From positions 320,488-384,487 of the forward strand of contig NZ_FQUU01000002.1 in assembly GCF_900129295.1 (NCBI RefSeq): 64,000 nucleotides of DNA. Reading direction: 5' to 3'. This DNA comes from Flavisolibacter ginsengisoli DSM 18119. GTDB taxonomy: Bacteria; Bacteroidota; Bacteroidia; Chitinophagales; Chitinophagaceae. Below, in pieces: positions 1 through 64,000 of this stretch. Each line of letters opens with the position of its first letter. The stretch's first letter is position 1. The notes beneath the pieces are model-generated. The model did no database searches and was not told where the DNA came from. It saw nothing but the letters and a program-made list of their open reading frames with translations. Position numbers and translations under genes: made by a program.

Positions 1-311
1 AGTTCAGGTATTTCACTCAGGAATACGGGCACATAATCAGCCAATCCTTCATTTACAGCATTTCGTATAGCTGCAGATACAAAAAGAGAATTGATCTTAA
101 AACTATCAACCAACCCGGGTTTATCTACATATATATCACCATAAATACTGATAAAGACTAATTCAACATCTTTAAGACGATATGATTGCTTGGCAAGTGC
201 CCTTAATAAACACGTAGGTGTCTGGGCACTCCCCTGTACAAACACCCGGTTACCTGATTGAATAATTTCAAGAGCCTCTTCTGGTGTTTTAAAGACAATG
301 GGAACTTTCAT
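1..311 (-). CDS. Acetyl-CoA hydrolase/transferase family protein, N-terminal part (cut by window edge)
   Basis: The reading frame opens at the ATG at 309-311 and runs off the left edge, so only about 103 N-terminal residues are visible. They read like the start of the acetyl-CoA hydrolase/4-hydroxybutyrate CoA-transferase family: a SGNRVFVQGSAQTP stretch followed by LLRALA, and later RNAVNEGLADYVPVFLSEIP, the segment that lies before the acyl-CoA binding site in this family. Enzymes of this type move CoA between short-chain acids or hydrolyse acetyl-CoA in the cytoplasm. The catalytic Glu would be outside the window, so substrate cannot be judged. The gene is divergent from the FUSC gene at 433. 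Confidence 0.75.
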   Translation of the reverse strand, partial: MKVPIVFKTPEEALEIIQSGNRVFVQGSAQTPTCLLRALAKQSYRLKDVELVFISIYGDIYVDKPGLVDSFKINSLFVSAAIRNAVNEGLADYVPVFLSEIPE

Positions 312-432
312 ACTAATGCAAAATGACAAAATAAAAAGATGACCATGTATGATTAATATTATATAATAACCTAATTATGATCAAATTTGCAGGCATAGCT
401 TTAGTATAGAAAGGAAATAGAAATTTAGTTGC

Positions 433-2580
433 ATGCAGCCAAAGGCAAAAGAGATCCGATATTTTTTTTACAGCCAGGCTTTTGCCGATGGCCTAAGAAC
501 CACTATTTCCATCCTGCTACCCTCACTAATACTTTCCTATTTTAAACTTCTTAATGCAGGTTTAAGTATTTCCCTGGGCGCATTATGTGTTAGTCTTGCC
601 GATGCACCAGGACCTATGATACACAAACGCAATGGGATGCTCTTTGCTGCCGTCTTTGTATTTATCATTACGTTGCTCACTTCCCTGGCCAGTGCTAATG
701 TCTATACCATGGGCATATTGATCTTATTGTCTACTTTTTTTTTCTCCATGTTCAATGTGTATGGTGTCAGGGCAAGTGCCGTAGGTAGCGGGGCCATTCT
801 TGCCATGATATTGACAATGGATAAAATCGTTCCTAAACCACAGATCTTAAGTGAGGGTATATTGATCCTTCTTGGGTCTATGTGGTATTTCCTTGTTAGC
901 ATAGCGTTTTACAAGATCCAGCCTTACAGGGCAGGTCAAAGAATTCTTGGTGAATGCATCCGTACCATTGCAACCTTTCTTTCAATCAAGGCCGATTTTT
1001 ATAATCCCAAAACAGACCTGGAAAAGGATTATTCTAAAATGGTTGCACAACAGGTGGCTGTCAATGAAAAGCAGGATGCGGTAAGGGAAATATTATTCAA
1101 AACCCGGCAGATCGTCAGTGAAAGTACAGCAACGGGGAGGAAATTGGTTTTAACCTTCGTTGAAACCATAGATCTTTTTGAAGACATCACAGCCACTTAT
1201 TACGATTATGCTTCCTTGAGAAAAAAATACGAGAACACAGGCGTACTGGAAAAAATTTCCTGGTTTATTAAAGATGTGGCCTTTGAACTGGACCAGATGG
1301 GAATAGCCATCCAGGTGAATAGCCCATATAAACAACGTTTTGATTTTGAAAAACAACTTCTTCAATTGAAAGAAGACATAAATGAAACTGGCAAAGAAGA
1401 AGGTGCAAGTAACCTTGTTTTGAGAAAGATACTTGTCAATGTTAGAAGATTGGTGCAGCGGGTGCTGGAACTGCAGGAATACTTTGAAAAAGGCGCTCCC
1501 GGAAAAGAAAAAACCACTTTAGACCATTCCCATTTCGTTACCCACCAATCTCTTGATCCAAAAATATTCCTTGACAACCTATCCTTACAATCTTCTGTAT
1601 TTAAACATGCCTCACGGGTGGCGATAGCCTCTATATTCGGATATATATTCGTAAACCTTTTTGCCTACGGACATCATAGTTATTGGGTGTTGATGACCAT
1701 AGTCTTTATGCTGAAACCTGCTTTTAGCCTGACCAAGCAAAGAAATATAGAACGGATAATAGGCACTGTCATTGGCGGATTATTAGGGATAGCTCTATTA
1801 CTTTTCGTTTCAAATAAAGAAGTACTCTTCGGTATTATGGTAGTGTTAATGATCCTCAATTATTCATTGGTAAGGATCAATTACCTGGCAATGGTACTGT
1901 GCCTGACACCATTTGTACTAATCCTGTTCAGTCTTTTAGGAGTCAGTGTACTGGATGTAGCCAAAGAAAGAATTCTTGATACTGTATTGGGCTGCACTAT
2001 AGCATTCAGTGCCGGATACTTTTTATTCCCAACATGGGAAGCAGAGCACCTGAAAGGTTATTTATTAAAAATGCTACAGGCAAATAAAGAATACCTGAAC
2101 AAGATTTATGAGGGGCTTTGTGGCAAGCAGATCAACCTGCTTGAATATAAATTGGTCAGAAAGGAAGTCTATGTGAGCTCTGCCAACGTAGCTGCTGCAT
2201 TTCAACGCATGCTGTCTGAGCCTAAAAACAAACAAAGGAATAGCAAAGTCATGCACCAATTCGTGGTTTTAAACCATATCCTTTTCTCTAACATCGCCAC
2301 AGTGGTTACTTCCCTGCTTAATAAAACTCCAGCGGGGCATGCACCAATATTGATCCAATCCGTTAAGCGATCTACTGTATTAATCAATCAAACTATTGAC
2401 AAGGTGGGCGGAGAGAATTCATTAAAGAATGAAAGACCTGTCGAGTCCATTCCACAATCAATGACGAGCCTTACTGCGGATGATCAATTAATTAAAGACC
2501 AGTTGGATTTTATTCAGCGGGTAATCATAGACCTTGATAAAACAACCACCCAACTTATTTCATCAAAAAATACTGAATAG
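433..2580 (+). CDS. FUSC/YccS-like integral membrane protein
   Basis: The 715-residue protein has two blocks of membrane helices, about residues 15-160 and 395-530, each followed by a long soluble helical segment. This duplicated layout is that of the YccS/YhfK and aromatic-acid-exporter (FUSC) superfamily. The second block contains HHSYWVLMTIVFMLKP and a following RIIGTVIGGLLG, the conserved FUSC core. The family sits in the inner membrane and is thought to export small acids, but the substrate here is unknown. It stands alone, divergent from the CoA-transferase gene, and its last 26 bases overlap the end of the convergent aroQ gene. Confidence 0.85.
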   Translation: MQPKAKEIRYFFYSQAFADGLRTTISILLPSLILSYFKLLNAGLSISLGALCVSLADAPGPMIHKRNGMLFAAVFVFIITLLTSLASANVYTMGILILLSTFFFSMFNVYGVRASAVGSGAILAMILTMDKIVPKPQILSEGILILLGSMWYFLVSIAFYKIQPYRAGQRILGECIRTIATFLSIKADFYNPKTDLEKDYSKMVAQQVAVNEKQDAVREILFKTRQIVSESTATGRKLVLTFVETIDLFEDITATYYDYASLRKKYENTGVLEKISWFIKDVAFELDQMGIAIQVNSPYKQRFDFEKQLLQLKEDINETGKEEGASNLVLRKILVNVRRLVQRVLELQEYFEKGAPGKEKTTLDHSHFVTHQSLDPKIFLDNLSLQSSVFKHASRVAIASIFGYIFVNLFAYGHHSYWVLMTIVFMLKPAFSLTKQRNIERIIGTVIGGLLGIALLLFVSNKEVLFGIMVVLMILNYSLVRINYLAMVLCLTPFVLILFSLLGVSVLDVAKERILDTVLGCTIAFSAGYFLFPTWEAEHLKGYLLKMLQANKEYLNKIYEGLCGKQINLLEYKLVRKEVYVSSANVAAAFQRMLSEPKNKQRNSKVMHQFVVLNHILFSNIATVVTSLLNKTPAGHAPILIQSVKRSTVLINQTIDKVGGENSLKNERPVESIPQSMTSLTADDQLIKDQLDFIQRVIIDLDKTTTQLISSKNTE

Positions 2581-2974
2581 CCAGCTCATATCCTTTCAGG
2601 CCCAGGCCTATTATACTGCCTGCCGCTTTGCCGGACACATGTGATAGTTTCCTGAAATCTTCCCGGGCATGCACATTCGAAATATGCACTTCAATCACAG
2701 CCGTGGTGATGGCAGCAAGTGTATCACCTATTGCCACTGAAGTATGAGTGTACCCACCTGGATTTAGAATGATCCCATCATGATCAAAACCAACCCTTTG
2801 CAGTTCATTGATCAATTCACCTTCAACATTGCTCTGAAAATAATGCAGATCTATTTGAGGGTATTTCTTTTTTAAACCTTCAAAGAATTGTTCAAAAGAG
2901 GTGGAACCATAGATACCAGGTTCACGCTTTCCTAGTAGGTTTAAGTTAGGCCCATTAACGATGGAGATCTTCAT
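2555..2974 (-). CDS. aroQ: 3-dehydroquinate dehydratase, type II
   Basis: Type II dehydroquinase (139 residues, about 145 in the family) catalyses the third step of the shikimate pathway. The family signature is clear: NGPNLNLLGKREPGIYG with active-site Tyr22, the QSNVEGE loop, NPGGYTHTSVAI, and HISNVHAREDFR with the catalytic His. I chose the ATG at 2974 because the family begins MKI-x-I-x-NGPN. A GTG at 2980 would overlap the stop of the upstream GNAT gene (GTGA) and is the alternative. It is probably co-transcribed with the GNAT gene. Its 3' end overlaps the convergent FUSC gene by 26 bp. Confidence 0.95.
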   Translation of the reverse strand: MKISIVNGPNLNLLGKREPGIYGSTSFEQFFEGLKKKYPQIDLHYFQSNVEGELINELQRVGFDHDGIILNPGGYTHTSVAIGDTLAAITTAVIEVHISNVHAREDFRKLSHVSGKAAGSIIGLGLKGYELAIQYFLMK

Positions 2975-2976
2975 GC

Positions 2977-3516
2977 TCACGAATTTAATTCATCTGGGGT
3001 TAGAAGACTATAGATATGTAAACTTATATAGCGACCATTTTTTACTTCACAATCCTGCATGGTTCCTTCATGAGTAAAACACATTCTTTCCAAAGATTGC
3101 ATACTGGAATTGTTTCCTGCTTCCACAAAAGCCTCAAGGCGATGTATGCCTTTCTCATGCTGCCAGTAATCAATAACCGCTTGCATTGCCTCTTTCATAA
3201 ATCCTCTTTTCCAATAAGCCGGCAATAACCAAAAGCCTAATTCTGCCCTATTGTGCTCTATTTTGTAATGATATACAGAGATCACTCCCATGGGCTTTGC
3301 AGAAGCCTTATCAACGATCTTCCACGAAATGCCGGTTCCCTTTTCCATCATTTGGGTATACCACTCCATCTGCACGGAGGTTGCTTCCAATGAATTGTAT
3401 GACACGCCATAGAATGGTATTACGTCAGGATGACTCAGTCCCTCAAAGATAAATGGTTGGTCAGCCCGTAGAATTTCTTGCAGTACCAGGCGTTGGGTAA
3501 ATAATTCCGGAAACAT
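2977..3516 (-). CDS. GNAT family N-acetyltransferase (RimJ/RimL type)
   Basis: This 179-residue protein has the Acetyltransf_3 layout. The N-terminus TQRLVLQEI is typical of RimJ/RimL-like proteins, the central strand is RAELGFWLLPAYWKRGFMKE with the acetyl-CoA loop (Q/R-x-x-G-x-G replaced by WKRGFM), and HRLEAFVEAGNNSSMQSLER follows, where the N..S..LE motif closes the fold. Relatives acetylate N-termini of ribosomal proteins or small amines; the acceptor is not predictable here. The gene follows carA after a clear terminator and is coupled to aroQ at its 3' end. Confidence 0.88.
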   Translation of the reverse strand: MFPELFTQRLVLQEILRADQPFIFEGLSHPDVIPFYGVSYNSLEATSVQMEWYTQMMEKGTGISWKIVDKASAKPMGVISVYHYKIEHNRAELGFWLLPAYWKRGFMKEAMQAVIDYWQHEKGIHRLEAFVEAGNNSSMQSLERMCFTHEGTMQDCEVKNGRYISLHIYSLLTPDELNS

Positions 3517-3538
3517 AAAAAATCCCGCATTTGCGGGA
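3517..3538 (-). terminator. Rho-independent terminator of carA
   Basis: Read on the minus strand, a TCCCGC/GCGGGA stem with a short loop (3523-3538) is followed directly by a run of six T. It lies 8 bases behind the carA stop codon and right before the GNAT start, so it separates the two transcripts. Confidence 0.85.
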
Positions 3539-3545
3539 CTTAAAA

Positions 3546-4646
3546 TTAAGCGATATGCTTTTGAATCATCTCAATAAATTCATCAAAGAGATAACGGCTA
3601 TCGTGAGGACCAGGTGTACTTTCGGGATGGTATTGCACTGAGAAGGCTGGCTTTCCCTTCACACGAATACCCTCAATTGACTGGTCATTAAGGTTAACAT
3701 GCGTAATCTCAATATTTTCCGCTTTCCTCACTGCTTCAGGATCTACACCAAAACCGTGGTTTTGTGTAGTGATTTCACACTTACCGGATATCAGGTTCTT
3801 TACAGGGTGGTTCATGCCTCTATGGCCATGGTGCATTTTAAATGTTGGAATATCATTAGCCAGGGCTAAAATCTGGTGACCCAGGCAAATGCCAAATGTT
3901 GGTTTTTCTTCTTTAAGAATACCTCTCATAGTAGACACCGCATATTCCATGGATGCAGGATCCCCGGGACCATTACTGATAAAATACCCTGAAGGGTTGA
4001 AAGCTTTCAATTCTTCCAAAGATGTCTTTGCAGGAAACACCTTTACATAGGCACCTCTTTCCACCATACAATTAAGGATATTCTTCTTGGTGCCATAATC
4101 AAGCACAGCTATCTTAACCGGTGAAGCAGGGTCGCCCAATTCATAAGGCACCTTTGTGCTCACAATGGAAGCCAACTCTAAACCTGACATGTCAGGTACT
4201 TCATTTAATTTATCCTTTAATACCTGCGGATCAAGTATTTCAGAAGAAATGATGCAATTCATTGCACCCTGGTTCCTTATTTGGGAAACCAATGCACGGG
4301 TATCTACACCTTCTATGGCTACAATATTCTGTAATTTCAGGTATTCATCAAGCGACATCTGCGCTTTTCGGCGGGAAAACAATTCTTCCAGGTTTCTTCC
4401 TATCAAGCCCTTGATTTTGATGCTGTCACTTTCCACATCTATATCAGCAACTCCATAGTTTCCGATATGAACAGTATTCATAATAAGCACTTGGCCATAG
4501 TAACTTGGATCAGTAAATACTTCCTGGTAGCCTGTCATTCCTGTATTAAAGCAGATTTCCCCACCTGTGGTGCCAATAGCCCCAAAGGCCTTACCATAAC
4601 AGGTTGTACCATCTGCCAGAACTAAAATTGCTTGTCTTTGTTCCAT
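3546..4646 (-). CDS. carA: Carbamoyl-phosphate synthase small subunit (glutaminase)
   Basis: CarA (366 residues) hydrolyses glutamine and passes ammonia to CarB for carbamoyl phosphate, feeding pyrimidine and arginine synthesis. The N-terminal CPSase small-chain domain (ADGTTCYGKAFG, TGMTGYQEV) is followed by a class I glutamine amidotransferase domain with nucleophile Cys254 in GICLGHQ and the His340/Glu342 pair in QYHPEST. carB is not in the window. Its position after rplQ is the common Bacteroidota arrangement, but a strong terminator between the two and a -7-like TTTCTTTG at 4667-4674 suggest separate transcription. Confidence 0.97.
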   Translation of the reverse strand: MEQRQAILVLADGTTCYGKAFGAIGTTGGEICFNTGMTGYQEVFTDPSYYGQVLIMNTVHIGNYGVADIDVESDSIKIKGLIGRNLEELFSRRKAQMSLDEYLKLQNIVAIEGVDTRALVSQIRNQGAMNCIISSEILDPQVLKDKLNEVPDMSGLELASIVSTKVPYELGDPASPVKIAVLDYGTKKNILNCMVERGAYVKVFPAKTSLEELKAFNPSGYFISNGPGDPASMEYAVSTMRGILKEEKPTFGICLGHQILALANDIPTFKMHHGHRGMNHPVKNLISGKCEITTQNHGFGVDPEAVRKAENIEITHVNLNDQSIEGIRVKGKPAFSVQYHPESTPGPHDSRYLFDEFIEMIQKHIA

Positions 4647-4666
4647 TGATTATTTTAAAGATTATG

Positions 4667-4674
4667 CAAAGAAA
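4667..4674 (-). promoter_or_regulatory. Possible -7 box of carA
   Basis: On the minus strand the sequence is TTTCTTTG, one mismatch from the Bacteroidota consensus TAnnTTTG, ending 20 bases before the carA ATG. No convincing -33 element was picked out, so this is a moderate call. Confidence 0.4.
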
Positions 4675-4746
4675 AATATTCAAATAATTTACCAACGTTA
4701 AACTTATCCACGCTCCTGAATTTTTAGCAAATCCTATAGCTGGAGC

Positions 4747-4777
4747 ATAAAAAAAGGCAAGATTAAAAAATCTTGCC
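4747..4777 (-). terminator. Rho-independent terminator of the ribosomal operon (after rplQ)
   Basis: A perfect 9-bp stem GGCAAGATT/AATCTTGCC (4756-4777) with an A/T loop is followed on the minus strand by six T residues. It lies 23 bases after the rplQ stop, ending the infA-rplQ transcription unit before carA. Confidence 0.88.
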
Positions 4778-4800
4778 TTGATATATGAAACATGCAATCA

Positions 4801-5325
4801 TTAGCTCGCTTGTTCTCCAGTTGCTTCTGTTTGAGTTTCTGCTGCAGGAGCTGAAGTTTCAGCCTGCGCTGACGGAGTATCAGAAGTTGCCTTCTTCCTG
4901 GCACCACCTGCGCGGCGGGTTCTTTTAGCACCTTCTTTCTTTTCTACCTTACCCTTACCATAGATCTCATTGAAATCTACCAGTTCAATCATTGCCAGTT
5001 CGGCATTGTCACCAGGACGTGTGCCTAACTTAATAACCCTTGTGTAACCACCCGGGCGACCTGCAATTTTCTCACTGATCGTGGTAAATAATTCAGTAAC
5101 TGCTGCTTTGTCCTGCAAATAGCTGAATACAACACGGCGTTGGTGTGTTTCATTCTTTTTGCTTTTAGTGATCAATGGCTCTACATAAACACGCAGTGCT
5201 TTTGCTTTAGCCAAAGTGGTTACAATTCGCTTGTACTGAATTAACTGGCAAGCCAGGTTGCTTAACAACGCTTCGCGGTGTGCTTTCTTACGACCGAGGT
5301 TGTTGATTTTGTCTCCGTGACGCAT
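4801..5325 (-). CDS. rplQ: 50S ribosomal protein L17
   Basis: L17 lines the exit-tunnel side of the large subunit. The first 120 residues are the conserved domain ([23 protein letters not shown], then [22 protein letters not shown]-type sequence). Beyond that is a 50-residue tail, first basic ([12 protein letters not shown]) and then Ala/Glu/Thr-rich, which makes the protein 174 residues instead of about 120. Such disordered extensions are frequent in Bacteroidota L17. It is the last gene of the operon and is followed by a strong hairpin. Confidence 0.98.
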
Positions 5326-5469
5326 GACATTTAAGTTTTAAATTCAGCTGCACCGTGTCAGGATTTGCAGCCTACTGTTATAGAATAAGTCAAAAGTCAA
5401 AGAGAAAATTCAAAAAGGTTTCCTATGTTTCAAGTCACCTTTTCTACTTTTGACTTTTTACTTTTTATT

Positions 5470-6471
5470 TTAATAATCGTCCTTATCAATTCCTAATTTA
5501 CCAAGGTCCATACCGAAGTGCAGGCCTCTTTCGTTTAACACCTGTTCGATCTCTGACAGGGATTTCTGACCGAAGTTTCTGAACTTCATCAAATCTTCCT
5601 GCTCATACTGAACAAGCTCGCTTAGTGAATTGATCTTGGCTGCTTTCAAACAGTTGAAGGCACGTACAGAAAGATCAAGATCTTCCAATGGTGTCTTCAA
5701 TACCTTACGTAATTGTAAAGTTTGTTCGTCAACGATATCTTCTTTCTTTTCTTCTTTATTATCGAAGGTGATGTTCTCGTCAGTAATGATCATCAGGTGC
5801 TGTATCAGGATACGGCTGGCCTGCTTTACTGCTTCTTCAGGATGAATGGTACCATCAGTGTTTACTTCCATCACTAACTTTTCATAGTCAGTACGTTGCT
5901 CAACACGGGTATTTTCTATACTGTATTTTACATTCTTTATAGGAGTGTAAATAGCATCAACAGGAATATATCCCAAAGGAGCATCCTTTGGTTTGTTCTC
6001 TTCTGCAGGAACATAACCACGACCTTTGCCTATTGTGATCTCCACATCTAATTTGGATGAATTATCCAAAGTGCAGATCAACAATTCAGGATTCATGATC
6101 TGGAAAGACTGTGTTCCTTCAGCCATCATACCGGCAGTGAACTCAGTTCTGTTCTTTATAGAAAGAGTGATCTTTTCATTTTGAACGTCATGATCAACGA
6201 TCTTCTTTAAACGAACCTGCTTCAGGTTCAGAATGATCTCAACCACGTCTTCAGAAACACCCTTGATTGTTGCAAATTCATGATCTACGCCTTCAATTCT
6301 TACACCTATGATGGCATAACCCTCTAAAGAGTTAAGCAACACACGGCGAAGGGCGTTTCCGATGGTTACGCCATAACCTGGCTCCAGCGGACGGAATTCG
6401 AATTGCGCTTCGAAATCAGTAACTTTTTGAAGAACGATTTTGTCGGGCTTCTGAAAATTTAAAATTGCCAT
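5470..6471 (-). CDS. rpoA: DNA-directed RNA polymerase alpha subunit
   Basis: The 333-residue alpha subunit has the N-terminal dimerisation domain (residues 1-230, with [15 protein letters not shown] and [10 protein letters not shown]) and the C-terminal alpha-CTD (about 255-333: [17 protein letters not shown], then the [12 protein letters not shown] helix). The alpha-CTD contacts DNA and class II activators of the Crp/Fnr family, which matters for the regulon described downstream. The gene order rpsD-rpoA-rplQ is the classic alpha operon. Confidence 0.99.
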
Positions 6472-6590
6472 TTGTTATTTCAGATTTAAGGTTTGTTTTT
6501 TAATTACCAGCGGGTTCACATCAGATCACCTGCTCTTGTTTACCTTTCCTCACAGCAGTCCATCCATAAAAGATGGAGCATCCTCTATGA

Positions 6591-7196
6591 TTACTTAGAA
6601 TACAATTCGACGATCAGCTGCTCTTTAATGTTTTCCGGAACGCTTTCTCTTTCAGGATAAGTAATGAATGTTCCCTGGAACTCAGCTTCATTATAATCTA
6701 CCCAGGTAAACTTAGGATTACGGCCACGGATCTGGCTGGTAACCGAAGTGTTGTCTTTTGATTTGTCTTTCAAGGCAACAACATCACCTGGCTTTAACTG
6801 GTAAGAAGGAACGTTAACTACATCACCGTTCACCATAACGTGCTTGTGGCTCACCAATTGACGGGCAGCAGGACGGGAAGGAGCAATACCCATACGGAAA
6901 ACTGTGTTGTCCAAACGGGATTCCAGAAGTTTAATTAAATTTTCACCGGTAACACCTTTACGACGGGAAGCTTCTTCAAAGGTCTTGCGGAATTGTTTCT
7001 CTAATACACCGTAAGTGTACTTAGCTTTTTGCTTTTCACGCAACTGGAGTGCATATTCACCTAAGCTTTTACGCTTACGTTGTGCACCATGCTGTCCAGG
7101 AGGGTTAGAATTCTTACCTAACCATTTTCCATTTCCTAAAATGGGCTCTCCGAATATACGGGAGATCTTGGTCTTGGGACCATTGTAACGTGCCAT
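6591..7196 (-). CDS. rpsD: 30S ribosomal protein S4
   Basis: S4 (201 residues) is a primary 16S rRNA binder and assembly initiator. The N-terminus MARYNGPKTKISRIFGEP and the S4 RNA-binding domain (LESRLDNTVFRMGIAPSR, then ARQLVSHKHVMVNG) are typical. The four-Cys zinc site seen in some S4 forms is absent. It lies between rpsK and rpoA in the expected operon order. Confidence 0.98.
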   Translation of the reverse strand: MARYNGPKTKISRIFGEPILGNGKWLGKNSNPPGQHGAQRKRKSLGEYALQLREKQKAKYTYGVLEKQFRKTFEEASRRKGVTGENLIKLLESRLDNTVFRMGIAPSRPAARQLVSHKHVMVNGDVVNVPSYQLKPGDVVALKDKSKDNTSVTSQIRGRNPKFTWVDYNEAEFQGTFITYPERESVPENIKEQLIVELYSK

Positions 7197-7332
7197 AGTT
7201 TTTTTTCATTTCCGCTTTTTAGAAACCGGTGCGTTCATCGTTGAAAGCGGTAAAAATTAATGAAGCACCCTTTTATTAAATGAAACCAAATTGGCTCAAC
7301 TATATGTAAAGTGGCCATAAAGCCACCTGCTA

Positions 7333-7755
7333 TTATACTCTTCTTTTCTTTGGAGGACGGCAACCATTGTGAGGTAACGGAGTTACATCCTTGATCATGG
7401 TTACTTCAATTCCTGACTGGGCCAAAGCACGGATAGCACTTTCTCTACCGGCACCAGGACCTTTTACAAATACATCTACTCTCTTCACTCCTGCATCCAG
7501 TGCTACCTTGGCAGCATCTGAAGAAGCCATTTGTGCAGCATAAGGAGTGTTTTTCTTAGAACCTTTAAAACCCATTTTACCAGCACTTGACCAGGAAATA
7601 ACCTGTCCTTGCTTGTTGGTAATAGAGATGATAAGGTTGTTGAAAGTAGCGTTTACGTGGGCATCGCCATAGGTATCAACCTTAACGATCCTCTTTTTTG
7701 CAGCGGCCTTTGCGCTTTGCTGACCTTTTCCGCCGCCTTGTTGTGCTTTTGCCAT
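7333..7755 (-). CDS. rpsK: 30S ribosomal protein S11
   Basis: S11 sits on the 30S platform. The conserved body is present: [40 protein letters not shown], and the C-terminus [16 protein letters not shown]. The N-terminus carries about ten extra Gly/Gln/Ala-rich residues, giving 140 residues rather than about 129. It is in operon order between rpsM and rpsD. Confidence 0.98.
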
Positions 7756-7947
7756 TTTACTTAGGTAATCTTTTTAATGATAAACTTCCTGCTTTGGCAG
7801 AAAGTCCTGGACCAATCCTCCACCTGCACCGGGGTATCCGCAATTGTTCCAGTAAATAGGTGCATATAGAAAGAAGGCTCAGGAAGTAAGGAACAAGATT
7901 AAAGAAGATCTCTTTATCCTTGTTCCCTAAACCTACGCCTTCAGATC

Positions 7948-8328
7948 TTACTTCTTAGGTGCTTTCTTCTTACCAGCAACCGTCTTACGCTTTCCTTTAC
8001 GTGTACGGCTATTGGTTTTAGTACGCTGACCTCTTACCGGCAAACCTTTACGATGGCGAAGACCACGGTAACAAGCGATATCAAGTAAACGCTTGATACT
8101 CATTTGCACTTCTGAACGCAATTGTCCTTCTACCTTAAACTCTTCAGTAATGGTAGTACGAATGTTGTTCAGATCTTCATCATTCCACTCATTTACCTTC
8201 TTGCTACGGTCAATACCATGTTTGTCAAGAATGTAACGGGCAGTGGCGGGTCCTATTCCGAAGATATAGGTTAGGCCTATTTCGCCTCTTTTGTTTTTTG
8301 GTAAGTCAACGCCGGCAATACGAGCCAT
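7948..8328 (-). CDS. rpsM: 30S ribosomal protein S13
   Basis: S13 (126 residues) forms the head-to-50S bridge. It begins [20 protein letters not shown], contains the [11 protein letters not shown] helix-hairpin-helix, and ends in the basic tail with [22 protein letters not shown]. It lies in operon order behind rpmJ; the 190-bp gap to rpsK is longer than usual but shows no recognisable element. Confidence 0.98.
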
Positions 8329-8399
8329 AGTTATTTGTAATTTTTAATTTTCAATTTTCATTTCAGATCATCAACCAGCATCTGCCAATTGACAATGAA

Positions 8400-8516
8400 T
8401 TATCCTTGTCTTTGCTTAAAGCGGGGGTTCTTTTTGTTAATTACATAAAGTCTTCCCTTGCGACGTACAATCTTGCAGTCGGCGCTTCTTTTCTTAATGG
8501 ATGCTCTAACTCTCAT
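8400..8516 (-). CDS. rpmJ: 50S ribosomal protein L36
   Basis: The frame from the ATG at 8514-8516 to a TAA at 8400 encodes 38 residues: [20 protein letters not shown], then [18 protein letters not shown]. This is the Bacteroidota L36 type, matching the family along its whole length. Of the usual zinc ligands only one Cys is visible, the zinc-free form. It sits between infA and rpsM as expected. It is too short for a routine ORF cutoff. Confidence 0.96.
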
Positions 8517-8538
8517 TGTTAGGTTATTAATCGTTTAT

Positions 8539-8757
8539 TTATTTATAACGGAAAATGATCCTGCCCCTTGACAGGTCATAAGGGCTCATTTCCACGCCAA
8601 CTTTATCTCCTGGCAAAATCCGTATGTAGTGCATTCTCATTTTGCCTGAGATCGTAGCCAGTATTTCATGTCCGTTTTCAAGCTTTACCCTGAACATAGC
8701 ATTAGATAAAGCTTCGATAATAGTTCCGTCCTGTTTAATTAATGGCTGTTTCGACAT
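8539..8757 (-). CDS. infA: Translation initiation factor IF-1
   Basis: IF-1 (72 residues) is an OB-fold protein that binds the 30S A site during initiation. The sequence [20 protein letters not shown], then [20 protein letters not shown], then [11 protein letters not shown] is diagnostic. I start at the ATG at 8757, not the ATG 30 codons upstream, because family members begin MSK and a perfect -7 box (TATCTTTG, 8774-8781) lies just upstream. It is the first gene of the operon here; secY and map, the usual neighbours, are not adjacent. Confidence 0.97.
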
Positions 8758-8773
8758 ACAGATTTTGGGAGCG

Positions 8774-8781
8774 CAAAGATA
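8774..8781 (-). promoter_or_regulatory. -7 box of the infA-rplQ operon
   Basis: The minus strand reads TATCTTTG, an exact match to TAnnTTTG, 16 bases before the infA ATG. It lies just downstream of the terminator of the preceding gene, so the ribosomal operon most likely starts here. Confidence 0.7.
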
Positions 8782-8795
8782 TAGGTATTTCCCCC

Positions 8796-8829
8796 ATAAA
8801 AAGAAAAAAGAGCCGTTTTTTACGACTCT
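8796..8829 (-). terminator. Rho-independent terminator after the 8862-9269 gene
   Basis: On the minus strand AGAGTCGT/ACGGCTCT (one G-U pair) forms an 8-bp stem with an A-rich loop (8809-8829) and is followed by a T-rich run at 8796-8808. It isolates the unknown gene from infA. Confidence 0.8.
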
Positions 8830-8861
8830 AATGCCTGTTTTTCCCAAAAAATTAAGAAGTT

Positions 8862-9269
8862 TTAATCTATTTGAGCCCTTTCCAGTGGCACTTTGGTCAT
8901 GGCAAGGTAGTGATTTTGCAATTCATGCAAATATATGGGGTGGTTAAAATGTCGGTGATCCTCGCGGTACCAGACGTCCATATTTGTATAGTTGCCTGGG
9001 TCATGAACCAGGATCCTGAACGGTCCTCTTTTGTATTTAACACCCTCTTCATTTTCTTCTTTTTCAAAACCCAGTGTATTCATTAAATGCGCTTCTGTTA
9101 AGGGAACCGGAACTATTTCTTCCGGAGGATACCAGAACTCCTGTACTCCATTATCAATACAGGCCAGGTTGTCCATCCGGTTAATTTCCACAACAGAACC
9201 AATTCTTTCATCCCCATCATGCAGAACATGAACTATGTCCCCTGCTTTAAGATCTCCAACTTTTACCAT
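8862..9269 (-). CDS. Conserved hypothetical protein
   Basis: I do not recognise a named function. The 135-residue protein starts with a small beta-rich segment ([20 protein letters not shown]) that looks like an SH3-type barrel. It continues with [12 protein letters not shown] and ends with a [17 protein letters not shown] stretch; LHELQN-Y-x-LT endings recur in short Bacteroidota hypothetical proteins of unknown role. It is a single-gene transcript upstream of infA, closed by its own terminator, where most Bacteroidota have map or secY. Confidence 0.7.
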
Positions 9270-9528
9270 AACTGAATAATTTAGTTTTAAATATAAAAAA
9301 TACTCAGGAAAGAACTTTCAGCCAATCACAAAAAATTAAGCTTTAAGGAATAAAAAGAATACCAGGTTTTATTGAATCCTTTCTTTCCCCTCGACCTCAC
9401 TGAATAAGATAGCCTGTAGTTATTGCTCCAAAAGCACTTAATAATCACAAACATTTTGTTTGCCACCCCTCGGTTGATTACAATTACCCAAATAATTAGA
9501 CCCCGTTGAAATGACCTTACAGGCAACT

Positions 9529-9623
9529 TAAGTACAGGATATCCCGAAGATATCCCGAGGATATCCCGAGGATAAGCCGACGATAAGCCGACTCTTATAG
9601 AGTCGGGATATCCTCGGGACATC
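9529..9623. repeat. Tandem 11-bp repeat array that reverses around a palindrome
   Basis: Consecutive 11-base units start at 9540, 9551, 9562, 9573 and 9584: TATCCCGAAGA, TATCCCGAGGA twice, TAAGCCGACGA, TAAGCCGACTC. The array then turns at a perfect 8-bp hairpin CCGACTCT/AGAGTCGG (9588-9606) and continues in the opposite orientation (CGGGATATCCTCGGGA at 9604-9619). The inverted part can also pair with the TATCCCGAGGA units. A 98-codon frame crosses it on the minus strand, but its repeated peptide is just the translated repeat. The same architecture with different sequence recurs at 53169-53263. Confidence 0.8.
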
Positions 9624-9698
9624 TATGGCTTATATATGAAATATTATTGGGATAAAGTGCAACTTGGCCGGGAACAAAGTGCCTTAAGCACCGCCGAA

Positions 9699-9742
9699 AA
9701 AAGGGAAAAGACAATCCAGGCCTGGATTGTCTTTTCCCTTTT
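9699..9742 (-). terminator. Perfect 22-bp inverted repeat, terminator of hmgA
   Basis: The 22 bases 9699-9720 are the exact reverse complement of 9721-9742, giving a hairpin with essentially no loop, flanked by A and T runs on both sides. It lies 20 bases behind the hmgA stop. The arm is long for an ordinary terminator, and the structure would work in either direction. Confidence 0.8.
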
Positions 9743-9761
9743 AATTTGATTTTAGACTGAA

Positions 9762-10919
9762 TTATTCAGCCCAGCTCATCACATAATTATCATTTTCTAT
9801 ATCCAGAGCCTGTTTGGTTAGCATTAATGGATGAAAAGTATCCACCATAACAGCCAGTTCTTTGGTTTCTTTAGCCCCGATGCTTTTCTCTACTGCACCA
9901 GGATGCGGACCATGAGGAATGCCTGCGGGATGCAGCGTGATCATGCCCCGGGTGACATTTTTACGGCTCATAAAATCACCGTCTACATAATATAATACCT
10001 CGTCGCTGTCAATATTACTGTGATTATAAGGAGCTGGTATAGCTTCCGGGTGATAATCAAACAGGCGCGGACAGAAAGAACAAACAACAAAATTGTTTGC
10101 CTCGAAGGTCTGGTGAACGGGAGGTGGTTGATGCACCCTACCTGTTATAGGCTCGAAATCGTGAATAGAGAAGGCAAAAGGATAACAGCATCCATCCCAA
10201 CCTATAACGTCAAAAGGATGGGCTGAATAATGAATATTATACTGTATGCCTCGTTTTCGGGTACGTACCAGAAAATCTCCTCTTTCGTCATGGGTAAATA
10301 AATTCTGAGGTGCCCTTATATCTCTTTCACAAAATGGTGAGTGTTCCAGCAATTGGCCATTCTTACTCAGGTATTTTTTAGGGAACCTGATTGGGCTAAA
10401 AGATTCCACTATAAACAAACGATTGTCCTCACCATTGAAACTGATTTGGTAAATAGTACCCCTGGGAATAACGAGATAATCTCCATAACCAAAACTTAGC
10501 TCGCCATACATGGTCCTTAATATGCCGCTACCTTCATGAACGAAGATCATTTCATCAGCATCGGCGTTTTTAAAGAAATAATCCTCCATACCCTGCCGGG
10601 GGGCAGCTAAAACTATATGAACATCATTATTTACAAGCACTGGTATCCTGCTGTCAAGGAAATCATTTTCAGGCTTTATCTTAAAGCCTTCAAAACTGCG
10701 GTGGCTTAACATTTTTTCCTCTGCAATTTTCGGGGCCACATTTATGGGCTTTTCTGTTTTTATGATCTGGGTGGGAGGATATACATGGTAAAGCAGGGAA
10801 TAGTCGTTAGAGAAACCTTCAGTAGAAAATAATTGTTCAGCATATAATGAACCATCTGGCTTGCGGAACTGAGTGTGTCTCTTATGGGGTATCTCACCCA
10901 GTTTATGATAATAAGGCAT
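9762..10919 (-). CDS. hmgA: Homogentisate 1,2-dioxygenase
   Basis: This iron(II) dioxygenase (385 residues) opens the ring of homogentisate to maleylacetoacetate in tyrosine and phenylalanine breakdown. The N-terminus has YYHKLGEIPHKRHTQF and the C-terminal cupin carries the iron ligands: the His and Glu of YNHSNIDSDEVLYYVDG and the His of HPAGIPHGPHPG. The conserved PPVHQTFEANNFVVCSFCPR lies before them. It is about 50 residues shorter than the human enzyme, as in other Bacteroidota. It is a single-gene unit here; other pathway genes are not in the window. Confidence 0.95.
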   Translation of the reverse strand: MPYYHKLGEIPHKRHTQFRKPDGSLYAEQLFSTEGFSNDYSLLYHVYPPTQIIKTEKPINVAPKIAEEKMLSHRSFEGFKIKPENDFLDSRIPVLVNNDVHIVLAAPRQGMEDYFFKNADADEMIFVHEGSGILRTMYGELSFGYGDYLVIPRGTIYQISFNGEDNRLFIVESFSPIRFPKKYLSKNGQLLEHSPFCERDIRAPQNLFTHDERGDFLVRTRKRGIQYNIHYSAHPFDVIGWDGCCYPFAFSIHDFEPITGRVHQPPPVHQTFEANNFVVCSFCPRLFDYHPEAIPAPYNHSNIDSDEVLYYVDGDFMSRKNVTRGMITLHPAGIPHGPHPGAVEKSIGAKETKELAVMVDTFHPLMLTKQALDIENDNYVMSWAE

Positions 10920-11308
10920 AGTGCAATTTGAATAGTTTGAGAATACCCGGTATTATCAGAACCAATAAAAAATATAATACCGGAAGATATAGATGAGCAT
11001 GGCTATAGTAAACCCGAAAGATCCAGGGTAGCTAGCAGGAAAATATATTTCCACCTGCGTTTATCTATCCAATAGGTAAAGTTTCTACAAAACAACATAG
11101 CCAGCATTCGCAGCAACTAATATAGCTATTTCCCAAGATATTGAAAGGTGGCAACCATGAATTACTTAACAGGAGGTTTTCAGGGAATGTAGGGAACCTG
11201 GATGGTTAACAATAAATGAAGGCAGCGATGTTTAATCATAATAGCCTTTATGCGCTGATTTATTTTTGGCTAAAGGTGATTGAGCATAAGAGTACATTAG
11301 TTTCCTGG
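10920..11308. other. Intergenic region, nothing recognised
   Basis: 389 bases between hmgA and the phosphoribosyltransferase gene. Both strands are interrupted by stops, no perfect TAnnTTTG box or stable hairpin stood out, and no TGA-N6-TCA pair was seen. It could hold the hmgA promoter or a decayed gene, but I cannot support either. Confidence 0.5.
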
Positions 11309-11941
11309 TTAGCTTATCTTTTTAAGTGCATTAAGCTTGTCGAGGTAATGAATTACTTCCTCATCGCTTACTTGTGAGAAATCACTATAAAACAAACCAA
11401 CACTTCTGAAGGATTCAGGGCATAGCAGTATAACCATTTCTTCAACAAAAGGTTCTAGTTTTTCCACTGCAGATTGTGAGGCTACAGGTACTGCCAGAAC
11501 AATTTTATACGGTTGGCTTTTTCTAAGCACCTGGACGGTGCCTAAAATTGTGTTACCAGTTGCTATGCCATCATCCACCAGGATCACTGTTTTACCAGTA
11601 AGGTTTTGCGGTTCCTTATCTCCCATGAAACTTATTTGCATTTCTTTTAACCGTTCGCGAATATTGGCAATTTCTGTTTCAATATAATGCTGGGTTACGT
11701 TTTCGTGTGGCAGTACAAAACTGTCTTTAAGGCCAACGGCACCGATGGCATATTCTTTATTATTGGGATGGCCAAGCTTTTTTACAAGGATGACCTCGAG
11801 GGGAATGTTTAATTCTTTGGCAATTTCATAAGCAACAGGTACCCCACCCCTTGGAACAGCCAGTACAACCCCCGGAATATTTTTGTACTTGCGCAATCTT
11901 GTGGCAAGCATTCTTCCCGCCTCACTTCTGTTTGTAAACAT
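11309..11941 (-). CDS. Phosphoribosyltransferase-family protein (stress module)
   Basis: The 210-residue protein has a type I PRTase fold: VVLAVPRGGVPVAYEIA at the N-terminus and the PRPP-binding motif VILVDDGIATGNT in the centre. This subgroup is commonly found next to, or fused with, dienelactone-hydrolase and erythromycin-esterase-like domains; the M. tuberculosis DosR-regulated Rv2030c is a PRTase-esterase fusion. The substrate is unknown. It follows the hydrolase gene by 10 bases and is probably transcribed from the operator-controlled promoter at 12651-12658. Confidence 0.88.
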   Translation of the reverse strand: MFTNRSEAGRMLATRLRKYKNIPGVVLAVPRGGVPVAYEIAKELNIPLEVILVKKLGHPNNKEYAIGAVGLKDSFVLPHENVTQHYIETEIANIRERLKEMQISFMGDKEPQNLTGKTVILVDDGIATGNTILGTVQVLRKSQPYKIVLAVPVASQSAVEKLEPFVEEMVILLCPESFRSVGLFYSDFSQVSDEEVIHYLDKLNALKKIS

Positions 11942-11951
11942 GTTATAAATT

Positions 11952-12638
11952 TTAATCGTTTAGCAAGGGTATAGGCTGCAGGTGCTTTTCAAACCAGTTT
12001 CCAGCCAAAAGACAAACCTGATCCATAGTGCCTTCTTCTTCAAATAAATGGGAGGCACCTGCCACCACCTCCAATTTCTTTTCTGTCGATAATTGATTAT
12101 AGGCTTGCTTGTTGAGCTGCAATACCTGGGAATCAAGGCTGCCTACGATAAGCAAAGTAGCAGCCTTCACTTTTGGAAGGGCAGAAAAAGCAAGATCAGG
12201 TCTTCCTCCCCTGCTAACTACAGCAAGGACCTGGGATAATTTAGAAGCTGCTACCAATGCAGCTGCAGCACCCGTGCTGGCACCGAAATAACCTATTTGA
12301 ACATTCTTACCCCAGTTCTGCCCTTCCACCCATAGTGTTGCCTTCAAAAGTCTATCTGCCAGCAGGTTTATATCAAAGCGGGTTGAATAGTTTTTATCTT
12401 CTTCATAAGTTAACAGGTCAAATAACAATGTACCCAAGCCAATGCTATTGAGATAGGTTGCTACTAACTGGTTGCGTGGGCTTAACCTGCTGCTTCCACT
12501 TCCGTGGGCAAATACTACCAGAGCATGTGCATTTGCAGGAAGTGCCATGTCTCCTTTCAGCTCGACATTTTCCAGGGGAATGCTGATGGTAATTTTGTCG
12601 TAGGTATCCATAAAATCACTTAAAATATAAACGCTCAT
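11952..12638 (-). CDS. Dienelactone hydrolase-like alpha/beta hydrolase
   Basis: A 228-residue alpha/beta hydrolase. The nucleophile elbow is GYFGASTGAAAAL (Ser), the oxyanion region is VVFAHGSGSSRLSPRNQ, the acid lies in LIVGSLDSQV, and the catalytic His in VAGASHLFEEEG. The natural substrate is unknown. It is the first gene of a two-gene unit with the PRTase. The start at 12638 fits a -7 box at 12651-12658 (TAGGTTTA), leaving about a 9-base leader; an internal ATG at 12611 is possible. Confidence 0.88.
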   Translation of the reverse strand: MSVYILSDFMDTYDKITISIPLENVELKGDMALPANAHALVVFAHGSGSSRLSPRNQLVATYLNSIGLGTLLFDLLTYEEDKNYSTRFDINLLADRLLKATLWVEGQNWGKNVQIGYFGASTGAAAALVAASKLSQVLAVVSRGGRPDLAFSALPKVKAATLLIVGSLDSQVLQLNKQAYNQLSTEKKLEVVAGASHLFEEEGTMDQVCLLAGNWFEKHLQPIPLLND

Positions 12639-12650
12639 TCTTTACTGGTG

Positions 12651-12746
12651 TAAACCTATTTCAGTATCCCTTCAGAGGCAATGACCACCATCACTCCTTT
12701 CTTTGACAGTGCTCATTGCCAGACCTGGGGAATTGGTTTTGCTTTG
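12651..12746. promoter_or_regulatory. Divergent promoters sharing tandem TGA-N6-TCA operators
   Basis: Two operators, TGACCACCATCA (12682-12693) and TGACAGTGCTCA (12704-12715), lie exactly 22 bp apart. The left one ends 23 bp before the minus-strand -7 box TAGGTTTA (12658-12651, hydrolase-PRTase). The right one ends 23 bp before the plus-strand box TTGCTTTG (12739-12746, esterase-BON). Each operator centre is near -41 of its predicted transcript, the class II activator position. The same geometry recurs through 46-63 kb. Confidence 0.8.
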
Positions 12747-12761
12747 GGAAAACCCTTAATT

Positions 12762-14096
12762 ATGCGCAGGTACTTTACAAAAGAATTAGCACCTAATGAA
12801 GAAAGAACCATTTCTATTATTAAGGATAAGGCTGAGGTGTTAACGAACCAGGCTGACCTTCAGCCATTGTTTGACAGGATCGGCGATGCTCAATTTGTAA
12901 TGCTTGGAGAAGCGTCGCATGGCACGCACGAATACTATACATGGCGTTCACAGATCACAAAAAAACTCATAAAAGAAAAGGGGTTTCAATTTATAGCCGT
13001 GGAAGGAGACTGGCCGGATTGTTACCAGGTGAATCGTTACATTAAAAACTATGCAAATGCTGGAGGCAGTGCGCTGGGTGTATTAAAACGCTTTAACCGC
13101 TGGCCTACATGGATGTGGGCTAACTGGGAAATGGTTGCAATGATTGATTGGTTATATAAGTATAATAAACCTTTACCTGCTAGCAAAAAAATAGGGTTTT
13201 ATGGACTTGATGTTTACAGTCTATGGGAAAGCCTGGAAGCCATTCGGGAATATTTAAAACATATTGATCCAAATGCTTTGAAGGTAGCTGAAGAAACATT
13301 CCATTGTTTTGAACCATACAAAGCTGATGAAGGCCGGGGATATGCCCGGGCAACTCAATTTGTTCCGGAGTTGTGTACTGATGAAGTGGTAGAATTGCTT
13401 AAAAAGATACAGGAACATTTACCTTCTTATAATTCAGATCATGAAAATGTTTTTAACGTTGAGCAAAATGCAATCGTAACACTCAATGCAGAAAGGTACT
13501 ATAGGGCCATGGTAAAAGGGGGGCCTCACTCCTGGAATGTAAGGGATCATCATATGTACGAAACGCTCAATCGCTTAACTGACTTTCATGGGAAAGGTGC
13601 AAAGGTTATCATCTGGGAACACAATACACATATTGGAGATGCCAGGGCAACAGACATGACTACTGAGGGCATGTATAATGTTGGGGAGTTGGCCAGGATA
13701 AAACACCATGAACACGGAGTGGTATTAGTTGGTTTCGGATCATATAAAGGAGAAGTGATAGCAGCAAAAGGCTGGGGTGCACCCATGAAAGTAATGGCCG
13801 TGCCTCCAGCAAGAAAAGGAAGCTGGGAATATATATTGCACAAAGCCAGCCCTGAAAATAAGTTATTGATAATGGATGATTTCATGGATGAAGAATTAAT
13901 GGAAACTCATATCGGCCATCGGGCCATAGGCGTAGTATATAATCCGGAATATGAAAAGTACGGCAATTATGTTCCCAGTATTCTACCATTACGTTATGAT
14001 GCGTTTATCTACCTGGATCATACAACTGCCTTACACCCCTTACATATCCAGCCTGATGGACACCAGATACCTGAAACTTATCCATTCGGCGTATGA
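12762..14096 (+). CDS. Erythromycin esterase-like protein
   Basis: A 444-residue member of the erythromycin-esterase/EreA-SwiB superfamily. Key signatures are LGEASHGTHEYYTWR near the N-terminus, AVEGDWPDCYQVNRYI, and the IIWEHNTHIGDA motif carrying the catalytic His. Most such proteins are stress-associated hydrolases not shown to act on macrolides, so resistance should not be inferred. I start at ATG 12762 because the longer frame from 12681 would begin inside the operators and cross the -7 box at 12739-12746; the leader is then about 12 bases. The BON-domain gene follows 57 bases downstream. Confidence 0.88.
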   Translation: MRRYFTKELAPNEERTISIIKDKAEVLTNQADLQPLFDRIGDAQFVMLGEASHGTHEYYTWRSQITKKLIKEKGFQFIAVEGDWPDCYQVNRYIKNYANAGGSALGVLKRFNRWPTWMWANWEMVAMIDWLYKYNKPLPASKKIGFYGLDVYSLWESLEAIREYLKHIDPNALKVAEETFHCFEPYKADEGRGYARATQFVPELCTDEVVELLKKIQEHLPSYNSDHENVFNVEQNAIVTLNAERYYRAMVKGGPHSWNVRDHHMYETLNRLTDFHGKGAKVIIWEHNTHIGDARATDMTTEGMYNVGELARIKHHEHGVVLVGFGSYKGEVIAAKGWGAPMKVMAVPPARKGSWEYILHKASPENKLLIMDDFMDEELMETHIGHRAIGVVYNPEYEKYGNYVPSILPLRYDAFIYLDHTTALHPLHIQPDGHQIPETYPFGV

Positions 14097-14153
14097 CAAA
14101 AATTCTGTTACTCCTTTTGAGGACTAATTATTCATCATTTAAATTATTTTATT

Positions 14154-14825
14154 ATGAAAAATGATCTCGAAATTCAACAGGATGTAATGAACCAATTGAA
14201 ATGGAATCCCTTTTTAAAAGCTTCCGAGATCGGTGTATCCATTAAAAATGGAATAGTTACACTTTCAGGGCAGGTGGACAGTTATGCTCAAAAGCTGGAA
14301 GCTGAACGAACTGTCAGAAAAGTTGCAGGTGTAAAAGCTATTGCAGAAGATATTCAGATTGGCGTTTTACCAAGCTACAGAAAGAGTGACACTGATATTG
14401 CTGCTTCAGTTTTGAATGCATTGAAATGGCATAGTGCAGTACCTGAGGATAAACTGGAAGTAAAAGTAGAAGATGGAGTGGTAACACTTGGAGGCGAAGT
14501 AGAATGGGAATATCAAAGGAATTCTGCCCGCAATGCAGTTGTAAACCTTCTAGGTGTTCGTAGTGTGATCAACAATATTGCCATTAAGCCCAAAGCTTCT
14601 GCAGGTGATGTAAAGTCAAAGATCACTTCGGCATTATTGCGAACAGCAACTATAGATGCAGAAAGAATATCTGTTGATGTCGTTGGCAATAAAGTAATAC
14701 TAAAAGGAAAGGTTCGCTCCTATACTGAAAAAGAAGATGCCGAGGAAGCTGCCTGGTTTGCTCCTGGTATTGCTACAGTTGAAAGTCACCTTGAATTGAT
14801 ACCCCAGGAAGAGTTAATGTTTTAA
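14154..14825 (+). CDS. Protein with three BON domains
   Basis: The 223-residue protein consists of three BON (OsmY-like) repeats of about 70 residues: near 5-70 (VSIKNGIVTLSGQVDSYAQK), 78-145 (VKVEDGVVTLGGEVEWEYQR) and 155-220 (VDVVGNKVILKGKVRSYTEK). BON domains bind phospholipid surfaces and occur in osmotic-shock proteins. There is no signal peptide, so it may act in the cytoplasm, unlike E. coli OsmY. It follows the esterase gene on the same strand and is closed by a terminator at 14834. Confidence 0.9.
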   Translation: MKNDLEIQQDVMNQLKWNPFLKASEIGVSIKNGIVTLSGQVDSYAQKLEAERTVRKVAGVKAIAEDIQIGVLPSYRKSDTDIAASVLNALKWHSAVPEDKLEVKVEDGVVTLGGEVEWEYQRNSARNAVVNLLGVRSVINNIAIKPKASAGDVKSKITSALLRTATIDAERISVDVVGNKVILKGKVRSYTEKEDAEEAAWFAPGIATVESHLELIPQEELMF

Positions 14826-14833
14826 ACCACAAT

Positions 14834-14871
14834 AACAGGCAATGTCTGCTAAAGCATTGCCTGTTTGTTTT
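14834..14871 (+). terminator. Rho-independent terminator after the BON gene
   Basis: An 11-bp perfect stem AACAGGCAATG/CATTGCCTGTT (14834-14865) is followed by a run of T on the plus strand. It ends the esterase-BON transcript. Confidence 0.85.
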
Positions 14872-15033
14872 TACTAAACACAAACAACTTAGTTGTGTTG
14901 CCCCTTTCATACTTTCCTGGGAAGGGGATGGATTTCGTGCACTCATTTAATCATCAATATCTGATGTAAGATTTTCGGTCAGGTATTTGATGCGTTATGA
15001 TGATAACATGACCCATTGCTTAAATATTAATTT

Positions 15034-15249
15034 ATGAGTAAGGAATTCAAAGTTGGTGACCATGTAAGCTGGAACTCTGAAGCCGGCCATGTTTCCGGCA
15101 AGATCATTAAAATACATTATGCAGACTTTAATTATAAGGGTTATACACACCATGCTTCGAAAGAAGAACCACAGTATGAAATAAAAAGTGATAAGTCTGA
15201 TCATATTGCAGCACATAAAGGCTCCGCTCTTACAAAATTCAAGAAATAG
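15034..15249 (+). CDS. DUF2945 (HVA1-type) small protein
   Basis: A 71-residue basic protein, FKVGDHVSWNSEAGHVSGKI followed by a YTHHASKEEPQYEIKSDKS segment and HKGSALTKF. This matches the small DUF2945 'hypervirulence-associated' family with a Tudor-like barrel, widespread in soil bacteria and unrelated to virulence in most of them. The role is unknown. It lies downstream of the BON terminator, so it probably has its own promoter; the 170 bases before it have many TGA triplets but no clean operator. Confidence 0.8.
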   Translation: MSKEFKVGDHVSWNSEAGHVSGKIIKIHYADFNYKGYTHHASKEEPQYEIKSDKSDHIAAHKGSALTKFKK

Positions 15250-15276
15250 CTTTTCCAGTTTTCCTGGGGAGCAAAA

Positions 15277-16392
15277 TTACTTCCCCGTGACAGGAACAAT
15301 AGCTGGTGCAATGGGATGTTCAGCCCTGAATTCATAGCCTAATAGTTTGGCTATGGTCTGTGCAAATTGTTGCTGATACCATTGTCCTTCGTATTTAATT
15401 TCTCCACCTGTGTTAACACCGGGACCCATTACTGCCAACCATATTTCATTGGCACCTGGCACATCACTTCCATGATCCCTCCATTGGTCCTTTATAATAT
15501 CTCCCCGCCCGTGATCGGTAGTAATAAACAGAGAAGTTTTATTGCGATAGTGTGGATCGGATTGCACCTTTTCCCAAAGTTCCCTGATCCAGGCGTCTAC
15601 CTGGTGCGCTGCATCCAGGTAAGAACGGTATTTACCTGAATGCGCCCATTCATCAGTTTCACCGTAAGCTATATATAAAACCCTGGGCTTATTTTTATTC
15701 AGTTCTTCTATAGCAGCATAGTGCGTGAATACATCAAGACATTCCCCCATACGCCATGGCTTGTAAGAGTCACGCCTCATTTTATTGATCAATAGCTGGT
15801 TGGCATTGGGATACTTCCCCCCAACAAGGTCAAACGCAGATATAACCGGCATGCCACTTCGTTTCTCATTTAAAATGCGGTCAAAAGCATTCCATGCACC
15901 AAATACCGAAACCTTTCCTTGAAACCCAGGTTGTTTGTTTAAATATTCCAGCACATTTGTATTTGGGTTAGGAGGATATTCATTGGAATTAATTGCAGTA
16001 TCAGCAAAGCCTGTCATGATCTCACTGTAACCTGGATAACTGAACCAATAAGGATTGGCGGTGTTCACTTTATTACCATAATTCCGGTTACCATACAGTT
16101 GTCCATTTGTTGCTATTACAGACCATAAAAAAGGCATTAGTTTCTTTCTCCGCTCTTCACTATTGGTATTCCAATAGGCCTGGTATAAATAAGAACTATC
16201 ACCTTCGTTGTATTTATTATTATTGGCAATTGATGAATCCATACCGCCAAATACTTCCTGCCATCTAAATCCATCTGTTGTAACTATAATAATGTTTTCG
16301 GCAATTAATTGAGATGGAATAGAAACTGTTTTATGCTGGGCCTGGGCAACAATCCCCATTAGCACAAAGCTGAAAAAAAGAATCTTCTTCAT
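15277..16392 (-). CDS. Alkaline-phosphatase-superfamily phosphodiesterase/sulfatase-like protein, secreted
   Basis: The 371-residue protein starts with a signal peptide (MKKILFFSFVLMGIVAQAQ). The core is alkaline-phosphatase superfamily: IIIVTTDGFRWQEVFGG supplies the first metal ligands, YIAYGETDEWAHSGKY and LFITTDHGRGD the remaining Asp/His ligands, and WRDHGSDVPG a late His. This points to a zinc-dependent periplasmic or surface phosphodiesterase or phosphatase; the substrate is unclear. It lies 120 bases behind the TonB receptor gene on the same strand, which suggests linked uptake and hydrolysis. Confidence 0.82.
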   Translation of the reverse strand: MKKILFFSFVLMGIVAQAQHKTVSIPSQLIAENIIIVTTDGFRWQEVFGGMDSSIANNNKYNEGDSSYLYQAYWNTNSEERRKKLMPFLWSVIATNGQLYGNRNYGNKVNTANPYWFSYPGYSEIMTGFADTAINSNEYPPNPNTNVLEYLNKQPGFQGKVSVFGAWNAFDRILNEKRSGMPVISAFDLVGGKYPNANQLLINKMRRDSYKPWRMGECLDVFTHYAAIEELNKNKPRVLYIAYGETDEWAHSGKYRSYLDAAHQVDAWIRELWEKVQSDPHYRNKTSLFITTDHGRGDIIKDQWRDHGSDVPGANEIWLAVMGPGVNTGGEIKYEGQWYQQQFAQTIAKLLGYEFRAEHPIAPAIVPVTGK

Positions 16393-16511
16393 AATGGTAG
16401 TAAAGAAATAAAAGCCTTTGTTCTAGAGGTGACCAATAAAATCATCAGACCTTATTTCAACTAAGATAATGAAGAAGTATTCTTTTTACCGATTAATTGC
16501 CGTTCTCCATT

Positions 16512-19496
16512 TCAATGATTGAATAATCCCTCCATTGTTGCTGCTATATAATAAATTGCTCCAATGGTTGGCCCTCCGGCATATTCAATATGACGCTTAT
16601 TTAAAATATTAGCACCTCCTATTTTCAGTTGGGATTTAACCGATGGCAAGTGAAAGCTAACCTGCGCATCAATCGTCTGGAAGGCCGGGATGTTGCCATT
16701 TACAAGAGGGCTTTCCCATACATAACTATCCTGCCATTTCCAGGCAATGGCAAAGCCAATATTTTTAAAGATCTCCCTGTTGCTGAATGCAATATTGGTT
16801 GACCAAAGTGGTGTATTAAATCCTGTTACAAAAATATCTTTCGCATCCAGTTCCTTAATATTATTATAGTTGATATTTCCTGAAAAACTATAGCGCCTGT
16901 AAAAATTATAAAGAAAGCCCATAGCTGCTCCATAGTTCCTGTAGGTATTTTTTGAATTTGTATAAACTCTATAGCGATCCTGTCCCTGGCTTGCAGCTGT
17001 ATTAGAAGTAGCGGTTGTTGCATCCCTGTTCCTGTCAAGCATGGCAAGCACAGCTTCATCAGTTCCCACCTTTTCATTTTTAGGCACAAATACCTGCACC
17101 TGTCCTAAAAATCCATCATACTGATTACTGTAGGCATCGAAATCAATAATCAATTTATTATCGAGCAAAACTGTCTTATACCCCACTTCCAGGGAATTGA
17201 TCTTTTCCGGCATGGCTTTGGGAAGGTTTGCTATTACCAATAAATTACGATTGGCAAGAGCAGCCGAATCACTATTACCTTGTGCACTTACTTTTGCATT
17301 AAAATTAATAACAGATGCCTGTGTGTAACTATTTTCAAGGTATCCCAATCCCTCATTAATATAGGAAAGACTACCGACCCTTTTGACCCTTCCATTATTT
17401 ACATAGGATAATGCCTCAAATAAGGCTGGGAATCTATAGCCTTGCTGGAAGGTCAAACGGAAATTGTGCTTATCATGTAAGGTGTATACAGCGGCTATCC
17501 TTGGAGTAAACTTTGGATTAAATTCAGGATTATAATCATAGCGTAAAGAAGCAAAAAGTTTTAATTTGGAGTTAAGCAGGTTTTTGGTCAACTGGGAAAA
17601 AGCGCCATACTTTTTATAATATACATTATTTCCAAAACTGCCATCCTTCAATGGAAGATTTCTTTCTGGTATTGGCCTTGAGAAATCAACGAAATTATTT
17701 CCATCAGGTATTATCTCATATACACGTGCATCTGCGCCTACCAGGATATCAACAAACCTAATTTTCCCTGACAAATCATATTGAGCTTCTCCATGGTATA
17801 ACCTGCTTTTTTGAATAAGAGCTGCACCACCTGTTTCCGGTGCATCGGGTATAGAAGCAGAACGAATATCCCAATTATTGATAGAGATGATCTGATTTTT
17901 CAGGGCTTCAAATGCCGCGGTTCCAGGCACTACATGGCTGGCATCTGCAATGCTGCGGGCGTAATTTGCAGCCGCCGCCAGGTTGGATGAAGTTAAAGCG
18001 CCACCATTAGCGCTACTATAGGCTAATAATGCATTCTTATACTTAGTTGCCCAGGCAGAATTAGACCCACCACTGTAAAGATCCAGGTTATCTGCAAGTG
18101 GTTTGACATTATAGGAATCACCCGTATTCTCCAATGAGATATAGGTTTTTACCAGGAATTTGTTTCCTTTCAATTCCAATGCATGGTTTTGAACAATCAC
18201 ATTGTCCAGTTGAATTTTATTTCCGCGTTGAAATACGCCATCCATCTTGCCTGCTCTATAGGTATAGGATAGTTCTGCTTTTTCTGAAAACCGGTAATGC
18301 AGCGATGCATCCAATTTGAGATTATCCACCTGTGGTTTTACAAGGTCCGTTTCCCAATATCCTGTGCGTGCTACCCGTAATGTTTGATTGGTCTTGCCAT
18401 TAATAGTAAGTCCGCTTAATGATACCAGGTTACTTCCCGCCAATGCATCATCGCCATATTTGTTCCAGCCGTCAAATGCTGTATTATTAATCCCGTTCAA
18501 TTCCGGGTAGGAAGGATTTGAGGTTTTTAAATTATTTGGATTTTGATCAGCCCTTGTATTTGACCGCCAGTCAATTCCCTGCATATAGCTTAAGTTCACT
18601 TTAAACGCAAAATGATTGTTATATGCCCTGGCAAAACGGATGGCAGATTCTGTAAGGATGGCAGGTGTATGATCAATTCCATCTACATGGTTGATCCCTG
18701 TTTTATGATAAATACTTAAGCCCTGGAAATCAAACGGGTTTTTTGTGATAAGGTTAGCCATTCCATTTATAGCATTCATTCCATATAATGCCGATGCTGC
18801 TCCCGGTGTGATCTCTACACTTTGAATATCAAGTTCAGAGGGCCCTATGGCATTGCCAAGCGGTACACCCAAGGTAGCGGCCTGCATATCTATTCCATCA
18901 ACCATTTGCATGAAACGGAAATTATTAGATGTATTAAATCCTCTTGTATTGGGCACCTTAAGGGTTAAGCTGGCAGTGATCATCTGTACTCCTTTAACTT
19001 TTTCAAGGGCATCATAAAAACCCGGAGATGGAGTTTCCTTAATGGCCCTTATATCCAGCTTTTCAATGGCAACAGGAGAACGAAGAATATTTTCAGGTAC
19101 ACGGGATGCTGATACTACAACCTCACTTCCTAGAACCACTCTTGTAGATAAAGCGACCTTTAATTGTGAACTAATACTTGTCACCTCTACTTCATCAGGC
19201 GCAAAACCAACTGAGCTAAATAAAAGTATAAAAGGAAGCTTTTGCCTGGTTCGTAAAACAAACGCTCCATTACTATTGGTAAGCGTACCTACTACAGTGC
19301 CTTTGATATTTACTGCAACACCGGGTAAAGGGTCTTGATTTTCGCGTCCGGTAACCAGCCCCGAGATTTCAATGGTTTGCTGTGCAAATAAGAAAATAGA
19401 AATTAATAACAACGATGATAATAAGAAGGCTTTTTTATTTTGTCCTGACTTAATAAATGTGGGAAGTATGTATGATGTATAATTTATGGAATGCAT
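16512..19496 (-). CDS. TonB-dependent outer-membrane receptor
   Basis: A receptor of 994 residues. A signal segment (LLSSLLLISIFLFAQQ) is followed by a carboxypeptidase-regulatory-like domain (ISGLVTGRENQDPLPGVAVN), a plug domain (about 110-240, ending GAASALYGMNAINGMANLIT) and a beta barrel up to the C-terminus. The FNTSNNFRFMQMVDG segment fits a non-SusC receptor; no SusD partner is present. I start at ATG 19496; an in-frame Met at 19526 is possible. With the downstream phosphatase-like enzyme it may form a transport-hydrolysis pair. The ligand is unknown. Confidence 0.9.
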   Translation of the reverse strand: MHSINYTSYILPTFIKSGQNKKAFLLSSLLLISIFLFAQQTIEISGLVTGRENQDPLPGVAVNIKGTVVGTLTNSNGAFVLRTRQKLPFILLFSSVGFAPDEVEVTSISSQLKVALSTRVVLGSEVVVSASRVPENILRSPVAIEKLDIRAIKETPSPGFYDALEKVKGVQMITASLTLKVPNTRGFNTSNNFRFMQMVDGIDMQAATLGVPLGNAIGPSELDIQSVEITPGAASALYGMNAINGMANLITKNPFDFQGLSIYHKTGINHVDGIDHTPAILTESAIRFARAYNNHFAFKVNLSYMQGIDWRSNTRADQNPNNLKTSNPSYPELNGINNTAFDGWNKYGDDALAGSNLVSLSGLTINGKTNQTLRVARTGYWETDLVKPQVDNLKLDASLHYRFSEKAELSYTYRAGKMDGVFQRGNKIQLDNVIVQNHALELKGNKFLVKTYISLENTGDSYNVKPLADNLDLYSGGSNSAWATKYKNALLAYSSANGGALTSSNLAAAANYARSIADASHVVPGTAAFEALKNQIISINNWDIRSASIPDAPETGGAALIQKSRLYHGEAQYDLSGKIRFVDILVGADARVYEIIPDGNNFVDFSRPIPERNLPLKDGSFGNNVYYKKYGAFSQLTKNLLNSKLKLFASLRYDYNPEFNPKFTPRIAAVYTLHDKHNFRLTFQQGYRFPALFEALSYVNNGRVKRVGSLSYINEGLGYLENSYTQASVINFNAKVSAQGNSDSAALANRNLLVIANLPKAMPEKINSLEVGYKTVLLDNKLIIDFDAYSNQYDGFLGQVQVFVPKNEKVGTDEAVLAMLDRNRDATTATSNTAASQGQDRYRVYTNSKNTYRNYGAAMGFLYNFYRRYSFSGNINYNNIKELDAKDIFVTGFNTPLWSTNIAFSNREIFKNIGFAIAWKWQDSYVWESPLVNGNIPAFQTIDAQVSFHLPSVKSQLKIGGANILNKRHIEYAGGPTIGAIYYIAATMEGLFNH

Positions 19497-19721
19497 TGTT
19501 AGTTGATTATGGATGATGTAAAACAAAGTGCCTGACTATTGCATAGATTCAACTGCCAGCGCAATCTGTGTATGCTCTTTTATAAAAAGTTCTAGTGGGA
19601 GAATTGAATTAAACGAAACTACATCGGACAAGAGAAGGTCCTGGATATTGAGTCTTTTGCAGGTGGCAATTAAAATAATAATAATAGAGACTGGCAGTTA
19701 TTAAAGGCTGTTTCATATTTC

Positions 19722-21233
19722 TTACAAAACTTTGATTAGAATGCGCACACTCCAGAGCACCACTATAACACCCAATAAAATAAAAGAAGCTTTTTTAGGC
19801 AATTTGCCTGAAAGCCTGGCAGCAATAGGGGCAGCTATCAGGCCCCCAATGACTAAAGCAAGTATAACCTGCCAATGCTGAACGCCTATCAGCGTAAAAA
19901 AAGTAAACGCGCTTGCCAGGGTCACAAAGAATTCGGTAAGACTGACTGATCCTACTACAAAGCGCGGCGTTCTACCCTTGGTTATGAGGGTAGCAGAAAC
20001 AATTGGCCCCCAGCCCCCACCGCCAAATGAATCCAGGAACCCTCCAACACCCGCTAACCATCCGTAATGTCTGAATTTCTTTTTTACATTGGTTTTTTTA
20101 AAGGCATTGATAAAGATCTTTATTCCCAGGAACAAGGTATACACTGCCATGGCTGGCCTTAAATAGGAAATGTGTGACTCGCCCAATTTAACAAGCAACA
20201 CTGCACCAAGCACCGCACCGAGAATACCCGGGATCAGAAGCGCCTTGAACATCTTTTTATTTACATTTCCAAATTTATAATGGCTGTACCCGGATGCACC
20301 GCTGGCAAACATTTCAGCAGTATGAATACTCCCGCTGATAGCTGACGGACTTACATTTGCAGACATCAGTACAATTGCACTCGTAACTCCATATCCCATA
20401 CTGGTGGCCCCATCAACCATTTGGGCAAGAAAACCTGCAAGGATCATCCATAAAAAATTGCGGTCGAGTGTTTTAGACCAATCTACCGCCGTTACCGCAA
20501 ATTCTTTTAAGGGTATGTAGGAAAAGATAAAATGGCCTAATAACATTAAGGCAAAAACCGTGATACTTATAGTGGCAATTCTTTTCCATTGCTTTTCTTT
20601 TTCTGCATTATCCTTTTCCACAAGTCCCCGCGTAAGTTCATCCAGCTTTTTAACCCTGGTAGCAAAGCTTCCATTCAGCCTGTTACGTATGATATGAAGA
20701 TTGTCAGTAGCATTATTTATTTCTGCCGGTATAGCAGCATTCAACACTTCTTTCAACCTTTTGGCCATGGTAGGAGATTTTCCATTAGTGGAAATGGCAA
20801 TTTTTACTGAACCCTTCTGGACGATCGATCCAAGGTAAAAATCACAAAGCCCGGGTGTATCGGCAACATTTACCAATAAGTTTTTCTCTTTTGCTAACAC
20901 CCGTATCTCCTGGCTAACATTCTTATCATTAACAGCTATGACAACAATATCTTTTAACAATAGATCTGCTGGCTCAAAATCTCTTTCAATAATAGTTACA
21001 TAAGAAGCACTTGCTGAAAAATGCTTCACTTTATCTGACACTTTACCTGCCACCACAGTGATGTGGGTATTAGGTGCATTTTGAAGCATTGCTGTTAATT
21101 TTTCCAAGCCTACATTTCCCGCACCAACGAGCAGAACTTCCAAGTTTTCCAGCTTCAAAAAGACAGGGAACAGGCGATTGACACTTTCTTCTAACTGTTC
21201 TATTTCTTCCTTATGTAATACCTCTGTTTCCAT
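19722..21233 (-). CDS. Fusion of siroheme synthase domain (precorrin-2 dehydrogenase/ferrochelatase) with TSUP/TauE-type sulfite exporter
   Basis: Residues 15-205 match the N-terminal part of CysG/Met8: VLLVGAGNVGLEKLTAML is the NAD-binding loop, ADTPGLCDFYLGSIVQKGS and ISTNGKSPTMAKRLKE are the siroheme-synthase dimerisation signatures. After a linker, residues 220-503 form eight or so membrane helices of the TSUP (TauE/SafE) family with FLDSFGGGGWGP and GATSMGYG motifs. The protein therefore joins siroheme formation, the cofactor of CysI, to anion transport, probably sulfite or sulfate. It is the last gene of the sulfate assimilation operon, 8 bases after cysI. Confidence 0.9.
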   Translation of the reverse strand: METEVLHKEEIEQLEESVNRLFPVFLKLENLEVLLVGAGNVGLEKLTAMLQNAPNTHITVVAGKVSDKVKHFSASASYVTIIERDFEPADLLLKDIVVIAVNDKNVSQEIRVLAKEKNLLVNVADTPGLCDFYLGSIVQKGSVKIAISTNGKSPTMAKRLKEVLNAAIPAEINNATDNLHIIRNRLNGSFATRVKKLDELTRGLVEKDNAEKEKQWKRIATISITVFALMLLGHFIFSYIPLKEFAVTAVDWSKTLDRNFLWMILAGFLAQMVDGATSMGYGVTSAIVLMSANVSPSAISGSIHTAEMFASGASGYSHYKFGNVNKKMFKALLIPGILGAVLGAVLLVKLGESHISYLRPAMAVYTLFLGIKIFINAFKKTNVKKKFRHYGWLAGVGGFLDSFGGGGWGPIVSATLITKGRTPRFVVGSVSLTEFFVTLASAFTFFTLIGVQHWQVILALVIGGLIAAPIAARLSGKLPKKASFILLGVIVVLWSVRILIKVL

Positions 21234-21241
21234 ATATTTTT

Positions 21242-22915
21242 TTATTGCTGTTCAAAATATTTTCTCCAGGCAAAATCCCCCAGGGTCTCACCACTTGACC
21301 GGTTCAAACTGTAATCAGCAAACACTTCATCTAAAGTTGTTAGTATCTCTTGCTCATCCAGGTTATCTCTGAATTTTTGATTTAAGCGCTCTCCCAACCT
21401 GTCACCTCCCAGGTAAAGATTATAGCGCCCGTATGCTGTTCCAATAAAACCTATTTCTGCTAAAGGAGATCTGCCGCATCCATTGGGGCAACCGGTCATC
21501 CTCAAACTGATCTCTTCAGATTCGAGGCTGTGTTTCTTTAGCAGCGGTTCGATTTTGGTGATTAGTGTGGGCAAATAACGCTGGGCCTCAGCCAGTGCTA
21601 GTGGACAAGTATTGAAAGCAACACAGGCAATGGAATTCTTTCTCATTAAACTGGAATTGTCAGTATGTTCTATAATTCCAAATTGGTTCAGAATTCCTTC
21701 GATTTCATTTTTATCCAATTCATCAATGTCGCTAAGTATCAGGTTTTGGTTGGGTGTAAAACGAAATTGTGCAAGACCTGTTTCTGCCACCTTCAATAAG
21801 GCAGTTTTCAAGGCTAGGTTTTCATCGTCCACTACCCTGCCATTCTCAACAAAAATTGTATAGTGCCATTTTCCTGAACTACTTTGCCTCCACCCGTAAT
21901 AATCCTTTCTTTCAGTAAATTGGTATGGCATGGCTTTCCCCAAAGGAAATCCGCATCGCCGCTCCAATTCAGTTTTGAAGACATCTACTCCCATGTTATC
22001 AATTGTATACTTCAGACGTGCCTGTTTGCGATCACTTCGATTACCAAAGTCCCTTTGTATGGTTAGTACTTCATATACCGCCTTCATCAACTTATCGTTG
22101 GCTGGAACAAAGCCTATTACTGTGGCTAATCGAGGATAGGTTGAAGGGTTGCCATGCGTGGAACTTAATCCTCCGCCTATTGCCAGGTTAAAACCAAGCA
22201 GGCTTTCATTTTCAATGATTGCAATCAATCCCAGGTCATTCCCAAATACATCTACATCATTATTAGGTGGAATGGCTATGCCTATCTTGAATTTTCGCGG
22301 CAAATAATGGTCCTGGTACAATGGGTCTATTTCCTCCTTTTTATCTGCCAGCACTTCTTCATCAAGCCATATCTCGTAAAAGGCTCTTGTTTTTGGAAGC
22401 AGCGCTTCACTTAATTTTCCTGCGTAATCATGTATTTGTTTATGTAATGGAGATTGGGAAGGATGACTGCTGCAAATAACATTGCGGTTCACATCACCAC
22501 ACGCTGCGATAGAATCTAATGTAACAGCATTAAAATCCTTTAAGGTTGGCTTTATATCCCTTTTTAAAATACCATGTAATTGTATGGTTTGCCTTGTAGT
22601 GATCTTTATAACACCGGTTGAGTAATTACCTGCAATATGGTGGGCAGCGATCCATTGTTGTGGAGTGATCAATCCTCCGGGAATCCGCAAGCGGATCATA
22701 AACGAATAAAGCTTATCCAGCTTTTTCAATGCTCTTTCTTCCCTTAGATCACGATCATCCTGTTCGTACATGCCATGAAACTTTATCAGAGCATGATCCT
22801 GTTCACGGACAGCTCCTGTCAACTCATCCTGCAAGCTCTCTTTCAATGTGCCTCTTAATCCATCACTTGCCGTCTTGATCTTTTCTACCACCGATAAGTT
22901 CTTTTGTTCTGCCAT
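21242..22915 (-). CDS. cysI: Sulfite reductase hemoprotein beta subunit
   Basis: CysI (557 residues) reduces sulfite to sulfide with a siroheme and a [4Fe-4S] cluster. Two sulfite/nitrite reductase half-domains are visible. The cluster cysteines lie in ACVAFNTCPLALAEAQRY and MTGCPNGCGRSPLAEIG. The siroheme-binding Arg cluster is in the N-terminal half (TRQTIQLHGILK). I start at ATG 22915; the frame extends 12 codons upstream only to a TTG. It is flanked by cysJ upstream and the siroheme synthase/exporter fusion downstream. Confidence 0.96.
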   Translation of the reverse strand: MAEQKNLSVVEKIKTASDGLRGTLKESLQDELTGAVREQDHALIKFHGMYEQDDRDLREERALKKLDKLYSFMIRLRIPGGLITPQQWIAAHHIAGNYSTGVIKITTRQTIQLHGILKRDIKPTLKDFNAVTLDSIAACGDVNRNVICSSHPSQSPLHKQIHDYAGKLSEALLPKTRAFYEIWLDEEVLADKKEEIDPLYQDHYLPRKFKIGIAIPPNNDVDVFGNDLGLIAIIENESLLGFNLAIGGGLSSTHGNPSTYPRLATVIGFVPANDKLMKAVYEVLTIQRDFGNRSDRKQARLKYTIDNMGVDVFKTELERRCGFPLGKAMPYQFTERKDYYGWRQSSSGKWHYTIFVENGRVVDDENLALKTALLKVAETGLAQFRFTPNQNLILSDIDELDKNEIEGILNQFGIIEHTDNSSLMRKNSIACVAFNTCPLALAEAQRYLPTLITKIEPLLKKHSLESEEISLRMTGCPNGCGRSPLAEIGFIGTAYGRYNLYLGGDRLGERLNQKFRDNLDEQEILTTLDEVFADYSLNRSSGETLGDFAWRKYFEQQ

Positions 22916-22955
22916 TGGTATTTCTTTTTTCCAGGAAGATTCCTGTAACAATTAC

Positions 22956-24632
22956 TTAATAGACATCTTTTAATAAACGGCCATTTTCTTTCATATCAAA
23001 CAGATAATTCATAGCCTGTGATTCATCCAGTTGCTTATACTCAGTTATGATCTGCAATAAGGTATTTTCAACATCAACACTCATTGGATCCTTTGTCCCA
23101 CATATATACACATAGGCACCCCCTTCAATCCACTCAAACAATTCACCGGCATGTTGTAAAAGCTTATGCTGCACATATAACTTTTGGTCCTGGTCCCGGC
23201 TAAATGCTACATTCATCCTGGTTAAAGCTCCTACCTGCAACCAGTTTTGCCATTCAGCCTGGTAAAGAAAATCAGTAGTAAAATGCTGATCACCGAAAAA
23301 CAACCAACTCCTGCCTTCCGCACCTTCTGCATCACGCTGGGCTACAAATGATCTGAAAGGTGCTATCCCAGTTCCTGGCCCGATCATGATAATATCTTTA
23401 TCCTGGGGCGCCATTTTAAACAACTGGTTTTTGTGAATATAAAAATCAAAATCATCTCCCTCTTTTAGTTGAGACAGGTAATATGAACACAAACCGTTTC
23501 TTTTCTGTTCATCAAGAAGGAAAGTGTTTTTGGCTACCGTAAGGTGCACTTCATCCTGGTGTGCCAATGGCGAAGAAGCAATGGAATACAACCTTGGCGT
23601 GATTGGATCCAGGGCCTCGACGATCGGCAGGAATTGAGAAGGCTGACTTATCGGATAGATCCTTAAAAGGTCAATCAGATCCATCCTTGTAGGCGGAATA
23701 TCCTGTTGTACGATTTCACTATATTTTTTAACCACTCTTTCAGAAAGATGGATCACAGATAACCTTGATCTCAAAAGCTCTCCAAGTGGTGTTTCTGTAT
23801 TCTTATAACTTACCGGGCTGTTTTCATCTGCACCAGCCAGGTTAATAATTTTGTCTACTACATTTTTGGAATTCATGGGAATTAACCCAAGTGCATCTCC
23901 AGGTTCATATTGGACTCCATTAGCAGCAATTTCAATGTGATAGGTTTCTTTAGATGAACCTGAACCATTAAGGTTGATAGTAGTTAATATTTTGCCTTTA
24001 TAATGCTGCTTGGTTTTAGTGTTTGATGTCTGAACCACCTGTGGTGCAGCCGGAGCAGAAGTGTTGAATGAATCCAGTAAACTCGTAATCCAATTTTCAG
24101 CCTCCACTTCATAATCAGTATCAAGCTTGTGAAGGGGCATAACACGTATGGCACCTAACCTTTGAAGTTGGGCATCTACATCTTCACCTGCTTTACAAAA
24201 CAAAGGATAGGCTGTATCACCCAACGCCAGGACACCATATCGCACACTGGACAGGGAAACATTTTCCTGGTGCAGGTGGTCATAAAACTTTTTAGCAGTA
24301 GCAGGTGGTTCACCTTCACCTTGTGTACTTATGATAGTAAAAAACCACTCCTCTTTCGAAAGATCTGAGAGACGATATTGATCCAATGAAACCAGTTTGG
24401 ACTGGATCCCGTTTTTCTTAGCACGTGCAGCAAAACTGGTAGCCAGCTTTTTAGAGTTCCCGGTTTCTGTACCATAAGCGATGGTTATTTTACGCACATT
24501 TGCTGCAGTAGATTCCTGTTTTCTATCCAATGAAGCCACACCGGATAAATAACCATTTAGCCAGATGATCTCCTCCTTCGAAAGGTTAGCTACTAAGTCC
24601 TGGACTATTTTCATTTTTGGATCTGGTAACAT
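22956..24632 (-). CDS. cysJ: Sulfite reductase flavoprotein alpha subunit
   Basis: CysJ (558 residues) passes NADPH electrons through FAD and FMN to CysI. Domains in order: flavodoxin (about 45-190, IAYGTETGNSKKLA, STQGEGEPPATAKKF, LALGDTAYPLFCKAG), an FAD-binding connecting region (LYSIASSP) and the NADPH domain (IMIGPGTGIAPFRSFVAQR, the CGTKDPM segment, and the terminal DVY). It is close to the E. coli length of 599. It lies 9 bases behind cobA. Confidence 0.96.
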   Translation of the reverse strand: MLPDPKMKIVQDLVANLSKEEIIWLNGYLSGVASLDRKQESTAANVRKITIAYGTETGNSKKLATSFAARAKKNGIQSKLVSLDQYRLSDLSKEEWFFTIISTQGEGEPPATAKKFYDHLHQENVSLSSVRYGVLALGDTAYPLFCKAGEDVDAQLQRLGAIRVMPLHKLDTDYEVEAENWITSLLDSFNTSAPAAPQVVQTSNTKTKQHYKGKILTTINLNGSGSSKETYHIEIAANGVQYEPGDALGLIPMNSKNVVDKIINLAGADENSPVSYKNTETPLGELLRSRLSVIHLSERVVKKYSEIVQQDIPPTRMDLIDLLRIYPISQPSQFLPIVEALDPITPRLYSIASSPLAHQDEVHLTVAKNTFLLDEQKRNGLCSYYLSQLKEGDDFDFYIHKNQLFKMAPQDKDIIMIGPGTGIAPFRSFVAQRDAEGAEGRSWLFFGDQHFTTDFLYQAEWQNWLQVGALTRMNVAFSRDQDQKLYVQHKLLQHAGELFEWIEGGAYVYICGTKDPMSVDVENTLLQIITEYKQLDESQAMNYLFDMKENGRLLKDVY

Positions 24633-24641
24633 CTTATTTAT

Positions 24642-25487
24642 TTATGCAGTTAAACCAAAAGATTCCTGTGATACCCTATTGCGTTCATGATCAGCATCGA
24701 AATACCTTCCGTTTGTCCTTGTTCCATTGAACCAGTCAAACTTGTCATGTAATGACACTACTTTGCCAATTATGACCAGGCTGGGGGATAAAAAATTCCT
24801 GTGTTCCCATTTCTCTTCAAATTCATACAATGAACCGGTATATATTTTTTGGAAAGGAGTAGTTGCCTGCTCTATTATCGCCAGCAACCTGGCTGGATCT
24901 ATGGCATGGCGCACCAGATTGCTGATGACATCTGGCAAGGTTTCCGACGACATATAGAAAACGAGGGTATCGTCAGTTTGTGCCAGTTCCTTCCAGTATT
25001 CCTCCAAAACAACATCGGAACGATAAGCAGTTAAGAAACGAACTGCCGTTGCATAGTTCCTTGCTGTGAGCGGAATTCCTGCATAAGCAGCTGCACCAAG
25101 AGCCGCAGTGATTCCTGGGACAATTTCAAATGGTATTGAATATTTATGCAGAACCTCCAGTTCATCCAGTATGTTGGAAAACATGGATACATCGCCTCCT
25201 TTTAACCGAACCACAGTTTTACCTTCATTTGCATACAATACCATCAATTCGTTGATAGTTGCCTGTGGAGTAGATTCGCCTTTCCGGCATTGCTTGCCAA
25301 CATATACAACTTCAGTATCCGGAATCGTATATCTCTCAATAATTTCAGGGCTTGCCAACCTATCTGTCAACACAATATCTGCCTGTTGCAGTAAGCGCAT
25401 TCCTTTCACTGTAATCAGATCAGGATCGCCACAACCTGCACCAACTATGTAAACTTTTCCCTTTTGCATATTATTCATCGCCGGCAT
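24642..25487 (-). CDS. cobA: Uroporphyrinogen-III C-methyltransferase
   Basis: This SAM-dependent methylase (281 residues) makes precorrin-2 from uroporphyrinogen III, the first step to siroheme. The signatures are VYIVGAGCGDPDLITVKGMR, VYVGKQ, VVRLKGGDVSMF and VPGITAALGAAAYAGIPLT. The partner steps (dehydrogenase and chelatase) are supplied by the N-terminal half of the 19722 fusion protein, so the E. coli CysG activities are split between two proteins here. It lies between cysN and cysJ with short gaps. Confidence 0.96.
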   Translation of the reverse strand: MPAMNNMQKGKVYIVGAGCGDPDLITVKGMRLLQQADIVLTDRLASPEIIERYTIPDTEVVYVGKQCRKGESTPQATINELMVLYANEGKTVVRLKGGDVSMFSNILDELEVLHKYSIPFEIVPGITAALGAAAYAGIPLTARNYATAVRFLTAYRSDVVLEEYWKELAQTDDTLVFYMSSETLPDVISNLVRHAIDPARLLAIIEQATTPFQKIYTGSLYEFEEKWEHRNFLSPSLVIIGKVVSLHDKFDWFNGTRTNGRYFDADHERNRVSQESFGLTA

Positions 25488-25518
25488 CTTTTGAACTTTA
25501 AAATGATTAGTGTATATA

Positions 25519-26757
25519 TTATTGGATCAGGCAAGCCCCTACTGTCATATTACTGGTCTGGTCTATAAGGATTGCTGAGCCATTTACCGGAAGCTCCAGG
25601 TAACTGTCGAAAGCAAGGGGTTCAGCTGTTTTGATGGTAGCCTTTACCACATCATTCAACTTCACTGCACCGGGGTAAGATTCCTGTGAAAGCGTATTTA
25701 CATCAAGCTTGTATTGAATATCCCTGACCAGTGCTTTGACCCGTCTACTTCCATGTTGAAGAATATACCTGTTACCTGCATTCAATTCATTACTGTCCAT
25801 CCAACACATCAGCACTTCAAACTCGTTCTGAATTTTGGGTAATTCATTTGATCTGACAATCACGTCGCCGCGACTTATATCTATATCATCTTGCAGGTGA
25901 ATGGTTACGCTTTGACCGGCGTAAGCAGTTTGAACTTCTTTTTGGTTCACTTCTATTTGTTTAATGCTGGTTGAAATACTTGAAGGGAAGACCCTGACTT
26001 CATCACCCTTAGAATAGGTACCACTGGAAATTTTACCAGCATACCCCCTATAATCGTGTAATTCTTCAGCCTGAGGTCTTATAACATATTGCACAGAAAA
26101 TCTTGAAACTGAGTTCTTACTCTTTATTACTTCTATATTTTCAAGGTGAGTAAGAAGTGAATTACCCTCAAACCATGCAAGGTTTAAAGAATTGGTAATA
26201 ATATTATCTCCTTTCAAGGCACTAATGGGAATATAATATACATCTTCAAGTTGCAGCTCCCTGGCAACATCCTGGTACTGAGAAACAATTTTAGTAAATA
26301 CGTTTTTATCATACCCTACCATATCCATTTTATTGATAGCCACTATAACATGTGGTATTTTTAAAAGGGAAGCAATAATGGAATGGCGTCGCGTTTGCTC
26401 TATAACTCCATTCCTTGCATCTATTAGTATAATAATGCAATCAGAATTTGAGGCGCCTGTGATCATGTTCCTTGTATACTGGATATGGCCTGGAGCATCA
26501 GCGATAATGAACTTACGCACCGGGGTAGAAAAATATTTGTAGGCCACATCTATAGTAATACCCTGCTCCCTTTCGGCTCTTAAACCGTCAGTTAATAATG
26601 CAAGATCAATATCTGCATGCTCATTGGTCTTGCTTTGCTTCTTTAAAGTTTCAAGTTGGTCTGCCAAAATGCTTTTACTATCATAAAGCAAACGGCCAAT
26701 CAGAGTGCTTTTACCATCATCAACACTACCAGCTGTAATAAATCTTAATAGGTCCAT
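25519..26757 (-). CDS. cysN: Sulfate adenylyltransferase GTPase subunit
   Basis: CysN (412 residues) is the GTPase that drives APS formation by CysD. G-motifs: GSVDDGKSTLIGRLL (G1), DAPGHIQYTRNMITGAS (G3), INKMDMVGYD (G4), ISALKGDN (G5), followed by two EF-Tu-like barrels. No APS kinase (CysC) domain is fused, unlike many CysN proteins. This agrees with the APS-type reductase encoded by cysH. It is in the operon directly behind cysD. Confidence 0.96.
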   Translation of the reverse strand: MDLLRFITAGSVDDGKSTLIGRLLYDSKSILADQLETLKKQSKTNEHADIDLALLTDGLRAEREQGITIDVAYKYFSTPVRKFIIADAPGHIQYTRNMITGASNSDCIIILIDARNGVIEQTRRHSIIASLLKIPHVIVAINKMDMVGYDKNVFTKIVSQYQDVARELQLEDVYYIPISALKGDNIITNSLNLAWFEGNSLLTHLENIEVIKSKNSVSRFSVQYVIRPQAEELHDYRGYAGKISSGTYSKGDEVRVFPSSISTSIKQIEVNQKEVQTAYAGQSVTIHLQDDIDISRGDVIVRSNELPKIQNEFEVLMCWMDSNELNAGNRYILQHGSRRVKALVRDIQYKLDVNTLSQESYPGAVKLNDVVKATIKTAEPLAFDSYLELPVNGSAILIDQTSNMTVGACLIQ

Positions 26758-26785
26758 TATACTTAGCTTTAAACTTTTTAATTAA

Positions 26786-27691
26786 TCAGAAGTATCCGTT
26801 TATTTTACGGTCTTCCATGGCTGCCTCAGAAATCCTGTCATCTATTCGGGTTTCGCCTCTTTCGCTAATTCTTGTGGCAGTGATCTCTGCAATCACCTCA
26901 TCAAGCGTAATAGCGCGGCTTTCCACAGCAGCGGTGCATGTCATGTCACCAACAGTACGATACCTTACTCTTTTACGGGTAATGATGTCAGATGCTTCGA
27001 GTTTAATATGTTCAGATGCCGCTATAAGTTGCCCCTCATACTCCAGGATTTCTCTCTCATGTGAGAAGTAGATTGCGGGTAGCTCAATATTTTCTCTTTT
27101 GATATAATTCCACACATCCAATTCGGTCCAGTTGCTGATTGGGAATACCCTTACATTTTCTCCTTTGTTGATCTTTCCATTATACAAATTCCATAACTCA
27201 GGCCTTTGCTTACGCGGTTCCCATCCTCCAAACTCATCTCTTACAGAAAAGATCCTTTCTTTTGCACGGGCTTTTTCTTCATCCCGCCTGGCTCCCCCAA
27301 TACAAGCATCAAATTCAAACTCCTCTATTGTATCCAGGAGTGTAAATGTTTGCAGTGCATTACGACTGGCCAATTTTCCTGATTTTTCTTTCAATCCTTT
27401 TTTCTTAATAGTATCTGCAACTTTTCTAACTATAAGTCGCTCTCCAATTTTTTCAACCAGTTCATCTCGGAAAGCCAATGCTTCAGGAAAATTGTGACCT
27501 GTGTCAATATGTACTAATGGAAAAGGAAATGCACCCGGGCGAAAAGCTTTTAACGCCAGGTGAACAAGGGTAATGGAATCTTTGCCCCCTGAAAAAAGCA
27601 ATGCAGGGCGATCAAATTGTCCAGCTACTTCCCTTAAAATATAGATAGCTTCAGATTCCAGTTGTTCGAGATAATCCAGTTGATAACTCAT
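26786..27691 (-). CDS. cysD: Sulfate adenylyltransferase small subunit
   Basis: CysD (301 residues, family about 302) is a PP-loop ATP pyrophosphatase that adenylates sulfate. The PP-loop is LLFSGGKDSITLVHLA; further conserved parts are FPLVHIDTGHNFPEALAFRD, GARRDEEKARAKERIFS, and the C-terminal segment ERGETRIDDRISEAAMEDRK. It lies 8 bases behind cysH and 28 bases before cysN. Confidence 0.97.
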   Translation of the reverse strand: MSYQLDYLEQLESEAIYILREVAGQFDRPALLFSGGKDSITLVHLALKAFRPGAFPFPLVHIDTGHNFPEALAFRDELVEKIGERLIVRKVADTIKKKGLKEKSGKLASRNALQTFTLLDTIEEFEFDACIGGARRDEEKARAKERIFSVRDEFGGWEPRKQRPELWNLYNGKINKGENVRVFPISNWTELDVWNYIKRENIELPAIYFSHEREILEYEGQLIAASEHIKLEASDIITRKRVRYRTVGDMTCTAAVESRAITLDEVIAEITATRISERGETRIDDRISEAAMEDRKINGYF

Positions 27692-27699
27692 TGAAATAT

Positions 27700-28425
27700 T
27701 TATTTACTTACAATTGTGTGAACATGTAATCCACATTCTTTTTTACTTTCATCTTCCCACCACCATCTTCCCGCCCGAAAATCTTCTCCCGGTTTTATCG
27801 CCCGTGTGCATGGGGCACAGCCGATGCTTACATATCCCCGGTCATGCAATGCGTTGTATGGGATATTGTGTTCATCTATATAATTTCTAACCTGCTCTGT
27901 TGTCCAATCTAACAATGGATTGTATTTAATAATCTGGTTTGTATCATCCCATTCCAAAACTTCCAGGTCATTCCTGTTTGCGGAATGCTGTGCTCTAAGG
28001 CCAGTGACCCATACGGCATTGCCTTCCAGCGCAGATTTAAGGGGTTGAACCTTACGGATGGCACAACAATTTTTTCTAAGCTCCACGGACTGGTAAAAAG
28101 CATTAGGGCCATAGCTTGTAACAAACTGCTTCAGCTCAGCTTCATTAGGATAATAGGCTTGTATAGAAATGTCATACTGTTCAAGTGTCCTAGTCCACGT
28201 AGTGTATGTTTCAGGGAATAGACGACCTGTATCAAGGGTAAATATTTGAACAGGAGCCGACCGGCTTATTATATCTATGATTACCTGGTCCTCATAGCTA
28301 AAACTTGTTGAGAAAACAACTTTCCCCGGGAAAACTTCGCAAAGTTTTCTCAGGGTGTCAGATACAGATAACTGTAAAACAGTCTTTTTCAATGACAGGA
28401 AACTGTCATGTAATAAAACAGACAT
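27700..28425 (-). CDS. cysH: Adenylyl-sulfate (APS) reductase, assimilatory
   Basis: CysH (241 residues) reduces activated sulfate to sulfite with thioredoxin. Catalytic Cys231 lies in the C-terminal KECGLH. The additional Cys120-Cys121 and Cys203-Cys206 (NCCAIRK, GCAPCTR) are the ligands of the [4Fe-4S] cluster that marks the APS-using type rather than the PAPS type. This fits the absence of cysC in the operon. It is the first enzyme gene of the operon and lies 65 bases behind a seven-cysteine peptide and 240 bases behind the riboswitch terminator. Confidence 0.95.
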   Translation of the reverse strand: MSVLLHDSFLSLKKTVLQLSVSDTLRKLCEVFPGKVVFSTSFSYEDQVIIDIISRSAPVQIFTLDTGRLFPETYTTWTRTLEQYDISIQAYYPNEAELKQFVTSYGPNAFYQSVELRKNCCAIRKVQPLKSALEGNAVWVTGLRAQHSANRNDLEVLEWDDTNQIIKYNPLLDWTTEQVRNYIDEHNIPYNALHDRGYVSIGCAPCTRAIKPGEDFRAGRWWWEDESKKECGLHVHTIVSK

Positions 28426-28490
28426 ACTGTTAAGTATTAATTAGTAAACCAATAAATAGTAAGCAACCGGGAAAACTGCAGTGAAGGAAA

Positions 28491-28592
28491 CTACTGCATA
28501 CAACAGGAAGAATTACAGCAACAACAACAAGCATCCAAAGTATTGGAAGTATTGCTTGTAATCATTAAGATAAACATTGTTGCCTTTTTCAT
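28491..28592 (-). CDS. Cysteine-rich leader peptide of the sulfate assimilation operon
   Basis: The frame from ATG 28592 to TAG 28491 encodes 33 residues beginning MKKATMFILMITSNT and ending LDACCCCCNSSCCMQ. Seven of the last twelve residues are Cys, including five in a row. The stop lies 65 bases before cysH, between the riboswitch terminator and the first enzyme gene. A poly-Cys uORF is what a translation-based sensor of charged tRNA-Cys would look like; mycobacteria use comparable uORFs upstream of sulfur genes. The N-terminus is weakly hydrophobic. The function is inferred from position and composition only. Confidence 0.7.
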   Translation of the reverse strand: MKKATMFILMITSNTSNTLDACCCCCNSSCCMQ

Positions 28593-28663
28593 TTTAAATA
28601 TATTATACGTGATTGAATCCAATCACCCATCAAGACTTACCAGGAGCTTTATTGTAGCAGGGC

Positions 28664-28700
28664 TAAAAAAAAAGCACTCCTGATAAATCAGAAGTGCTTT
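28664..28700 (-). terminator. Riboswitch-linked terminator
   Basis: On the minus strand AAAGCACT..TGA pairs with TCA..AGTGCTTT (28671-28700, one mismatch), followed by nine or more T. It lies 38 bases behind the SAM-I aptamer, as the expression platform of a transcriptional off-switch. Confidence 0.88.
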
Positions 28701-28738
28701 AATTATGTAACAATTGTTAGAATAAATTAAGCATCTGA

Positions 28739-28850
28739 CTTATCTCTCCCGCTTGCGGGATGGAAGTAGCACCGTTTTCACTAATTCCTAAGAATCAGGA
28801 GCGGTTGCTAAGGTATCATCGGGCCAATTCCCTACACCTTTCTTGATAAG
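28739..28850 (-). ncRNA. SAM-I (S-box) riboswitch aptamer
   Basis: The minus strand shows the S-box core in order: CTTATCAAGAAAGGTGTAGG at the 5' side, GGCCCGATGATACC, TAGCAACCG, a variable hairpin, GGTGCTACTTCC, a CCCGC/GCGGG hairpin and the closing GAGAGATAAG that pairs with CTTATC of the P1 helix. These are the conserved S-adenosylmethionine-binding elements. High SAM should favour the downstream terminator and turn the operon off. A promoter with a perfect -7 box lies just upstream. Confidence 0.93.
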
Positions 28851-28868
28851 TAACTATAAGAACTGCTA

Positions 28869-28894
28869 CAAATGTAGGTTGAGATTTGACACAA
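28869..28894 (-). promoter_or_regulatory. Promoter of the riboswitch-cys operon
   Basis: On the minus strand TACATTTG (28876-28869) matches TAnnTTTG exactly. A TTG at 28894-28892 lies at the spacing of a Bacteroidota -33 element. The predicted start, about 28865, leaves the aptamer intact near the 5' end of the transcript. Confidence 0.75.
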
Positions 28895-28977
28895 CCATCA
28901 TTTATTTGCAGCTATTTTTTCAACAATGTTTCAATTATAGTTATGCCAATACCATTTTGCCAGCATTCGTATAGATT

Positions 28978-29256
28978 TTAACCTTTCTTAAACCTGTTGA
29001 CTTTGTTATTGGTTTTATCAAAATCATCTTTAGGTGTTGCGGGCTGGGGAACTGATTTCCTGTTAGAAGTTTGCGAACGGGAACGTGTGGCCTTTTTTAC
29101 TGTTGTACCAGAACTGCGGGTTGTTCTTGTAGCTACAGGCAATTCCACTTTGATCCATTCGCTTGATTTCTGTGCTGTCAGCATAACTGTTTCATCCTGG
29201 CACAAGGCAGTATAACTAGCCAGGCAAAAGAAAAATAATATTATTGATCTGATCAT
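28978..29256 (-). CDS. Small secreted basic protein of unknown function
   Basis: A 92-residue product with a signal peptide (MIRSIILFFFCLASYTALCQ). The mature part is a low-complexity basic chain rich in Thr, Arg, Ser and Lys (TRTTRSSGTTVKKATRSRSQ). No domain is recognised. The gene starts 3 bases behind the PKD/DUF5683-like gene on the same strand, so it is probably the third gene of that operon. Confidence 0.6.
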   Translation of the reverse strand: MIRSIILFFFCLASYTALCQDETVMLTAQKSSEWIKVELPVATRTTRSSGTTVKKATRSRSQTSNRKSVPQPATPKDDFDKTNNKVNRFKKG

Positions 29257-29259
29257 AGA

Positions 29260-30525
29260 TTAAAAATTTAAATGAACACCAGCAATAAAACTACGTCCAT
29301 CAGAAGAAATTATAGGTTGAAAACTGATGCCCCCCTCAGCCTTCCAGGCTCTTTTATTTTTATTACCTTTTAAGAAAGTATATACCATGTCTGCAACTAA
29401 TATACCCGCACTAACTCCGGAAAGTATAAAAAAGTTATTCCTTGAGTTTTTTGAATCCGATAAATATTGAGTTGCTTCGGCCTGGTTATAACCTCTTACA
29501 CCAATTATATTTCCATCTGCATCTAATTGGAATTCGCGATATTGAGCCAATTGTAAATATTTATTATACTCCCTACTGGATTTCAATTTATAATATACAG
29601 CGCCTCCGATTGATCCTGCATATAAAGCTGTTATGATAAAAACCTTTGGATTTCTCTCATTTCCATAATGGTCTCCGCTTACAAAATAATGTCCTAATCC
29701 TGGAAGTAATATATTAACAAGTGCGTTTCCAGGCCCGCCTTTTAAAGGAGGCATTTCATATTGAACAGGCTTTCGAACTACATTGCTATCCTTTTTTTTT
29801 ATGGTATTGCCCGCATTAGTTATTGGTTGAGCATTTGTGGAAGCTGCTTTTACCGAAATTGTACAAAGGTCAGTTGCCCGGGTGCCCTTATCATCAGTAA
29901 CAGCTAATTCAAAAGTATAAATTCCCGGCTGGTAGTTGCCTGTAACATAAGATTTATATGATGCTGGTGAAGCTATATTCAGGTTAGTAGGCCCCGACAA
30001 CTGCCGCCATTGCACTGCAACAATTTTCCCATCCTCGTCAAAAGAGCGTATACCATCTAGAATTACTACCAGGTTCAATGGCAACTGTATGGATATATTT
30101 CCACCGGCATTAGCTTTTGGAGGTATATTGAGGGGAAGTGGTGGAACTTCTATTTTAGCAACAGGTTTTTGATAGTTCACTAAAACCTTTGCCTGTAATT
30201 CATCACCATTTTTCAAGGTACCTGGAGCTGGCTTCCAGGAATAACTATATGTTTTTTCTGTTTGAATATCGGCACTGTCTGTCAAAATAGCCTTTGAAAA
30301 CACTTCTTCAATATCCTCACCTCTTTTTCGATAAATCATTAACTGGATAGATTCGTATCTCAGGCTATCACCATTCCTGTTTAATTTATACCTCACTCTG
30401 AATTGAGAAGAATTTTCTTTTTCAATGTTTACATTATTGACAATTTCCTGTGCCTTGATGGCCGATAGCCATAGCAGAAATACCAGGCAAAGCAACATTG
30501 CTTTATTTAATTTGAATAGCTGCAT
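29260..30525 (-). CDS. PKD-domain exported protein with C-terminal DUF5683-like membrane part
   Basis: The 421-residue protein starts with a signal peptide (MQLFKLNKAMLLCLVF then LLWLSAIKA). A beta-rich N-terminal half of about 120 residues is followed by a PKD/REJ-type fold (VILDGIRSFDEDGKIVAVQW, YTFELAVTDDKGTRATD). The C-terminal third has LVNILLPGLGHYFVSGDHYG and two hydrophobic segments, resembling DUF5683 proteins of Bacteroidota. The function is unknown, probably envelope-associated. I start at ATG 30525, which overlaps the end of the upstream PKD lipoprotein gene by 23 bases. Confidence 0.75.
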   Translation of the reverse strand: MQLFKLNKAMLLCLVFLLWLSAIKAQEIVNNVNIEKENSSQFRVRYKLNRNGDSLRYESIQLMIYRKRGEDIEEVFSKAILTDSADIQTEKTYSYSWKPAPGTLKNGDELQAKVLVNYQKPVAKIEVPPLPLNIPPKANAGGNISIQLPLNLVVILDGIRSFDEDGKIVAVQWRQLSGPTNLNIASPASYKSYVTGNYQPGIYTFELAVTDDKGTRATDLCTISVKAASTNAQPITNAGNTIKKKDSNVVRKPVQYEMPPLKGGPGNALVNILLPGLGHYFVSGDHYGNERNPKVFIITALYAGSIGGAVYYKLKSSREYNKYLQLAQYREFQLDADGNIIGVRGYNQAEATQYLSDSKNSRNNFFILSGVSAGILVADMVYTFLKGNKNKRAWKAEGGISFQPIISSDGRSFIAGVHLNF

Positions 30526-32470
30526 CGCCCGAGGTTTTTGAAAGTATAATATCATTATCTGTTCCAGACAATTTCAAAATATCAAGTGAAGAAGGATTGG
30601 CAAGACCGGGAATAATGGAATAATTCAATGTAGTACCTCCATTGATAGGGATCTTTAATAACCGGCCGACATGAATAGCCCAGATATTACCACTTCCATC
30701 CAGTTCAAAAACCCTGGGTGGGCCAGCCAGCAATCCCCCTGTATTTGTGGCGTTATAATTTCCCAACACGGTGCCGGACCTATTTACACGCATAATGCCT
30801 GAAACTGTAGTAAAGAATATGTCACCATTGGGCTGTACCTGAATATCGGACGCACCATTACTCATACCCTTGACATCGACAGTATTAATTTCTGAACTAT
30901 TTGTATTGATATAATACAAAACATCCTTGTTAGAAGCTATTAACCAAATTCGCTCTGTGGTACCATCATACGCAAGCGAAGAGAAATGAGTATTTTTCAG
31001 GTTAATAAGTTTATTGTTTTTCCTCACTTCCCTATCTCCAATTGTCCATAAGTTACCTGCTTTATCAACTGCCATTGAAGTGATGGTGGTATTGCGGTCA
31101 AACCCTGTTTCATCAAAAAAAGAATTCCAAGTTAAACCTGACCTATCCAATTTTGCTATTTCCTTTTTTCCATATACCCAGAGATCATTATTGACATCAG
31201 TAAATAGGGAGGTCTCATTATTAAAAGCCAGGGAACCAGGCAGATTTATCGCATTTGACCAATGACCGGCCGTATCTGTTTTATATAATTTACCGTTGGT
31301 ACCCAGGAAATAGATTTCCTGGGCGGAAAACACTTCAACATCAGCAAAACTGGTATTAGGCGCATTATTTATCTCTTTGTAACTAGGAACATTCAGTGTT
31401 GTACTAAAACTATATTCACCACAGGAATTTTTTGCACCCAGTGTAAGAGTATAAACACCTGGATTGGTGTATATTTTTTTTCCAGGATTTTGTTGATCGG
31501 AAGTAGTGCCATCACCAAAATCCCAGCTATAGCTTGTAGCATTGATCACTGGCTCACGTTTAAAATCAAATTCCAGGTCGTCTGATGTATAACTCCATTC
31601 ATTATTTGGTAACACACCCACTGCATTGATCTTAACCTGGGTAGATAACCTGACAGTATCACAACCATTTTTATTGACAACAGTAACCGTCATTTTATAG
31701 GACCCGCTATTGGGATAAGTATAACTAATATGAGGCGACGATGAAAATGCCTCCGGTAAAACTGTTCCATTTCCAAAATCCCATTGATACCAGGCACCGT
31801 TTTTTGTTGCAGAAGCATCAACGTCAATTGTAGAACAACCAGATTGTGTAACCTTTTGAGAGGGTATCGGTTTATTGCATACAGGGATCGTTGCAATGAA
31901 ATAATTAATACCACAGGCATTCGTAGCCTTTAATGTTACAGTATACTTCCCATCATAAGAATATATCTTATTAACAGTAGTAGAACTGGAAGTGCTTTTA
32001 GTACTATCTCCAAAATCCCAGACATAGGTAACCTGCGATGAACTTGTAGTTGCATTAGTAAATTGAACCGTAGAATCATTTAACAGCTTGTATGAAAACT
32101 TTACATCTGCCAGGCACCGGCTGATCTTTATATCATCAGTCCAATAGGCTTCCCCACAGTCATTAGTCACCGTATACTTGACCCTGTAACTGTTATCTGC
32201 TGTATTTGTATTTTGTGCCGGGTATTTATGTGATGGAGGAATTTCACCATCGAAGGTTGTGCCATCACCAAAATCCCAATGATGGGAAGTTATTTTGCCG
32301 TTAAATGAAGAGATGGATGAAAAACTAACTTCAAGCGTGCTTGGATTAACATTGTAAGCTACAAAATCCACATAAGGAATAAAACAGGTTTCCTTAGGGG
32401 TATCAATAAATTTTTTACACCCCATAAAAAGGATGCAAACGGTTATGAAAATCAGTTTGCTAATTTTCAT
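30503..32470 (-). CDS. Multi-PKD-domain lipoprotein with C-terminal propeller-like repeats
   Basis: The 655-residue protein begins MKISKLIFITVCILFMGC, a lipoprotein signal with the acylated Cys at position 18. The first half carries about four PKD domains, each with the WDFGDGT/YSYPGxYTVTL pattern (SSHHWDFGDGTTFDG-type units near residues 60, 145, 230 and 315). The second half (about 370-650) has repeated LWxxGxxxxxKL motifs that suggest a beta propeller of the two-component-regulator type. The longer frame starts with TTG. It is divergent from the kinase-like gene at 32685. Confidence 0.82.
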   Translation of the reverse strand: MKISKLIFITVCILFMGCKKFIDTPKETCFIPYVDFVAYNVNPSTLEVSFSSISSFNGKITSHHWDFGDGTTFDGEIPPSHKYPAQNTNTADNSYRVKYTVTNDCGEAYWTDDIKISRCLADVKFSYKLLNDSTVQFTNATTSSSQVTYVWDFGDSTKSTSSSTTVNKIYSYDGKYTVTLKATNACGINYFIATIPVCNKPIPSQKVTQSGCSTIDVDASATKNGAWYQWDFGNGTVLPEAFSSSPHISYTYPNSGSYKMTVTVVNKNGCDTVRLSTQVKINAVGVLPNNEWSYTSDDLEFDFKREPVINATSYSWDFGDGTTSDQQNPGKKIYTNPGVYTLTLGAKNSCGEYSFSTTLNVPSYKEINNAPNTSFADVEVFSAQEIYFLGTNGKLYKTDTAGHWSNAINLPGSLAFNNETSLFTDVNNDLWVYGKKEIAKLDRSGLTWNSFFDETGFDRNTTITSMAVDKAGNLWTIGDREVRKNNKLINLKNTHFSSLAYDGTTERIWLIASNKDVLYYINTNSSEINTVDVKGMSNGASDIQVQPNGDIFFTTVSGIMRVNRSGTVLGNYNATNTGGLLAGPPRVFELDGSGNIWAIHVGRLLKIPINGGTTLNYSIIPGLANPSSLDILKLSGTDNDIILSKTSGDAAIQIK

Positions 32471-32684
32471 AACGCTGGTATTCAATTAGTTTTGTTTCCA
32501 CAGGATTCATATTATTAATGTTAAATTGCATCCTACCCTGGCTGGCAATGGTGAAAATTGCTTGCATGTAAAGAATGGTGTTTAAAAAGTTGGTATCATT
32601 CATGTACAGAAAAAATTATACCACTTTATGGCGGTAATTTTTTACTTGTTACCATAGTTTACCCTGAAAAACGAAACCCTTATC

Positions 32685-34763
32685 ATGTCTTTACCATCAG
32701 TTGAGCAATATTCCCGTGTTATTGAAAGAAAAGATCCAACTACACTTTCCACACTTTTTGATCATGAATTCAAGTATACAGATACAGGTTTTGGTAAAGA
32801 GTATTCCTTTAAGGTTGGCACTTCAGCAGTAGTATTTAAAGCTGTTAAGGAGGGCAAAACCTATGCAGTTCGGTGTTTTTTAAGAGGAGAACTGGAGACT
32901 TTCAAAAGATATGAACTACTTTCTGCATTCCTAGCAGAAAAAGATCCGTCCTGGCGTGTAAACTTTGAATTTCTTGACAATGAGGTTTTAATTGATGGTC
33001 ATTATTATCCAGTGGTTAAAATGGATTGGGACGAAGGCGAACCCCTTCACCGGTTCATTGATAGGTATATGTCTGATTACCAGGTACTTTCCCTTCTTCA
33101 ACAAAAATTGGTGGAACTCTCAGCCGAACTTGAAAAAGCAGGTGTAGGGCATGGAGACCTTAAATACAATAATATTCTCATCCATCCGGATGCAGCAGGA
33201 TTTACGATTAAGCTGATAGATTATGATTCTATGTTTATTCCCGCTTTTCGGGGTAGAAAAAACCTCGAAACAGGAAGCCCGGGCTTCCAACCTTTAAAAA
33301 GGCTGTCTTCTCATTTTTTTGAATCTATAGATCGATTTTCTTTCTGGGTAATGCTTACCACTCTTGAAGCTGTAAAAGCAGACCAAAACATTTGGGAAAA
33401 TATTGAACAAGGTGGATTCAACAATGAACATTCCTTGTTTACGGCATCTGATTTTTTTAATCCTTCCGCATCAAAAACAATTCAGAAATTAAAGGGATTC
33501 AAAAATGAGGACCTGGATTTTTACCTTGATAAACTTGTAAGTTTTAGTCAATACAGTGACCTGAATTCTATAGAAAAACCTAAGCTATACAAAGATGTTT
33601 CAGGCATACCTGTATCTCATCAAAAATTGGCATTACCTAAAGCTCCAATAGAAAAAATTAAAGAACCGCAAGAATTAACTCAGACATTTGAATTTGAAAT
33701 TAAGAGTATACCATCAGGTAAAGACGTATTGGTTAATGATGTAAAGAGAGGCATTACACCTTTAAGAATTAGCCTGTTTAAAAAAGAATATGATCATGTA
33801 ACAATTACTAATGGCGTAAAGAAGATAAATGTTCCGATACATGATAATAAAAAAGTCTATGAATTTGATTTTACAGAAAAAGAATTAATTACCCCTGCCC
33901 AAATAACAGAACAGGATGAAATCCTGGAGTTTAAGGCTGATCGGTATAATATACGGGAAGGCGAATTAGCCACCATTAACTGGAAAGTAAGAGGCAATAG
34001 CAAAATACATATCTCCAATATGGGAGAAGTAGCAGAAAAGACAGGTACAAAAAAAGTGGCACTCAGGAATACAACTGATTATGTATTGACCATTGGTTCA
34101 AAAAACCGTTCACTTACTATAAATGTTCAACCCAGGCCGGAGCCAATTATTCCCCAAGTACCTCCTCCTTTTAAGGAACCTGGTTCAAATAAACAACCTT
34201 ACACTATTCCAGTACCTGCATCCTCATCAAAAAAAGTTTTCCAATGGAAAATGTTTGTAATTGTTTTTTTGGTGGTGCTTGCAATTAGTTACCTGTTGTT
34301 TAATTATAATTCAGGAAATAAAAATAATTCTCAGGTTGTTACTTCCAACAAAAAAGCTGTTTCTGTTCCGGTAGCATCAATGACCAAGCCAGTATTATTT
34401 AGCAAAACCAAAGTAACCAACTTCCTGGAAAACCTTTATGCATCATACAATAAAAGAGATATCCAGTCTATAATGAGTTTCTATTCTCCTAAGATCAATG
34501 AGTATTATAGTTCCGGCCAAATAAATAAAGATTCACTACAGGTTCTTATTAATGACCTTTTTATTACGCCGGCTTCCTATAAATGCATACCAGATTTTTC
34601 GAGTTTAGTAATTCAACCTGGCGATGAAACATGCCAGGTCATTATAACAATTAATGAAAAATTGAAAAAGAAAAGGAGAAGCAGGACAGAAAATTATAAC
34701 ACAACGATAAAGTATACAATTGACCCTTCCTTTAAAATAATGGGTGAAAGAACAGGGAATTAA
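32685..34763 (+). CDS. Kinase-like, PEGA and NTF2-like membrane protein
   Basis: This 692-residue protein has a protein-kinase-like domain (about 1-290), a PEGA domain (about 335-405: IKSIPSGKDVLVNDVKRGIT), an Ig-like strand region (about 410-490), one membrane helix near 520-541 and an extracytoplasmic NTF2-like domain. In the kinase part the catalytic loop is HGDLKYNN (Asp158, Lys160, Asn163) and the metal-binding Asp179 is in IDYD, but the beta-3 Lys is replaced by Arg63 (AVRCF). It may be a weakly active or atypical kinase. It is divergent from the PKD operon. The cytoplasmic and periplasmic ends suggest a signalling or sensing role. Confidence 0.8.
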   Translation: MSLPSVEQYSRVIERKDPTTLSTLFDHEFKYTDTGFGKEYSFKVGTSAVVFKAVKEGKTYAVRCFLRGELETFKRYELLSAFLAEKDPSWRVNFEFLDNEVLIDGHYYPVVKMDWDEGEPLHRFIDRYMSDYQVLSLLQQKLVELSAELEKAGVGHGDLKYNNILIHPDAAGFTIKLIDYDSMFIPAFRGRKNLETGSPGFQPLKRLSSHFFESIDRFSFWVMLTTLEAVKADQNIWENIEQGGFNNEHSLFTASDFFNPSASKTIQKLKGFKNEDLDFYLDKLVSFSQYSDLNSIEKPKLYKDVSGIPVSHQKLALPKAPIEKIKEPQELTQTFEFEIKSIPSGKDVLVNDVKRGITPLRISLFKKEYDHVTITNGVKKINVPIHDNKKVYEFDFTEKELITPAQITEQDEILEFKADRYNIREGELATINWKVRGNSKIHISNMGEVAEKTGTKKVALRNTTDYVLTIGSKNRSLTINVQPRPEPIIPQVPPPFKEPGSNKQPYTIPVPASSSKKVFQWKMFVIVFLVVLAISYLLFNYNSGNKNNSQVVTSNKKAVSVPVASMTKPVLFSKTKVTNFLENLYASYNKRDIQSIMSFYSPKINEYYSSGQINKDSLQVLINDLFITPASYKCIPDFSSLVIQPGDETCQVIITINEKLKKKRRSRTENYNTTIKYTIDPSFKIMGERTGN

Positions 34764-34899
34764 AATTCTACCCCGTCAGGGATTTGTAAACACTTCCGTT
34801 GGATCACATATTTTAAATAGCAATTGGCATATTGTTTTCAAAATCACCCTTATATTTCTATTTATTACAAAAACGGAAATCCAGTTAATCAAAAGATAG

Positions 34900-35415
34900 A
34901 TGAAGAGAATATTGTTGCTTTCTGACACTCATGGCTTTTTAGATGAATCGGTTTTTATACACGCAGAACCTTGTGATGAAATATGGCATGCTGGTGACTT
35001 TGGAACAATTGAAATAGCTGACAGGTTAATCAACTTTGGAAAAGAAAACAATAAGAACATTGTTGTCAGAGGTGTATATGGAAATATTGACGGGTATGAT
35101 GTAAGAAGTGTATATCCCGAAAAGTTAACCTGGCAATGTGAAGATGTCAAAATTTATATGAAGCATATTGGTGGTTACCCTGGGAAATATGCACCAGGTG
35201 TAAAACAGGAGATCAGGGATAATCAAGCAAAACTTTTTATTTCCGGGCATTCACATATATTAAAAGTTATTTACGATGATAAAATTGATTGTCTTCATAT
35301 GAACCCAGGAGCTGCCGGAAAGCAAGGGTGGCATAAAGTACGTACCCTATTGCGGTTTAATATAGATGGCGCTGATATAAAAAATTGTGAGGTGATAGAG
35401 CTAGGTGCACGTTAA
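34900..35415 (+). CDS. Metallophosphoesterase, YfcE/MJ0936 family
   Basis: A 171-residue calcineurin-type phosphodiesterase. All metal-binding blocks are visible: LLSDTHGF (D-x-H), WHAGDFG (GD), VRGVYGNID (GN-x-D), and ISGHSHI (GH-x-H). Members hydrolyse phosphodiester bonds with Mn or Ni; the physiological substrate is not known. Single gene, closed by a bidirectional hairpin at 35420. Confidence 0.92.
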   Translation: MKRILLLSDTHGFLDESVFIHAEPCDEIWHAGDFGTIEIADRLINFGKENNKNIVVRGVYGNIDGYDVRSVYPEKLTWQCEDVKIYMKHIGGYPGKYAPGVKQEIRDNQAKLFISGHSHILKVIYDDKIDCLHMNPGAAGKQGWHKVRTLLRFNIDGADIKNCEVIELGAR

Positions 35416-35419
35416 CGTT

Positions 35420-35443
35420 AAAAGCCGGGAATACCCGGCTTTT
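35420..35443. terminator. Bidirectional terminator between convergent genes
   Basis: A perfect 10-bp stem AAAAGCCGGG/CCCGGCTTTT with a four-base loop lies between the 35415 and 35466 stop codons. A/T runs on both sides let it serve both genes. Confidence 0.85.
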
Positions 35444-35465
35444 CAATTTCTTTAATTATATTATT

Positions 35466-35939
35466 TTAATACCAGCCCCTACCGGCACCAATTTCGCGGA
35501 AAGGCCATGGTATTGATGCAAGGATGATCAATAATGCCAAGAAGTAGAAAATAAGGGTTCTACGATGTTTTGCTTTGTCACTAATCCGTTTTTTGCCCTG
35601 GGCTTTTCCAATATGTAATAATATGATTGCTATCAACATGCCAACAAGGTGTTCAACACCATAAAATCTAGTCAAAGGATCTTTCATTGCATTACTCATC
35701 CCGCCTGCCGACTCTATCATTTTATAACCATGTGCACCAAAATACCATAGGACTATGCCAATTACCAACATTAAATCCGCAGAAATAGTAAGTAGCAAAC
35801 CAAGGCGGTTATCAGTTCTTATATAGGGACGGTTGCCAGCAATCAGGCTATTTATAATGGCAAATAGAAGTAATAATAAAACAACCCACCGACCAATGCT
35901 ATGCACATGTAGTAAAATGTTGTATAAACTTGTATCCAT
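35466..35939 (-). CDS. Four-helix membrane protein of unknown function
   Basis: The 157-residue protein (ATG 35939; an upstream in-frame extension to 35990 is unlikely) has four hydrophobic helices. The first contains HVHSIGRWVVLLLLL and the third RFYGVEHLVGMLIAIILLHIG, so at least two His residues sit in membrane segments, reminiscent of small b-type cytochrome-like proteins. Heme binding is only a possibility. No clear family name. It converges on the metallophosphoesterase gene. Confidence 0.7.
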   Translation of the reverse strand: MDTSLYNILLHVHSIGRWVVLLLLLFAIINSLIAGNRPYIRTDNRLGLLLTISADLMLVIGIVLWYFGAHGYKMIESAGGMSNAMKDPLTRFYGVEHLVGMLIAIILLHIGKAQGKKRISDKAKHRRTLIFYFLALLIILASIPWPFREIGAGRGWY

Positions 35940-36054
35940 GCTATTTGATTTGATTGTTGCCAAATCTACAACAGAAACGGCAATCACCAACCGGAATAGG
36001 CAAATAGCTTTTTTTATACCATTACCGATTACAATATTTCAAAGAAAGCATTAT

Positions 36055-37116
36055 TTAATTGACCCAATCTGCAACAAATACATTGGTATCTCTAGTGCCT
36101 CCATTATTCCTGTTACTTGAAAAAAGGATCTTTTTCCCGTCAGGACTGAACATAGGAAATGCATCAAACCCTTTATCCCGGCTAATTTTTTCAAGACCCG
36201 AACCATCTTGGTTAATAATATACATATTAAAGGGAAAGCCTCTTTTATATTCATGGTTGCTACAAAATATAATTCGCCCATCAGGTAAGAAGTTGGGAGC
36301 CCAATTCGCCTGGCCAAGATTGGTGACCTGCCTGGCTCCTGATCCGTCAGCATTTGCTATAAAAACTTCCATTTGAGTTGGAGCTACCAATCCTTCAGCC
36401 AGAAGTGCCTTATAATCTTTCACTTCGGCTTCGGTAACAGGACGACTTGCTCTCCATACTATTTTTTTACCATCCGGGCTAAACCATGCACCTCCATCAT
36501 ATCCAAGAGTATTGGTTATTTGTTTTACTTTCCCGGACTTCAATTCCATTAAATACAGGTCAAGATCTCCATTCCGGATGGATGTGAACAACAATTTATT
36601 CCCATCAGGGGAAAGTGTGGCTTCTGCATCATAACCTGGTGAATCTGTAAGTTTTTTTATGATCTTGCCTTTCGTATCAGCCATATAAATATCATAACCT
36701 GCATAAACTGGCCATATATAACGGTTGCCATATTTTGCCCTGTCAACAACAGGGGGGCATTGATCACCCTCTTGCTGGGTAGAGGCATAAATAATATGTT
36801 TATTATCTTTTGTGAAAAAAGCACACGTGGTCCTTCCCTTTCCGGAGCTAACCATCCTGTATTTAAATTTGTCATCTTTGCCAGGAAGCGATCCAAGAAA
36901 TATCTGGTCGCATGGAATGCTATCTTTTAATGAAGTTCTCTGAAAAACAATATTCTTCCCATCATAGCTCCAGTAAGCTTCTGCGTTGTCTCCTCCAAAA
37001 GTCAACTGCCTGATGTTTTTGAAATGCTTCTCTTCAGGATAATGCAATGTATCTCCCTGGGCAAATAGGCAATTCATATAAATCAACAATACGCAAACTG
37101 TGAAAGGGATTTTCAT
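36055..37116 (-). CDS. TolB-like WD40/PD40 beta-propeller protein, exported
   Basis: The 353-residue protein begins with a signal peptide (MKIPFTVCVLLIYMNCLFAQ) and then carries about six PD40 repeats of the form SPDGKKI-F-S (for example SPDGNKLLFTSIRNGDLDLY, FSPDGKKIVWRAS, MFSPDGKKILFSSNRN). Such propellers bind partner proteins in the periplasm; no enzyme domain is attached. The longer frame to 37125 starts with TTG, so ATG 37116 is preferred. It is a single gene, divergent from the TPR lipoprotein. Confidence 0.85.
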   Translation of the reverse strand: MKIPFTVCVLLIYMNCLFAQGDTLHYPEEKHFKNIRQLTFGGDNAEAYWSYDGKNIVFQRTSLKDSIPCDQIFLGSLPGKDDKFKYRMVSSGKGRTTCAFFTKDNKHIIYASTQQEGDQCPPVVDRAKYGNRYIWPVYAGYDIYMADTKGKIIKKLTDSPGYDAEATLSPDGNKLLFTSIRNGDLDLYLMELKSGKVKQITNTLGYDGGAWFSPDGKKIVWRASRPVTEAEVKDYKALLAEGLVAPTQMEVFIANADGSGARQVTNLGQANWAPNFLPDGRIIFCSNHEYKRGFPFNMYIINQDGSGLEKISRDKGFDAFPMFSPDGKKILFSSNRNNGGTRDTNVFVADWVN

Positions 37117-37209
37117 TATGGCCAATTTATAAGTTGTTAAACTATCATAAAAATAATGATTGAGCTACCCAAAGTTGTCAGAGAATTATCATATGATGTT
37201 ATACTTAAT

Positions 37210-37217
37210 TAGTTTTG
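37210..37217 (+). promoter_or_regulatory. -7 box directly in front of the TPR lipoprotein gene
   Basis: TAGTTTTG matches TAnnTTTG and ends only 3 bases before the ATG at 37221, which implies a leaderless or nearly leaderless mRNA if the box is used. Confidence 0.5.
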
Positions 37218-37220
37218 AGT

Positions 37221-38198
37221 ATGCGACGTTCGTATGTTTTTTTAATGACATTAGTGCTCTTTGCCTGCAAAAACAATGACAAGGGTAATGATGATACCTT
37301 AGCGCAGCCACCATATCAAACCTTTACAGATAGTATTTCAAACTTTCCTGGTCGGGCAGATTTGTATTACAAGCGTGGTGTATTACTTTTTCAAAATGAT
37401 CAATTGGCATATGCAAAAAATGACTTTCAAAAAGCATGGGAAACTTCTGCACAGGAAGAATATGCCTTAAGCATGACTACAGTTTTAAAGAAAATCTCTC
37501 CTGATTCCGCTATTTTATTTTTGGAAAATGCTACCAGGAAACTTCCTCAAAGCATTGCATTACAGGTTGGATTAGCAAGAGGTTATCAAAATAAAGGTGA
37601 ATCGGAAAAGGCTTTAGAGATCACTAACAATGTAATTAAAAAATACCCGGCACAATTAGATGCATTAAGTATTAAATCAGAAATACAGGCTGCTATGAAT
37701 GATAAAAAAGGATCGCTCGCCAGCCTCGAAAAAGCCTATTCTTTAGCTCCTGCCGATCCTGTAATCGCCTATGACCTTGCATACGCTTACGCAGATGCAA
37801 AAGAATCAAAAGCAATCGAACTTTCTGATTCTTTGATCAACTCCAAAACGGAAGAACCAGAAAAAGCTTGGTATATCAAGGGAGTTTATTATGCAAATAC
37901 CGGTAATACAGATAAGGCAGTTAAAAGCTTTGATAATGCCATAAAGCTCAATTATAACTTTTTAGATGCCTATCGTGACAAAGGACAGGTGCTGATGAAT
38001 GAAAGAAAATTTAAGGAAGCCCTTAAAACATACTCCCTTGCCTTAAAGATTGCCCCTGCATCTGCAGACTTTTACTACCTTATAGGAAAAGCTCAACAAG
38101 CTTTGGGTAACAACACTGAAGCCAAAATAAACTATTTAAGAGCTTATGGCCTGGACAAAACGCTTTCAGAAGCAAAAGAAGCAGCAGAAAAATTATAG
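37221..38198 (+). CDS. TPR-repeat lipoprotein
   Basis: The 325-residue protein starts MRRSYVFLMTLVLFAC, a lipoprotein signal (lipobox LFAC). About seven tetratricopeptide repeats follow (for example LYYKRGVLLFQNDQLAYAKN, KAWYIKGVYYANTGNTDKAV, DFYYLIGKAQQALGNNTEAK). It is likely an envelope scaffold of unknown partners. The TTG six bases upstream would lie inside the -7 box, so ATG 37221 is chosen. Confidence 0.87.
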   Translation: MRRSYVFLMTLVLFACKNNDKGNDDTLAQPPYQTFTDSISNFPGRADLYYKRGVLLFQNDQLAYAKNDFQKAWETSAQEEYALSMTTVLKKISPDSAILFLENATRKLPQSIALQVGLARGYQNKGESEKALEITNNVIKKYPAQLDALSIKSEIQAAMNDKKGSLASLEKAYSLAPADPVIAYDLAYAYADAKESKAIELSDSLINSKTEEPEKAWYIKGVYYANTGNTDKAVKSFDNAIKLNYNFLDAYRDKGQVLMNERKFKEALKTYSLALKIAPASADFYYLIGKAQQALGNNTEAKINYLRAYGLDKTLSEAKEAAEKL

Positions 38199-38281
38199 CC
38201 ATTTAGGTTATTAATAGTAAAACCACTTAGTCCAAACTGGCAGTGTAAATTCCTTTATCTTGCGGCCGCAAATCTTATCTA

Positions 38282-38932
38282 ATGCCAATTATTGCACCCT
38301 CCCTATTATCTTCAAATTTTTTACGTTTAGAAGAAGAATGTAAAATGCTCAATGAAAGTGAAGCCGACTGGTTTCATCTTGATGTAATGGATGGGCGATT
38401 TGTTCCAAATATCTCCTTTGGATTCCCTATTATAGAACATATCCGCAAAGCGACCACCAAAATATGTGATGTTCATTTAATGATATTGGAGCCCGAACGA
38501 TATGCCGAGGCTTTCAAAGCTGCAGGCGCAGATCAATTATCCGTTCATATTGAAGCCTGTGTTCACTTACATAGGAACATTCAGCAAATAAAATCACTGG
38601 ATATGAAAGCTGGAGTAGCCATAAACCCTCATACTCCTGTCAGTTTACTCCAGGATGTGTTGGGTGATATTGACCTGGTTTGCATGATGAGTGTTAACCC
38701 TGGATTTGGTGGCCAGAAATTCATTCCACGCACACTGGATAAAATAACCGAACTCCGTCGAATGATAGATGATAATAAGCTAAATGTATTGATTGAGGTA
38801 GATGGAGGGGTGACCATTGAAAATGCAGGAGCCATTATTGATGCTGGCGCCCATGCCCTGGTGGCTGGAAATACGGTTTTTAAATCATCAGATCCCACAA
38901 AAACTATCAGCCAGTTGAAGCATATCAGGTAA
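38282..38932 (+). CDS. rpe: Ribulose-phosphate 3-epimerase
   Basis: Rpe (216 residues) interconverts ribulose 5-phosphate and xylulose 5-phosphate in the pentose phosphate pathway. It is a metal-dependent TIM barrel with IAPSLLSSNFLRLEEE, WFHLDVMDGRFVPNISFG, CDVHLMI, MSVNPGFGGQKFI and VDGGVTIENA, covering the catalytic Asp pair and the metal-binding His residues. Full length. Stand-alone gene. Confidence 0.97.
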   Translation: MPIIAPSLLSSNFLRLEEECKMLNESEADWFHLDVMDGRFVPNISFGFPIIEHIRKATTKICDVHLMILEPERYAEAFKAAGADQLSVHIEACVHLHRNIQQIKSLDMKAGVAINPHTPVSLLQDVLGDIDLVCMMSVNPGFGGQKFIPRTLDKITELRRMIDDNKLNVLIEVDGGVTIENAGAIIDAGAHALVAGNTVFKSSDPTKTISQLKHIR

Positions 38933-38995
38933 ATCACCTGTTATTGATACATCAGGCTGCAATTGATTTTAAAAGAGGTAAGCTTTATAAGAGTG

Positions 38996-39003
38996 TAAAT
39001 TTG
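38996..39003 (+). promoter_or_regulatory. -7 box directly in front of the methyltransferase gene
   Basis: TAAATTTG is an exact TAnnTTTG match ending 4 bases before the ATG at 39008, again suggesting a leaderless transcript. Confidence 0.5.
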
Positions 39004-39007
39004 GGTT

Positions 39008-39754
39008 ATGCCCAAAGATCTATTTTCAGAACAATCTGAAGCATATTTCAAATACCGTCCTGGCTACCCGGTAGAACTTTTTGAATATATATTAGGTTAT
39101 GTTCAGGACCGCAAACTTGCATGGGATTGTGCTACAGGAAATGGACAGGCAGCTACAATTTTGGCTAACTATTTCGATAAAGTAATGGCCACTGATATCA
39201 GCACAGCACAACTGAAAAATGCTATTCGTAAACCTAATATAATTTACATTAAAGCTTCCGCTGAAAAAACTGGTTTTGAAGCCAATTCCTTTGACCTTAT
39301 TACAGTAGCCCAAGCTTATCATTGGTTAAATTGGGACAAGTTTTACAGTGAAGCAACAAGGGTAGGGAAATCAAATGGGGTAATAGCTATCTGGACTTAT
39401 AATTTGATACGTTCGGATGAAAATGCAATTAATAATATCATTGAGCATTTTTACCACGATATAACCGGTCCCTATTGGGATAGTGCAAGAAGGCATGTTG
39501 ATGAAGGATATGATAATATACCATTTGCATTTGCTCCTCTTCCTTCAAAAACTTTCAATATTCAATGGGTTTATACCAGGGAAGACTTACTAGGCTATTT
39601 AAATACCTGGTCGGCCTTACAAACCTATATTAAACAAAAAGGCGAATCGCCGCTACCCTTAATTTCAGAAGCACTCTACGATAAATGGGGTACAGATGAA
39701 ACCCGCGTATTTAACTTTCCCCTCAGTTTAAAACTGGGCAGAATTATAAAATAG
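39008..39754 (+). CDS. Class I SAM-dependent methyltransferase
   Basis: A 248-residue methyltransferase with a Methyltransf_11 core: FKYRPGYPVELF at the N-terminus, motif I AWDCATGNGQAATILANYFD, motif II/III VMATDISTAQLKNA and the motif IV-like DLITVAQAYHWLNWDKF. The AYHW-x-NW motif is typical of the yeast Trm9/Coq5-like and trans-aconitate-methylase-like proteins often called 'methyltransferase type 11'. The substrate is unknown. Confidence 0.88.
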   Translation: MPKDLFSEQSEAYFKYRPGYPVELFEYILGYVQDRKLAWDCATGNGQAATILANYFDKVMATDISTAQLKNAIRKPNIIYIKASAEKTGFEANSFDLITVAQAYHWLNWDKFYSEATRVGKSNGVIAIWTYNLIRSDENAINNIIEHFYHDITGPYWDSARRHVDEGYDNIPFAFAPLPSKTFNIQWVYTREDLLGYLNTWSALQTYIKQKGESPLPLISEALYDKWGTDETRVFNFPLSLKLGRIIK

Positions 39755-39800
39755 AATAGTTTCCTGGTTTATCTATTATTTTTATTACAAATCTGCTTTT

Positions 39801-42281
39801 GTGAACCGCCGCCATCAAATCCTTATCGTAACCCTGCTTTTAGCCTCTGTATGTTTTGCACAAAAAAGAAGTGCAACTGTTACAGGTAAGGTCTTTGATG
39901 ATTCAGGACATCCTTTATCTCATGTTTCTGTAACTATCCTTGGCCATCAACAAGGAGTCACTACAACAGATTCCGGCAGCTTTTTCTTAAAAGTACCAGC
40001 AGAAAAGGCTTTTGCACTGGTATTTTCATACACTGGCTATAAAACCATCCAGCAAAACTTCTTATTAAATGAGGCAGAAACCGAACATGTAACAATTACT
40101 CTTGAACAGGGAAGTGGGGTTTTGCAGGAAGTGATAGTGAAAGACCAAAGAGAGCGAACAGAGATTGGGCTTATTAAACCTAATCCTAAAACCATCATTA
40201 ATATTCCTTCCCCAATAATGGGCGTTGAAAGCATGCTAAAAGTTTTTGTTGGTTCAAACAATGAATTAACCTCTCAATATAATGTGCGTGGTGGAAGTTA
40301 TGATGAGAACCTGATTTACGTAAATGACTTCGAGATTTTTCGGCCATATTTGGTTCGCAATGGCCAGCAGGAAGGACTAAGCTTTATAAACCCAGAACTT
40401 GTTCGGAATATCAACTTTTATAACGGAGGGTTCCAGGCCAGGTATGGCGATAAAATGAGTTCGGTTCTGGACATACAATACAATAAACCTAAATCCTTTG
40501 GCGGATCAGCTTATATAAGCTTACTGGAACAAGGATTTCATTTGGAAGGTATAGGTGCAAAAAATAAACTTTCCTACCTGGTAGGCCTGAGAAACCGAAG
40601 CAATCAAAACCTTTTAAAGAGACAGGAAACACAAGGCAGCTATACTCCTTCTTCAGCCGACATCCAGGCTTTGATCAATTACCAACTTAATAATAAGTGG
40701 AGTACCGAACTATTAGGAAATATTTCCAGGACAAAATTTAGCCTCGTTCCTGAATTTAGTCAACTGACATCCAGTGTGTTTTCTCCCTTCTTTACAGCCA
40801 ATGTTGGTGTAGACATTTATTTTGAAGGCAGAGAAAAAGACCAGTATAGTACTGCAATGCTTGGCATGTCAGCAACCTACGAGCCAAATAAAAAATTAAA
40901 ACTTAAGTGGCTGACATCCAGGTTCGAAAATGATGAGCAGGAAAATATAGATATAGCTGGTGCTTATCTTTTTGGTGATAGGGATTTTGATAAGTCAAGT
41001 ACATCCTATGGCGTTATTGTTAATCCATTAGGTGCAGGTATTAACCAGAATTTTGCCCGCAATCGCCTCAATATTGTGGATTATAACCTATCACATAAAG
41101 GTAGTTATGAGTGGAATAAACATTTTATTCAATGGGGTTTAGGTTACGATAAAACGAAGATCGGGGATAAACTTCATGAGTGGGAATACCAGGATTCTGC
41201 AGGATACTCATTACCTTTTGAAACTGATCGGCTACAACTGAACAATGTATTGAATTCCTCAGCCAACCTGGATATCAATAAGTATAATGGGTACCTGCAG
41301 GATAATATTGTTATCCATCAAAAAGGAAATACTTACACCTTCAATGGTGGCATTAGATTCAATTATAATGATCTAAACAGGCAACTTCTTGTATCTCCCC
41401 GTTTTGGTGTATCCTGGAATCCATCTGGCAAAAAAGATATTGTTTTAAGGGCAGCGGCAGGCACCTACCACCAACCTCCGTTTTATCGTGAGTTACGCCG
41501 TTATGATGGAACTGTTAATACTCAACTGGAAGCTCAAAGAAGCAGTCAGTATGTGATTGGTGCAGATTATAACTTTATTGGCCTTGGCAGACCCTTACGT
41601 CTTACTACTGAAGCTTATTTCAAATACATGACTCATGTGGTTCCTTATGATATAGATAATGTGCGTATACGTTACTTTGGTGAAAACAGGGCTAAGGCTT
41701 ATGCAGCCGGAGTGGAAATGAGGCTTTTTGGTGAATTGGTAAAAGATGCAGAAAGCTGGCTTAGTCTAGGATTGATGAGAACCAGAGAGAACCTGGAAAA
41801 TGATTTCTATACAAATTATACACTGGACTCAAACTTTAAACCAGTAGACAGCAGTATCGTGGAAGGAGGATGGTTACGTAGGCCTACAGACCGTTTGATC
41901 ACCTTTGGGATGTTCTTCCAGGATTACCTGGCAACAAACAAAAACTTAAAGGTTTATATCAATTCATTATACGGATCTAACCTACCTTATAATATACCTG
42001 GAAGCATTAAATACCGCAATGCTTTGCGTATAGAACCATATATAAGGATTGATCTAGGATTTAGTGCATTATTGCTTGACTCAGAAAGATCCAATAGAAG
42101 AAGTCATTCTCCATTTAGGAGCTTTGATAACATTTGGGCAAGCCTGGAGATATTCAATCTCATTGACAGACCTAACACCATATCTTACCTGTTAATAAAA
42201 GATTTTCAAAACAACATATTTACTATGCCCAATCGATTAACTCCAAGGTTAGTGAATTTCAAGATTGTTGCAAGGTGGTAA
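39801..42281 (+). CDS. TonB-dependent receptor with carboxypeptidase-like domain
   Basis: The 826-residue protein starts with GTG and a signal peptide (RRHQILIVTLLLASVCFAQ). A carboxypeptidase-regulatory-like domain (VTGKVFDDSGHPLSHVSVTI) is followed by the plug domain (about 130-220, SQYNVRGGSYDENLIYVNDF) and the beta barrel. No SusD neighbour. The plug has the RGGSYDENLIYV-NDFE pattern of receptors found near T9SS-exporting Bacteroidota; the ligand is not predictable. Confidence 0.9.
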   Translation: MNRRHQILIVTLLLASVCFAQKRSATVTGKVFDDSGHPLSHVSVTILGHQQGVTTTDSGSFFLKVPAEKAFALVFSYTGYKTIQQNFLLNEAETEHVTITLEQGSGVLQEVIVKDQRERTEIGLIKPNPKTIINIPSPIMGVESMLKVFVGSNNELTSQYNVRGGSYDENLIYVNDFEIFRPYLVRNGQQEGLSFINPELVRNINFYNGGFQARYGDKMSSVLDIQYNKPKSFGGSAYISLLEQGFHLEGIGAKNKLSYLVGLRNRSNQNLLKRQETQGSYTPSSADIQALINYQLNNKWSTELLGNISRTKFSLVPEFSQLTSSVFSPFFTANVGVDIYFEGREKDQYSTAMLGMSATYEPNKKLKLKWLTSRFENDEQENIDIAGAYLFGDRDFDKSSTSYGVIVNPLGAGINQNFARNRLNIVDYNLSHKGSYEWNKHFIQWGLGYDKTKIGDKLHEWEYQDSAGYSLPFETDRLQLNNVLNSSANLDINKYNGYLQDNIVIHQKGNTYTFNGGIRFNYNDLNRQLLVSPRFGVSWNPSGKKDIVLRAAAGTYHQPPFYRELRRYDGTVNTQLEAQRSSQYVIGADYNFIGLGRPLRLTTEAYFKYMTHVVPYDIDNVRIRYFGENRAKAYAAGVEMRLFGELVKDAESWLSLGLMRTRENLENDFYTNYTLDSNFKPVDSSIVEGGWLRRPTDRLITFGMFFQDYLATNKNLKVYINSLYGSNLPYNIPGSIKYRNALRIEPYIRIDLGFSALLLDSERSNRRSHSPFRSFDNIWASLEIFNLIDRPNTISYLLIKDFQNNIFTMPNRLTPRLVNFKIVARW

Positions 42282-42317
42282 TTATTGAAAATGTAAGAAT
42301 TTATGTGATATTACCTA

Positions 42318-42803
42318 TCACGCTTTCTTCATCCAAAATTCATCCTTCCAATTACCAGTGAGCGGTTTTTCTATAGAAAGCTGGTCATATATCTTATCCA
42401 GATTTTCAAGGGATATAGTGCTTTCTGCGTGAGGGAAGAATTCTCTTTCTTCAAAACGAATATGATTTGCAATAGCGTCCGCTATGTTTAAAAGATTGGC
42501 TTCATCTACAATATTTTCATTAATATGTATCAATGCTTCAATCTCCTGGTGTTCATTTATCATTCGATCGACTTGTAAGTCACCAGCTGGCATATACGCT
42601 GCCAACACTTGTTCTTCTAACCGGAAATGCTCATGTAGATGAGATGCCCAGAACCATTGAACAAAGCGGCCAATTGTATTAATATCTGTGCCATTTTTTA
42701 ATCCCTGCTTAATCTTCCAGCCAAACAATAAACCTTCATGATGTTCTCTTGAAAGCGGTGTTAATTGCGGGCTTCTCTTAATTGGATTTGTTTCATTTCC
42801 CAT
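42318..42803 (-). CDS. Hemerythrin-like domain protein
   Basis: The 161-residue four-helix protein carries the diiron ligands in PLSREHHEGLL, ASHLHEHFRLEEQVL, MINEHQEIEALI and ANHIRFEEREFFPHAE, the H..HxxxE..H pattern of hemerythrins. It may bind O2 or NO or hold iron under stress. I prefer the ATG at 42803: family members start MGxxxxPIKR and a perfect TAATTTTG box lies at 42807-42814, which excludes the upstream ATG at 42830 if used. It is next to the stress region but no TGA-N6-TCA operator is correctly placed. Confidence 0.88.
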   Translation of the reverse strand: MGNETNPIKRSPQLTPLSREHHEGLLFGWKIKQGLKNGTDINTIGRFVQWFWASHLHEHFRLEEQVLAAYMPAGDLQVDRMINEHQEIEALIHINENIVDEANLLNIADAIANHIRFEEREFFPHAESTISLENLDKIYDQLSIEKPLTGNWKDEFWMKKA

Positions 42804-42806
42804 ATC

Positions 42807-42814
42807 CAAAATTA
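42807..42814 (-). promoter_or_regulatory. -7 box directly in front of the hemerythrin gene
   Basis: The minus strand reads TAATTTTG, 3 bases before the ATG at 42803; a leaderless arrangement as at 37221 and 39008. Confidence 0.45.
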
Positions 42815-42961
42815 AGGTTGTTTCATGCATTTACACCTACGTTAAAATGAATAGAGTCCAAACTAAGTATTAACCTCATTACCTAAATTTTTCAGCAAAC
42901 AATTGTTCGCTTCGTAAATTTCCGCATAATATGATTTCTCAAATAATTGAGGAATCACTGA

Positions 42962-43420
42962 TCAGTCCTCAGGACTTTCATACCTGCCTGTCAATTTTTC
43001 TAAAACAATTTTGTATACGACAAATGTAAATGGCTCCTCGCGGGGGTGAAGTCGAAAGGGAAATTGTTCGGGCGGTAATGCAGTGACACTCATTTTCATA
43101 TAAAGCATTCTTTCAACAAAGGATTTCATAAGAGCTTCCCTTTCTGCTGGTTCAAGGACTTCTTCATACTTTCCCCAGGCAATCACACTTTGCCAGCTAT
43201 TGTAAGTATTTATTTGATCTACCTCAAAGCAAACCTGTGTATTGGCACGCATCATCTCCACTTTCATCCCTACCTTGGAATGCAGAATAATATCTTTACC
43301 GTTATAGAAGTAGGTAATAGGAACAACGTAGGTTATATTACCATCTGTGCAGCCAATTCTTCCCAGAATATTAGAGGTCAAAACATGCTTTATTTCTTCC
43401 TCTGTTAAAAAACCCATCAT
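42962..43420 (-). CDS. Pyridoxamine 5'-phosphate oxidase-like flavin-binding protein
   Basis: A 152-residue split-barrel protein: MGFLTEEEIKHVLTSNILGR, IGCTDGNITYVVPITYFYNG, KDIILHSKVGMKVEMMRANT, then VCFEVDQINTYNSWQSVIAWG. This is the general stress/FMN-binding PNPOx-like group rather than true PdxH. Such proteins bind FMN, F420 or heme and are frequent in hypoxia regulons. It is the fourth gene behind the Mla-type transporter genes (18-base gap). A paralogue is at 56297. Confidence 0.85.
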   Translation of the reverse strand: MMGFLTEEEIKHVLTSNILGRIGCTDGNITYVVPITYFYNGKDIILHSKVGMKVEMMRANTQVCFEVDQINTYNSWQSVIAWGKYEEVLEPAEREALMKSFVERMLYMKMSVTALPPEQFPFRLHPREEPFTFVVYKIVLEKLTGRYESPED

Positions 43421-43438
43421 AGCTGATAATTTAAAGGG

Positions 43439-44446
43439 TTAATCGCTTTTATAGGAAGTTGAGGGCAGTTGTGAACTTTTTTTCCTTTCCAATTTTTTAA
43501 AATAACCTTTTAATAAAAAGTTCTGTTTTAGGGCATCCATTATTTGATTAAAGGATGCAGTTCCTTTCTCTATGTTATTTAAACTGCTGTTCATCTTTAA
43601 TACCAGGCCCTCGTCTTTTAATAATGCATTTGCGGTTCCTTTTCCACTATTTACATCTTTATCAATGCTAACAACCAATGCATTTATATGTCCGGACAAT
43701 GTATCCGCCTGGTTCCCGATATTTTTAATTTTCTCAACCGCTTCTTCAAGTTTTATCGTAAAAGAACTGTCTCTTAAAAGTCTGCCCAGGGAACCTTTAC
43801 CAGATTTTACATCTGTTATTAAAAGCTGTAGTTCTTTTACAAGGTTATTAGTACCATCGGTAGTTCTACGCGCATTATTTAAGGACCTTCTTAAATTGTA
43901 AGGTAAGGTCTTATCATTTAAGATCGCCCAAAAAGCAGCACTTGAATTGATTCGTTGAACAGTAGTTTTTAACCCGGATGCAATTGTGGCTACATCCTGG
44001 TTTGTTTTATCAAGAACAGCCATCATTGTCTCTGTGTCTATAGATTTCCCACTGGCTATCACATCCCCTTCATTAACAACTTGTGCTGCAAACTTTACCG
44101 GGCTTATATTGATCAACTTATTTCCCATGAGCCCATCAGTACCAAGGTTTGCCTGTGCGTTTTTACGTATATACCTCTTCATTTTTTTCCGGATTAGCAT
44201 AGTTACTTCCAGTGAACCATCATCCAGGATAGTAATAGCTTTTACAGTTCCGGCGTCAATACCTGAAAAACGAACACTGTTGCCGGGAACCAATCCATGT
44301 ACATCCTCAAACCTTGCCTTAAGCAAAAAAGTTGAACCAAAAAGATTTTCATTCTTTCCTATCATATATAGCAAAAGAATAAGGAAACACAATCCAGCAG
44401 AAACAAATACGCCAAGTTTAATATGGTTAACAACTTTTTTTGCCAT
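43439..44446 (-). CDS. MCE/MlaD-family lipid-binding protein
   Basis: The 335-residue protein has one N-terminal membrane anchor (LGVFVSAGLCFLILLLYMIG) and an MCE domain (about 35-115: LKARFEDVHGLVPGNSVRFS, IDAGTVKAITI), followed by a helical region. MlaD rings bind phospholipid and sit on MlaFE in the inner membrane. It completes the three-gene transporter MlaE-MlaF-MlaD and is followed by the PNPOx gene. Confidence 0.9.
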   Translation of the reverse strand: MAKKVVNHIKLGVFVSAGLCFLILLLYMIGKNENLFGSTFLLKARFEDVHGLVPGNSVRFSGIDAGTVKAITILDDGSLEVTMLIRKKMKRYIRKNAQANLGTDGLMGNKLINISPVKFAAQVVNEGDVIASGKSIDTETMMAVLDKTNQDVATIASGLKTTVQRINSSAAFWAILNDKTLPYNLRRSLNNARRTTDGTNNLVKELQLLITDVKSGKGSLGRLLRDSSFTIKLEEAVEKIKNIGNQADTLSGHINALVVSIDKDVNSGKGTANALLKDEGLVLKMNSSLNNIEKGTASFNQIMDALKQNFLLKGYFKKLERKKSSQLPSTSYKSD

Positions 44447-44449
44447 GAT

Positions 44450-45226
44450 CTAATCAAAAAATTGCCTTATCATTTTATCCTCTGAATGTCTTAACACTTC
44501 AAAGCTTCCTTCTGCCCAACATTTTCCGTCTATCAGCACTACCACCCTATCTGCAGTTAATTGCACACATTTCATGTCATGAGAAATTATGAGTGATGAG
44601 GTATTATATTTCCTTTGCAGCTTTACCATCAATTCACTTATCTCTTTGCTTGTAATAGCATCCAGACCCGTAGTTGGCTCATCATATAATATAATCTCAG
44701 GCTTTAATATTAATGTTCTCGCCAGGGCTATTCTTTTACGCATGCCTCCAGAAAGTTCTATAGGCATCATATCAACTGTATATTCCAGGCCAACATTCTC
44801 CAAAGCTTCCATGACCATATTATCAACCTCTTGTTGAGAGACCTTCATCCAATGTCGCCTTAGTGGAAATTCCAAATTTTGCCTTACGGTCATAGAATCA
44901 TACAATGCATTACTCTGAAATAAAAAACCCACTTTAACGCGAACCTGGTCCAGTTCATCATCATTCAAATCAAGTATACTCTTACCTAAAACAGTGATCT
45001 GTCCCTGGTCCGGATCAAGCAAGCCAATAATACATTTGATCAAAACTGATTTTCCTGAGCCTGATCTGCCCAGTACTACCACGTTCTCTCCCTGGAAGAG
45101 GTTAAGATTAAAATCAGTTAGTACAATGTTAGTTCCGAAAGATTTTTTAAGATGCTCAATAGTAATTACAGAAATTCTGTTATTCTTTTTGACTACAGGA
45201 GCAATATCGGGTGACGCATCTAACAT
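44450..45226 (-). CDS. ABC transporter ATP-binding protein, MlaF type
   Basis: The 258-residue ATPase has Walker A GRSGSGKSVLIKCIIG, signature LSGGMRKRIALART, Walker B ILYDEPTTGLDAITS and a switch His (IISHDMK). The ...SGGMRKRxALAR form with DEPTTGLD is that of the MlaF/Ttg2A group serving MCE proteins. It lies between the permease and MCE genes with 3- to 4-base gaps. Confidence 0.93.
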   Translation of the reverse strand: MLDASPDIAPVVKKNNRISVITIEHLKKSFGTNIVLTDFNLNLFQGENVVVLGRSGSGKSVLIKCIIGLLDPDQGQITVLGKSILDLNDDELDQVRVKVGFLFQSNALYDSMTVRQNLEFPLRRHWMKVSQQEVDNMVMEALENVGLEYTVDMMPIELSGGMRKRIALARTLILKPEIILYDEPTTGLDAITSKEISELMVKLQRKYNTSSLIISHDMKCVQLTADRVVVLIDGKCWAEGSFEVLRHSEDKMIRQFFD

Positions 45227-45230
45227 TGTT

Positions 45231-46001
45231 TTAGTTTAAACCCAAAATATCAGTGATCTGAACAGCAATGAGATCTATAAAAAATACCACTATAGATCCA
45301 ACTACTACTGCTGTATTAGCTGACCTTCCAACACCTTCAGTTCCTTTACTTGAAAAGTAACCCTTATAACAACCTATGATACCAACAGCAAAACCAAAGA
45401 AAAACGATTTAATAAATGCTGGCAACACATCTCCAAATTCCAGCCTGTCAAACACCAAATTCCAGAATAAAGAAAAAGAAGTAAATCCCCTGATATTCAC
45501 GCCAATGAAAGATCCGTATAATGAAATGGCATCTGATAATAATATAAGAATTGGAAGCATCACCATTGCTGCCAAAACCCGGGTAACGACAAGGTATTTA
45601 AAAGGATTGGTACCCGAAACCTCCATAGCATCTATCTGTTCTGTTACCCGCATAGATCCTAACTCGGCTCCAATGCTACTTCCAATTTTCCCAGCAAATA
45701 TTAAAGCTGTGATTACAGGACCAATTTCACGAACTATAGCAATTCCAACCATAGCAGGCAATTGGGATTCCACGCCATACTCAATTAAGGAAGGGCGCAG
45801 CTGCATAGTGAGCACTAAACCCATAATAAAACCTGTTAAACCAATTAAGGGTAATGATTGATAGCCAATTATATAACATTGGCGAATAAACTCACCCCAT
45901 TCGTTTCTTGGTTTAAAGCTTTGCTGAAAAAAACGTAAAGTAAATTGTGAAATAGCACCAACTTCCTTAAAATATTCCCGCCATGTTTCGGAGAAGTTCA
46001 T
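45231..46001 (-). CDS. MlaE-family permease
   Basis: The 256-residue permease has five or so membrane helices and the MlaE signatures LPLIGLTGFIMGLVLTMQL, ATVGIAIVREIGPVITALIF-like (MVGIAIVREIGPVITALIFA) and GSMRVTEQIDAMEV. I start at ATG 46001 (MNFSETWREYF); an in-frame TTG upstream falls in the promoter inverted repeat. The operon encodes phospholipid trafficking across the envelope and has tandem operators upstream. Confidence 0.92.
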   Translation of the reverse strand: MNFSETWREYFKEVGAISQFTLRFFQQSFKPRNEWGEFIRQCYIIGYQSLPLIGLTGFIMGLVLTMQLRPSLIEYGVESQLPAMVGIAIVREIGPVITALIFAGKIGSSIGAELGSMRVTEQIDAMEVSGTNPFKYLVVTRVLAAMVMLPILILLSDAISLYGSFIGVNIRGFTSFSLFWNLVFDRLEFGDVLPAFIKSFFFGFAVGIIGCYKGYFSSKGTEGVGRSANTAVVVGSIVVFFIDLIAVQITDILGLN

Positions 46002-46021
46002 TTGATTGTTTGACAATCAAA
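46001..46021. promoter_or_regulatory. Inverted repeat over the mlaE-like transcription start
   Basis: A perfect 9-bp inverted repeat TTTGATTGT/ACAATCAAA with a 3-base spacer covers the first base of the ATG up to the end of the -7 box. It could be a repressor operator or an mRNA 5' hairpin masking the start. It does not have the TTGAT-N4-ATCAA spacing of Fnr sites. Confidence 0.55.
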
Positions 46022-46082
46022 TATTGGACATTTTAATCTGTTTTTAAATGAAACTCGTCAAGGGAAATAATGATATAAATCA
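46018..46082 (-). promoter_or_regulatory. Tandem-operator promoter of the Mla-PNPOx operon
   Basis: Two perfect operators TGAAACTCGTCA (46049-46060) and TGATATAAATCA (46071-46082) lie 22 bp apart. The proximal one is 23 bp from the minus-strand -7 box AATATTTG (46025-46018). The predicted start near 46014 leaves a leader of about 13 bases. Confidence 0.78.
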
Positions 46083-46093
46083 CCAAAGAAAAA

Positions 46094-46501
46094 TTATAAA
46101 AGGATCTCTCTTTCTATCCATAAATTATTACGATAATTTAAAACGCTTTTTTTGCCTATTTCATTTAGTTCATCAAGAGATAGCTCATCCGTACCAGCTG
46201 TTTCAACCCATGAATAGCCATTCCGGCGATATATTTGTGTAAACAACCCAAATTGCTCTTTCATTTGCTCTTCAACCTCCCCGGCTTTCATCCATCTGTT
46301 AAAATGAATCATATTTTGAGTATGCTTTTTTGTTTCAATTGCAGATATCTTAAATTCGGATGAATAACGATGCGCTTTCCTGGTTGTTTCCCCCCAGTTA
46401 TGCGGCATGTCAAAAAACTCAATCTTTAAATATGGATATTCTTTGCTAAAAGGCGATTGGATATCCTTAATACAGGATATTTTCTTGATTTCGAGTGTCA
46501 T
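46094..46501 (-). CDS. Hypothetical protein, coupled to the small membrane protein upstream
   Basis: I do not recognise this 135-residue soluble protein. It has mixed alpha/beta character with several aromatic residues (YLKIEFFDMPHNWGETTRKA, IHFNRWMKAGEVEE, LFTQIYRRNGYSWVET). Its ATG overlaps the stop of the 55-residue ORF upstream (ATGA), so the two are translationally coupled and transcribed from the operator-controlled promoter at 46684-46691. Confidence 0.65.
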   Translation of the reverse strand: MTLEIKKISCIKDIQSPFSKEYPYLKIEFFDMPHNWGETTRKAHRYSSEFKISAIETKKHTQNMIHFNRWMKAGEVEEQMKEQFGLFTQIYRRNGYSWVETAGTDELSLDELNEIGKKSVLNYRNNLWIEREILL

Positions 46502-46665
46502 AATATTGGGTTTTCCTGAATGAATAATCTATATAATTGATCGAGTACAAAAACTATAATATCTTTTATATATCTAAACCCAAAAGCTATTAGCAAAACT
46601 GAGATCATCAGAAATGCCAATTGCCTGTAATCTGTATCAATAATATACGGCGCGGGGGTAAACAT
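46498..46665 (-). CDS. Small single-pass membrane protein
   Basis: A frame of 55 residues runs from ATG 46665 to a TGA at 46498: a polar N-terminus (MFTPAPYIIDTDYRQ), one hydrophobic helix (LAFLMISVLLIAFGF), and an amphipathic tail ending FIQENPIL. The stop overlaps the ATG of the next gene by four bases. The predicted transcript from the -7 box at 46691-46685 starts about 15 bases before this ATG, which gives it independent support. No family is recognised; small stress-induced membrane peptides of this shape usually modulate a larger membrane protein. Confidence 0.7.
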   Translation of the reverse strand: MFTPAPYIIDTDYRQLAFLMISVLLIAFGFRYIKDIIVFVLDQLYRLFIQENPIL

Positions 46666-46683
46666 AAAGGTTAAGGGTTTATA

Positions 46684-46779
46684 GCAAATTAAGTAAGACC
46701 TAAAACACTTTCAATGAGCGCTGTCACCAAAACCAATGATGGCTGTCACCTATGATAGCTTAGCTATAAAATAAATTTG
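46684..46779. promoter_or_regulatory. Divergent promoters sharing tandem TGA-N6-TCA operators
   Basis: Operators TGAGCGCTGTCA (46715-46726) and TGATGGCTGTCA (46737-46748) are 22 bp apart. The left one is 23 bp from the minus-strand box TAATTTG (46691-46685, small membrane protein). The right one is 23 bp from the plus-strand box TAAATTTG (46772-46779, phospholipase-D-type gene), which is a perfect consensus. Confidence 0.82.
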
Positions 46780-46800
46780 GTATAAAAGGGTTACTTCCAA

Positions 46801-47973
46801 ATGTCATCTCGTAAAAAAAATAATAACCACTACCTACATAACAATCACATCCAGTTGATACGCGGTGGTAAGGATTACTTTTCAAAGTTGATTGCCCTTA
46901 TTAATAAAGCAGAGCTGATCATACAAATGCAAATCTATATTTACGAGGATGATACCACCGGGCTAATGATTGCAGATGCGCTTATGAATGCATCAAAAAG
47001 AGGGGTAAAAGTATTATTAGCGGTAGATGGCTATGCATCTCAAGGCTTATCCAAATCTTTTATAAGACAGCTCAGAAATGCTGGAATATATTTTAGATTT
47101 TTCGAACCATTGTTTAGGAGCAAACATTTTTATTTTGGTCGTAGAATGCACCAGAAAATAATAGTTATTGATGGGTATAGTGCATTTGTAGGAGGAGTTA
47201 ATATAGCAGACAGGTATAATGATATAAACGGAATTCCAGCCTGGATAGATTATGCGCTTTTAGTTGAAGGAGAGGTTGCATTACAATTAAATAAGATCAG
47301 TTTAAATTATTGGAAAACCGAACCATTATTTAAGGATCCGGTTCCAATGAAAGACATTTCTTATAAGATACCAAAGGATATGCAGTATTCTGTAAGGCTA
47401 AGGCAAAATGACTGGGTAAAAGGCAAACATGAAATCTGGAGAAGTTATTTCAACTTATTCAACAATGCCGAGCAATCCATTACTATTATGTGTAGTTACT
47501 CTTTGCCGGGTTATGTATTACGCCGGCAATTGAATAAGGCTTCACAAAGGGGGGTAAAAATAAAGGTGATACTGGCCGGTCCATCCGATGTAATGCTTGC
47601 CAAATATGCAGAGCGTTATCTGTATGACTGGATGTTTCGTAATAATATAGAGATCTATGAATACCAGCCAACTGTCTTACATGCAAAATTGGCTATAGCA
47701 GACAATCACTGGATGACAATAGGCTCCTTCAATGTAAATAATATTAGCGCATATGCTAGTAGTGAAATAAATGTAGATGTTCGAAATCGCCCCTTCGTCA
47801 TTTCAGTAAACCAAGTTTTAGAAGAAATTATAAAAAACGATTGTATCCAGGTAACACGGAAAAATTTTGAAACCAATGCAACTTTATTCAGGCGATTCCT
47901 GCAAAAAACTTCCTATGAGATCATAAGAATTGTTTTAAATCTTTCAACATTTTATTTTAAACATGAAAATTAA
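46801..47973 (+). CDS. Phospholipase D-family / cardiolipin synthase-like protein
   Basis: The 390-residue protein has two HKD motifs: HQKIIVIDGYSAFVGGVNIA in the first half and HAKLAIADNHWMTIGSFNVNN in the second. The order and spacing match ClsB-type cardiolipin synthases without N-terminal membrane helices. It probably transfers phosphatidyl groups at the inner membrane. It is preceded by one of the clearest operator-promoter regions and its 3' end overlaps the convergent YdjM-like gene by 4 bases. Confidence 0.9.
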   Translation: MSSRKKNNNHYLHNNHIQLIRGGKDYFSKLIALINKAELIIQMQIYIYEDDTTGLMIADALMNASKRGVKVLLAVDGYASQGLSKSFIRQLRNAGIYFRFFEPLFRSKHFYFGRRMHQKIIVIDGYSAFVGGVNIADRYNDINGIPAWIDYALLVEGEVALQLNKISLNYWKTEPLFKDPVPMKDISYKIPKDMQYSVRLRQNDWVKGKHEIWRSYFNLFNNAEQSITIMCSYSLPGYVLRRQLNKASQRGVKIKVILAGPSDVMLAKYAERYLYDWMFRNNIEIYEYQPTVLHAKLAIADNHWMTIGSFNVNNISAYASSEINVDVRNRPFVISVNQVLEEIIKNDCIQVTRKNFETNATLFRRFLQKTSYEIIRIVLNLSTFYFKHEN

Positions 47974-48983
47974 TTCCCCTTTATACGCATCCACAATGAC
48001 TTCATAGAATTCATATCCCAATTAGCAAACCTTCCCCTTTGCACAACAAGCCTGTTATCTTCCGGAGAATGTTGCAGAAAATAATGAAAAACAAAATGCT
48101 CCCCTGGGTCGTACCAACCAACTATCTGTCCAAAGCGGAGGTCATTAAAAACAAGCGTATCATTCCATTTCTCGACTGTATAAAAACCCTGGGAGAACCG
48201 CAGTAGCTTTTGAACTTCTTCATGGTCTTTTATAGAACCCAACAATGAATCTCTTTTTGGAAAGTAATGAAAGTTCATTTTTAAATCATTGTCAAAAACA
48301 GAACGAAATCCGATATAAAACCCATTACTGTCGCCTGCCACCACATACCATAGCCAGTTATTCAACGGGGTGGGCGTAGTAAAATACTGGTTATATACTA
48401 TTTTTTCATTTGCTAGTGCTGACCTTGTTTCTGTATCAATGATAAGTTTATTGAAAACACAGTACAATAAATAAAAAGCTGGAATTGTGATCCCGAATTT
48501 CCACCAAAAAGCCCTTCGCCTGTCTTTTCTTTTAAGAAATAACAACATTAAAAATGACAAACCAGCACAAATAGAGAAAAAAGGATCAGCAACATAAATC
48601 ACATTAAAGGAAATACGATAATGGTTAAAGGGTTCCCATAGACCCATTCCGTAATTATTAAAAAGATCAAGGAATAAATGAGCACCAATTTCTACCGAAA
48701 AGAACACCACCCATATTTTAAAACCAACCTTATGCCTTCGATGAAAATGCTCAGCAAGCAATCCAAAAAAACAGACTCCTATAACAGCAAAAAAAAGGGA
48801 ATGCGTGAATCCCCTATGCACCAGCAAATTAGAAGCAGGATCGTTCCAGAAAGCTGCAATGAAATCAATATCCGGGATACTTTGAGCTAAAGCCCCAAGG
48901 AACATAGCTCTTTTGCCCAGCTTTTTCTCAAGCAGGGCCTCGCCTATACATGCGCCCAGTACGATATGTGTGATGGAATCTAT
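47970..48983 (-). CDS. YdjM/metal-dependent membrane hydrolase (LexA-binding inner membrane-associated family), start probably ATA
   Basis: A multi-helix membrane protein of the YdjM family with metal-binding motifs SIPDIDF and HRGFTHSLFF and the later HLFLDLFNNYG. The first ATG (48905) lies inside the conserved region. The frame stays open upstream and encodes IDSITHIVLGACIGEALLEK, the normal family N-terminus MDSITH..., with ATA (48983-48981) exactly where ATG is expected. No in-frame ATG, GTG or TTG exists between the upstream stop and 48905. It follows the DUF4136-like lipoprotein gene by 22 bases. Confidence 0.82.
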   Translation of the reverse strand: MDSITHIVLGACIGEALLEKKLGKRAMFLGALAQSIPDIDFIAAFWNDPASNLLVHRGFTHSLFFAVIGVCFFGLLAEHFHRRHKVGFKIWVVFFSVEIGAHLFLDLFNNYGMGLWEPFNHYRISFNVIYVADPFFSICAGLSFLMLLFLKRKDRRRAFWWKFGITIPAFYLLYCVFNKLIIDTETRSALANEKIVYNQYFTTPTPLNNWLWYVVAGDSNGFYIGFRSVFDNDLKMNFHYFPKRDSLLGSIKDHEEVQKLLRFSQGFYTVEKWNDTLVFNDLRFGQIVGWYDPGEHFVFHYFLQHSPEDNRLVVQRGRFANWDMNSMKSLWMRIKGN

Positions 48984-49005
48984 AAAATAAAAATGAGGTT
49001 TACCA

Positions 49006-49665
49006 CTACATTGCTTTAGCTCCGCCAGTGGATTGTTTGATCAATAAATTATTAGTAACTAAAGACTTAACAATTAGTTTTCCATATTCATGCGCTAATT
49101 CCTCTCTTGAAGAAGGTTCGAAAGATTGGGTTTGAATAGAATATAGCAGCTTATTTTTATTCAGATCATAAAGGTTGCTTTCCCAAAAATAGTTTGAATA
49201 ACTACTATAATAACCAGGAGTTTCTATTCTCTCATAAATTGTTCTGTAATATCCCCAAAAACGGGTATGGTATGTAAAGTAAGGTGTGTATATCACCCTG
49301 CCCGGTACGTAATACCTTTCCTGTTTCTTATCTAATAAAACAATAGTAAGCACTCCATCAAAACCACTCGATTTAAGTTTTTGGTTTGCCTGTTCTTCGG
49401 TTAAATTTTCAAAAGCCTTAGGACCATATTCTTCAAGAGCTGAATAGGCATTATAACCTAATTCTTTAAGATCCCCTACCAAGTGATTTTCCATATTCTG
49501 TTGAATGCTTCTATCTGCATCCCGAATCAATCCCAGCACCATTACCTTATCAAATGTGCGCGGTGCCGCATCGGGCGCTTTCCAAGTACTGGTTATTGCA
49601 GTGGTGGTTCCGCATGAAATAAATAACCACCCCGAAATCATAAGAAACACAATAATATTTTTCAT
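49006..49665 (-). CDS. DUF4136-like lipoprotein
   Basis: The 219-residue protein starts MKNIIVFLMISGWLFISC, a lipoprotein signal. The body (SSTWKAPDAAP-like, KVMVLGLIRDADRSIQQNME, LVGDLKELGYNAYSALEE) resembles the DUF4136 lipoproteins of Bacteroidota, with a putative TolB-type N-domain fold. It is probably outer-membrane anchored. It shares the operator-controlled promoter at 49683-49690 with the YdjM-like gene. Confidence 0.75.
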   Translation of the reverse strand: MKNIIVFLMISGWLFISCGTTTAITSTWKAPDAAPRTFDKVMVLGLIRDADRSIQQNMENHLVGDLKELGYNAYSALEEYGPKAFENLTEEQANQKLKSSGFDGVLTIVLLDKKQERYYVPGRVIYTPYFTYHTRFWGYYRTIYERIETPGYYSSYSNYFWESNLYDLNKNKLLYSIQTQSFEPSSREELAHEYGKLIVKSLVTNNLLIKQSTGGAKAM

Positions 49666-49682
49666 ACCCTTTTAAACCTGTA

Positions 49683-49747
49683 ACAAATTATTAAATAGAA
49701 AAATGCCTATCAATGATGGCTGTCAGTTAATAGCAGAATTGATATCA
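49683..49747 (-). promoter_or_regulatory. Operator-promoter of the lipoprotein-YdjM unit
   Basis: TGATGGCTGTCA (49714-49725), identical to the operator at 46737, is 23 bp from the minus-strand box TAATTTG (49690-49684), identical to that at 46691. A second position 22 bp upstream (49736-49747) keeps only the TCA half. Confidence 0.75.
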
Positions 49748-49770
49748 TTTTACCATTGATAACAGCTTTA

Positions 49771-49835
49771 ATCTAGGAATCATTATAAAATCTGACGACC
49801 ATCAGCACTTAGAAAAAGCGTTTAGGTTACCTTAA
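49771..49835 (+). promoter_or_regulatory. Operator-promoter of the P-type ATPase gene
   Basis: TGACGACCATCA (49793-49804) is 23 bp before the -7-like box TACCTTAA (49828-49835). The position 22 bp upstream (49771-49782) keeps only the TCA half. The predicted start is about 10 bases before the TTG start codon. Confidence 0.65.
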
Positions 49836-49848
49836 CAAAAACTAATAC

Positions 49849-52359
49849 TTGAATAGTGTCTCTTTTAATGGAATATTTACAGGTTTAACGCAAAAGGAAA
49901 TTCCGGAACTTCAAAAGAAATATGGAAAGAACGCTTTTCAGTCAGGAGAGTCAGGCAATTTACTTCGCTTAACATGGGGAATTATTTCAGAACCCATGTT
50001 CATCATTTTATTGGTGGCCTGCGCCCTTTATTTCATTCTTGGCGAATCCAGGGAAGGCTTCCTTATGCTGGCAGCAATGATATTTGTTTCTGCTATTTCT
50101 TTTTACCAGGAAACGAAAAGTTCCAATGCTTTAGCCGCACTCAGGGAATTTACTGAACCAAAGGTTATGGTGATACGCGAGGGAAAGGAAACTGAGATCT
50201 TTTCCATTGATTTGTTACCAGGTGATATAATGTATCTATCCGAGGGGAGTCGTATTCCTGCGGATGCCATTATTATGCAGGCAAATGATTTTACCATCAA
50301 TGAATCTATTATAACGGGAGAATCACTTCCTGTAAATAAATCTTCAAATACAAAAGACACTAAACTATTCCAGGGAACAACCATCAATTCCGGATGGTGC
50401 TATGCCAGGGTCACAGCAATTGGCAATGATACCACTTTGGGCAAATTGGGCAAATCAATTACAACTATAAATACATCCAAAACCCTATTACAAAAGCAGG
50501 TAAGCACTTTTGTAAAAAGAATGGCAACATTTAGTATGATGGCATTCCTGCTTATATGGTTTATCAACTACCGCCAAACGGGTAGCCTGGCAGAGAGCCT
50601 ATTAGTTGGACTTGTATTAGCTATGTCTGTTATTCCTGAAGAGATTCCTGTGGCTTTCTCTTCCTTTATGGCATTGGGTGCTTTCCATATGGCTAAACTT
50701 GGCATCATTACCAGGCAGCCAGCAACTATTGAAAACCTGGGGGCGGTTAGTGTTATCTGCCTGGATAAAACCGGTACCATAACACAAAATAAAATGGCGG
50801 TAAAATTAATTTACGACTATAAAAGCGATAAACTACTGGACGTTCAACAGCTAACAAAAAATGAAACACCTGTTTTGCACTTTGCCAGGTTGGCAAGTGA
50901 ACAAATGCCTTTTGATGCCATGGAAAAAGCAATTATTGATGCATACCAGGAATCTAATGATGGCGATGCAGATAGTGTTTTTTCAATTTCACACGAATAT
51001 CCATTGGAAGGCTACCCTCCCATGATGACACATGTACACGGCCATGCTGATATAAAAACGGTGGCGGGGAAAGGTGCCCCCGAAAGAATAATCAAAGTGT
51101 GCAGGCTCGATGAAAACAGTATCGCTAAAATCCGTAAAATAGTTATCGACATGGCTTGCCAGGGATACAGGGTTTTAGGAGTATGCTCCGCCCTATCAGC
51201 CAATAACGATTTCCCTCAAAGCCAGGATGATTTTAACTGGCAATTTGAAGGCCTCCTGGCTCTTTATGATCCACCCAAAACCCAGGTACACGCTGAACTC
51301 AAAAAATGGTACAAGGCAGGAATCAAGATTAAGCTAATTACTGGTGACTATGCTGAAACCGCAATAAATATTTCAGAACAAGTTGGATTAAGGGAATTTA
51401 AAAAAAATAAAACAGGTGAAGAAATACAGCATTACTCGGAAGTTGAAATAAAAGAGGTAGCAGCATCAACAAACCTTTTTTCACGGATGTTTCCAGATGC
51501 CAAATTAAAGATCATAGAAGCTTTAAAAGCAAATGGTGAAATTGTAGCAATGATGGGAGATGGGGTAAATGATGCGCCAGCTTTAAAATCGTCGCATATT
51601 GGCATAGCGGGAGGAAGTAAGGGTGCAGACATTGCCAGGGAAGCATCTGATCTTATTCTTACAGATGACAATCTTGATAAGATTACCGAAGCTATCTACC
51701 AGGGTAGAAAGATCTTTAATAATTTAAAGAAAGCAGTCAGGTATATTATTTCCATTCATACCCCGATAATCCTGACAGCAGCCTTGCCTGTAATTTTAGG
51801 ATGGAAATTTCCTAACATCTTTACTCCAATTCATGTAATATTTCTTGAGATCATTATGGGCCCCACCTGCTCTATCTTTTATGAAAGAGAACCAGCCGAT
51901 AAGGATATAATGACCTTACCTCCCCGGGAAAGATCACAAACCATGTTTACCTGGAATGAATTGCTTGTAAGCTTAATACAGGGAGCGATCATTGCAATAG
52001 GTGTCCTTTCTATATACTATTACTTTATGAACCTGGGATATGAAATTAATTACGTCAGGACTATTGTATTTATCACGTTGATCTTCAGTAATATATTTTT
52101 GACCTTTGTAAACAGGTCCTTTAGAGAAACAATAAACAATACCTTAAAATATAAAAACAATCTTGCCCCATGGATACTTATTATTTCAGTAATATTTCTA
52201 TGGAGTATATTATCCATCCCATTTATAAAGGATGTTTTTTATTTAAGCAAAATTTCAACACAACATTTTATACTTGCTATGGTAGTTGGCTTTACAACTA
52301 CTGCCTGGTTTGAATTATACAAATTAATTAAGAAAAAAAAGAAGGCTCCTAGCATATAA
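49849..52359 (+). CDS. Cation-translocating P-type ATPase (P2 type)
   Basis: This 836-residue pump has the full P-type layout: the A-domain TGES motif (ITGESLPVNK), the phosphorylation site ICLDKTGTIT with Asp306, the hinge MMGDGVNDAPALK and about eight to ten membrane helices. The membrane motif is PEEIP (in place of PEGLP/PEGLPAV), seen in Ca/Mg or polyamine-like P2 pumps. It is comparable in context to mycobacterial CtpF. The start codon must be TTG at 49849, since an in-frame TAA lies two codons upstream and no ATG precedes the first membrane helix. Confidence 0.9.
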   Translation: MNSVSFNGIFTGLTQKEIPELQKKYGKNAFQSGESGNLLRLTWGIISEPMFIILLVACALYFILGESREGFLMLAAMIFVSAISFYQETKSSNALAALREFTEPKVMVIREGKETEIFSIDLLPGDIMYLSEGSRIPADAIIMQANDFTINESIITGESLPVNKSSNTKDTKLFQGTTINSGWCYARVTAIGNDTTLGKLGKSITTINTSKTLLQKQVSTFVKRMATFSMMAFLLIWFINYRQTGSLAESLLVGLVLAMSVIPEEIPVAFSSFMALGAFHMAKLGIITRQPATIENLGAVSVICLDKTGTITQNKMAVKLIYDYKSDKLLDVQQLTKNETPVLHFARLASEQMPFDAMEKAIIDAYQESNDGDADSVFSISHEYPLEGYPPMMTHVHGHADIKTVAGKGAPERIIKVCRLDENSIAKIRKIVIDMACQGYRVLGVCSALSANNDFPQSQDDFNWQFEGLLALYDPPKTQVHAELKKWYKAGIKIKLITGDYAETAINISEQVGLREFKKNKTGEEIQHYSEVEIKEVAASTNLFSRMFPDAKLKIIEALKANGEIVAMMGDGVNDAPALKSSHIGIAGGSKGADIAREASDLILTDDNLDKITEAIYQGRKIFNNLKKAVRYIISIHTPIILTAALPVILGWKFPNIFTPIHVIFLEIIMGPTCSIFYEREPADKDIMTLPPRERSQTMFTWNELLVSLIQGAIIAIGVLSIYYYFMNLGYEINYVRTIVFITLIFSNIFLTFVNRSFRETINNTLKYKNNLAPWILIISVIFLWSILSIPFIKDVFYLSKISTQHFILAMVVGFTTTAWFELYKLIKKKKKAPSI

Positions 52360-52376
52360 CATTGGGTATATCCTTA

Positions 52377-52814
52377 TTAGTATACCACTATCCTTCCTGA
52401 CCTGTTTCTGAATCCGCCTTTTAGTTTTGGGAAATATATTTTAAGCAGCCCGTCCTCGTAAACAGATTTAATAAAATCGGTATCAATATCTTCTGGCAAT
52501 GGAATTCTTCCCATTAAAGATTTAAAATCGTAGTTCTTTACCTCGGAAAATAATGCCTGGGGATTCACTGGTTGCATGACAAAAATAATAAGGTCATGCT
52601 CGTTAATGAAAATGGCAAAGTCTTCTCTTTTCAATCCAGGCATTCCCATTTCCACCTTGATATGATCTGCAAACTCATAGGTATTGATCAAAGGAGCAGG
52701 ACCCTTATTAATACCTTTATTGGTTAGCAGATCCTGTATATTATACGGAGGGGGGTTGTATTTACCTGGGTATAATGTCGTGGCATCATTGTCCTTGGTG
52801 TAGTAGTTATTCAT
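52377..52814 (-). CDS. Hsp20/alpha-crystallin family small heat shock protein
   Basis: The 145-residue protein has an alpha-crystallin domain (about 45-140): HIKVEMGMPGLKREDFAIFI, IPLPEDIDTDFIKSVYEDGL, and LLKIYFPK near the end; the usual C-terminal I-x-I anchor is replaced by GRIVVY. It is an ATP-independent holdase. A second Hsp20 is at 62153. Its leader is unusually long (about 107 bases from the predicted start near 52922). Confidence 0.9.
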   Translation of the reverse strand: MNNYYTKDNDATTLYPGKYNPPPYNIQDLLTNKGINKGPAPLINTYEFADHIKVEMGMPGLKREDFAIFINEHDLIIFVMQPVNPQALFSEVKNYDFKSLMGRIPLPEDIDTDFIKSVYEDGLLKIYFPKLKGGFRNRSGRIVVY

Positions 52815-52925
52815 AAACGATTACTTCAATTTATAAAATGAACCAATTTTAAGCAGGTAGTTCGGGAAGGGTGTTTTTATAGCACGGAAGGGTGGAGATG
52901 TACCGGGGAAGCATCTGCTACATAG

Positions 52926-52968
52926 CTAAGCTAAGGACATAAATACCTCCAAACCATGACGGAAATCA
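52926..52968 (-). promoter_or_regulatory. Operator-promoter of the first hsp20 gene
   Basis: A perfect operator TGACGGAAATCA (52957-52968) is 23 bp from the minus-strand box TAGCTTAG (52933-52926). No partner operator is seen 22 bp away. Confidence 0.65.
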
Positions 52969-53168
52969 TTATTTAAAAATCATTATTGGCCCGTATTTAA
53001 AAGTAGAATAAAACCACAGGCATTATACTATCCATTTACCAATAAGTTAATTCCTGGCAAACATATTCGTTTTTAAAATAATGAATTGAAGAACCCAAAT
53101 TATATCTTCCTTTATGCCATCATTTTCCTTTCATATTTAAATGCTTTTCTGACCAGGTTATCACAAGT

Positions 53169-53263
53169 CTGTGCCGCCTTTATACCACCTCTTTAAAGAG
53201 CCGTTACAAAGCCGTTACATAGGCGGCACATAGGGGGTACATAGCCGTTGCATACATAGCTTT
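53169..53263. repeat. Second 11-bp repeat array reversing around a palindrome
   Basis: From 53198 the units are GAGCCGTTACA, AAGCCGTTACA, TAGGCGGCACA, TAGGGGGTACA, TAGCCGTTGCA, each exactly 11 bases. To the left, TGTGCCGCCTT (53170-53180) and TATACCACCTC (53181-53191) are inverted copies of the same units. The turning point is the perfect palindrome CTCTTTAAAGAG (53189-53200). The architecture matches 9529-9623, but the unit sequence differs. Confidence 0.8.
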
Positions 53264-53394
53264 GCCTGCATTAACACCCAAGCAATGTCATTCAATGCCC
53301 TTACCTGAAATAATTCTTTAAATTGTTGATTTTGAGGTTCTTAGCTTGTTTTAGATACGGTTTGCTATTATTGGGAAGTTTTTCTTTATGAAAT

Positions 53395-53964
53395 TCAATT
53401 ACTGCTGCGGGGCTTCATTTCCGCCTTTATCTCCTCCATTAATCCCACCTGTACATTTTGGATTTCAAACATAGTCTTCATTTGCTCTGCTATCAACAGA
53501 TCTAGCTTTTGGTGTAGATTTCGAACTTCTATCTCGGATTTTAAATTGACCAGGTAATCGTTAATGGCTCTCCGTCGATCCTTCTCTTCCTTGCGATTTT
53601 GGCTCATCATTATTATGGGCGCTTGTAGAGCAGCTATTGTAGAAAGAATGAGATTAAGTAAAATAAAGGGATAGGGATCAAAAGGCTTTCTTATCATATA
53701 AAGATTTAGAATGATCCAGAGCAGCATCAAAACCAAAAAGAACAGGATGAATAACCAGCTTCCACCAAATGAGGCAATTTTATCAGCAAGCCTTTTATCA
53801 AAGCCAGGATTCTTATCTTCAAATTCGTAAAGTTTTTCAGATATTAGTTTTTCTTCTTCAATAGATTTAATAACAATTTCATTAAGCTTCTGCAACTGTT
53901 GATTTTCAGTTTCTAAAAGCTCCTGCAATTCTTTACTTCTTTCCAATTTTGTATTTCTATTCAT
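53395..53964 (-). CDS. DUF1003 membrane protein
   Basis: The 189-residue protein has an N-terminal coiled-coil-like helix (ELQELLETENQQLQKLNE), then two membrane helices of DUF1003 (IASFGGSWLFILFFLVLMLL, DPYPFILLNLILSTIAALQA) followed by MMSQNRKEEKDR. The DPYPFILLNL-x-LS...APIIMMSQNR motif is the family signature. Role unknown. Its ATG overlaps the stop of the universal stress protein gene upstream (ATGA), so both share the promoter at 54797. Confidence 0.88.
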   Translation of the reverse strand: MNRNTKLERSKELQELLETENQQLQKLNEIVIKSIEEEKLISEKLYEFEDKNPGFDKRLADKIASFGGSWLFILFFLVLMLLWIILNLYMIRKPFDPYPFILLNLILSTIAALQAPIIMMSQNRKEEKDRRRAINDYLVNLKSEIEVRNLHQKLDLLIAEQMKTMFEIQNVQVGLMEEIKAEMKPRSSN

Positions 53965-54779
53965 TTATGTGCAATGAAAACCGGCAACTTCAGGGATTGA
54001 ATAATATCTGATGCAAAGCTTTTATGAAACATTTGAGATAGTGCTGAACGCCCAAATGCACCAAAAACAGCCAGGGCACCTTTCTTTTCACTTATCCAAT
54101 CATCAAAGAATTTCCTGTGTGCAACTTTAAGTTTAAAGAACTCAATGTTTGGAAAATGCTGGTTTACCAATTCTTCCATATTTTCCTTATCGGGCATGAG
54201 TTCATCGCCTGAATTTGAATAAACAAGCAATGAAGGTGCTGATGTTAACTCGGGAAACAAGTAAGCAAACTGCTTAATAGCATATACCGCAGACTCAGTT
54301 CCATCATAAGTTAATAAAGTGCTTTGAGGGAAATCATAATGTTCAGGTACAATCAATATTGGACACTCCGCCATTTTCAAAGTTTCACGCATGTAATCAT
54401 TCATTTCTATACCCATATTATTATAAAACACTTCTCCCCCTAACAGCAACAAATCCGCAAAACGTGTTTCTTTCCTAAGCTCTGCCATAGCGAACCCATA
54501 AAAGTTTTTATGAACACGAAACTTTATATTATTTAGCTGACATAATTCTTCAAAATGCCTTATATTTTTTTGAACCAATGTAGTATCTTCATCTTCCACC
54601 AAGGGTATTACCATACCCCCGGCCACGCCCACTGAGTAACTCCATAAATTGGCATAATCCACCTGAGGCATAAAAGCTGCAGTTACTAAAACCGGTTGCA
54701 ATTCATTAATTCGCATTACGAATTCAAATGCACCTTCTGAAAAGTTGGTACCATCAAAAGCAAGCAAGATCTTTTTCAT
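53961..54779 (-). CDS. Universal stress protein, tandem Usp domains
   Basis: The 272-residue protein has two Usp halves. The first begins MKKILLAFDGTNFSEGAFEF. The second starts about residue 150 (STLLTYDGTESAVYAIKQFA) and ends with GAFGRSALSQMFHKSFASDI, which resembles the ATP-binding G-x-x-G-(9)-G-S/T pattern in weakened form. Tandem Usp proteins are typical of hypoxia/starvation regulons. It forms a two-gene unit with DUF1003 and has a close paralogue at 56805. Confidence 0.88.
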   Translation of the reverse strand: MKKILLAFDGTNFSEGAFEFVMRINELQPVLVTAAFMPQVDYANLWSYSVGVAGGMVIPLVEDEDTTLVQKNIRHFEELCQLNNIKFRVHKNFYGFAMAELRKETRFADLLLLGGEVFYNNMGIEMNDYMRETLKMAECPILIVPEHYDFPQSTLLTYDGTESAVYAIKQFAYLFPELTSAPSLLVYSNSGDELMPDKENMEELVNQHFPNIEFFKLKVAHRKFFDDWISEKKGALAVFGAFGRSALSQMFHKSFASDIIQSLKLPVFIAHK

Positions 54780-54796
54780 AACACCTGATTATAATA

Positions 54797-54861
54797 CAAA
54801 CTATGACTAAATTCTACCAGGAACAATGACCAAATAACACTTGCTTCACTGATTATTATCA
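54797..54861 (-). promoter_or_regulatory. Operator-promoter of the universal stress protein-DUF1003 unit
   Basis: The minus-strand box TAGTTTG (54803-54797) is preceded at 23 bp by TGACCAAATAAC (54827-54838), an operator with one good half. A perfect operator TGATTATTATCA follows at 54850-54861, 23 bp from the first (elsewhere 22). Confidence 0.55.
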
Positions 54862-54893
54862 TTACAGCTCATCTTCCAGTGCAAGTCTTTAAC

Positions 54894-54958
54894 TGACAGC
54901 AATTACGATTCGCTGTGATGGTCGTCATTGAAACACTCATACTGTCTTAATATGTTTG
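54894..54958 (+). promoter_or_regulatory. Tandem-operator promoter of the baeRF-like gene
   Basis: TGACAGCAATTA (54894-54905, one mismatch) and TGATGGTCGTCA (54916-54927) lie 22 bp apart. The second is 23 bp before the perfect -7 box TATGTTTG (54951-54958). This places the transcript start near 54962, downstream of the first two in-frame start codons. Confidence 0.82.
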
Positions 54959-54981
54959 CCTCGAACATAAAAAACAACTTT

Positions 54982-56118
54982 ATGTATATTACTTCCCCCC
55001 GGCTTACCCACGAAGAAATGGATATGCTGCAGACCAACGAAAATGATACTTGCATATCAATAATTCTCCCTTCCCATAATAACTGGACAGCAGGATCGAA
55101 ATCTATAAACCTGGACCGATCGATTCAAAAAGCTATAGACCAATTAAACCTGTCATATCCAGATTCGAAAGAAGAACTGGAAGGAAAGCTTAAGCACCTG
55201 GCCAATAATGTCATACTTGAACAATATCCTTTGGGCCTTGGTTTATTTGTAAGCGAGAAGATTGAATATTGTGTTCAATTCCCCTTTATTGTAGAAGAAA
55301 AAATAAGTATTAGCAATCATTTTGAATTGAAAGACCTGTTATACAAGGTTAATTATTCAAACCCGTATTACGTGCTTTTACTGGATGAAAAACAAGCCTG
55401 CCTATATACAGGAGAGTTTAACATAATTCATAAAGTGCAGGATGCCAATTTCCCTCTTATCTATACGGAGGACTTTGAATACGAGAAAGCATCCAGGACA
55501 AATTCGTATTCTGGCAGGGCAACCATCAGCAGTTTTGAAAAAGACAAAAGTGCTGTACAAAAGAGCCGCTACCTTTCATTCTTAAAGTCTGTAGATGATT
55601 TGCTTGATATTTATATTTCTAAAAATGATAGCCAGGTTATTATTTGTGGCGTAAAAAGCGTTACAGCTTCATTTCTTAATCATTCTAAACATGATGACAA
55701 AATAATAGGTGTGCAGCATGGTAATTATAGTCATCTAAATGAATTTGAATTAGGACTATTGGTATCACCTTTACTGCTGGCCACACAGGAAGAAAAAATG
55801 CTTGAAGAAATATCTGATCTTGAAGAAAAGAAAGGCGAAGGATTAGCGGAAGAAGGTATTTCCGATGTATGGGCAGCAATTACTGACGGACGGGGATACA
55901 TTTTACTTGTGGAAAGGGATTATGATGTTAAAGTATATTATGATAAAAGTTATCCCTTGGAAATACAGATGACGCCTTCCAAACAGTCGCCTGGCATTTT
56001 AGAGAACGCGGTTGACAAGGTTATAGAAATGCATTTGAACAAAAAAGGAAAAGTACTGATCCTAAATAATGGCATGCTGGCTGGTCATAAGCAAATTGCA
56101 CTTATTACCCGTTATTGA
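54982..56118 (+). CDS. baeRF family 3 protein (archaeo-eukaryotic release-factor-like)
   Basis: This 378-residue protein resembles bacterial eRF1-like proteins: CISIILPSHNNWTAGSKSIN at the N-terminus, a YYVLLLDEKQACLYTGEF strand pair, and a C-terminal RNase-H-like/eL30-like part (ISDVWAAITDGRGYILLVER, GKVLILNNGMLAGHKQIA). baeRF proteins are proposed to act on stalled or hibernating ribosomes; Rv2629 of the DosR regulon is a relative. I choose ATG 54982: TTG 54928 and ATG 54952 lie upstream of or inside the -7 box at 54951-54958. Confidence 0.82.
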   Translation: MYITSPRLTHEEMDMLQTNENDTCISIILPSHNNWTAGSKSINLDRSIQKAIDQLNLSYPDSKEELEGKLKHLANNVILEQYPLGLGLFVSEKIEYCVQFPFIVEEKISISNHFELKDLLYKVNYSNPYYVLLLDEKQACLYTGEFNIIHKVQDANFPLIYTEDFEYEKASRTNSYSGRATISSFEKDKSAVQKSRYLSFLKSVDDLLDIYISKNDSQVIICGVKSVTASFLNHSKHDDKIIGVQHGNYSHLNEFELGLLVSPLLLATQEEKMLEEISDLEEKKGEGLAEEGISDVWAAITDGRGYILLVERDYDVKVYYDKSYPLEIQMTPSKQSPGILENAVDKVIEMHLNKKGKVLILNNGMLAGHKQIALITRY

Positions 56119-56296
56119 TATTTTTGATATCCATCGTGTATTATAATACAATGTGCTTCAAATGTAAATAGGAAATGAAATAAATATTTAGGTCTATTCT
56201 TTATTATTAAAGTGATTGTCTAACTATAGAAACAAATGATTGAATTAAACAAGTACATACTGTACCCATTAATATTTATATTAAACTTCAACCCAA

Positions 56297-56770
56297 ATGT
56301 TTGGAAAATTAACAGCAGAGCAGATTGAACAGGTGTTACAAAATCAGCTCCTGGGCCACCTGGCTTGTCATGCAGATGATCAAACCTATCTCGTTCCAAT
56401 AAGCTATGCTTATGAAAACAATTCGCTGTATGTTCATTCTGAAGATGGTATGAAAATAAAAATGATGCGGAAAAATCCGAAGGTATGCGTCCAGGTAGAT
56501 GAACGCCAGGATATGTCCAATTGGAGAAGCGTAATTGGATGGGGAAAGTTTTCAGAAATTACAAATGAGGAAGAAAGGAAAAAAGCTTTGCAATTATTAG
56601 TAAACCGCCAGCTCCCCATTCTTTCCAGCTCAACTACTCATCTTGGCAGCAATTGGCCTTTCTCTTCCAATGATGAAACGGTTATTCCAGGTATTGTATT
56701 TAAAATAACACTGGATAAAAAAACCGGGAGGTTTGAAGAAAATAAGGTTTCGCCCCAATTTGCCGGTTAA
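56297..56770 (+). CDS. Pyridoxamine 5'-phosphate oxidase-like flavin-binding protein
   Basis: The 157-residue split-barrel protein is a paralogue of the 42962 product: MFGKLTAEQIEQVLQNQLLG, CHADDQTYLVPISYAYENNS, LYVHSEDGMKIKMMRKNPKV, then SNWRSVIGWGKFSEI. It probably binds a flavin and may handle reactive carbonyls or redox stress. It is convergent with the second universal stress gene. The promoter is uncertain: a near-operator lies at 56237-56248 but the -7 box is not well placed. Confidence 0.85.
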   Translation: MFGKLTAEQIEQVLQNQLLGHLACHADDQTYLVPISYAYENNSLYVHSEDGMKIKMMRKNPKVCVQVDERQDMSNWRSVIGWGKFSEITNEEERKKALQLLVNRQLPILSSSTTHLGSNWPFSSNDETVIPGIVFKITLDKKTGRFEENKVSPQFAG

Positions 56771-56804
56771 ATCATTCCATTTGGTTTTGAATATTTTCAG
56801 GAAA

Positions 56805-57626
56805 TTATAAATGCGCAATAAATACAGGAATATGCCTTTCTTCAATGATGCCTTCTGCAAAACTTCTTTTTAAAAACTGTGATATGGCAGAACGTCCAAA
56901 TGATCCACTTACCAAAACTGAATTGCGATTTGCCATCACCCATTTGGTAAAATCTTTTTTGGGATCTACATCAAGTTTTAAAAGTTCAAGATCAGTAAAA
57001 TGTTGCGTTGCTAGTTCTTCAATATATATTTCATCCGGCAAATGATCCTGGGTATCATTCTTAGAAAAAACCAAAACCGTTTTATTTCTACAAAGCTCAG
57101 GAAATAAATAAGCAAACTGCTTAATGGCAAAAACACAATCACGGCTTCCATCATATGCAAGAATGTTAAATTCCGGAAACTCATATTTACCAGGTACCAC
57201 CATAACAGGGCATTCGGCTTCATGCAATGCCTCTTTGAGATAGTCTATAGGGTTTACACCTACCTGATTTTGATAAAACGCATCACTCTCAATTATAAGA
57301 AGATCTGCAAAACGTGTTTCTTTTTTCAATTCGGGAATAGCAAATTTACCCTGGTCATTATGTACTCGGTAAGTTATTCCATTATGTAAACACATATTTT
57401 CAAACTGAGCAATAGAACTTTCCACCACGTCAGGGACTTCTTCTACTAATGGAACAAAGGCAGGTCCTGCCATGCCCGCTGTATAGCTCCATAAATTGGT
57501 ATAACTGGTCTCAGTCATAAATACTCCGGTAAGAAGAACTGGTTGCAATTCATTAATTCTCCTGGCAAACTCAAATCCTGCAGAAGAAAAATGCCCTCCA
57601 TTGAAAGCTATAATTATCTTTTTCAT
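56805..57626 (-). CDS. Universal stress protein, tandem Usp domains
   Basis: The 273-residue paralogue of the 53961 product (for example IIIAFNGGHFSSAGFEFARR, RFADLLIIESDAFYQNQVG, ILAYDGSRDCVFAIKQFAYL, GSFGRSAISQFLKRSFAEGI). Both share the NLWSY-x-A/V-GMAGP insertion after the first Usp start. Presence of two such copies points to a local duplication with separate regulation. The promoter has tandem operators (57656-57720). Confidence 0.88.
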   Translation of the reverse strand: MKKIIIAFNGGHFSSAGFEFARRINELQPVLLTGVFMTETSYTNLWSYTAGMAGPAFVPLVEEVPDVVESSIAQFENMCLHNGITYRVHNDQGKFAIPELKKETRFADLLIIESDAFYQNQVGVNPIDYLKEALHEAECPVMVVPGKYEFPEFNILAYDGSRDCVFAIKQFAYLFPELCRNKTVLVFSKNDTQDHLPDEIYIEELATQHFTDLELLKLDVDPKKDFTKWVMANRNSVLVSGSFGRSAISQFLKRSFAEGIIEERHIPVFIAHL

Positions 57627-57655
57627 TAAAAATATTTTAGTTTAAATCACTTGAA

Positions 57656-57720
57656 CTAAACTAATACATACAGTTAATTTATTTTATGACTAATCAGCGT
57701 CTATAAACTGATTATGGTTA
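57656..57720 (-). promoter_or_regulatory. Tandem-operator promoter of the second universal stress gene
   Basis: The minus-strand box TAGTTTAG (57663-57656) is preceded at 23 bp by TGACTAATCAGC (57687-57698, one good half) and, 22 bp further, by TGATTATGGTTA (57709-57720, one mismatch). The copies are degenerate but the spacing is exact. Confidence 0.55.
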
Positions 57721-57820
57721 GCCTAAAAGAAGAGGCAGAATAGAAATTCCGCCACTTATAAGATCCAGATATTAATTGAAAAACCTTAGTAAAGCTCATT
57801 AACCGACTCTATGTTTTCTA

Positions 57821-57884
57821 TGACTGTTATTGACTTGTTTTATGATGGTTATCAGTACAAACACAATGCAGTTATATACTTTTA
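57821..57884 (+). promoter_or_regulatory. Orphan tandem operators with no gene in the predicted direction
   Basis: TGACTGTTATTG (57821-57832, one half) and the perfect TGATGGTTATCA (57843-57854) are 22 bp apart. A -7-like TACTTTTA (57877-57884) lies 22 bp downstream on the plus strand. The region to the right holds the 3' end of the minus-strand DUF892 gene, so a transcript from here would be non-coding or antisense. Leftward, no -7 box is placed. Confidence 0.45.
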
Positions 57885-57953
57885 TAAGTATAATTTTTAT
57901 GATGTTACTTTCATTGCATTTGTTGTATTATGGCGAATGATATTATCGCAGAT

Positions 57954-58469
57954 TCAATCAATGATGGGAGATTTTGCCAACGGATTGATCTCCTGTTCTG
58001 CTAAAAAATTTAATCTTGAATCAATATCCTTTTCGTCCTTTTCACTGGCATAAAATTCTGCAGCTGTTATATCAAGATCAAGAACTTGCGCAAAGGCAGC
58101 TATCGTACCATACACACATATCTTATAATGAATCATTTCCTGTATACTGGAAAGTAGAAGAGCATCAATTATTTCAGCATCTCTGCAATCGCTCATTTTT
58201 TCATTTACCTCATCAATGAAAGCTTGCGCTACAATATTCTGAACATCGAAATCAATAAGCTTCTTTCGTTCAAAAAATTTAAGTATTCCATCTACATGGT
58301 ATTTTATGTAAACAAGATAGTGTTCCATTACAACTTTCAGCCGAGCGGATTTTATTCTGTCAATCCATCCCGGAAGTGCGCTTATAAGCTGGTTTTCGCA
58401 ATAAAGGATCTTACGTGTATCATATATCAACAAATCATGCAATGTACCTATGGTTGCAATCTTTTTCAT
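57954..58469 (-). CDS. DUF892-family (YciE/YciF) ferritin-like protein
   Basis: The 171-residue all-helical protein follows the DUF892 pattern: TLHDLLIYDTRKILYCENQL with the Glu of the AE-QL position, a middle MEHYLVYIKYHVDGI helix, the SIQEMIHYKICVYGTIAAFA helix replacing EHYEI-x-YGTL, and a last helix EKDEKDIDSRLNFLAEQEIN. These proteins have a ferritin-like diiron fold and are induced by osmotic or general stress. It is divergent from the PEBP gene with shared operators. Confidence 0.82.
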   Translation of the reverse strand: MKKIATIGTLHDLLIYDTRKILYCENQLISALPGWIDRIKSARLKVVMEHYLVYIKYHVDGILKFFERKKLIDFDVQNIVAQAFIDEVNEKMSDCRDAEIIDALLLSSIQEMIHYKICVYGTIAAFAQVLDLDITAAEFYASEKDEKDIDSRLNFLAEQEINPLAKSPIID

Positions 58470-58482
58470 AATGACCTTTATT

Positions 58483-58578
58483 TAAACTTAATACTGTTAA
58501 TGCTTGCTGCCAATGACAGGCATCATTCTTTTCTTTGATGACGCTCATTGATATACTTCACATTATTGGTTTGCTTTG
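58483..58578. promoter_or_regulatory. Divergent promoters sharing tandem TGA-N6-TCA operators
   Basis: TGACAGGCATCA (58514-58525) and TGATGACGCTCA (58536-58547) are 22 bp apart and both perfect. The left is 23 bp from the minus-strand box TAAGTTTA (58490-58483, DUF892). The right is 23 bp from the plus-strand box TTGCTTTG (58571-58578, PEBP), the same box as at 12739. Confidence 0.82.
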
Positions 58579-58638
58579 GTATCATTAAGATTTAAAGTAT
58601 TGCTTTAGTATAGAATTTCACACACCTAAATTTCAGAC

Positions 58639-59133
58639 ATGTCAAACTTATCACGGCAATTTGAGCCTTCAAAAGCAATTGACTATAAGGTATTAAATGT
58701 AAACAGCCCATCATTTGAAGCTGGCCACATGATACCAATAGAATATACATGTGATGGCAGGAATACAAACCCACCACTTGAAATTGAGCATATTCCCCAT
58801 GAAGCCAGGAGTCTTGCCATTATTATGGATGATCCTGATGCCAGGTATAATCCTTTTGTCCATTGGGTTATATGGAATATTCCAATAACTAAACATATAC
58901 ATGAAGGTTTCAACCATGGCATAAACGGAATTAATGATTTTGGAAGAACACGTTATGAAGGCCCTTGTCCGCCCACTGGTATTCACAAGTATTATATTAA
59001 AGTATATGCTCTGAATGGGATACTCGATCTGCCCCCAGGCAGTAGTAAAAAACAACTTGAAAAAGCTATGTCTGATCAAATAATTGCATTTGGTGAACTT
59101 ACCGGTCAATACCAAAGGAAAAATTCAAAATAG
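58639..59133 (+). CDS. YbhB/YbcL family PEBP (Raf-kinase-inhibitor-like) protein
   Basis: The 164-residue protein has the PEBP signatures IPIEYTCDGRNTNPPLEIEH, LAIIMDDPDARYNPFVHWVI and the GPCPPTGIHKYYIKVYALNG strand. Bacterial members bind small anionic ligands; no inhibitor role is proven. The leader is about 57 bases long from the predicted start near 58582. Confidence 0.93.
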   Translation: MSNLSRQFEPSKAIDYKVLNVNSPSFEAGHMIPIEYTCDGRNTNPPLEIEHIPHEARSLAIIMDDPDARYNPFVHWVIWNIPITKHIHEGFNHGINGINDFGRTRYEGPCPPTGIHKYYIKVYALNGILDLPPGSSKKQLEKAMSDQIIAFGELTGQYQRKNSK

Positions 59134-59478
59134 AATTTAAGATGATAAGTTAAAACTGAAGTTTTTTATATTGATTACTAGATTTAAATTTAGTCTCATC
59201 ATTAATACATATCCACGAGTAACAATATCTGCTTCCTCAAATTAGAACTATTTATTTTTTCTGGTCCTTACATTAAAGGATGTCCTAGTCTATTATAAAC
59301 CTTTTGAATAGCTTAATTTTGAGTGAGTAAACTCAAATTAAAAATTGATGTTTATCAGCTGAAGGATTTGAAAAAAGGCTCACCTTGCAGGTAACGAGAT
59401 ACCAAACGGATAAAACGGATTTTAGTCAATTATAAATTTTTAGGTCTTTCCTTTCACATTTTCTAATACCTGATTATT
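59134..59478. other. Intergenic region upstream of the receiver-Crp regulator
   Basis: 345 bases. It contains the tandem operators at 59324 and 59346. No gene-like frame and no clear -7 box at the standard 23-bp distance was seen; CACCTTGC at 59381 is weak and TAAATTTT at 59433 is not linked to an operator. Confidence 0.6.
59324..59357. promoter_or_regulatory. Tandem operators upstream of the regulator gene (probable autoregulation)
   Basis: TGAGTAAACTCA (59324-59335) and TGATGTTTATCA (59346-59357) are both perfect TGA-N6-TCA sites 22 bp apart. They end 121 bases before the ATG of the response regulator-Crp gene at 59479. Unlike elsewhere, a good -7 box is not at the 23-bp position, so the effect could be repression or activation of a weak promoter. 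Confidence 0.65.
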
Positions 59479-60537
59479 ATGAAAAAGATCCTGGTCGTTG
59501 AGGATAATTTAGACATCCGTGATAATACGGCAGAGATCCTGGAAATGGCTAATTACAGGGTATTTACGGCAGAGAATGGATTGAAAGGGGTTGAATCTGC
59601 AATAGCTAACAAACCCGACCTGATTGTCTGTGACATTATGATGCCTGAATTGGATGGGTATGGGGTATTGCATGTAATTCAGCACAATCCTGAATTAAAG
59701 AGTACACCATTTATATTTTTATCAGCCAAAACAGAACCCGCGGAAGTTAGGAAAGGAATGGGCTTGGGTGCTGATGACTATATTCCAAAGCCATTTACCG
59801 CCACAGACCTTTTAAATGCAATAGAAAGCAGGCTTAAAAAAGTAGAAGTTTTAAAATCTACCATATCATCAGATATTCATGGGTTCAACCACTTGATGAG
59901 CATTACCTCGGGGAAAGAAGCCTTACAACAATTTATTGATGGCCGCAATACCAATAGATATAAAAAGAAACAGATTATATTTTCTGAGGGAAACAAGCCT
60001 ACCCGACTATATTATATCCAAAAAGGTAAGGTCAAGATCATTAAATCCAATGATGAGGGTAAAGAACTGGTTGTAAACTTATTTAACGAAGGTGATTTTT
60101 TTGGGTATACAGCTTTACTCGAAGGAACATCCTACAAAGCTTCGGCTGTTGCAATTGAAGAGTGCGAAATAGCTGAAATTCCAAAAGAGGAATTTGAAGA
60201 GTTAATGAATACTAACCCGGAGGTAACTCATAAATTTATTCAACTGCTGGCAAAGAATATAACTGAAAAAGAAAAGCAGCTATTGAACCTGGCCTATAAT
60301 TCCCTGCGAAAAAAAGTTGCAGATGCATTGATCACCCTTATGGAAAAATATAACCGAAAACTAAACGATCATTATACAATAGATATCAGCCGCGAAAACC
60401 TTGCTACAATTGCTGGTACAGCTACAGAATCTCTTATACGTACATTAAGTGATTTTAAAACCGAAAAATTACTTGAGATAATGGAAGGGCATATAATAAT
60501 ACTGAATGAGAATAAACTTCGAAAGATGATCAATTAA
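59479..60537 (+). CDS. Response regulator with receiver, cNMP-binding and Crp/Fnr-type HTH domains
   Basis: The 352-residue protein combines a receiver domain (1-125, acidic pair Glu8-Asp9, phosphorylation site Asp52 in VCDIMMPELDG, Ser82, Lys104) with a Crp-type effector domain (about 150-260) and a Crp/Fnr winged helix (about 285-345). The recognition helix ATESLIRTL keeps Glu317 and Arg321, equivalent to Glu181 and Arg185 of Crp that read the TGA core. The Fnr N-terminal cysteines are absent, so redox sensing by an Fe-S cluster is unlikely. No histidine kinase is nearby. It is the prime candidate for binding the TGA-N6-TCA operators. Confidence 0.93.
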   Translation: MKKILVVEDNLDIRDNTAEILEMANYRVFTAENGLKGVESAIANKPDLIVCDIMMPELDGYGVLHVIQHNPELKSTPFIFLSAKTEPAEVRKGMGLGADDYIPKPFTATDLLNAIESRLKKVEVLKSTISSDIHGFNHLMSITSGKEALQQFIDGRNTNRYKKKQIIFSEGNKPTRLYYIQKGKVKIIKSNDEGKELVVNLFNEGDFFGYTALLEGTSYKASAVAIEECEIAEIPKEEFEELMNTNPEVTHKFIQLLAKNITEKEKQLLNLAYNSLRKKVADALITLMEKYNRKLNDHYTIDISRENLATIAGTATESLIRTLSDFKTEKLLEIMEGHIIILNENKLRKMIN

Positions 60538-60926
60538 TTGTAATAACCAACGACACTTTCAGCCAGGAATTCATTAAATTCCTTTTTTAGATTGAATAGA
60601 ACTTCTTCAGCTTTCTCAACATCTTTTTTTAATTTCTGGTGGTTCCTGATGACTAATTCAAGTATCTGAGTATCTGTGGCAATATTTTGACTCAGGAATT
60701 TTATGTGTTGATGTATCTCATCCACAAGCCAGTGTATTGTTTCATCACTCATTATAAAATTTCCCTGGAAGTATTCAGACCTTTCTAACAATTCTTCATT
60801 GACAGCATCATTTAATATCTCAGATAAACGATTGCGGTAATAAACATTTTCTTCCCTAAAGAAATACAATATTCTTTTCCAGGATTCACATTCAAAATTA
60901 AACTGTCTGATAAATGTGGCAGGCAT
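60534..60926 (-). CDS. Hypothetical helical protein
   Basis: A 130-residue, mainly helical protein that I do not recognise. It has the pattern MPATFIRQFNFECESWKRIL, a YYRNRLSEILNDAVNEEL helix, then IHWLVDEIHQHIKFLSQNI and a KKDVEKAEEVLFNLKKEF coiled-coil-like helix. I start at ATG 60926; a TTG 33 bases upstream would overlap the protease gene. It follows the site-2 protease gene by 16 bases, probably in one unit, and overlaps the end of the convergent regulator gene by 4 bases. Confidence 0.65.
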   Translation of the reverse strand: MPATFIRQFNFECESWKRILYFFREENVYYRNRLSEILNDAVNEELLERSEYFQGNFIMSDETIHWLVDEIHQHIKFLSQNIATDTQILELVIRNHQKLKKDVEKAEEVLFNLKKEFNEFLAESVVGYYN

Positions 60927-60942
60927 ACGAATCGTTTCAATT

Positions 60943-62064
60943 TCACACCAATTCAGCAAGGGACCGTGCTTTCTGGTACTCCCGGGTCTTTGATTTTTGC
61001 AAAATCAGATGTTCAATGATGTTTTGAAAACTTATAACACCTATGAAATGGTCTCCTTCCATTACAGGGTATATCTTACCCTCATGGGCTGAAAGTTCAT
61101 CCATCACCTCTAAAACAGGTTTGGAAGCATCATAGAATAGCGTATTTTCTTTCATTACCTCACTTACAGTAGTGTCATATTTCATTTCTGCAACTGCCTT
61201 TATGATCTCCATACGATTTACTATTCCAACAGGCCAATTGTCATCCATTACAATGAAATAGCGGCTGTGATTTTGCGCAAGTAAATTAGCGGCTTCATTA
61301 ATCGTAGTACTGACATTCATATTATTGTAGTCATACATTACCACATCCCGTACAAATATGCCTTTTACTAATTCATTTATATTAAAATAAGATGCCTCGT
61401 CTGATGCAAATGCAAGAATATAAAGCCCTAACAGGGAGACAAAAAAGTTGTAGCTAAACAGCCCTGTTATTATAAGCAGAAATGCTACAATGCGGCCAGT
61501 ATGACCAACTATGGCAGTAGCCCTTATATAGTTGTACTTAAACCCGAGCAAGGCCCTGAAAACTCTTCCACCATCAAGAGGAAACGCTGGTATGAGATTA
61601 ATGACGGCAATGGCAATATTGAGTACGCCAAGGCTGTAAATAAAATTAGATGAGTCAATAATACCAGTATATGCCCTCATATCATTTAATGAAAAGGGTA
61701 GCCCGGAAAACAAAACAAGGGTTGATCCTATTAAAGTACTAACAAATACTCCGGCTAAACTGATTGGCAATTCCTGGCCCGGATTATCTGGTAATTTATC
61801 AATGCTTGCTATTCCGCCTACAGGATAGAAAGTGATCCATCTTGCATTAATGCCAAACTGGGCACCTACCAATGCATGTCCAACTTCATGCAAGACCAGG
61901 CTGAAAAAAATTGCAATAAAGAAAAGCAATGACCAAAGCATTTGACCAGGGTGAAGGCCGGAATAGATGTTCATAACAATCAACCACCCAATTAATAACA
62001 GAAAAGTAAAGTGAACAGAGATCACAACACTTTTAATGGAACATAACCTGATGGAGCCTTTCAT
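60943..62064 (-). CDS. Site-2 protease (M50 family) with two CBS domains
   Basis: The 373-residue protein has six or so membrane helices with the zinc-site HEVGH (residues 59-63) and the second motif PAFPLDGGRVFRALL, followed by two CBS domains (about 235-365: MYDYNNMNVSTTINEAANLL, FYDASKPVLEVMDELSAHEG). This domain order matches Rip3-type proteases, including DosR-regulated Rv2625c. I start at ATG 62064 because the upstream extension crosses the terminator hairpin of hsp20. It lies behind hsp20 and would depend on read-through or a local promoter. Confidence 0.9.
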   Translation of the reverse strand: MKGSIRLCSIKSVVISVHFTFLLLIGWLIVMNIYSGLHPGQMLWSLLFFIAIFFSLVLHEVGHALVGAQFGINARWITFYPVGGIASIDKLPDNPGQELPISLAGVFVSTLIGSTLVLFSGLPFSLNDMRAYTGIIDSSNFIYSLGVLNIAIAVINLIPAFPLDGGRVFRALLGFKYNYIRATAIVGHTGRIVAFLLIITGLFSYNFFVSLLGLYILAFASDEASYFNINELVKGIFVRDVVMYDYNNMNVSTTINEAANLLAQNHSRYFIVMDDNWPVGIVNRMEIIKAVAEMKYDTTVSEVMKENTLFYDASKPVLEVMDELSAHEGKIYPVMEGDHFIGVISFQNIIEHLILQKSKTREYQKARSLAELV

Positions 62065-62082
62065 AAAATAAGCTTTGTTTTG

Positions 62083-62107
62083 AAAAAAAGCCCCGCCGCA
62101 TAGGGGC
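62083..62107 (-). terminator. Hairpin with T-run behind the second hsp20 gene
   Basis: On the minus strand GCCCC/GGGGC with an 8-base loop (62090-62107) is followed by seven T. It could end the hsp20 message or lower expression of the protease gene downstream. Confidence 0.75.
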
Positions 62108-62152
62108 GACAGGGCTGTTCTGTAGGGTATAAGCCATACGGTAGATGGCCTT

Positions 62153-62596
62153 CTAATGAACAGCAATTTGTTTTGTTGCTGTTAATTTCTTTGAATTCTC
62201 TTTCCTTGGTAATGCAAGGATCAAAACTCCGTTTTCATATTTAGCATCAATGGCTTCCTGTTTTACATCCTCAGGAAGAGTAAAACTGCGTGAAAAAGAA
62301 GTGTAGTTATATTCCTTGCGTGTTACCATTTCATCCTTTTCTTCTTTCTTTTCTTCTTTCTCTGAGCTTATAGTTAGCATATTGCCTTCTACATTGATCT
62401 TGAAATCTTCTTTCTTTAATCCTGGAGCTGCCAATGACATTTCATAATGATCTTTTTTTTCAGTTATGTTAACTGCTGGAAGAGTCATCATTTTATTGGC
62501 AAATTCGTTATTATCAAACCATTCATTCCATGGTCTGAAGAAGTCATCAAAAATGGATGGTGTCATGCTCAATCTGGTTAAGGCTCTGCTTGACAT
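62153..62596 (-). CDS. Hsp20/alpha-crystallin family small heat shock protein
   Basis: The 147-residue chaperone starts MSSRALTRLSMTPSIFDDFF and has a full alpha-crystallin domain (about 40-140: VNITEKKDHYEMSLAAPGLK, NMLTISSEK, SFTLPEDVKQEAIDAKYENG, VLILALPRKE). The C-terminal tail ends TATKQIAVH. It differs clearly from the 52377 protein, so two distinct sHsps may form mixed oligomers or serve different clients. The promoter has a perfect -7 box with tandem operators. Confidence 0.93.
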   Translation of the reverse strand: MSSRALTRLSMTPSIFDDFFRPWNEWFDNNEFANKMMTLPAVNITEKKDHYEMSLAAPGLKKEDFKINVEGNMLTISSEKEEKKEEKDEMVTRKEYNYTSFSRSFTLPEDVKQEAIDAKYENGVLILALPRKENSKKLTATKQIAVH

Positions 62597-62635
62597 AGTA
62601 ATAATTTTAATGTTACTGAATCATTTTTTACATAT

Positions 62636-62700
62636 CAAATCTATGCTTGCAGCATGCGCTATTCAAAGACGGTGGTCAGCATTTCTTATGAGTGTGGTCA
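62636..62700 (-). promoter_or_regulatory. Tandem-operator promoter of the second hsp20 gene
   Basis: AGACGGTGGTCA (62667-62678, one mismatch) and TGAGTGTGGTCA (62689-62700, perfect) are 22 bp apart. The proximal one is 23 bp from the perfect minus-strand box TAGATTTG (62643-62636). Confidence 0.75.
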
Positions 62701-62731
62701 GTAATTATTTTGGTTCATAATAAATTGGAAA

Positions 62732-64000
62732 TTACGGCATAATACTTCTCTTTTTAAGCCATTTTTCAGCTTCCACAGCATGGAATATTAATGCTGCTGC
62801 TACCAGGCAAAGAGATAATTCTTTGAAAGAAAGTGGTTGTGTTTTAAAAATATTATTTGCAGCAGGCAAATAGATTACCACTAGCTGTAAAATGAATGTC
62901 AATACCAGGACCCAGGTTAAATTTTTATTTGAAAACAATCCTTTTTTGTATATGAATTCGTTGTCACTTCGGATAGCAAACACATGAGCTAATTGTGCAA
63001 GTGACAGCACTGTAAAGACCATAGTCTGCCAATGTGAATTTTGCTGATGTAGTGCCCATGCCTGAATTCCCAATGTAACAAAAGACATTAGTAAACCTAC
63101 CCATATAATATGGCGTGTTATCCCTTCAGCAAATAAACTTTCATTCGTGGGCCTTGGAGGTCGCTGCATAATATTTTTTTCTGCTTTTTCAGATGACAAA
63201 GCAAGGCCTGGCAACCCATCAGTAACTAAGTTGATCCATAAGATATGAATAGGTAATAATGGTATAGGCAGCCCAAATAATGGCGCAAGAAAAATGGTCC
63301 AGATCTCGGCACCATTACAGGTCATGATGTATTTTACAAACTTGCGTATATTATCATATATCCTTCTTCCTTCTTTTACTGCTTTTACAATAGACGCAAA
63401 ATTATCATCAAGCAGTATCATATCAGCGGCCTCTTTACTGACATCTGTTCCTGTTATGCCCATTGCTATTCCAATATTTGCCTTCTTTAAAGATGGAGCA
63501 TCATTAACCCCATCCCCTGTCATCGCCACAAAATGTGACCGTTTTTGTAATGCTTTTACAATTTTCAATTTCTGCTCAGGCGTAACCCTGGCATATACAG
63601 TGATATTCTCCACTCTTTGCTCATATTCCTTCTCATTCAACCTGGACAATTCTTCCCCCGTCATAACCATATCCTTATCCGAATTCAGTCCAATTGCCTG
63701 AGCAATAGCAACTGCAGTTTCTCTATGATCTCCCGTAATCATGACAGGCACTATTCCAGCATTATAACATTCCTTAATGGCTTCAGGAATCTCTTCCCTG
63801 TGAGGATCAATCAATCCAATGATACCAGCCATCAAAAGATCTCTTTCAATTAAATTATAATCCAATGGTTCAGAAATAGAATCCATTATGCGATAAGCAT
63901 AACATAAAACCCTTATTCCCTTTGAAGCCATTTCATTAGCTTGAGATAAATAATAGTTTAGTTTGTGATGAACATCCATTCGCCCGGTAATAGATTCAAC
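62732..64000 (-). CDS. Cation-translocating P-type ATPase, C-terminal part (cut by window edge)
   Basis: The visible 422 residues are the C-terminal half of a P2-type cation ATPase: KGIRVLCYAYR, IMVTGDH-like VPVMITGDHRETAVAIAQAI, AMTGDGVNDAPSLK with the hinge Asp, and about six membrane helices (LPIPLLPIHILWINLVTDGL). The DKTGT phosphorylation site lies beyond the right edge; the frame stays open to 64000. The first internal Met (63979) is not the start. It is a different subtype from the 49849 pump (it has ILWINLVTDGLPGLAL like Ca/Mg pumps). Confidence 0.9.
   Translation of the reverse strand, partial: VESITGRMDVHHKLNYYLSQANEMASKGIRVLCYAYRIMDSISEPLDYNLIERDLLMAGIIGLIDPHREEIPEAIKECYNAGIVPVMITGDHRETAVAIAQAIGLNSDKDMVMTGEELSRLNEKEYEQRVENITVYARVTPEQKLKIVKALQKRSHFVAMTGDGVNDAPSLKKANIGIAMGITGTDVSKEAADMILLDDNFASIVKAVKEGRRIYDNIRKFVKYIMTCNGAEIWTIFLAPLFGLPIPLLPIHILWINLVTDGLPGLALSSEKAEKNIMQRPPRPTNESLFAEGITRHIIWVGLLMSFVTLGIQAWALHQQNSHWQTMVFTVLSLAQLAHVFAIRSDNEFIYKKGLFSNKNLTWVLVLTFILQLVVIYLPAANNIFKTQPLSFKELSLCLVAAALIFHAVEAEKWLKKRSIMP

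Follow-up and report, generated by a model that had tools for sequence, protein, structure and literature searches.

We propose, with a probability of roughly 80%, that paired TGA-N6-TCA sites serve as operators in a low-oxygen regulon of the FNR/FixK type in Chitinophagaceae and their relatives, in which a FixL-like kinase would signal to a receiver-Crp fusion protein that activates the genes. The starting point was a window of 64,000 nt from the Flavisolibacter ginsengisoli DSM 18119 genome (Table 1). The operator code, its spacing and conservation, the gene content, domain make-up and operon linkage of the loci, and the phosphorylation and recognition residues of the regulator were computed directly.

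Fourteen promoters in the window had been described in an initial annotation as carrying an operator exactly 23 bp upstream of a TAnnTTTG box. As claimed, the proximal operator was perfect at 11 of them and partial at three; promoters 54803- and 57663- retain TCA alone, and 62643- reads TGA..TCT. The exact 23-bp distance held with a box match of at least 5/6 at 10 of the 14 promoters, but the box reached 4/6 at the other four (46691-, 49690-, 49828+ and 54803-), and for 46691- a distance of 22 bp gave a better fit. Nine promoters have both operators at 5/6 or better, 22 bp apart; these correspond to six physically distinct pairs rather than nine, since at 12.7, 46.7, and 58.5 kb a single pair is used by both divergent promoters. 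At 10 of the 14 promoters, including 57663- with its half proximal site, a distal operator scoring 5/6 or better was found 22 bp upstream; it was absent at the other four. The perfect pair preceding the regulator gene was missing from the earlier list and has no good box at 23 bp. All 14 promoters have a usable start codon 2-183 bp downstream of the box; for 12739+ and 54951+, where the longest open reading frame begins upstream of the box, an in-frame ATG follows the box after 16 and 24 bp, respectively.

Table 1. Operator-promoter elements and the candidate regulator gene in the window. Scores are matches out of six, in the order distal operator/proximal operator/box.
Position	Strand	Element	Score	Gene(s)	Gene evidence
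12651..12715	-	tandem operators, box 12658	6/6/5	hydrolase and phosphoribosyltransferase (11309-12638 -)	Pfam; hydrolase matches below cut-off
12682..12746	+	pair of 12651..12715 read rightward, box 12739	6/6/5	erythromycin-esterase family, likely start 12762	Pfam
46018..46082	-	tandem operators, box 46025	6/6/5	MlaE/ABC/MlaD	Pfam
46684..46748	-	tandem operators, weak box 46691	6/6/4	135-aa gene 46094-46501	no Pfam match
46715..46779	+	pair of 46684..46748 read rightward, perfect box 46772	6/6/6	phospholipase-D family, 46801	Pfam
49683..49725	-	perfect proximal operator, distal 4/6, weak box 49690		49006-49665	no Pfam match
49793..49835	+	single perfect operator, weak box 49828		cation-transporting P-type ATPase, 49849	Pfam
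52926..52968	-	single perfect operator, 5/6 box 52933		Hsp20 family, 52377-52814	Pfam
54796..54838	-	half operator (TCA), weak box 54803		Usp-like and DUF1003	Pfam; Usp below its cut-off
54894..54958	+	tandem operators (distal 5/6), perfect box 54951		baeRF family, likely start 54982	Pfam
57656..57698	-	half proximal operator (TCA), distal 5/6, 5/6 box 57663		Usp family, 56805-57626	Pfam
58483..58547	-	tandem operators, box 58490	6/6/5	DUF892, 57954-58469	Pfam
58514..58578	+	pair of 58483..58547 read rightward, box 58571	6/6/5	PBP family, 58639	Pfam
62636..62700	-	tandem operators (proximal 5/6), perfect box 62643	6/5/6	Hsp20, then M50-CBS peptidase	Pfam
59324..59357	.	tandem operator pair (22 bp)		121 bp before regulator gene	
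59479..60537	+	proposed operator reader, class A		REC - cNMP_binding - HTH_Crp_2 regulator, 352 aa	Pfam

Single TGA-N6-TCA sites are frequent (38 in the window), and the operator-box pattern summed over all gaps in the whole genome is little more common than its reversed control (47 versus 35), as might be expected if the spacings arose by chance or from the composition of AT-rich intergenic DNA. The full composite of two operators and a box, however, was not produced by shuffles, other spacings, control palindromes, or reversed composite patterns. At a threshold of at least 16/18, the window contains nine composites, compared to a mean of 0.007 and a maximum of 1 in 300 dinucleotide shuffles, in line with the earlier argument that the exact spacings exceed chance. 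When pair distance and box gap were varied over 1008 combinations in the window, (22,23) yielded nine and the others a mean of 0.056, with a maximum of 4 at (22,24). In the genome as a whole, 14 of 35 perfect pairs across 31 gaps are spaced by 22 bp. The genome-wide search for TGA-N6-TCA-N23-TAnnTTTG that had been suggested, run with no mismatch, bore out the distance, with 14 of 47 matches over 31 gaps at 23 bp; 10 of those 14 lack a tandem.

The same arrangement recurs in 80 loci (1.38 Mb) around relatives of the 59479 protein, with 90 perfect pairs at 22 bp and at most 5 same-type pairs at any other distance up to 60, while five control palindromes produced no pairs at 22 in these loci. The tandem-plus-box composite was found 114 times at (22,23), compared to a mean of 0.09 and a maximum of 6 for the 1007 other cells. 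At 52 strict proximal-plus-box promoters in these loci, the distal site matched at 5/6 or better in 47 (perfectly in 44); control offsets gave 0/624 above 4/6. Chance is already refuted at the level of the tandem-plus-box composite, and the overall probability that we assign to it is negligible.

A sigma-70 reading of the box was dropped in favor of the Bacteroidota -7 element, TAnnTTTG (PMC6847099). This element of the sigma-ABfr promoter type is enriched at exactly 23 bp in both the window and the relatives' loci. According to the same source, Flavobacterium johnsoniae promoters almost never have G at the two free -7 positions, giving a refined consensus of TAHHTTTG; G occupies either position in 9 of the 14 window boxes and in 12 of the 52 strict promoters of relatives. 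By the -7 element numbering published there, the operators are centred at -41.5 and -63.5, in agreement with the class II position near -41 named in the initial annotation. Nine of the 14 window promoters have a TTG, as a -33 element, just after the proximal operator, yet it was rejected as part of the code: across the 80 loci it shows no enrichment, with a count of 36 at offset 0 and mostly 22-47 at neighboring offsets.

By this numbering, the downstream edge of the proximal operator is at -36, adjacent to the expected position of a -33 element (PMC6847099), as it might if the sites were repressor or two-way operators whose genes are switched off upon regulator binding. Divergent promoters that share pairs would also suit repression, and the pair before the regulator gene, with no good box at 23 bp, could mean autorepression. 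However, -41.5 is the class II activator position of FNR, with 19 of 23 directly activated promoters of known start reported at -41.5 +/-4 (PMC3688515), and the targets are of a kind described as activated by FNR or FixK (PMC4999443). We therefore consider repression very unlikely, and activation is the predicted direction of control.

The 59479 protein combines a receiver domain and a Crp/Fnr protein in one chain; its PF00027 (cNMP-binding) and PF13545 (Crp-type HTH) matches are above cut-off, as expected for the Crp/Fnr superfamily fold, and the NCBIfam CRP model scored 113 bits, with a cut-off of 266. An AraC-family reading of the 22-bp repeats, entertained prior to annotation, was dropped once Pfam gave REC-cNMP-HTH_Crp_2. 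In an alignment of 21 sequences, receiver residues D9, D52, and K104 are invariant, as are E317 and R321 of the recognition helix, which we take to be the residues that read TGA. The stretch GYTALLEGTSYKASA does not contain the Glu/Arg pair of the cAMP pocket of CRP. An AlphaFold model (mean pLDDT 79.8, pTM 0.40) agrees with the domain order, with unreliable domain placement.

The genome encodes a second receiver-Crp fusion on contig C45 (class B), a 53% paralogue of the 59479 protein, and no N-terminal cysteine cluster of the 4Fe-4S type was seen by eye in either protein. While the class A gene sits beside the stress island, the class B gene sits beside nosZ, in the operon order operator-Rrf2-Ric-PAS kinase-regulator together with operator-cytochrome c-NosZ; a congener shows the same two arrangements. 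The assignment of sites to one or the other paralogue is predicted. The code surrounds relatives of the 59479 protein and is more frequent in genomes with a fused regulator, supporting the proposal that its family reads the regulon. Collectively, these comparisons suggest that the operator pairs are read by this unusual fused regulator or, in some relatives, a simpler cousin.

The fused regulator probably responds to low oxygen. FixL was the best PDB match to the PAS domain of the C45 kinase (E 2e-19). In 55 of the 78 relatives' loci the gene immediately upstream of the regulator encodes a kinase, and in the other 23 it does not. We compared the PAS positions that we take to be the haem-His and distal Arg of the FixL pocket. 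The former is His in 57 of 58 kinases having a residue there and the latter is Arg in 43 of 59; among the 14 kinases labelled class A, 12 have Lys or Met at the distal position. The 64-kb window contains no kinase resembling that of C45; we infer one for the class A regulator.

Among 247 Bacteroidota genomes, the composite was present in 24 of 38 with the fused regulator versus 10 of 209 without, and within the class in 24 of 38 versus 5 of 23 (Fisher p=0.003). It was absent from 14 of the 38 regulator-bearing genomes, mostly of one family, and 10 of these 14 lack even a perfect pair. In another comparison, G021 has a similar recognition helix, yet no perfect tandem pair. Since five class genomes have the composite but not the fusion, the fusion is not the sole reader; five further genomes without it in the wider phylum have one composite site each. 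That 22-bp pairs also occur in genomes lacking the fusion weakens receiver-receiver contacts as the cause of the doubled sites.

Those five class genomes encode an FNR-like protein with N-terminal cysteines (by eye) and the helix GTATES(V/A/T)IR, nearly identical to the recognition helix of the fused regulator; an FNR of the Fe-S type probably reads this operator in some relatives. In the two of the five genomes that were inspected, sites stand before CcoI and CcoNO, and the FNR-like gene adjoins this cluster in one. In G150, the site near the FNR-like gene is directed away from that gene and towards an ATPase gene, so autoregulation of the FNR-like gene found no support. Such proteins raise the alternative that the reader of the operators is another Crp/Fnr protein, of the Fe-S FNR type or a plain Crp paralogue, with the fusion as a neighbor or modulator. 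F. ginsengisoli has five other Crp-like matches, but the two best of these have differing helices (TARENIVR and TTYETVFK), and the operators precede the fusion's own operon and track its presence within the class, making this alternative unlikely.

The initial annotation had assigned the genes behind its 14 promoters to a stress type. Stress genes do carry the operators, but the regulon is wider, extending to nitrous oxide reductase, cytochrome c, iron-sulphur repair and, in relatives, cbb3 oxidase. Operators in relatives precede cbb3 oxidase, a CcoI-like ATPase, hemN, nosZ, and stress genes, and the families behind operators comprise heavy-metal P-ATPase, cytochrome c, Rrf2, CcoNO, Ric, NosZ, HemN, YceI, Usp, Hsp20, and ferritin. 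This target set is that of an FNR/FixK-type regulon, with control predicted from sequence. F. ginsengisoli itself had no cbb3 oxidase match at E 1e-40, in a search without a positive control.

In the low-oxygen regulon that we favor, falling oxygen would probably cause the FixL-like PAS histidine kinase to lose O2 from its haem, and the kinase would then phosphorylate the receiver domain of the fused regulator. Crp-type dimers would bind the two sites, centred at -41.5 and -63.5, and activate the Bacteroidota promoter with its -7 box 23 bp downstream. A more specific version, to which we give even odds, is a phosphorylation-gated Crp/Fnr protein that unites FixJ and FixK in one polypeptide under a FixL-like kinase, acts on a normally doubled operator, and is swappable with Fe-S FNR; in F. 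ginsengisoli, a duplicate of it would now control a dormancy-like stress island whose operator core is richer in G. As the fusion and Fe-S FNR would be exchangeable on the same operators and targets, the oxygen sensor would have been swapped and the operator code kept.

This system resembles the alphaproteobacterial FixL-FixJ-FixK cascade (PMC4999443) in its PAS kinase nearest FixL, a Crp/Fnr activator without an Fe-S cluster (by eye), and operators before cbb3 oxidase (CcoNO, CcoI), hemN, and nos genes, under predicted control. There, FixJ is a separate response regulator that activates fixK, whereas here the receiver domain sits on the Crp-type activator itself, so the two steps are one protein; the tandem operators and the Bacteroidota rather than sigma-70 promoter also differ. 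The TGA-N6-TCA core, the recognition-helix Glu and Arg, and the centre at -41.5 are shared with class II FNR/Anr systems, but the fused proteins lack the Fe-S cysteine cluster (by eye). The scanned loci normally have two operators spaced by 22 bp, whereas in E. coli a single site is reported for 89% of the FNR direct-regulon peaks (PMC3688515).

The island of Usp, heat-shock, and BON genes is reminiscent of the low-oxygen-activated (lxa) locus of Burkholderia cenocepacia, for which a link is reported to a Crp protein resembling Anr, with FixK, under FixLJ, as its B. dolosa homologue (PMC6127331). The lxa locus differs in phylum, regulator architecture, and promoter, and the gene lists overlap partly. 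Likeness to the mycobacterial DosR dormancy regulon is confined to gene content. Usp, M50-CBS, and esterase/phosphoribosyltransferase members likewise belong to that regulon, but DosR, a response regulator of the NarL type, has a different operator. Cation ATPase and small heat-shock protein genes are shared too, ctpF and a small heat-shock protein being reported in the hypoxia regulon under a haem kinase (PMC4082495).

Comparison with relatives supports the regulon; that it is undescribed, as the initial annotation put it, is judged from a literature search, which found no description of this operator-regulator system. For part of the Bacteroidota, this provides an operator-promoter code that can be read at exact positions, along with a candidate regulator and kinase, making regulons predictable genome by genome. 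Nitrous oxide reductase, high-affinity oxidase, and survival genes are placed under one predicted oxygen switch. The exchange between Fe-S FNR and the putative kinase-driven fusion would be a natural case of regulator replacement at a fixed operator, and the system raises the question of why Bacteroidota promoters of this type normally have two adjacent operators.

Fourteen promoters in the window had been described as carrying an operator, TGA-N6-TCA, exactly 23 bp before a TAnnTTTG -7 box. On re-reading all 14, we recovered the 11 perfect and three partial proximal operators (those nearer the box) reported in the initial annotation. The exact 23-bp gap was only partly upheld, with a box of at least 5/6 consensus bases at that distance in 10/14 promoters but not in the remaining four. 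Nine promoters had both operators at ≥5/6, matching the nine 22-bp pairs claimed, but the number of physical pairs is six, since each of three divergent intergenic regions has a single pair common to both of its promoters. A distal operator of ≥5/6 was present at 22 bp in 10/14 promoters. A usable start codon followed each of the 14 boxes by 2-183 bp, and the post-box start of the erythromycin-esterase-family gene gave a 444-aa product compared to 445 aa for its relative at locus L058. Window boxes carried a G at a free position in 9/14 cases, something hardly ever found in F. johnsoniae promoters (PMC6847099).

The claim that the exact spacings exceed chance was borne out. We scored a composite of tandem operators at the 22-bp spacing with the box after a further 23 bp. 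At ≥16/18 fixed bases it occurred nine times in the window, while 300 dinucleotide shuffles averaged 0.007 with a maximum of 1. Across 1008 combinations of pair distance and operator-box gap, (22,23) accounted for nine matches, and the rest averaged 0.056 with a maximum of 4 at (22,24). In the whole genome (4.68 Mb, 55 contigs), 14 of 35 perfect-site pairs with 0-30 bp between them were separated by exactly 10 bp, with seven pairs in total in the reversed control. The genome-wide search for operator, gap and box, with 31 gap lengths allowed, gave 47 matches, and the 23-bp gap alone accounted for 14. The reversed control gave 35 over all gaps; operator-box enrichment is therefore confined to the 23-bp gap. 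Since 10 of these 14 matches lacked a distal site of ≥5/6, single-operator promoters may exist in this genome as well. Composites with ≤3 mismatches numbered 53, compared to 4 in the reversed control.

We scanned 80 loci, kept from at least 514 confirmed, around relatives of the regulator encoded at 59479 (P0001), whose named relatives include those of Flavihumibacter, Ferruginibacter, Terrimonas and Niastella. Because related loci are not independent, the counts that follow are not P values. Perfect pairs occurred 90 times at 22 bp and at most five times at each other distance up to 60. TAnnTTTG followed a perfect site 52 times at 23 bp and 74 times at 45 bp (23+22); when 23 is set aside and 45 retained, the average over the remaining 60 gaps was 2.3, and five control palindromes gave none at those distances. 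At ≥17/18, 114 composites fell at (22,23), while the other 1007 cells averaged 0.09 with a maximum of 6 at (22,24). The distal site was perfect in 44 and 5/6 in three of the 52 strict proximal-plus-box promoters, whereas none of 624 control offsets exceeded 4/6, so doubling is the rule in the scanned loci. A G at a free box position was found in 12/52 of these promoters compared to 373/1003 of all TAnnTTTG sequences in the same DNA.

The F. johnsoniae -7 element spans -12 to -5 (PMC6847099). By this numbering, a 23-bp gap centres the operators at -41.5 and -63.5, in agreement with the class II position near -41 proposed originally; the distal operator faces the same side of the helix, two turns beyond it. 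For comparison, 19/23 directly activated E. coli FNR promoters with known starts have sites at -41.5 ±4, and 89% of direct-regulon peaks have one site (PMC3688515).

P0001 (class A) joins a receiver domain to a cyclic-nucleotide-binding fold with a Crp-type HTH, and has a paralogue (class B) on contig C45 that is 53% identical. Receiver residues D9, D52 and K104 and recognition-helix residues E317 and R321 were invariant in 21 aligned relatives. None of the best 25 of 104 matched NCBIfam models reached its cut-off. In the PDB, the C-terminal part matched CRP/FNR and the N-terminal part receivers, with no chain spanning both among the best 60 of 373 matches.

The C45 regulator adjoins a kinase whose PAS domain has FixL as its best solved relative (E 2e-19). 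In 55 of the 78 loci with enough sequence, including 13/15 class A loci, the gene immediately upstream of the regulator (≤300 bp, same strand) encodes a related kinase; the window encodes no such kinase. We aligned 66 kinases (65 loci plus C45), some of them fragments without PAS. At the positions we take to be the FixL haem-ligand His and distal Arg, H was present in 57/58 and R in 43/59 kinases with a residue there. The distal position was Lys or Met in 12/14 kinases labelled class A (L094 included), and the class A-linked kinases (L046-L057) retain the haem-His position. The change hints at a different ligand or affinity. Downstream of a second PAS kinase, on contig C21, lie a composite operator (4/6/6) and a single-domain receiver protein. 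By eye, the PAS domain of this kinase lacks the FixL haem motif; kinase and receiver may belong to the class A pathway.

Additional features in the window and the rest of the genome
Feature	Position	Context
Perfect 22-bp operator pair missed in the initial annotation	59324-59357 (window)	121 bp before regulator gene
baeRF family 3 (bacterial release-factor-like) protein	54928-56118 (window)	In stress island, downstream of tandem operator
Sec-type nosZ and cytochrome c gene	L166:6172-8681	Downstream of perfect tandem operator
Second PAS kinase (C21)	L180:2339-4474	43% to C45 kinase over residues 121-524

The operator pair before the regulator gene lacks a good box at 23 bp; autoregulation in a different geometry is possible. 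Elsewhere in the window, TonB/CarbopepD_reg proteins are encoded; these and the named relatives of the regulator point to Bacteroidota, and probably to the family Chitinophagaceae. The stress island encodes Usp, Hsp20, DUF1003, DUF892, cation ATPase, PLD, M50-CBS, BON, erythromycin-esterase and phosphoribosyltransferase proteins, and DosR genes include Usp, M50-CBS and esterase/phosphoribosyltransferase members. The island resembles the low-oxygen survival island lxa (PMC6127331) and, in part, the DosR regulon (PMC4082495).

The 114 composite promoters in relatives were spread over 64/80 loci, and 110 had a downstream ORF, yielding 109 distinct proteins in 30 clusters. Pfam was applied to 20 proteins from 19 of these clusters, and some others were tied to window proteins by BLAST. 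P-type ATPases formed the largest cluster (26; both scanned members were of heavy-metal type, like CcoI), with clusters for cytochrome c (17), Rrf2 regulators (14), fused CcoN-CcoO (12; NCBIfam cbb3 I/II) and Ric/ScdA (5). Other products encoded downstream of the composites included Usp, NosZ, YceI, ferritin, OsmC, Hsp20 and HemN, which passed the NCBIfam equivalog cut-off. In the genome of F. ginsengisoli, C45 operators lie upstream of cytochrome c-NosZ and of an Rrf2-Ric-PAS kinase-regulator operon; a cbb3 oxidase search gave no match at E 1e-40. Composite sites also precede a YceI gene and the single receiver protein, and further downstream genes (efflux, DUF3943, cupin, HlyD) share no common theme, and some sites may be due to chance.

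Comparison of 15 typed window operators with 150 class B sites revealed TGANNG half-sites in 47% compared to 8%, and a mean N6 G+C of 3.3 compared to 1.75 (p 8e-5, with sites not independent). Window cores are G-richer (TGANNG) and those near class B A/T-rich, while the recognition helix is alike in both paralogues. This difference in the core may be a specificity code separating the two.

Among 247 Bacteroidota genomes, 38 encoded a full-length fusion (E≤1e-50) and 34 had a composite with ≤1 mismatch, with both in 24; the reversed composite gave a single match in one genome. Composites occurred in 10/209 genomes without the fusion, including one match apiece in five genomes outside the class. 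Shared ancestry means that the whole-phylum p (5e-16) overstates the association; within the same taxonomic class, composites were found in 24/38 genomes with and 5/23 without the fusion (p=0.003). The 14/38 fusion genomes without a composite, only four of which had a perfect pair, count against a simple regulator-composite rule. The same perfect-pair search found none in six class genomes without the fusion, and its reversed control matched in 3/20 genomes.

All five class genomes with a composite but no fusion encode an FNR-like protein (L191-L195) with N-terminal cysteines, whose recognition helix (GTATES(V/A/T)IRLLSEFK) is nearly the GTATESLIRTLSDFK helix found in the fusions of the window and of C45. 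In the two genomes whose site neighbourhoods were examined, G017 and G150, sites lie upstream of CcoI and CcoNO, and in G150 the FNR-like gene adjoins them. These genomes suggest that an Fe-S FNR and the kinase-driven fusion took each other's place on a common operator set. G021 has a similar helix, yet no perfect pairs; the association of helix with tandem sites is therefore not universal.

Collectively, these data indicate that the operator-promoter code is real and conserved. The regulon had been called undescribed, and no such system was found in the literature searched. We predict from sequence that the code belongs to a low-oxygen regulon whose regulator is a FixJ-FixK-like fusion, and in which low O2 would activate the kinase, the active kinase would phosphorylate the receiver, and two dimers of the phosphorylated regulator would bind the tandem operators to activate the promoter.
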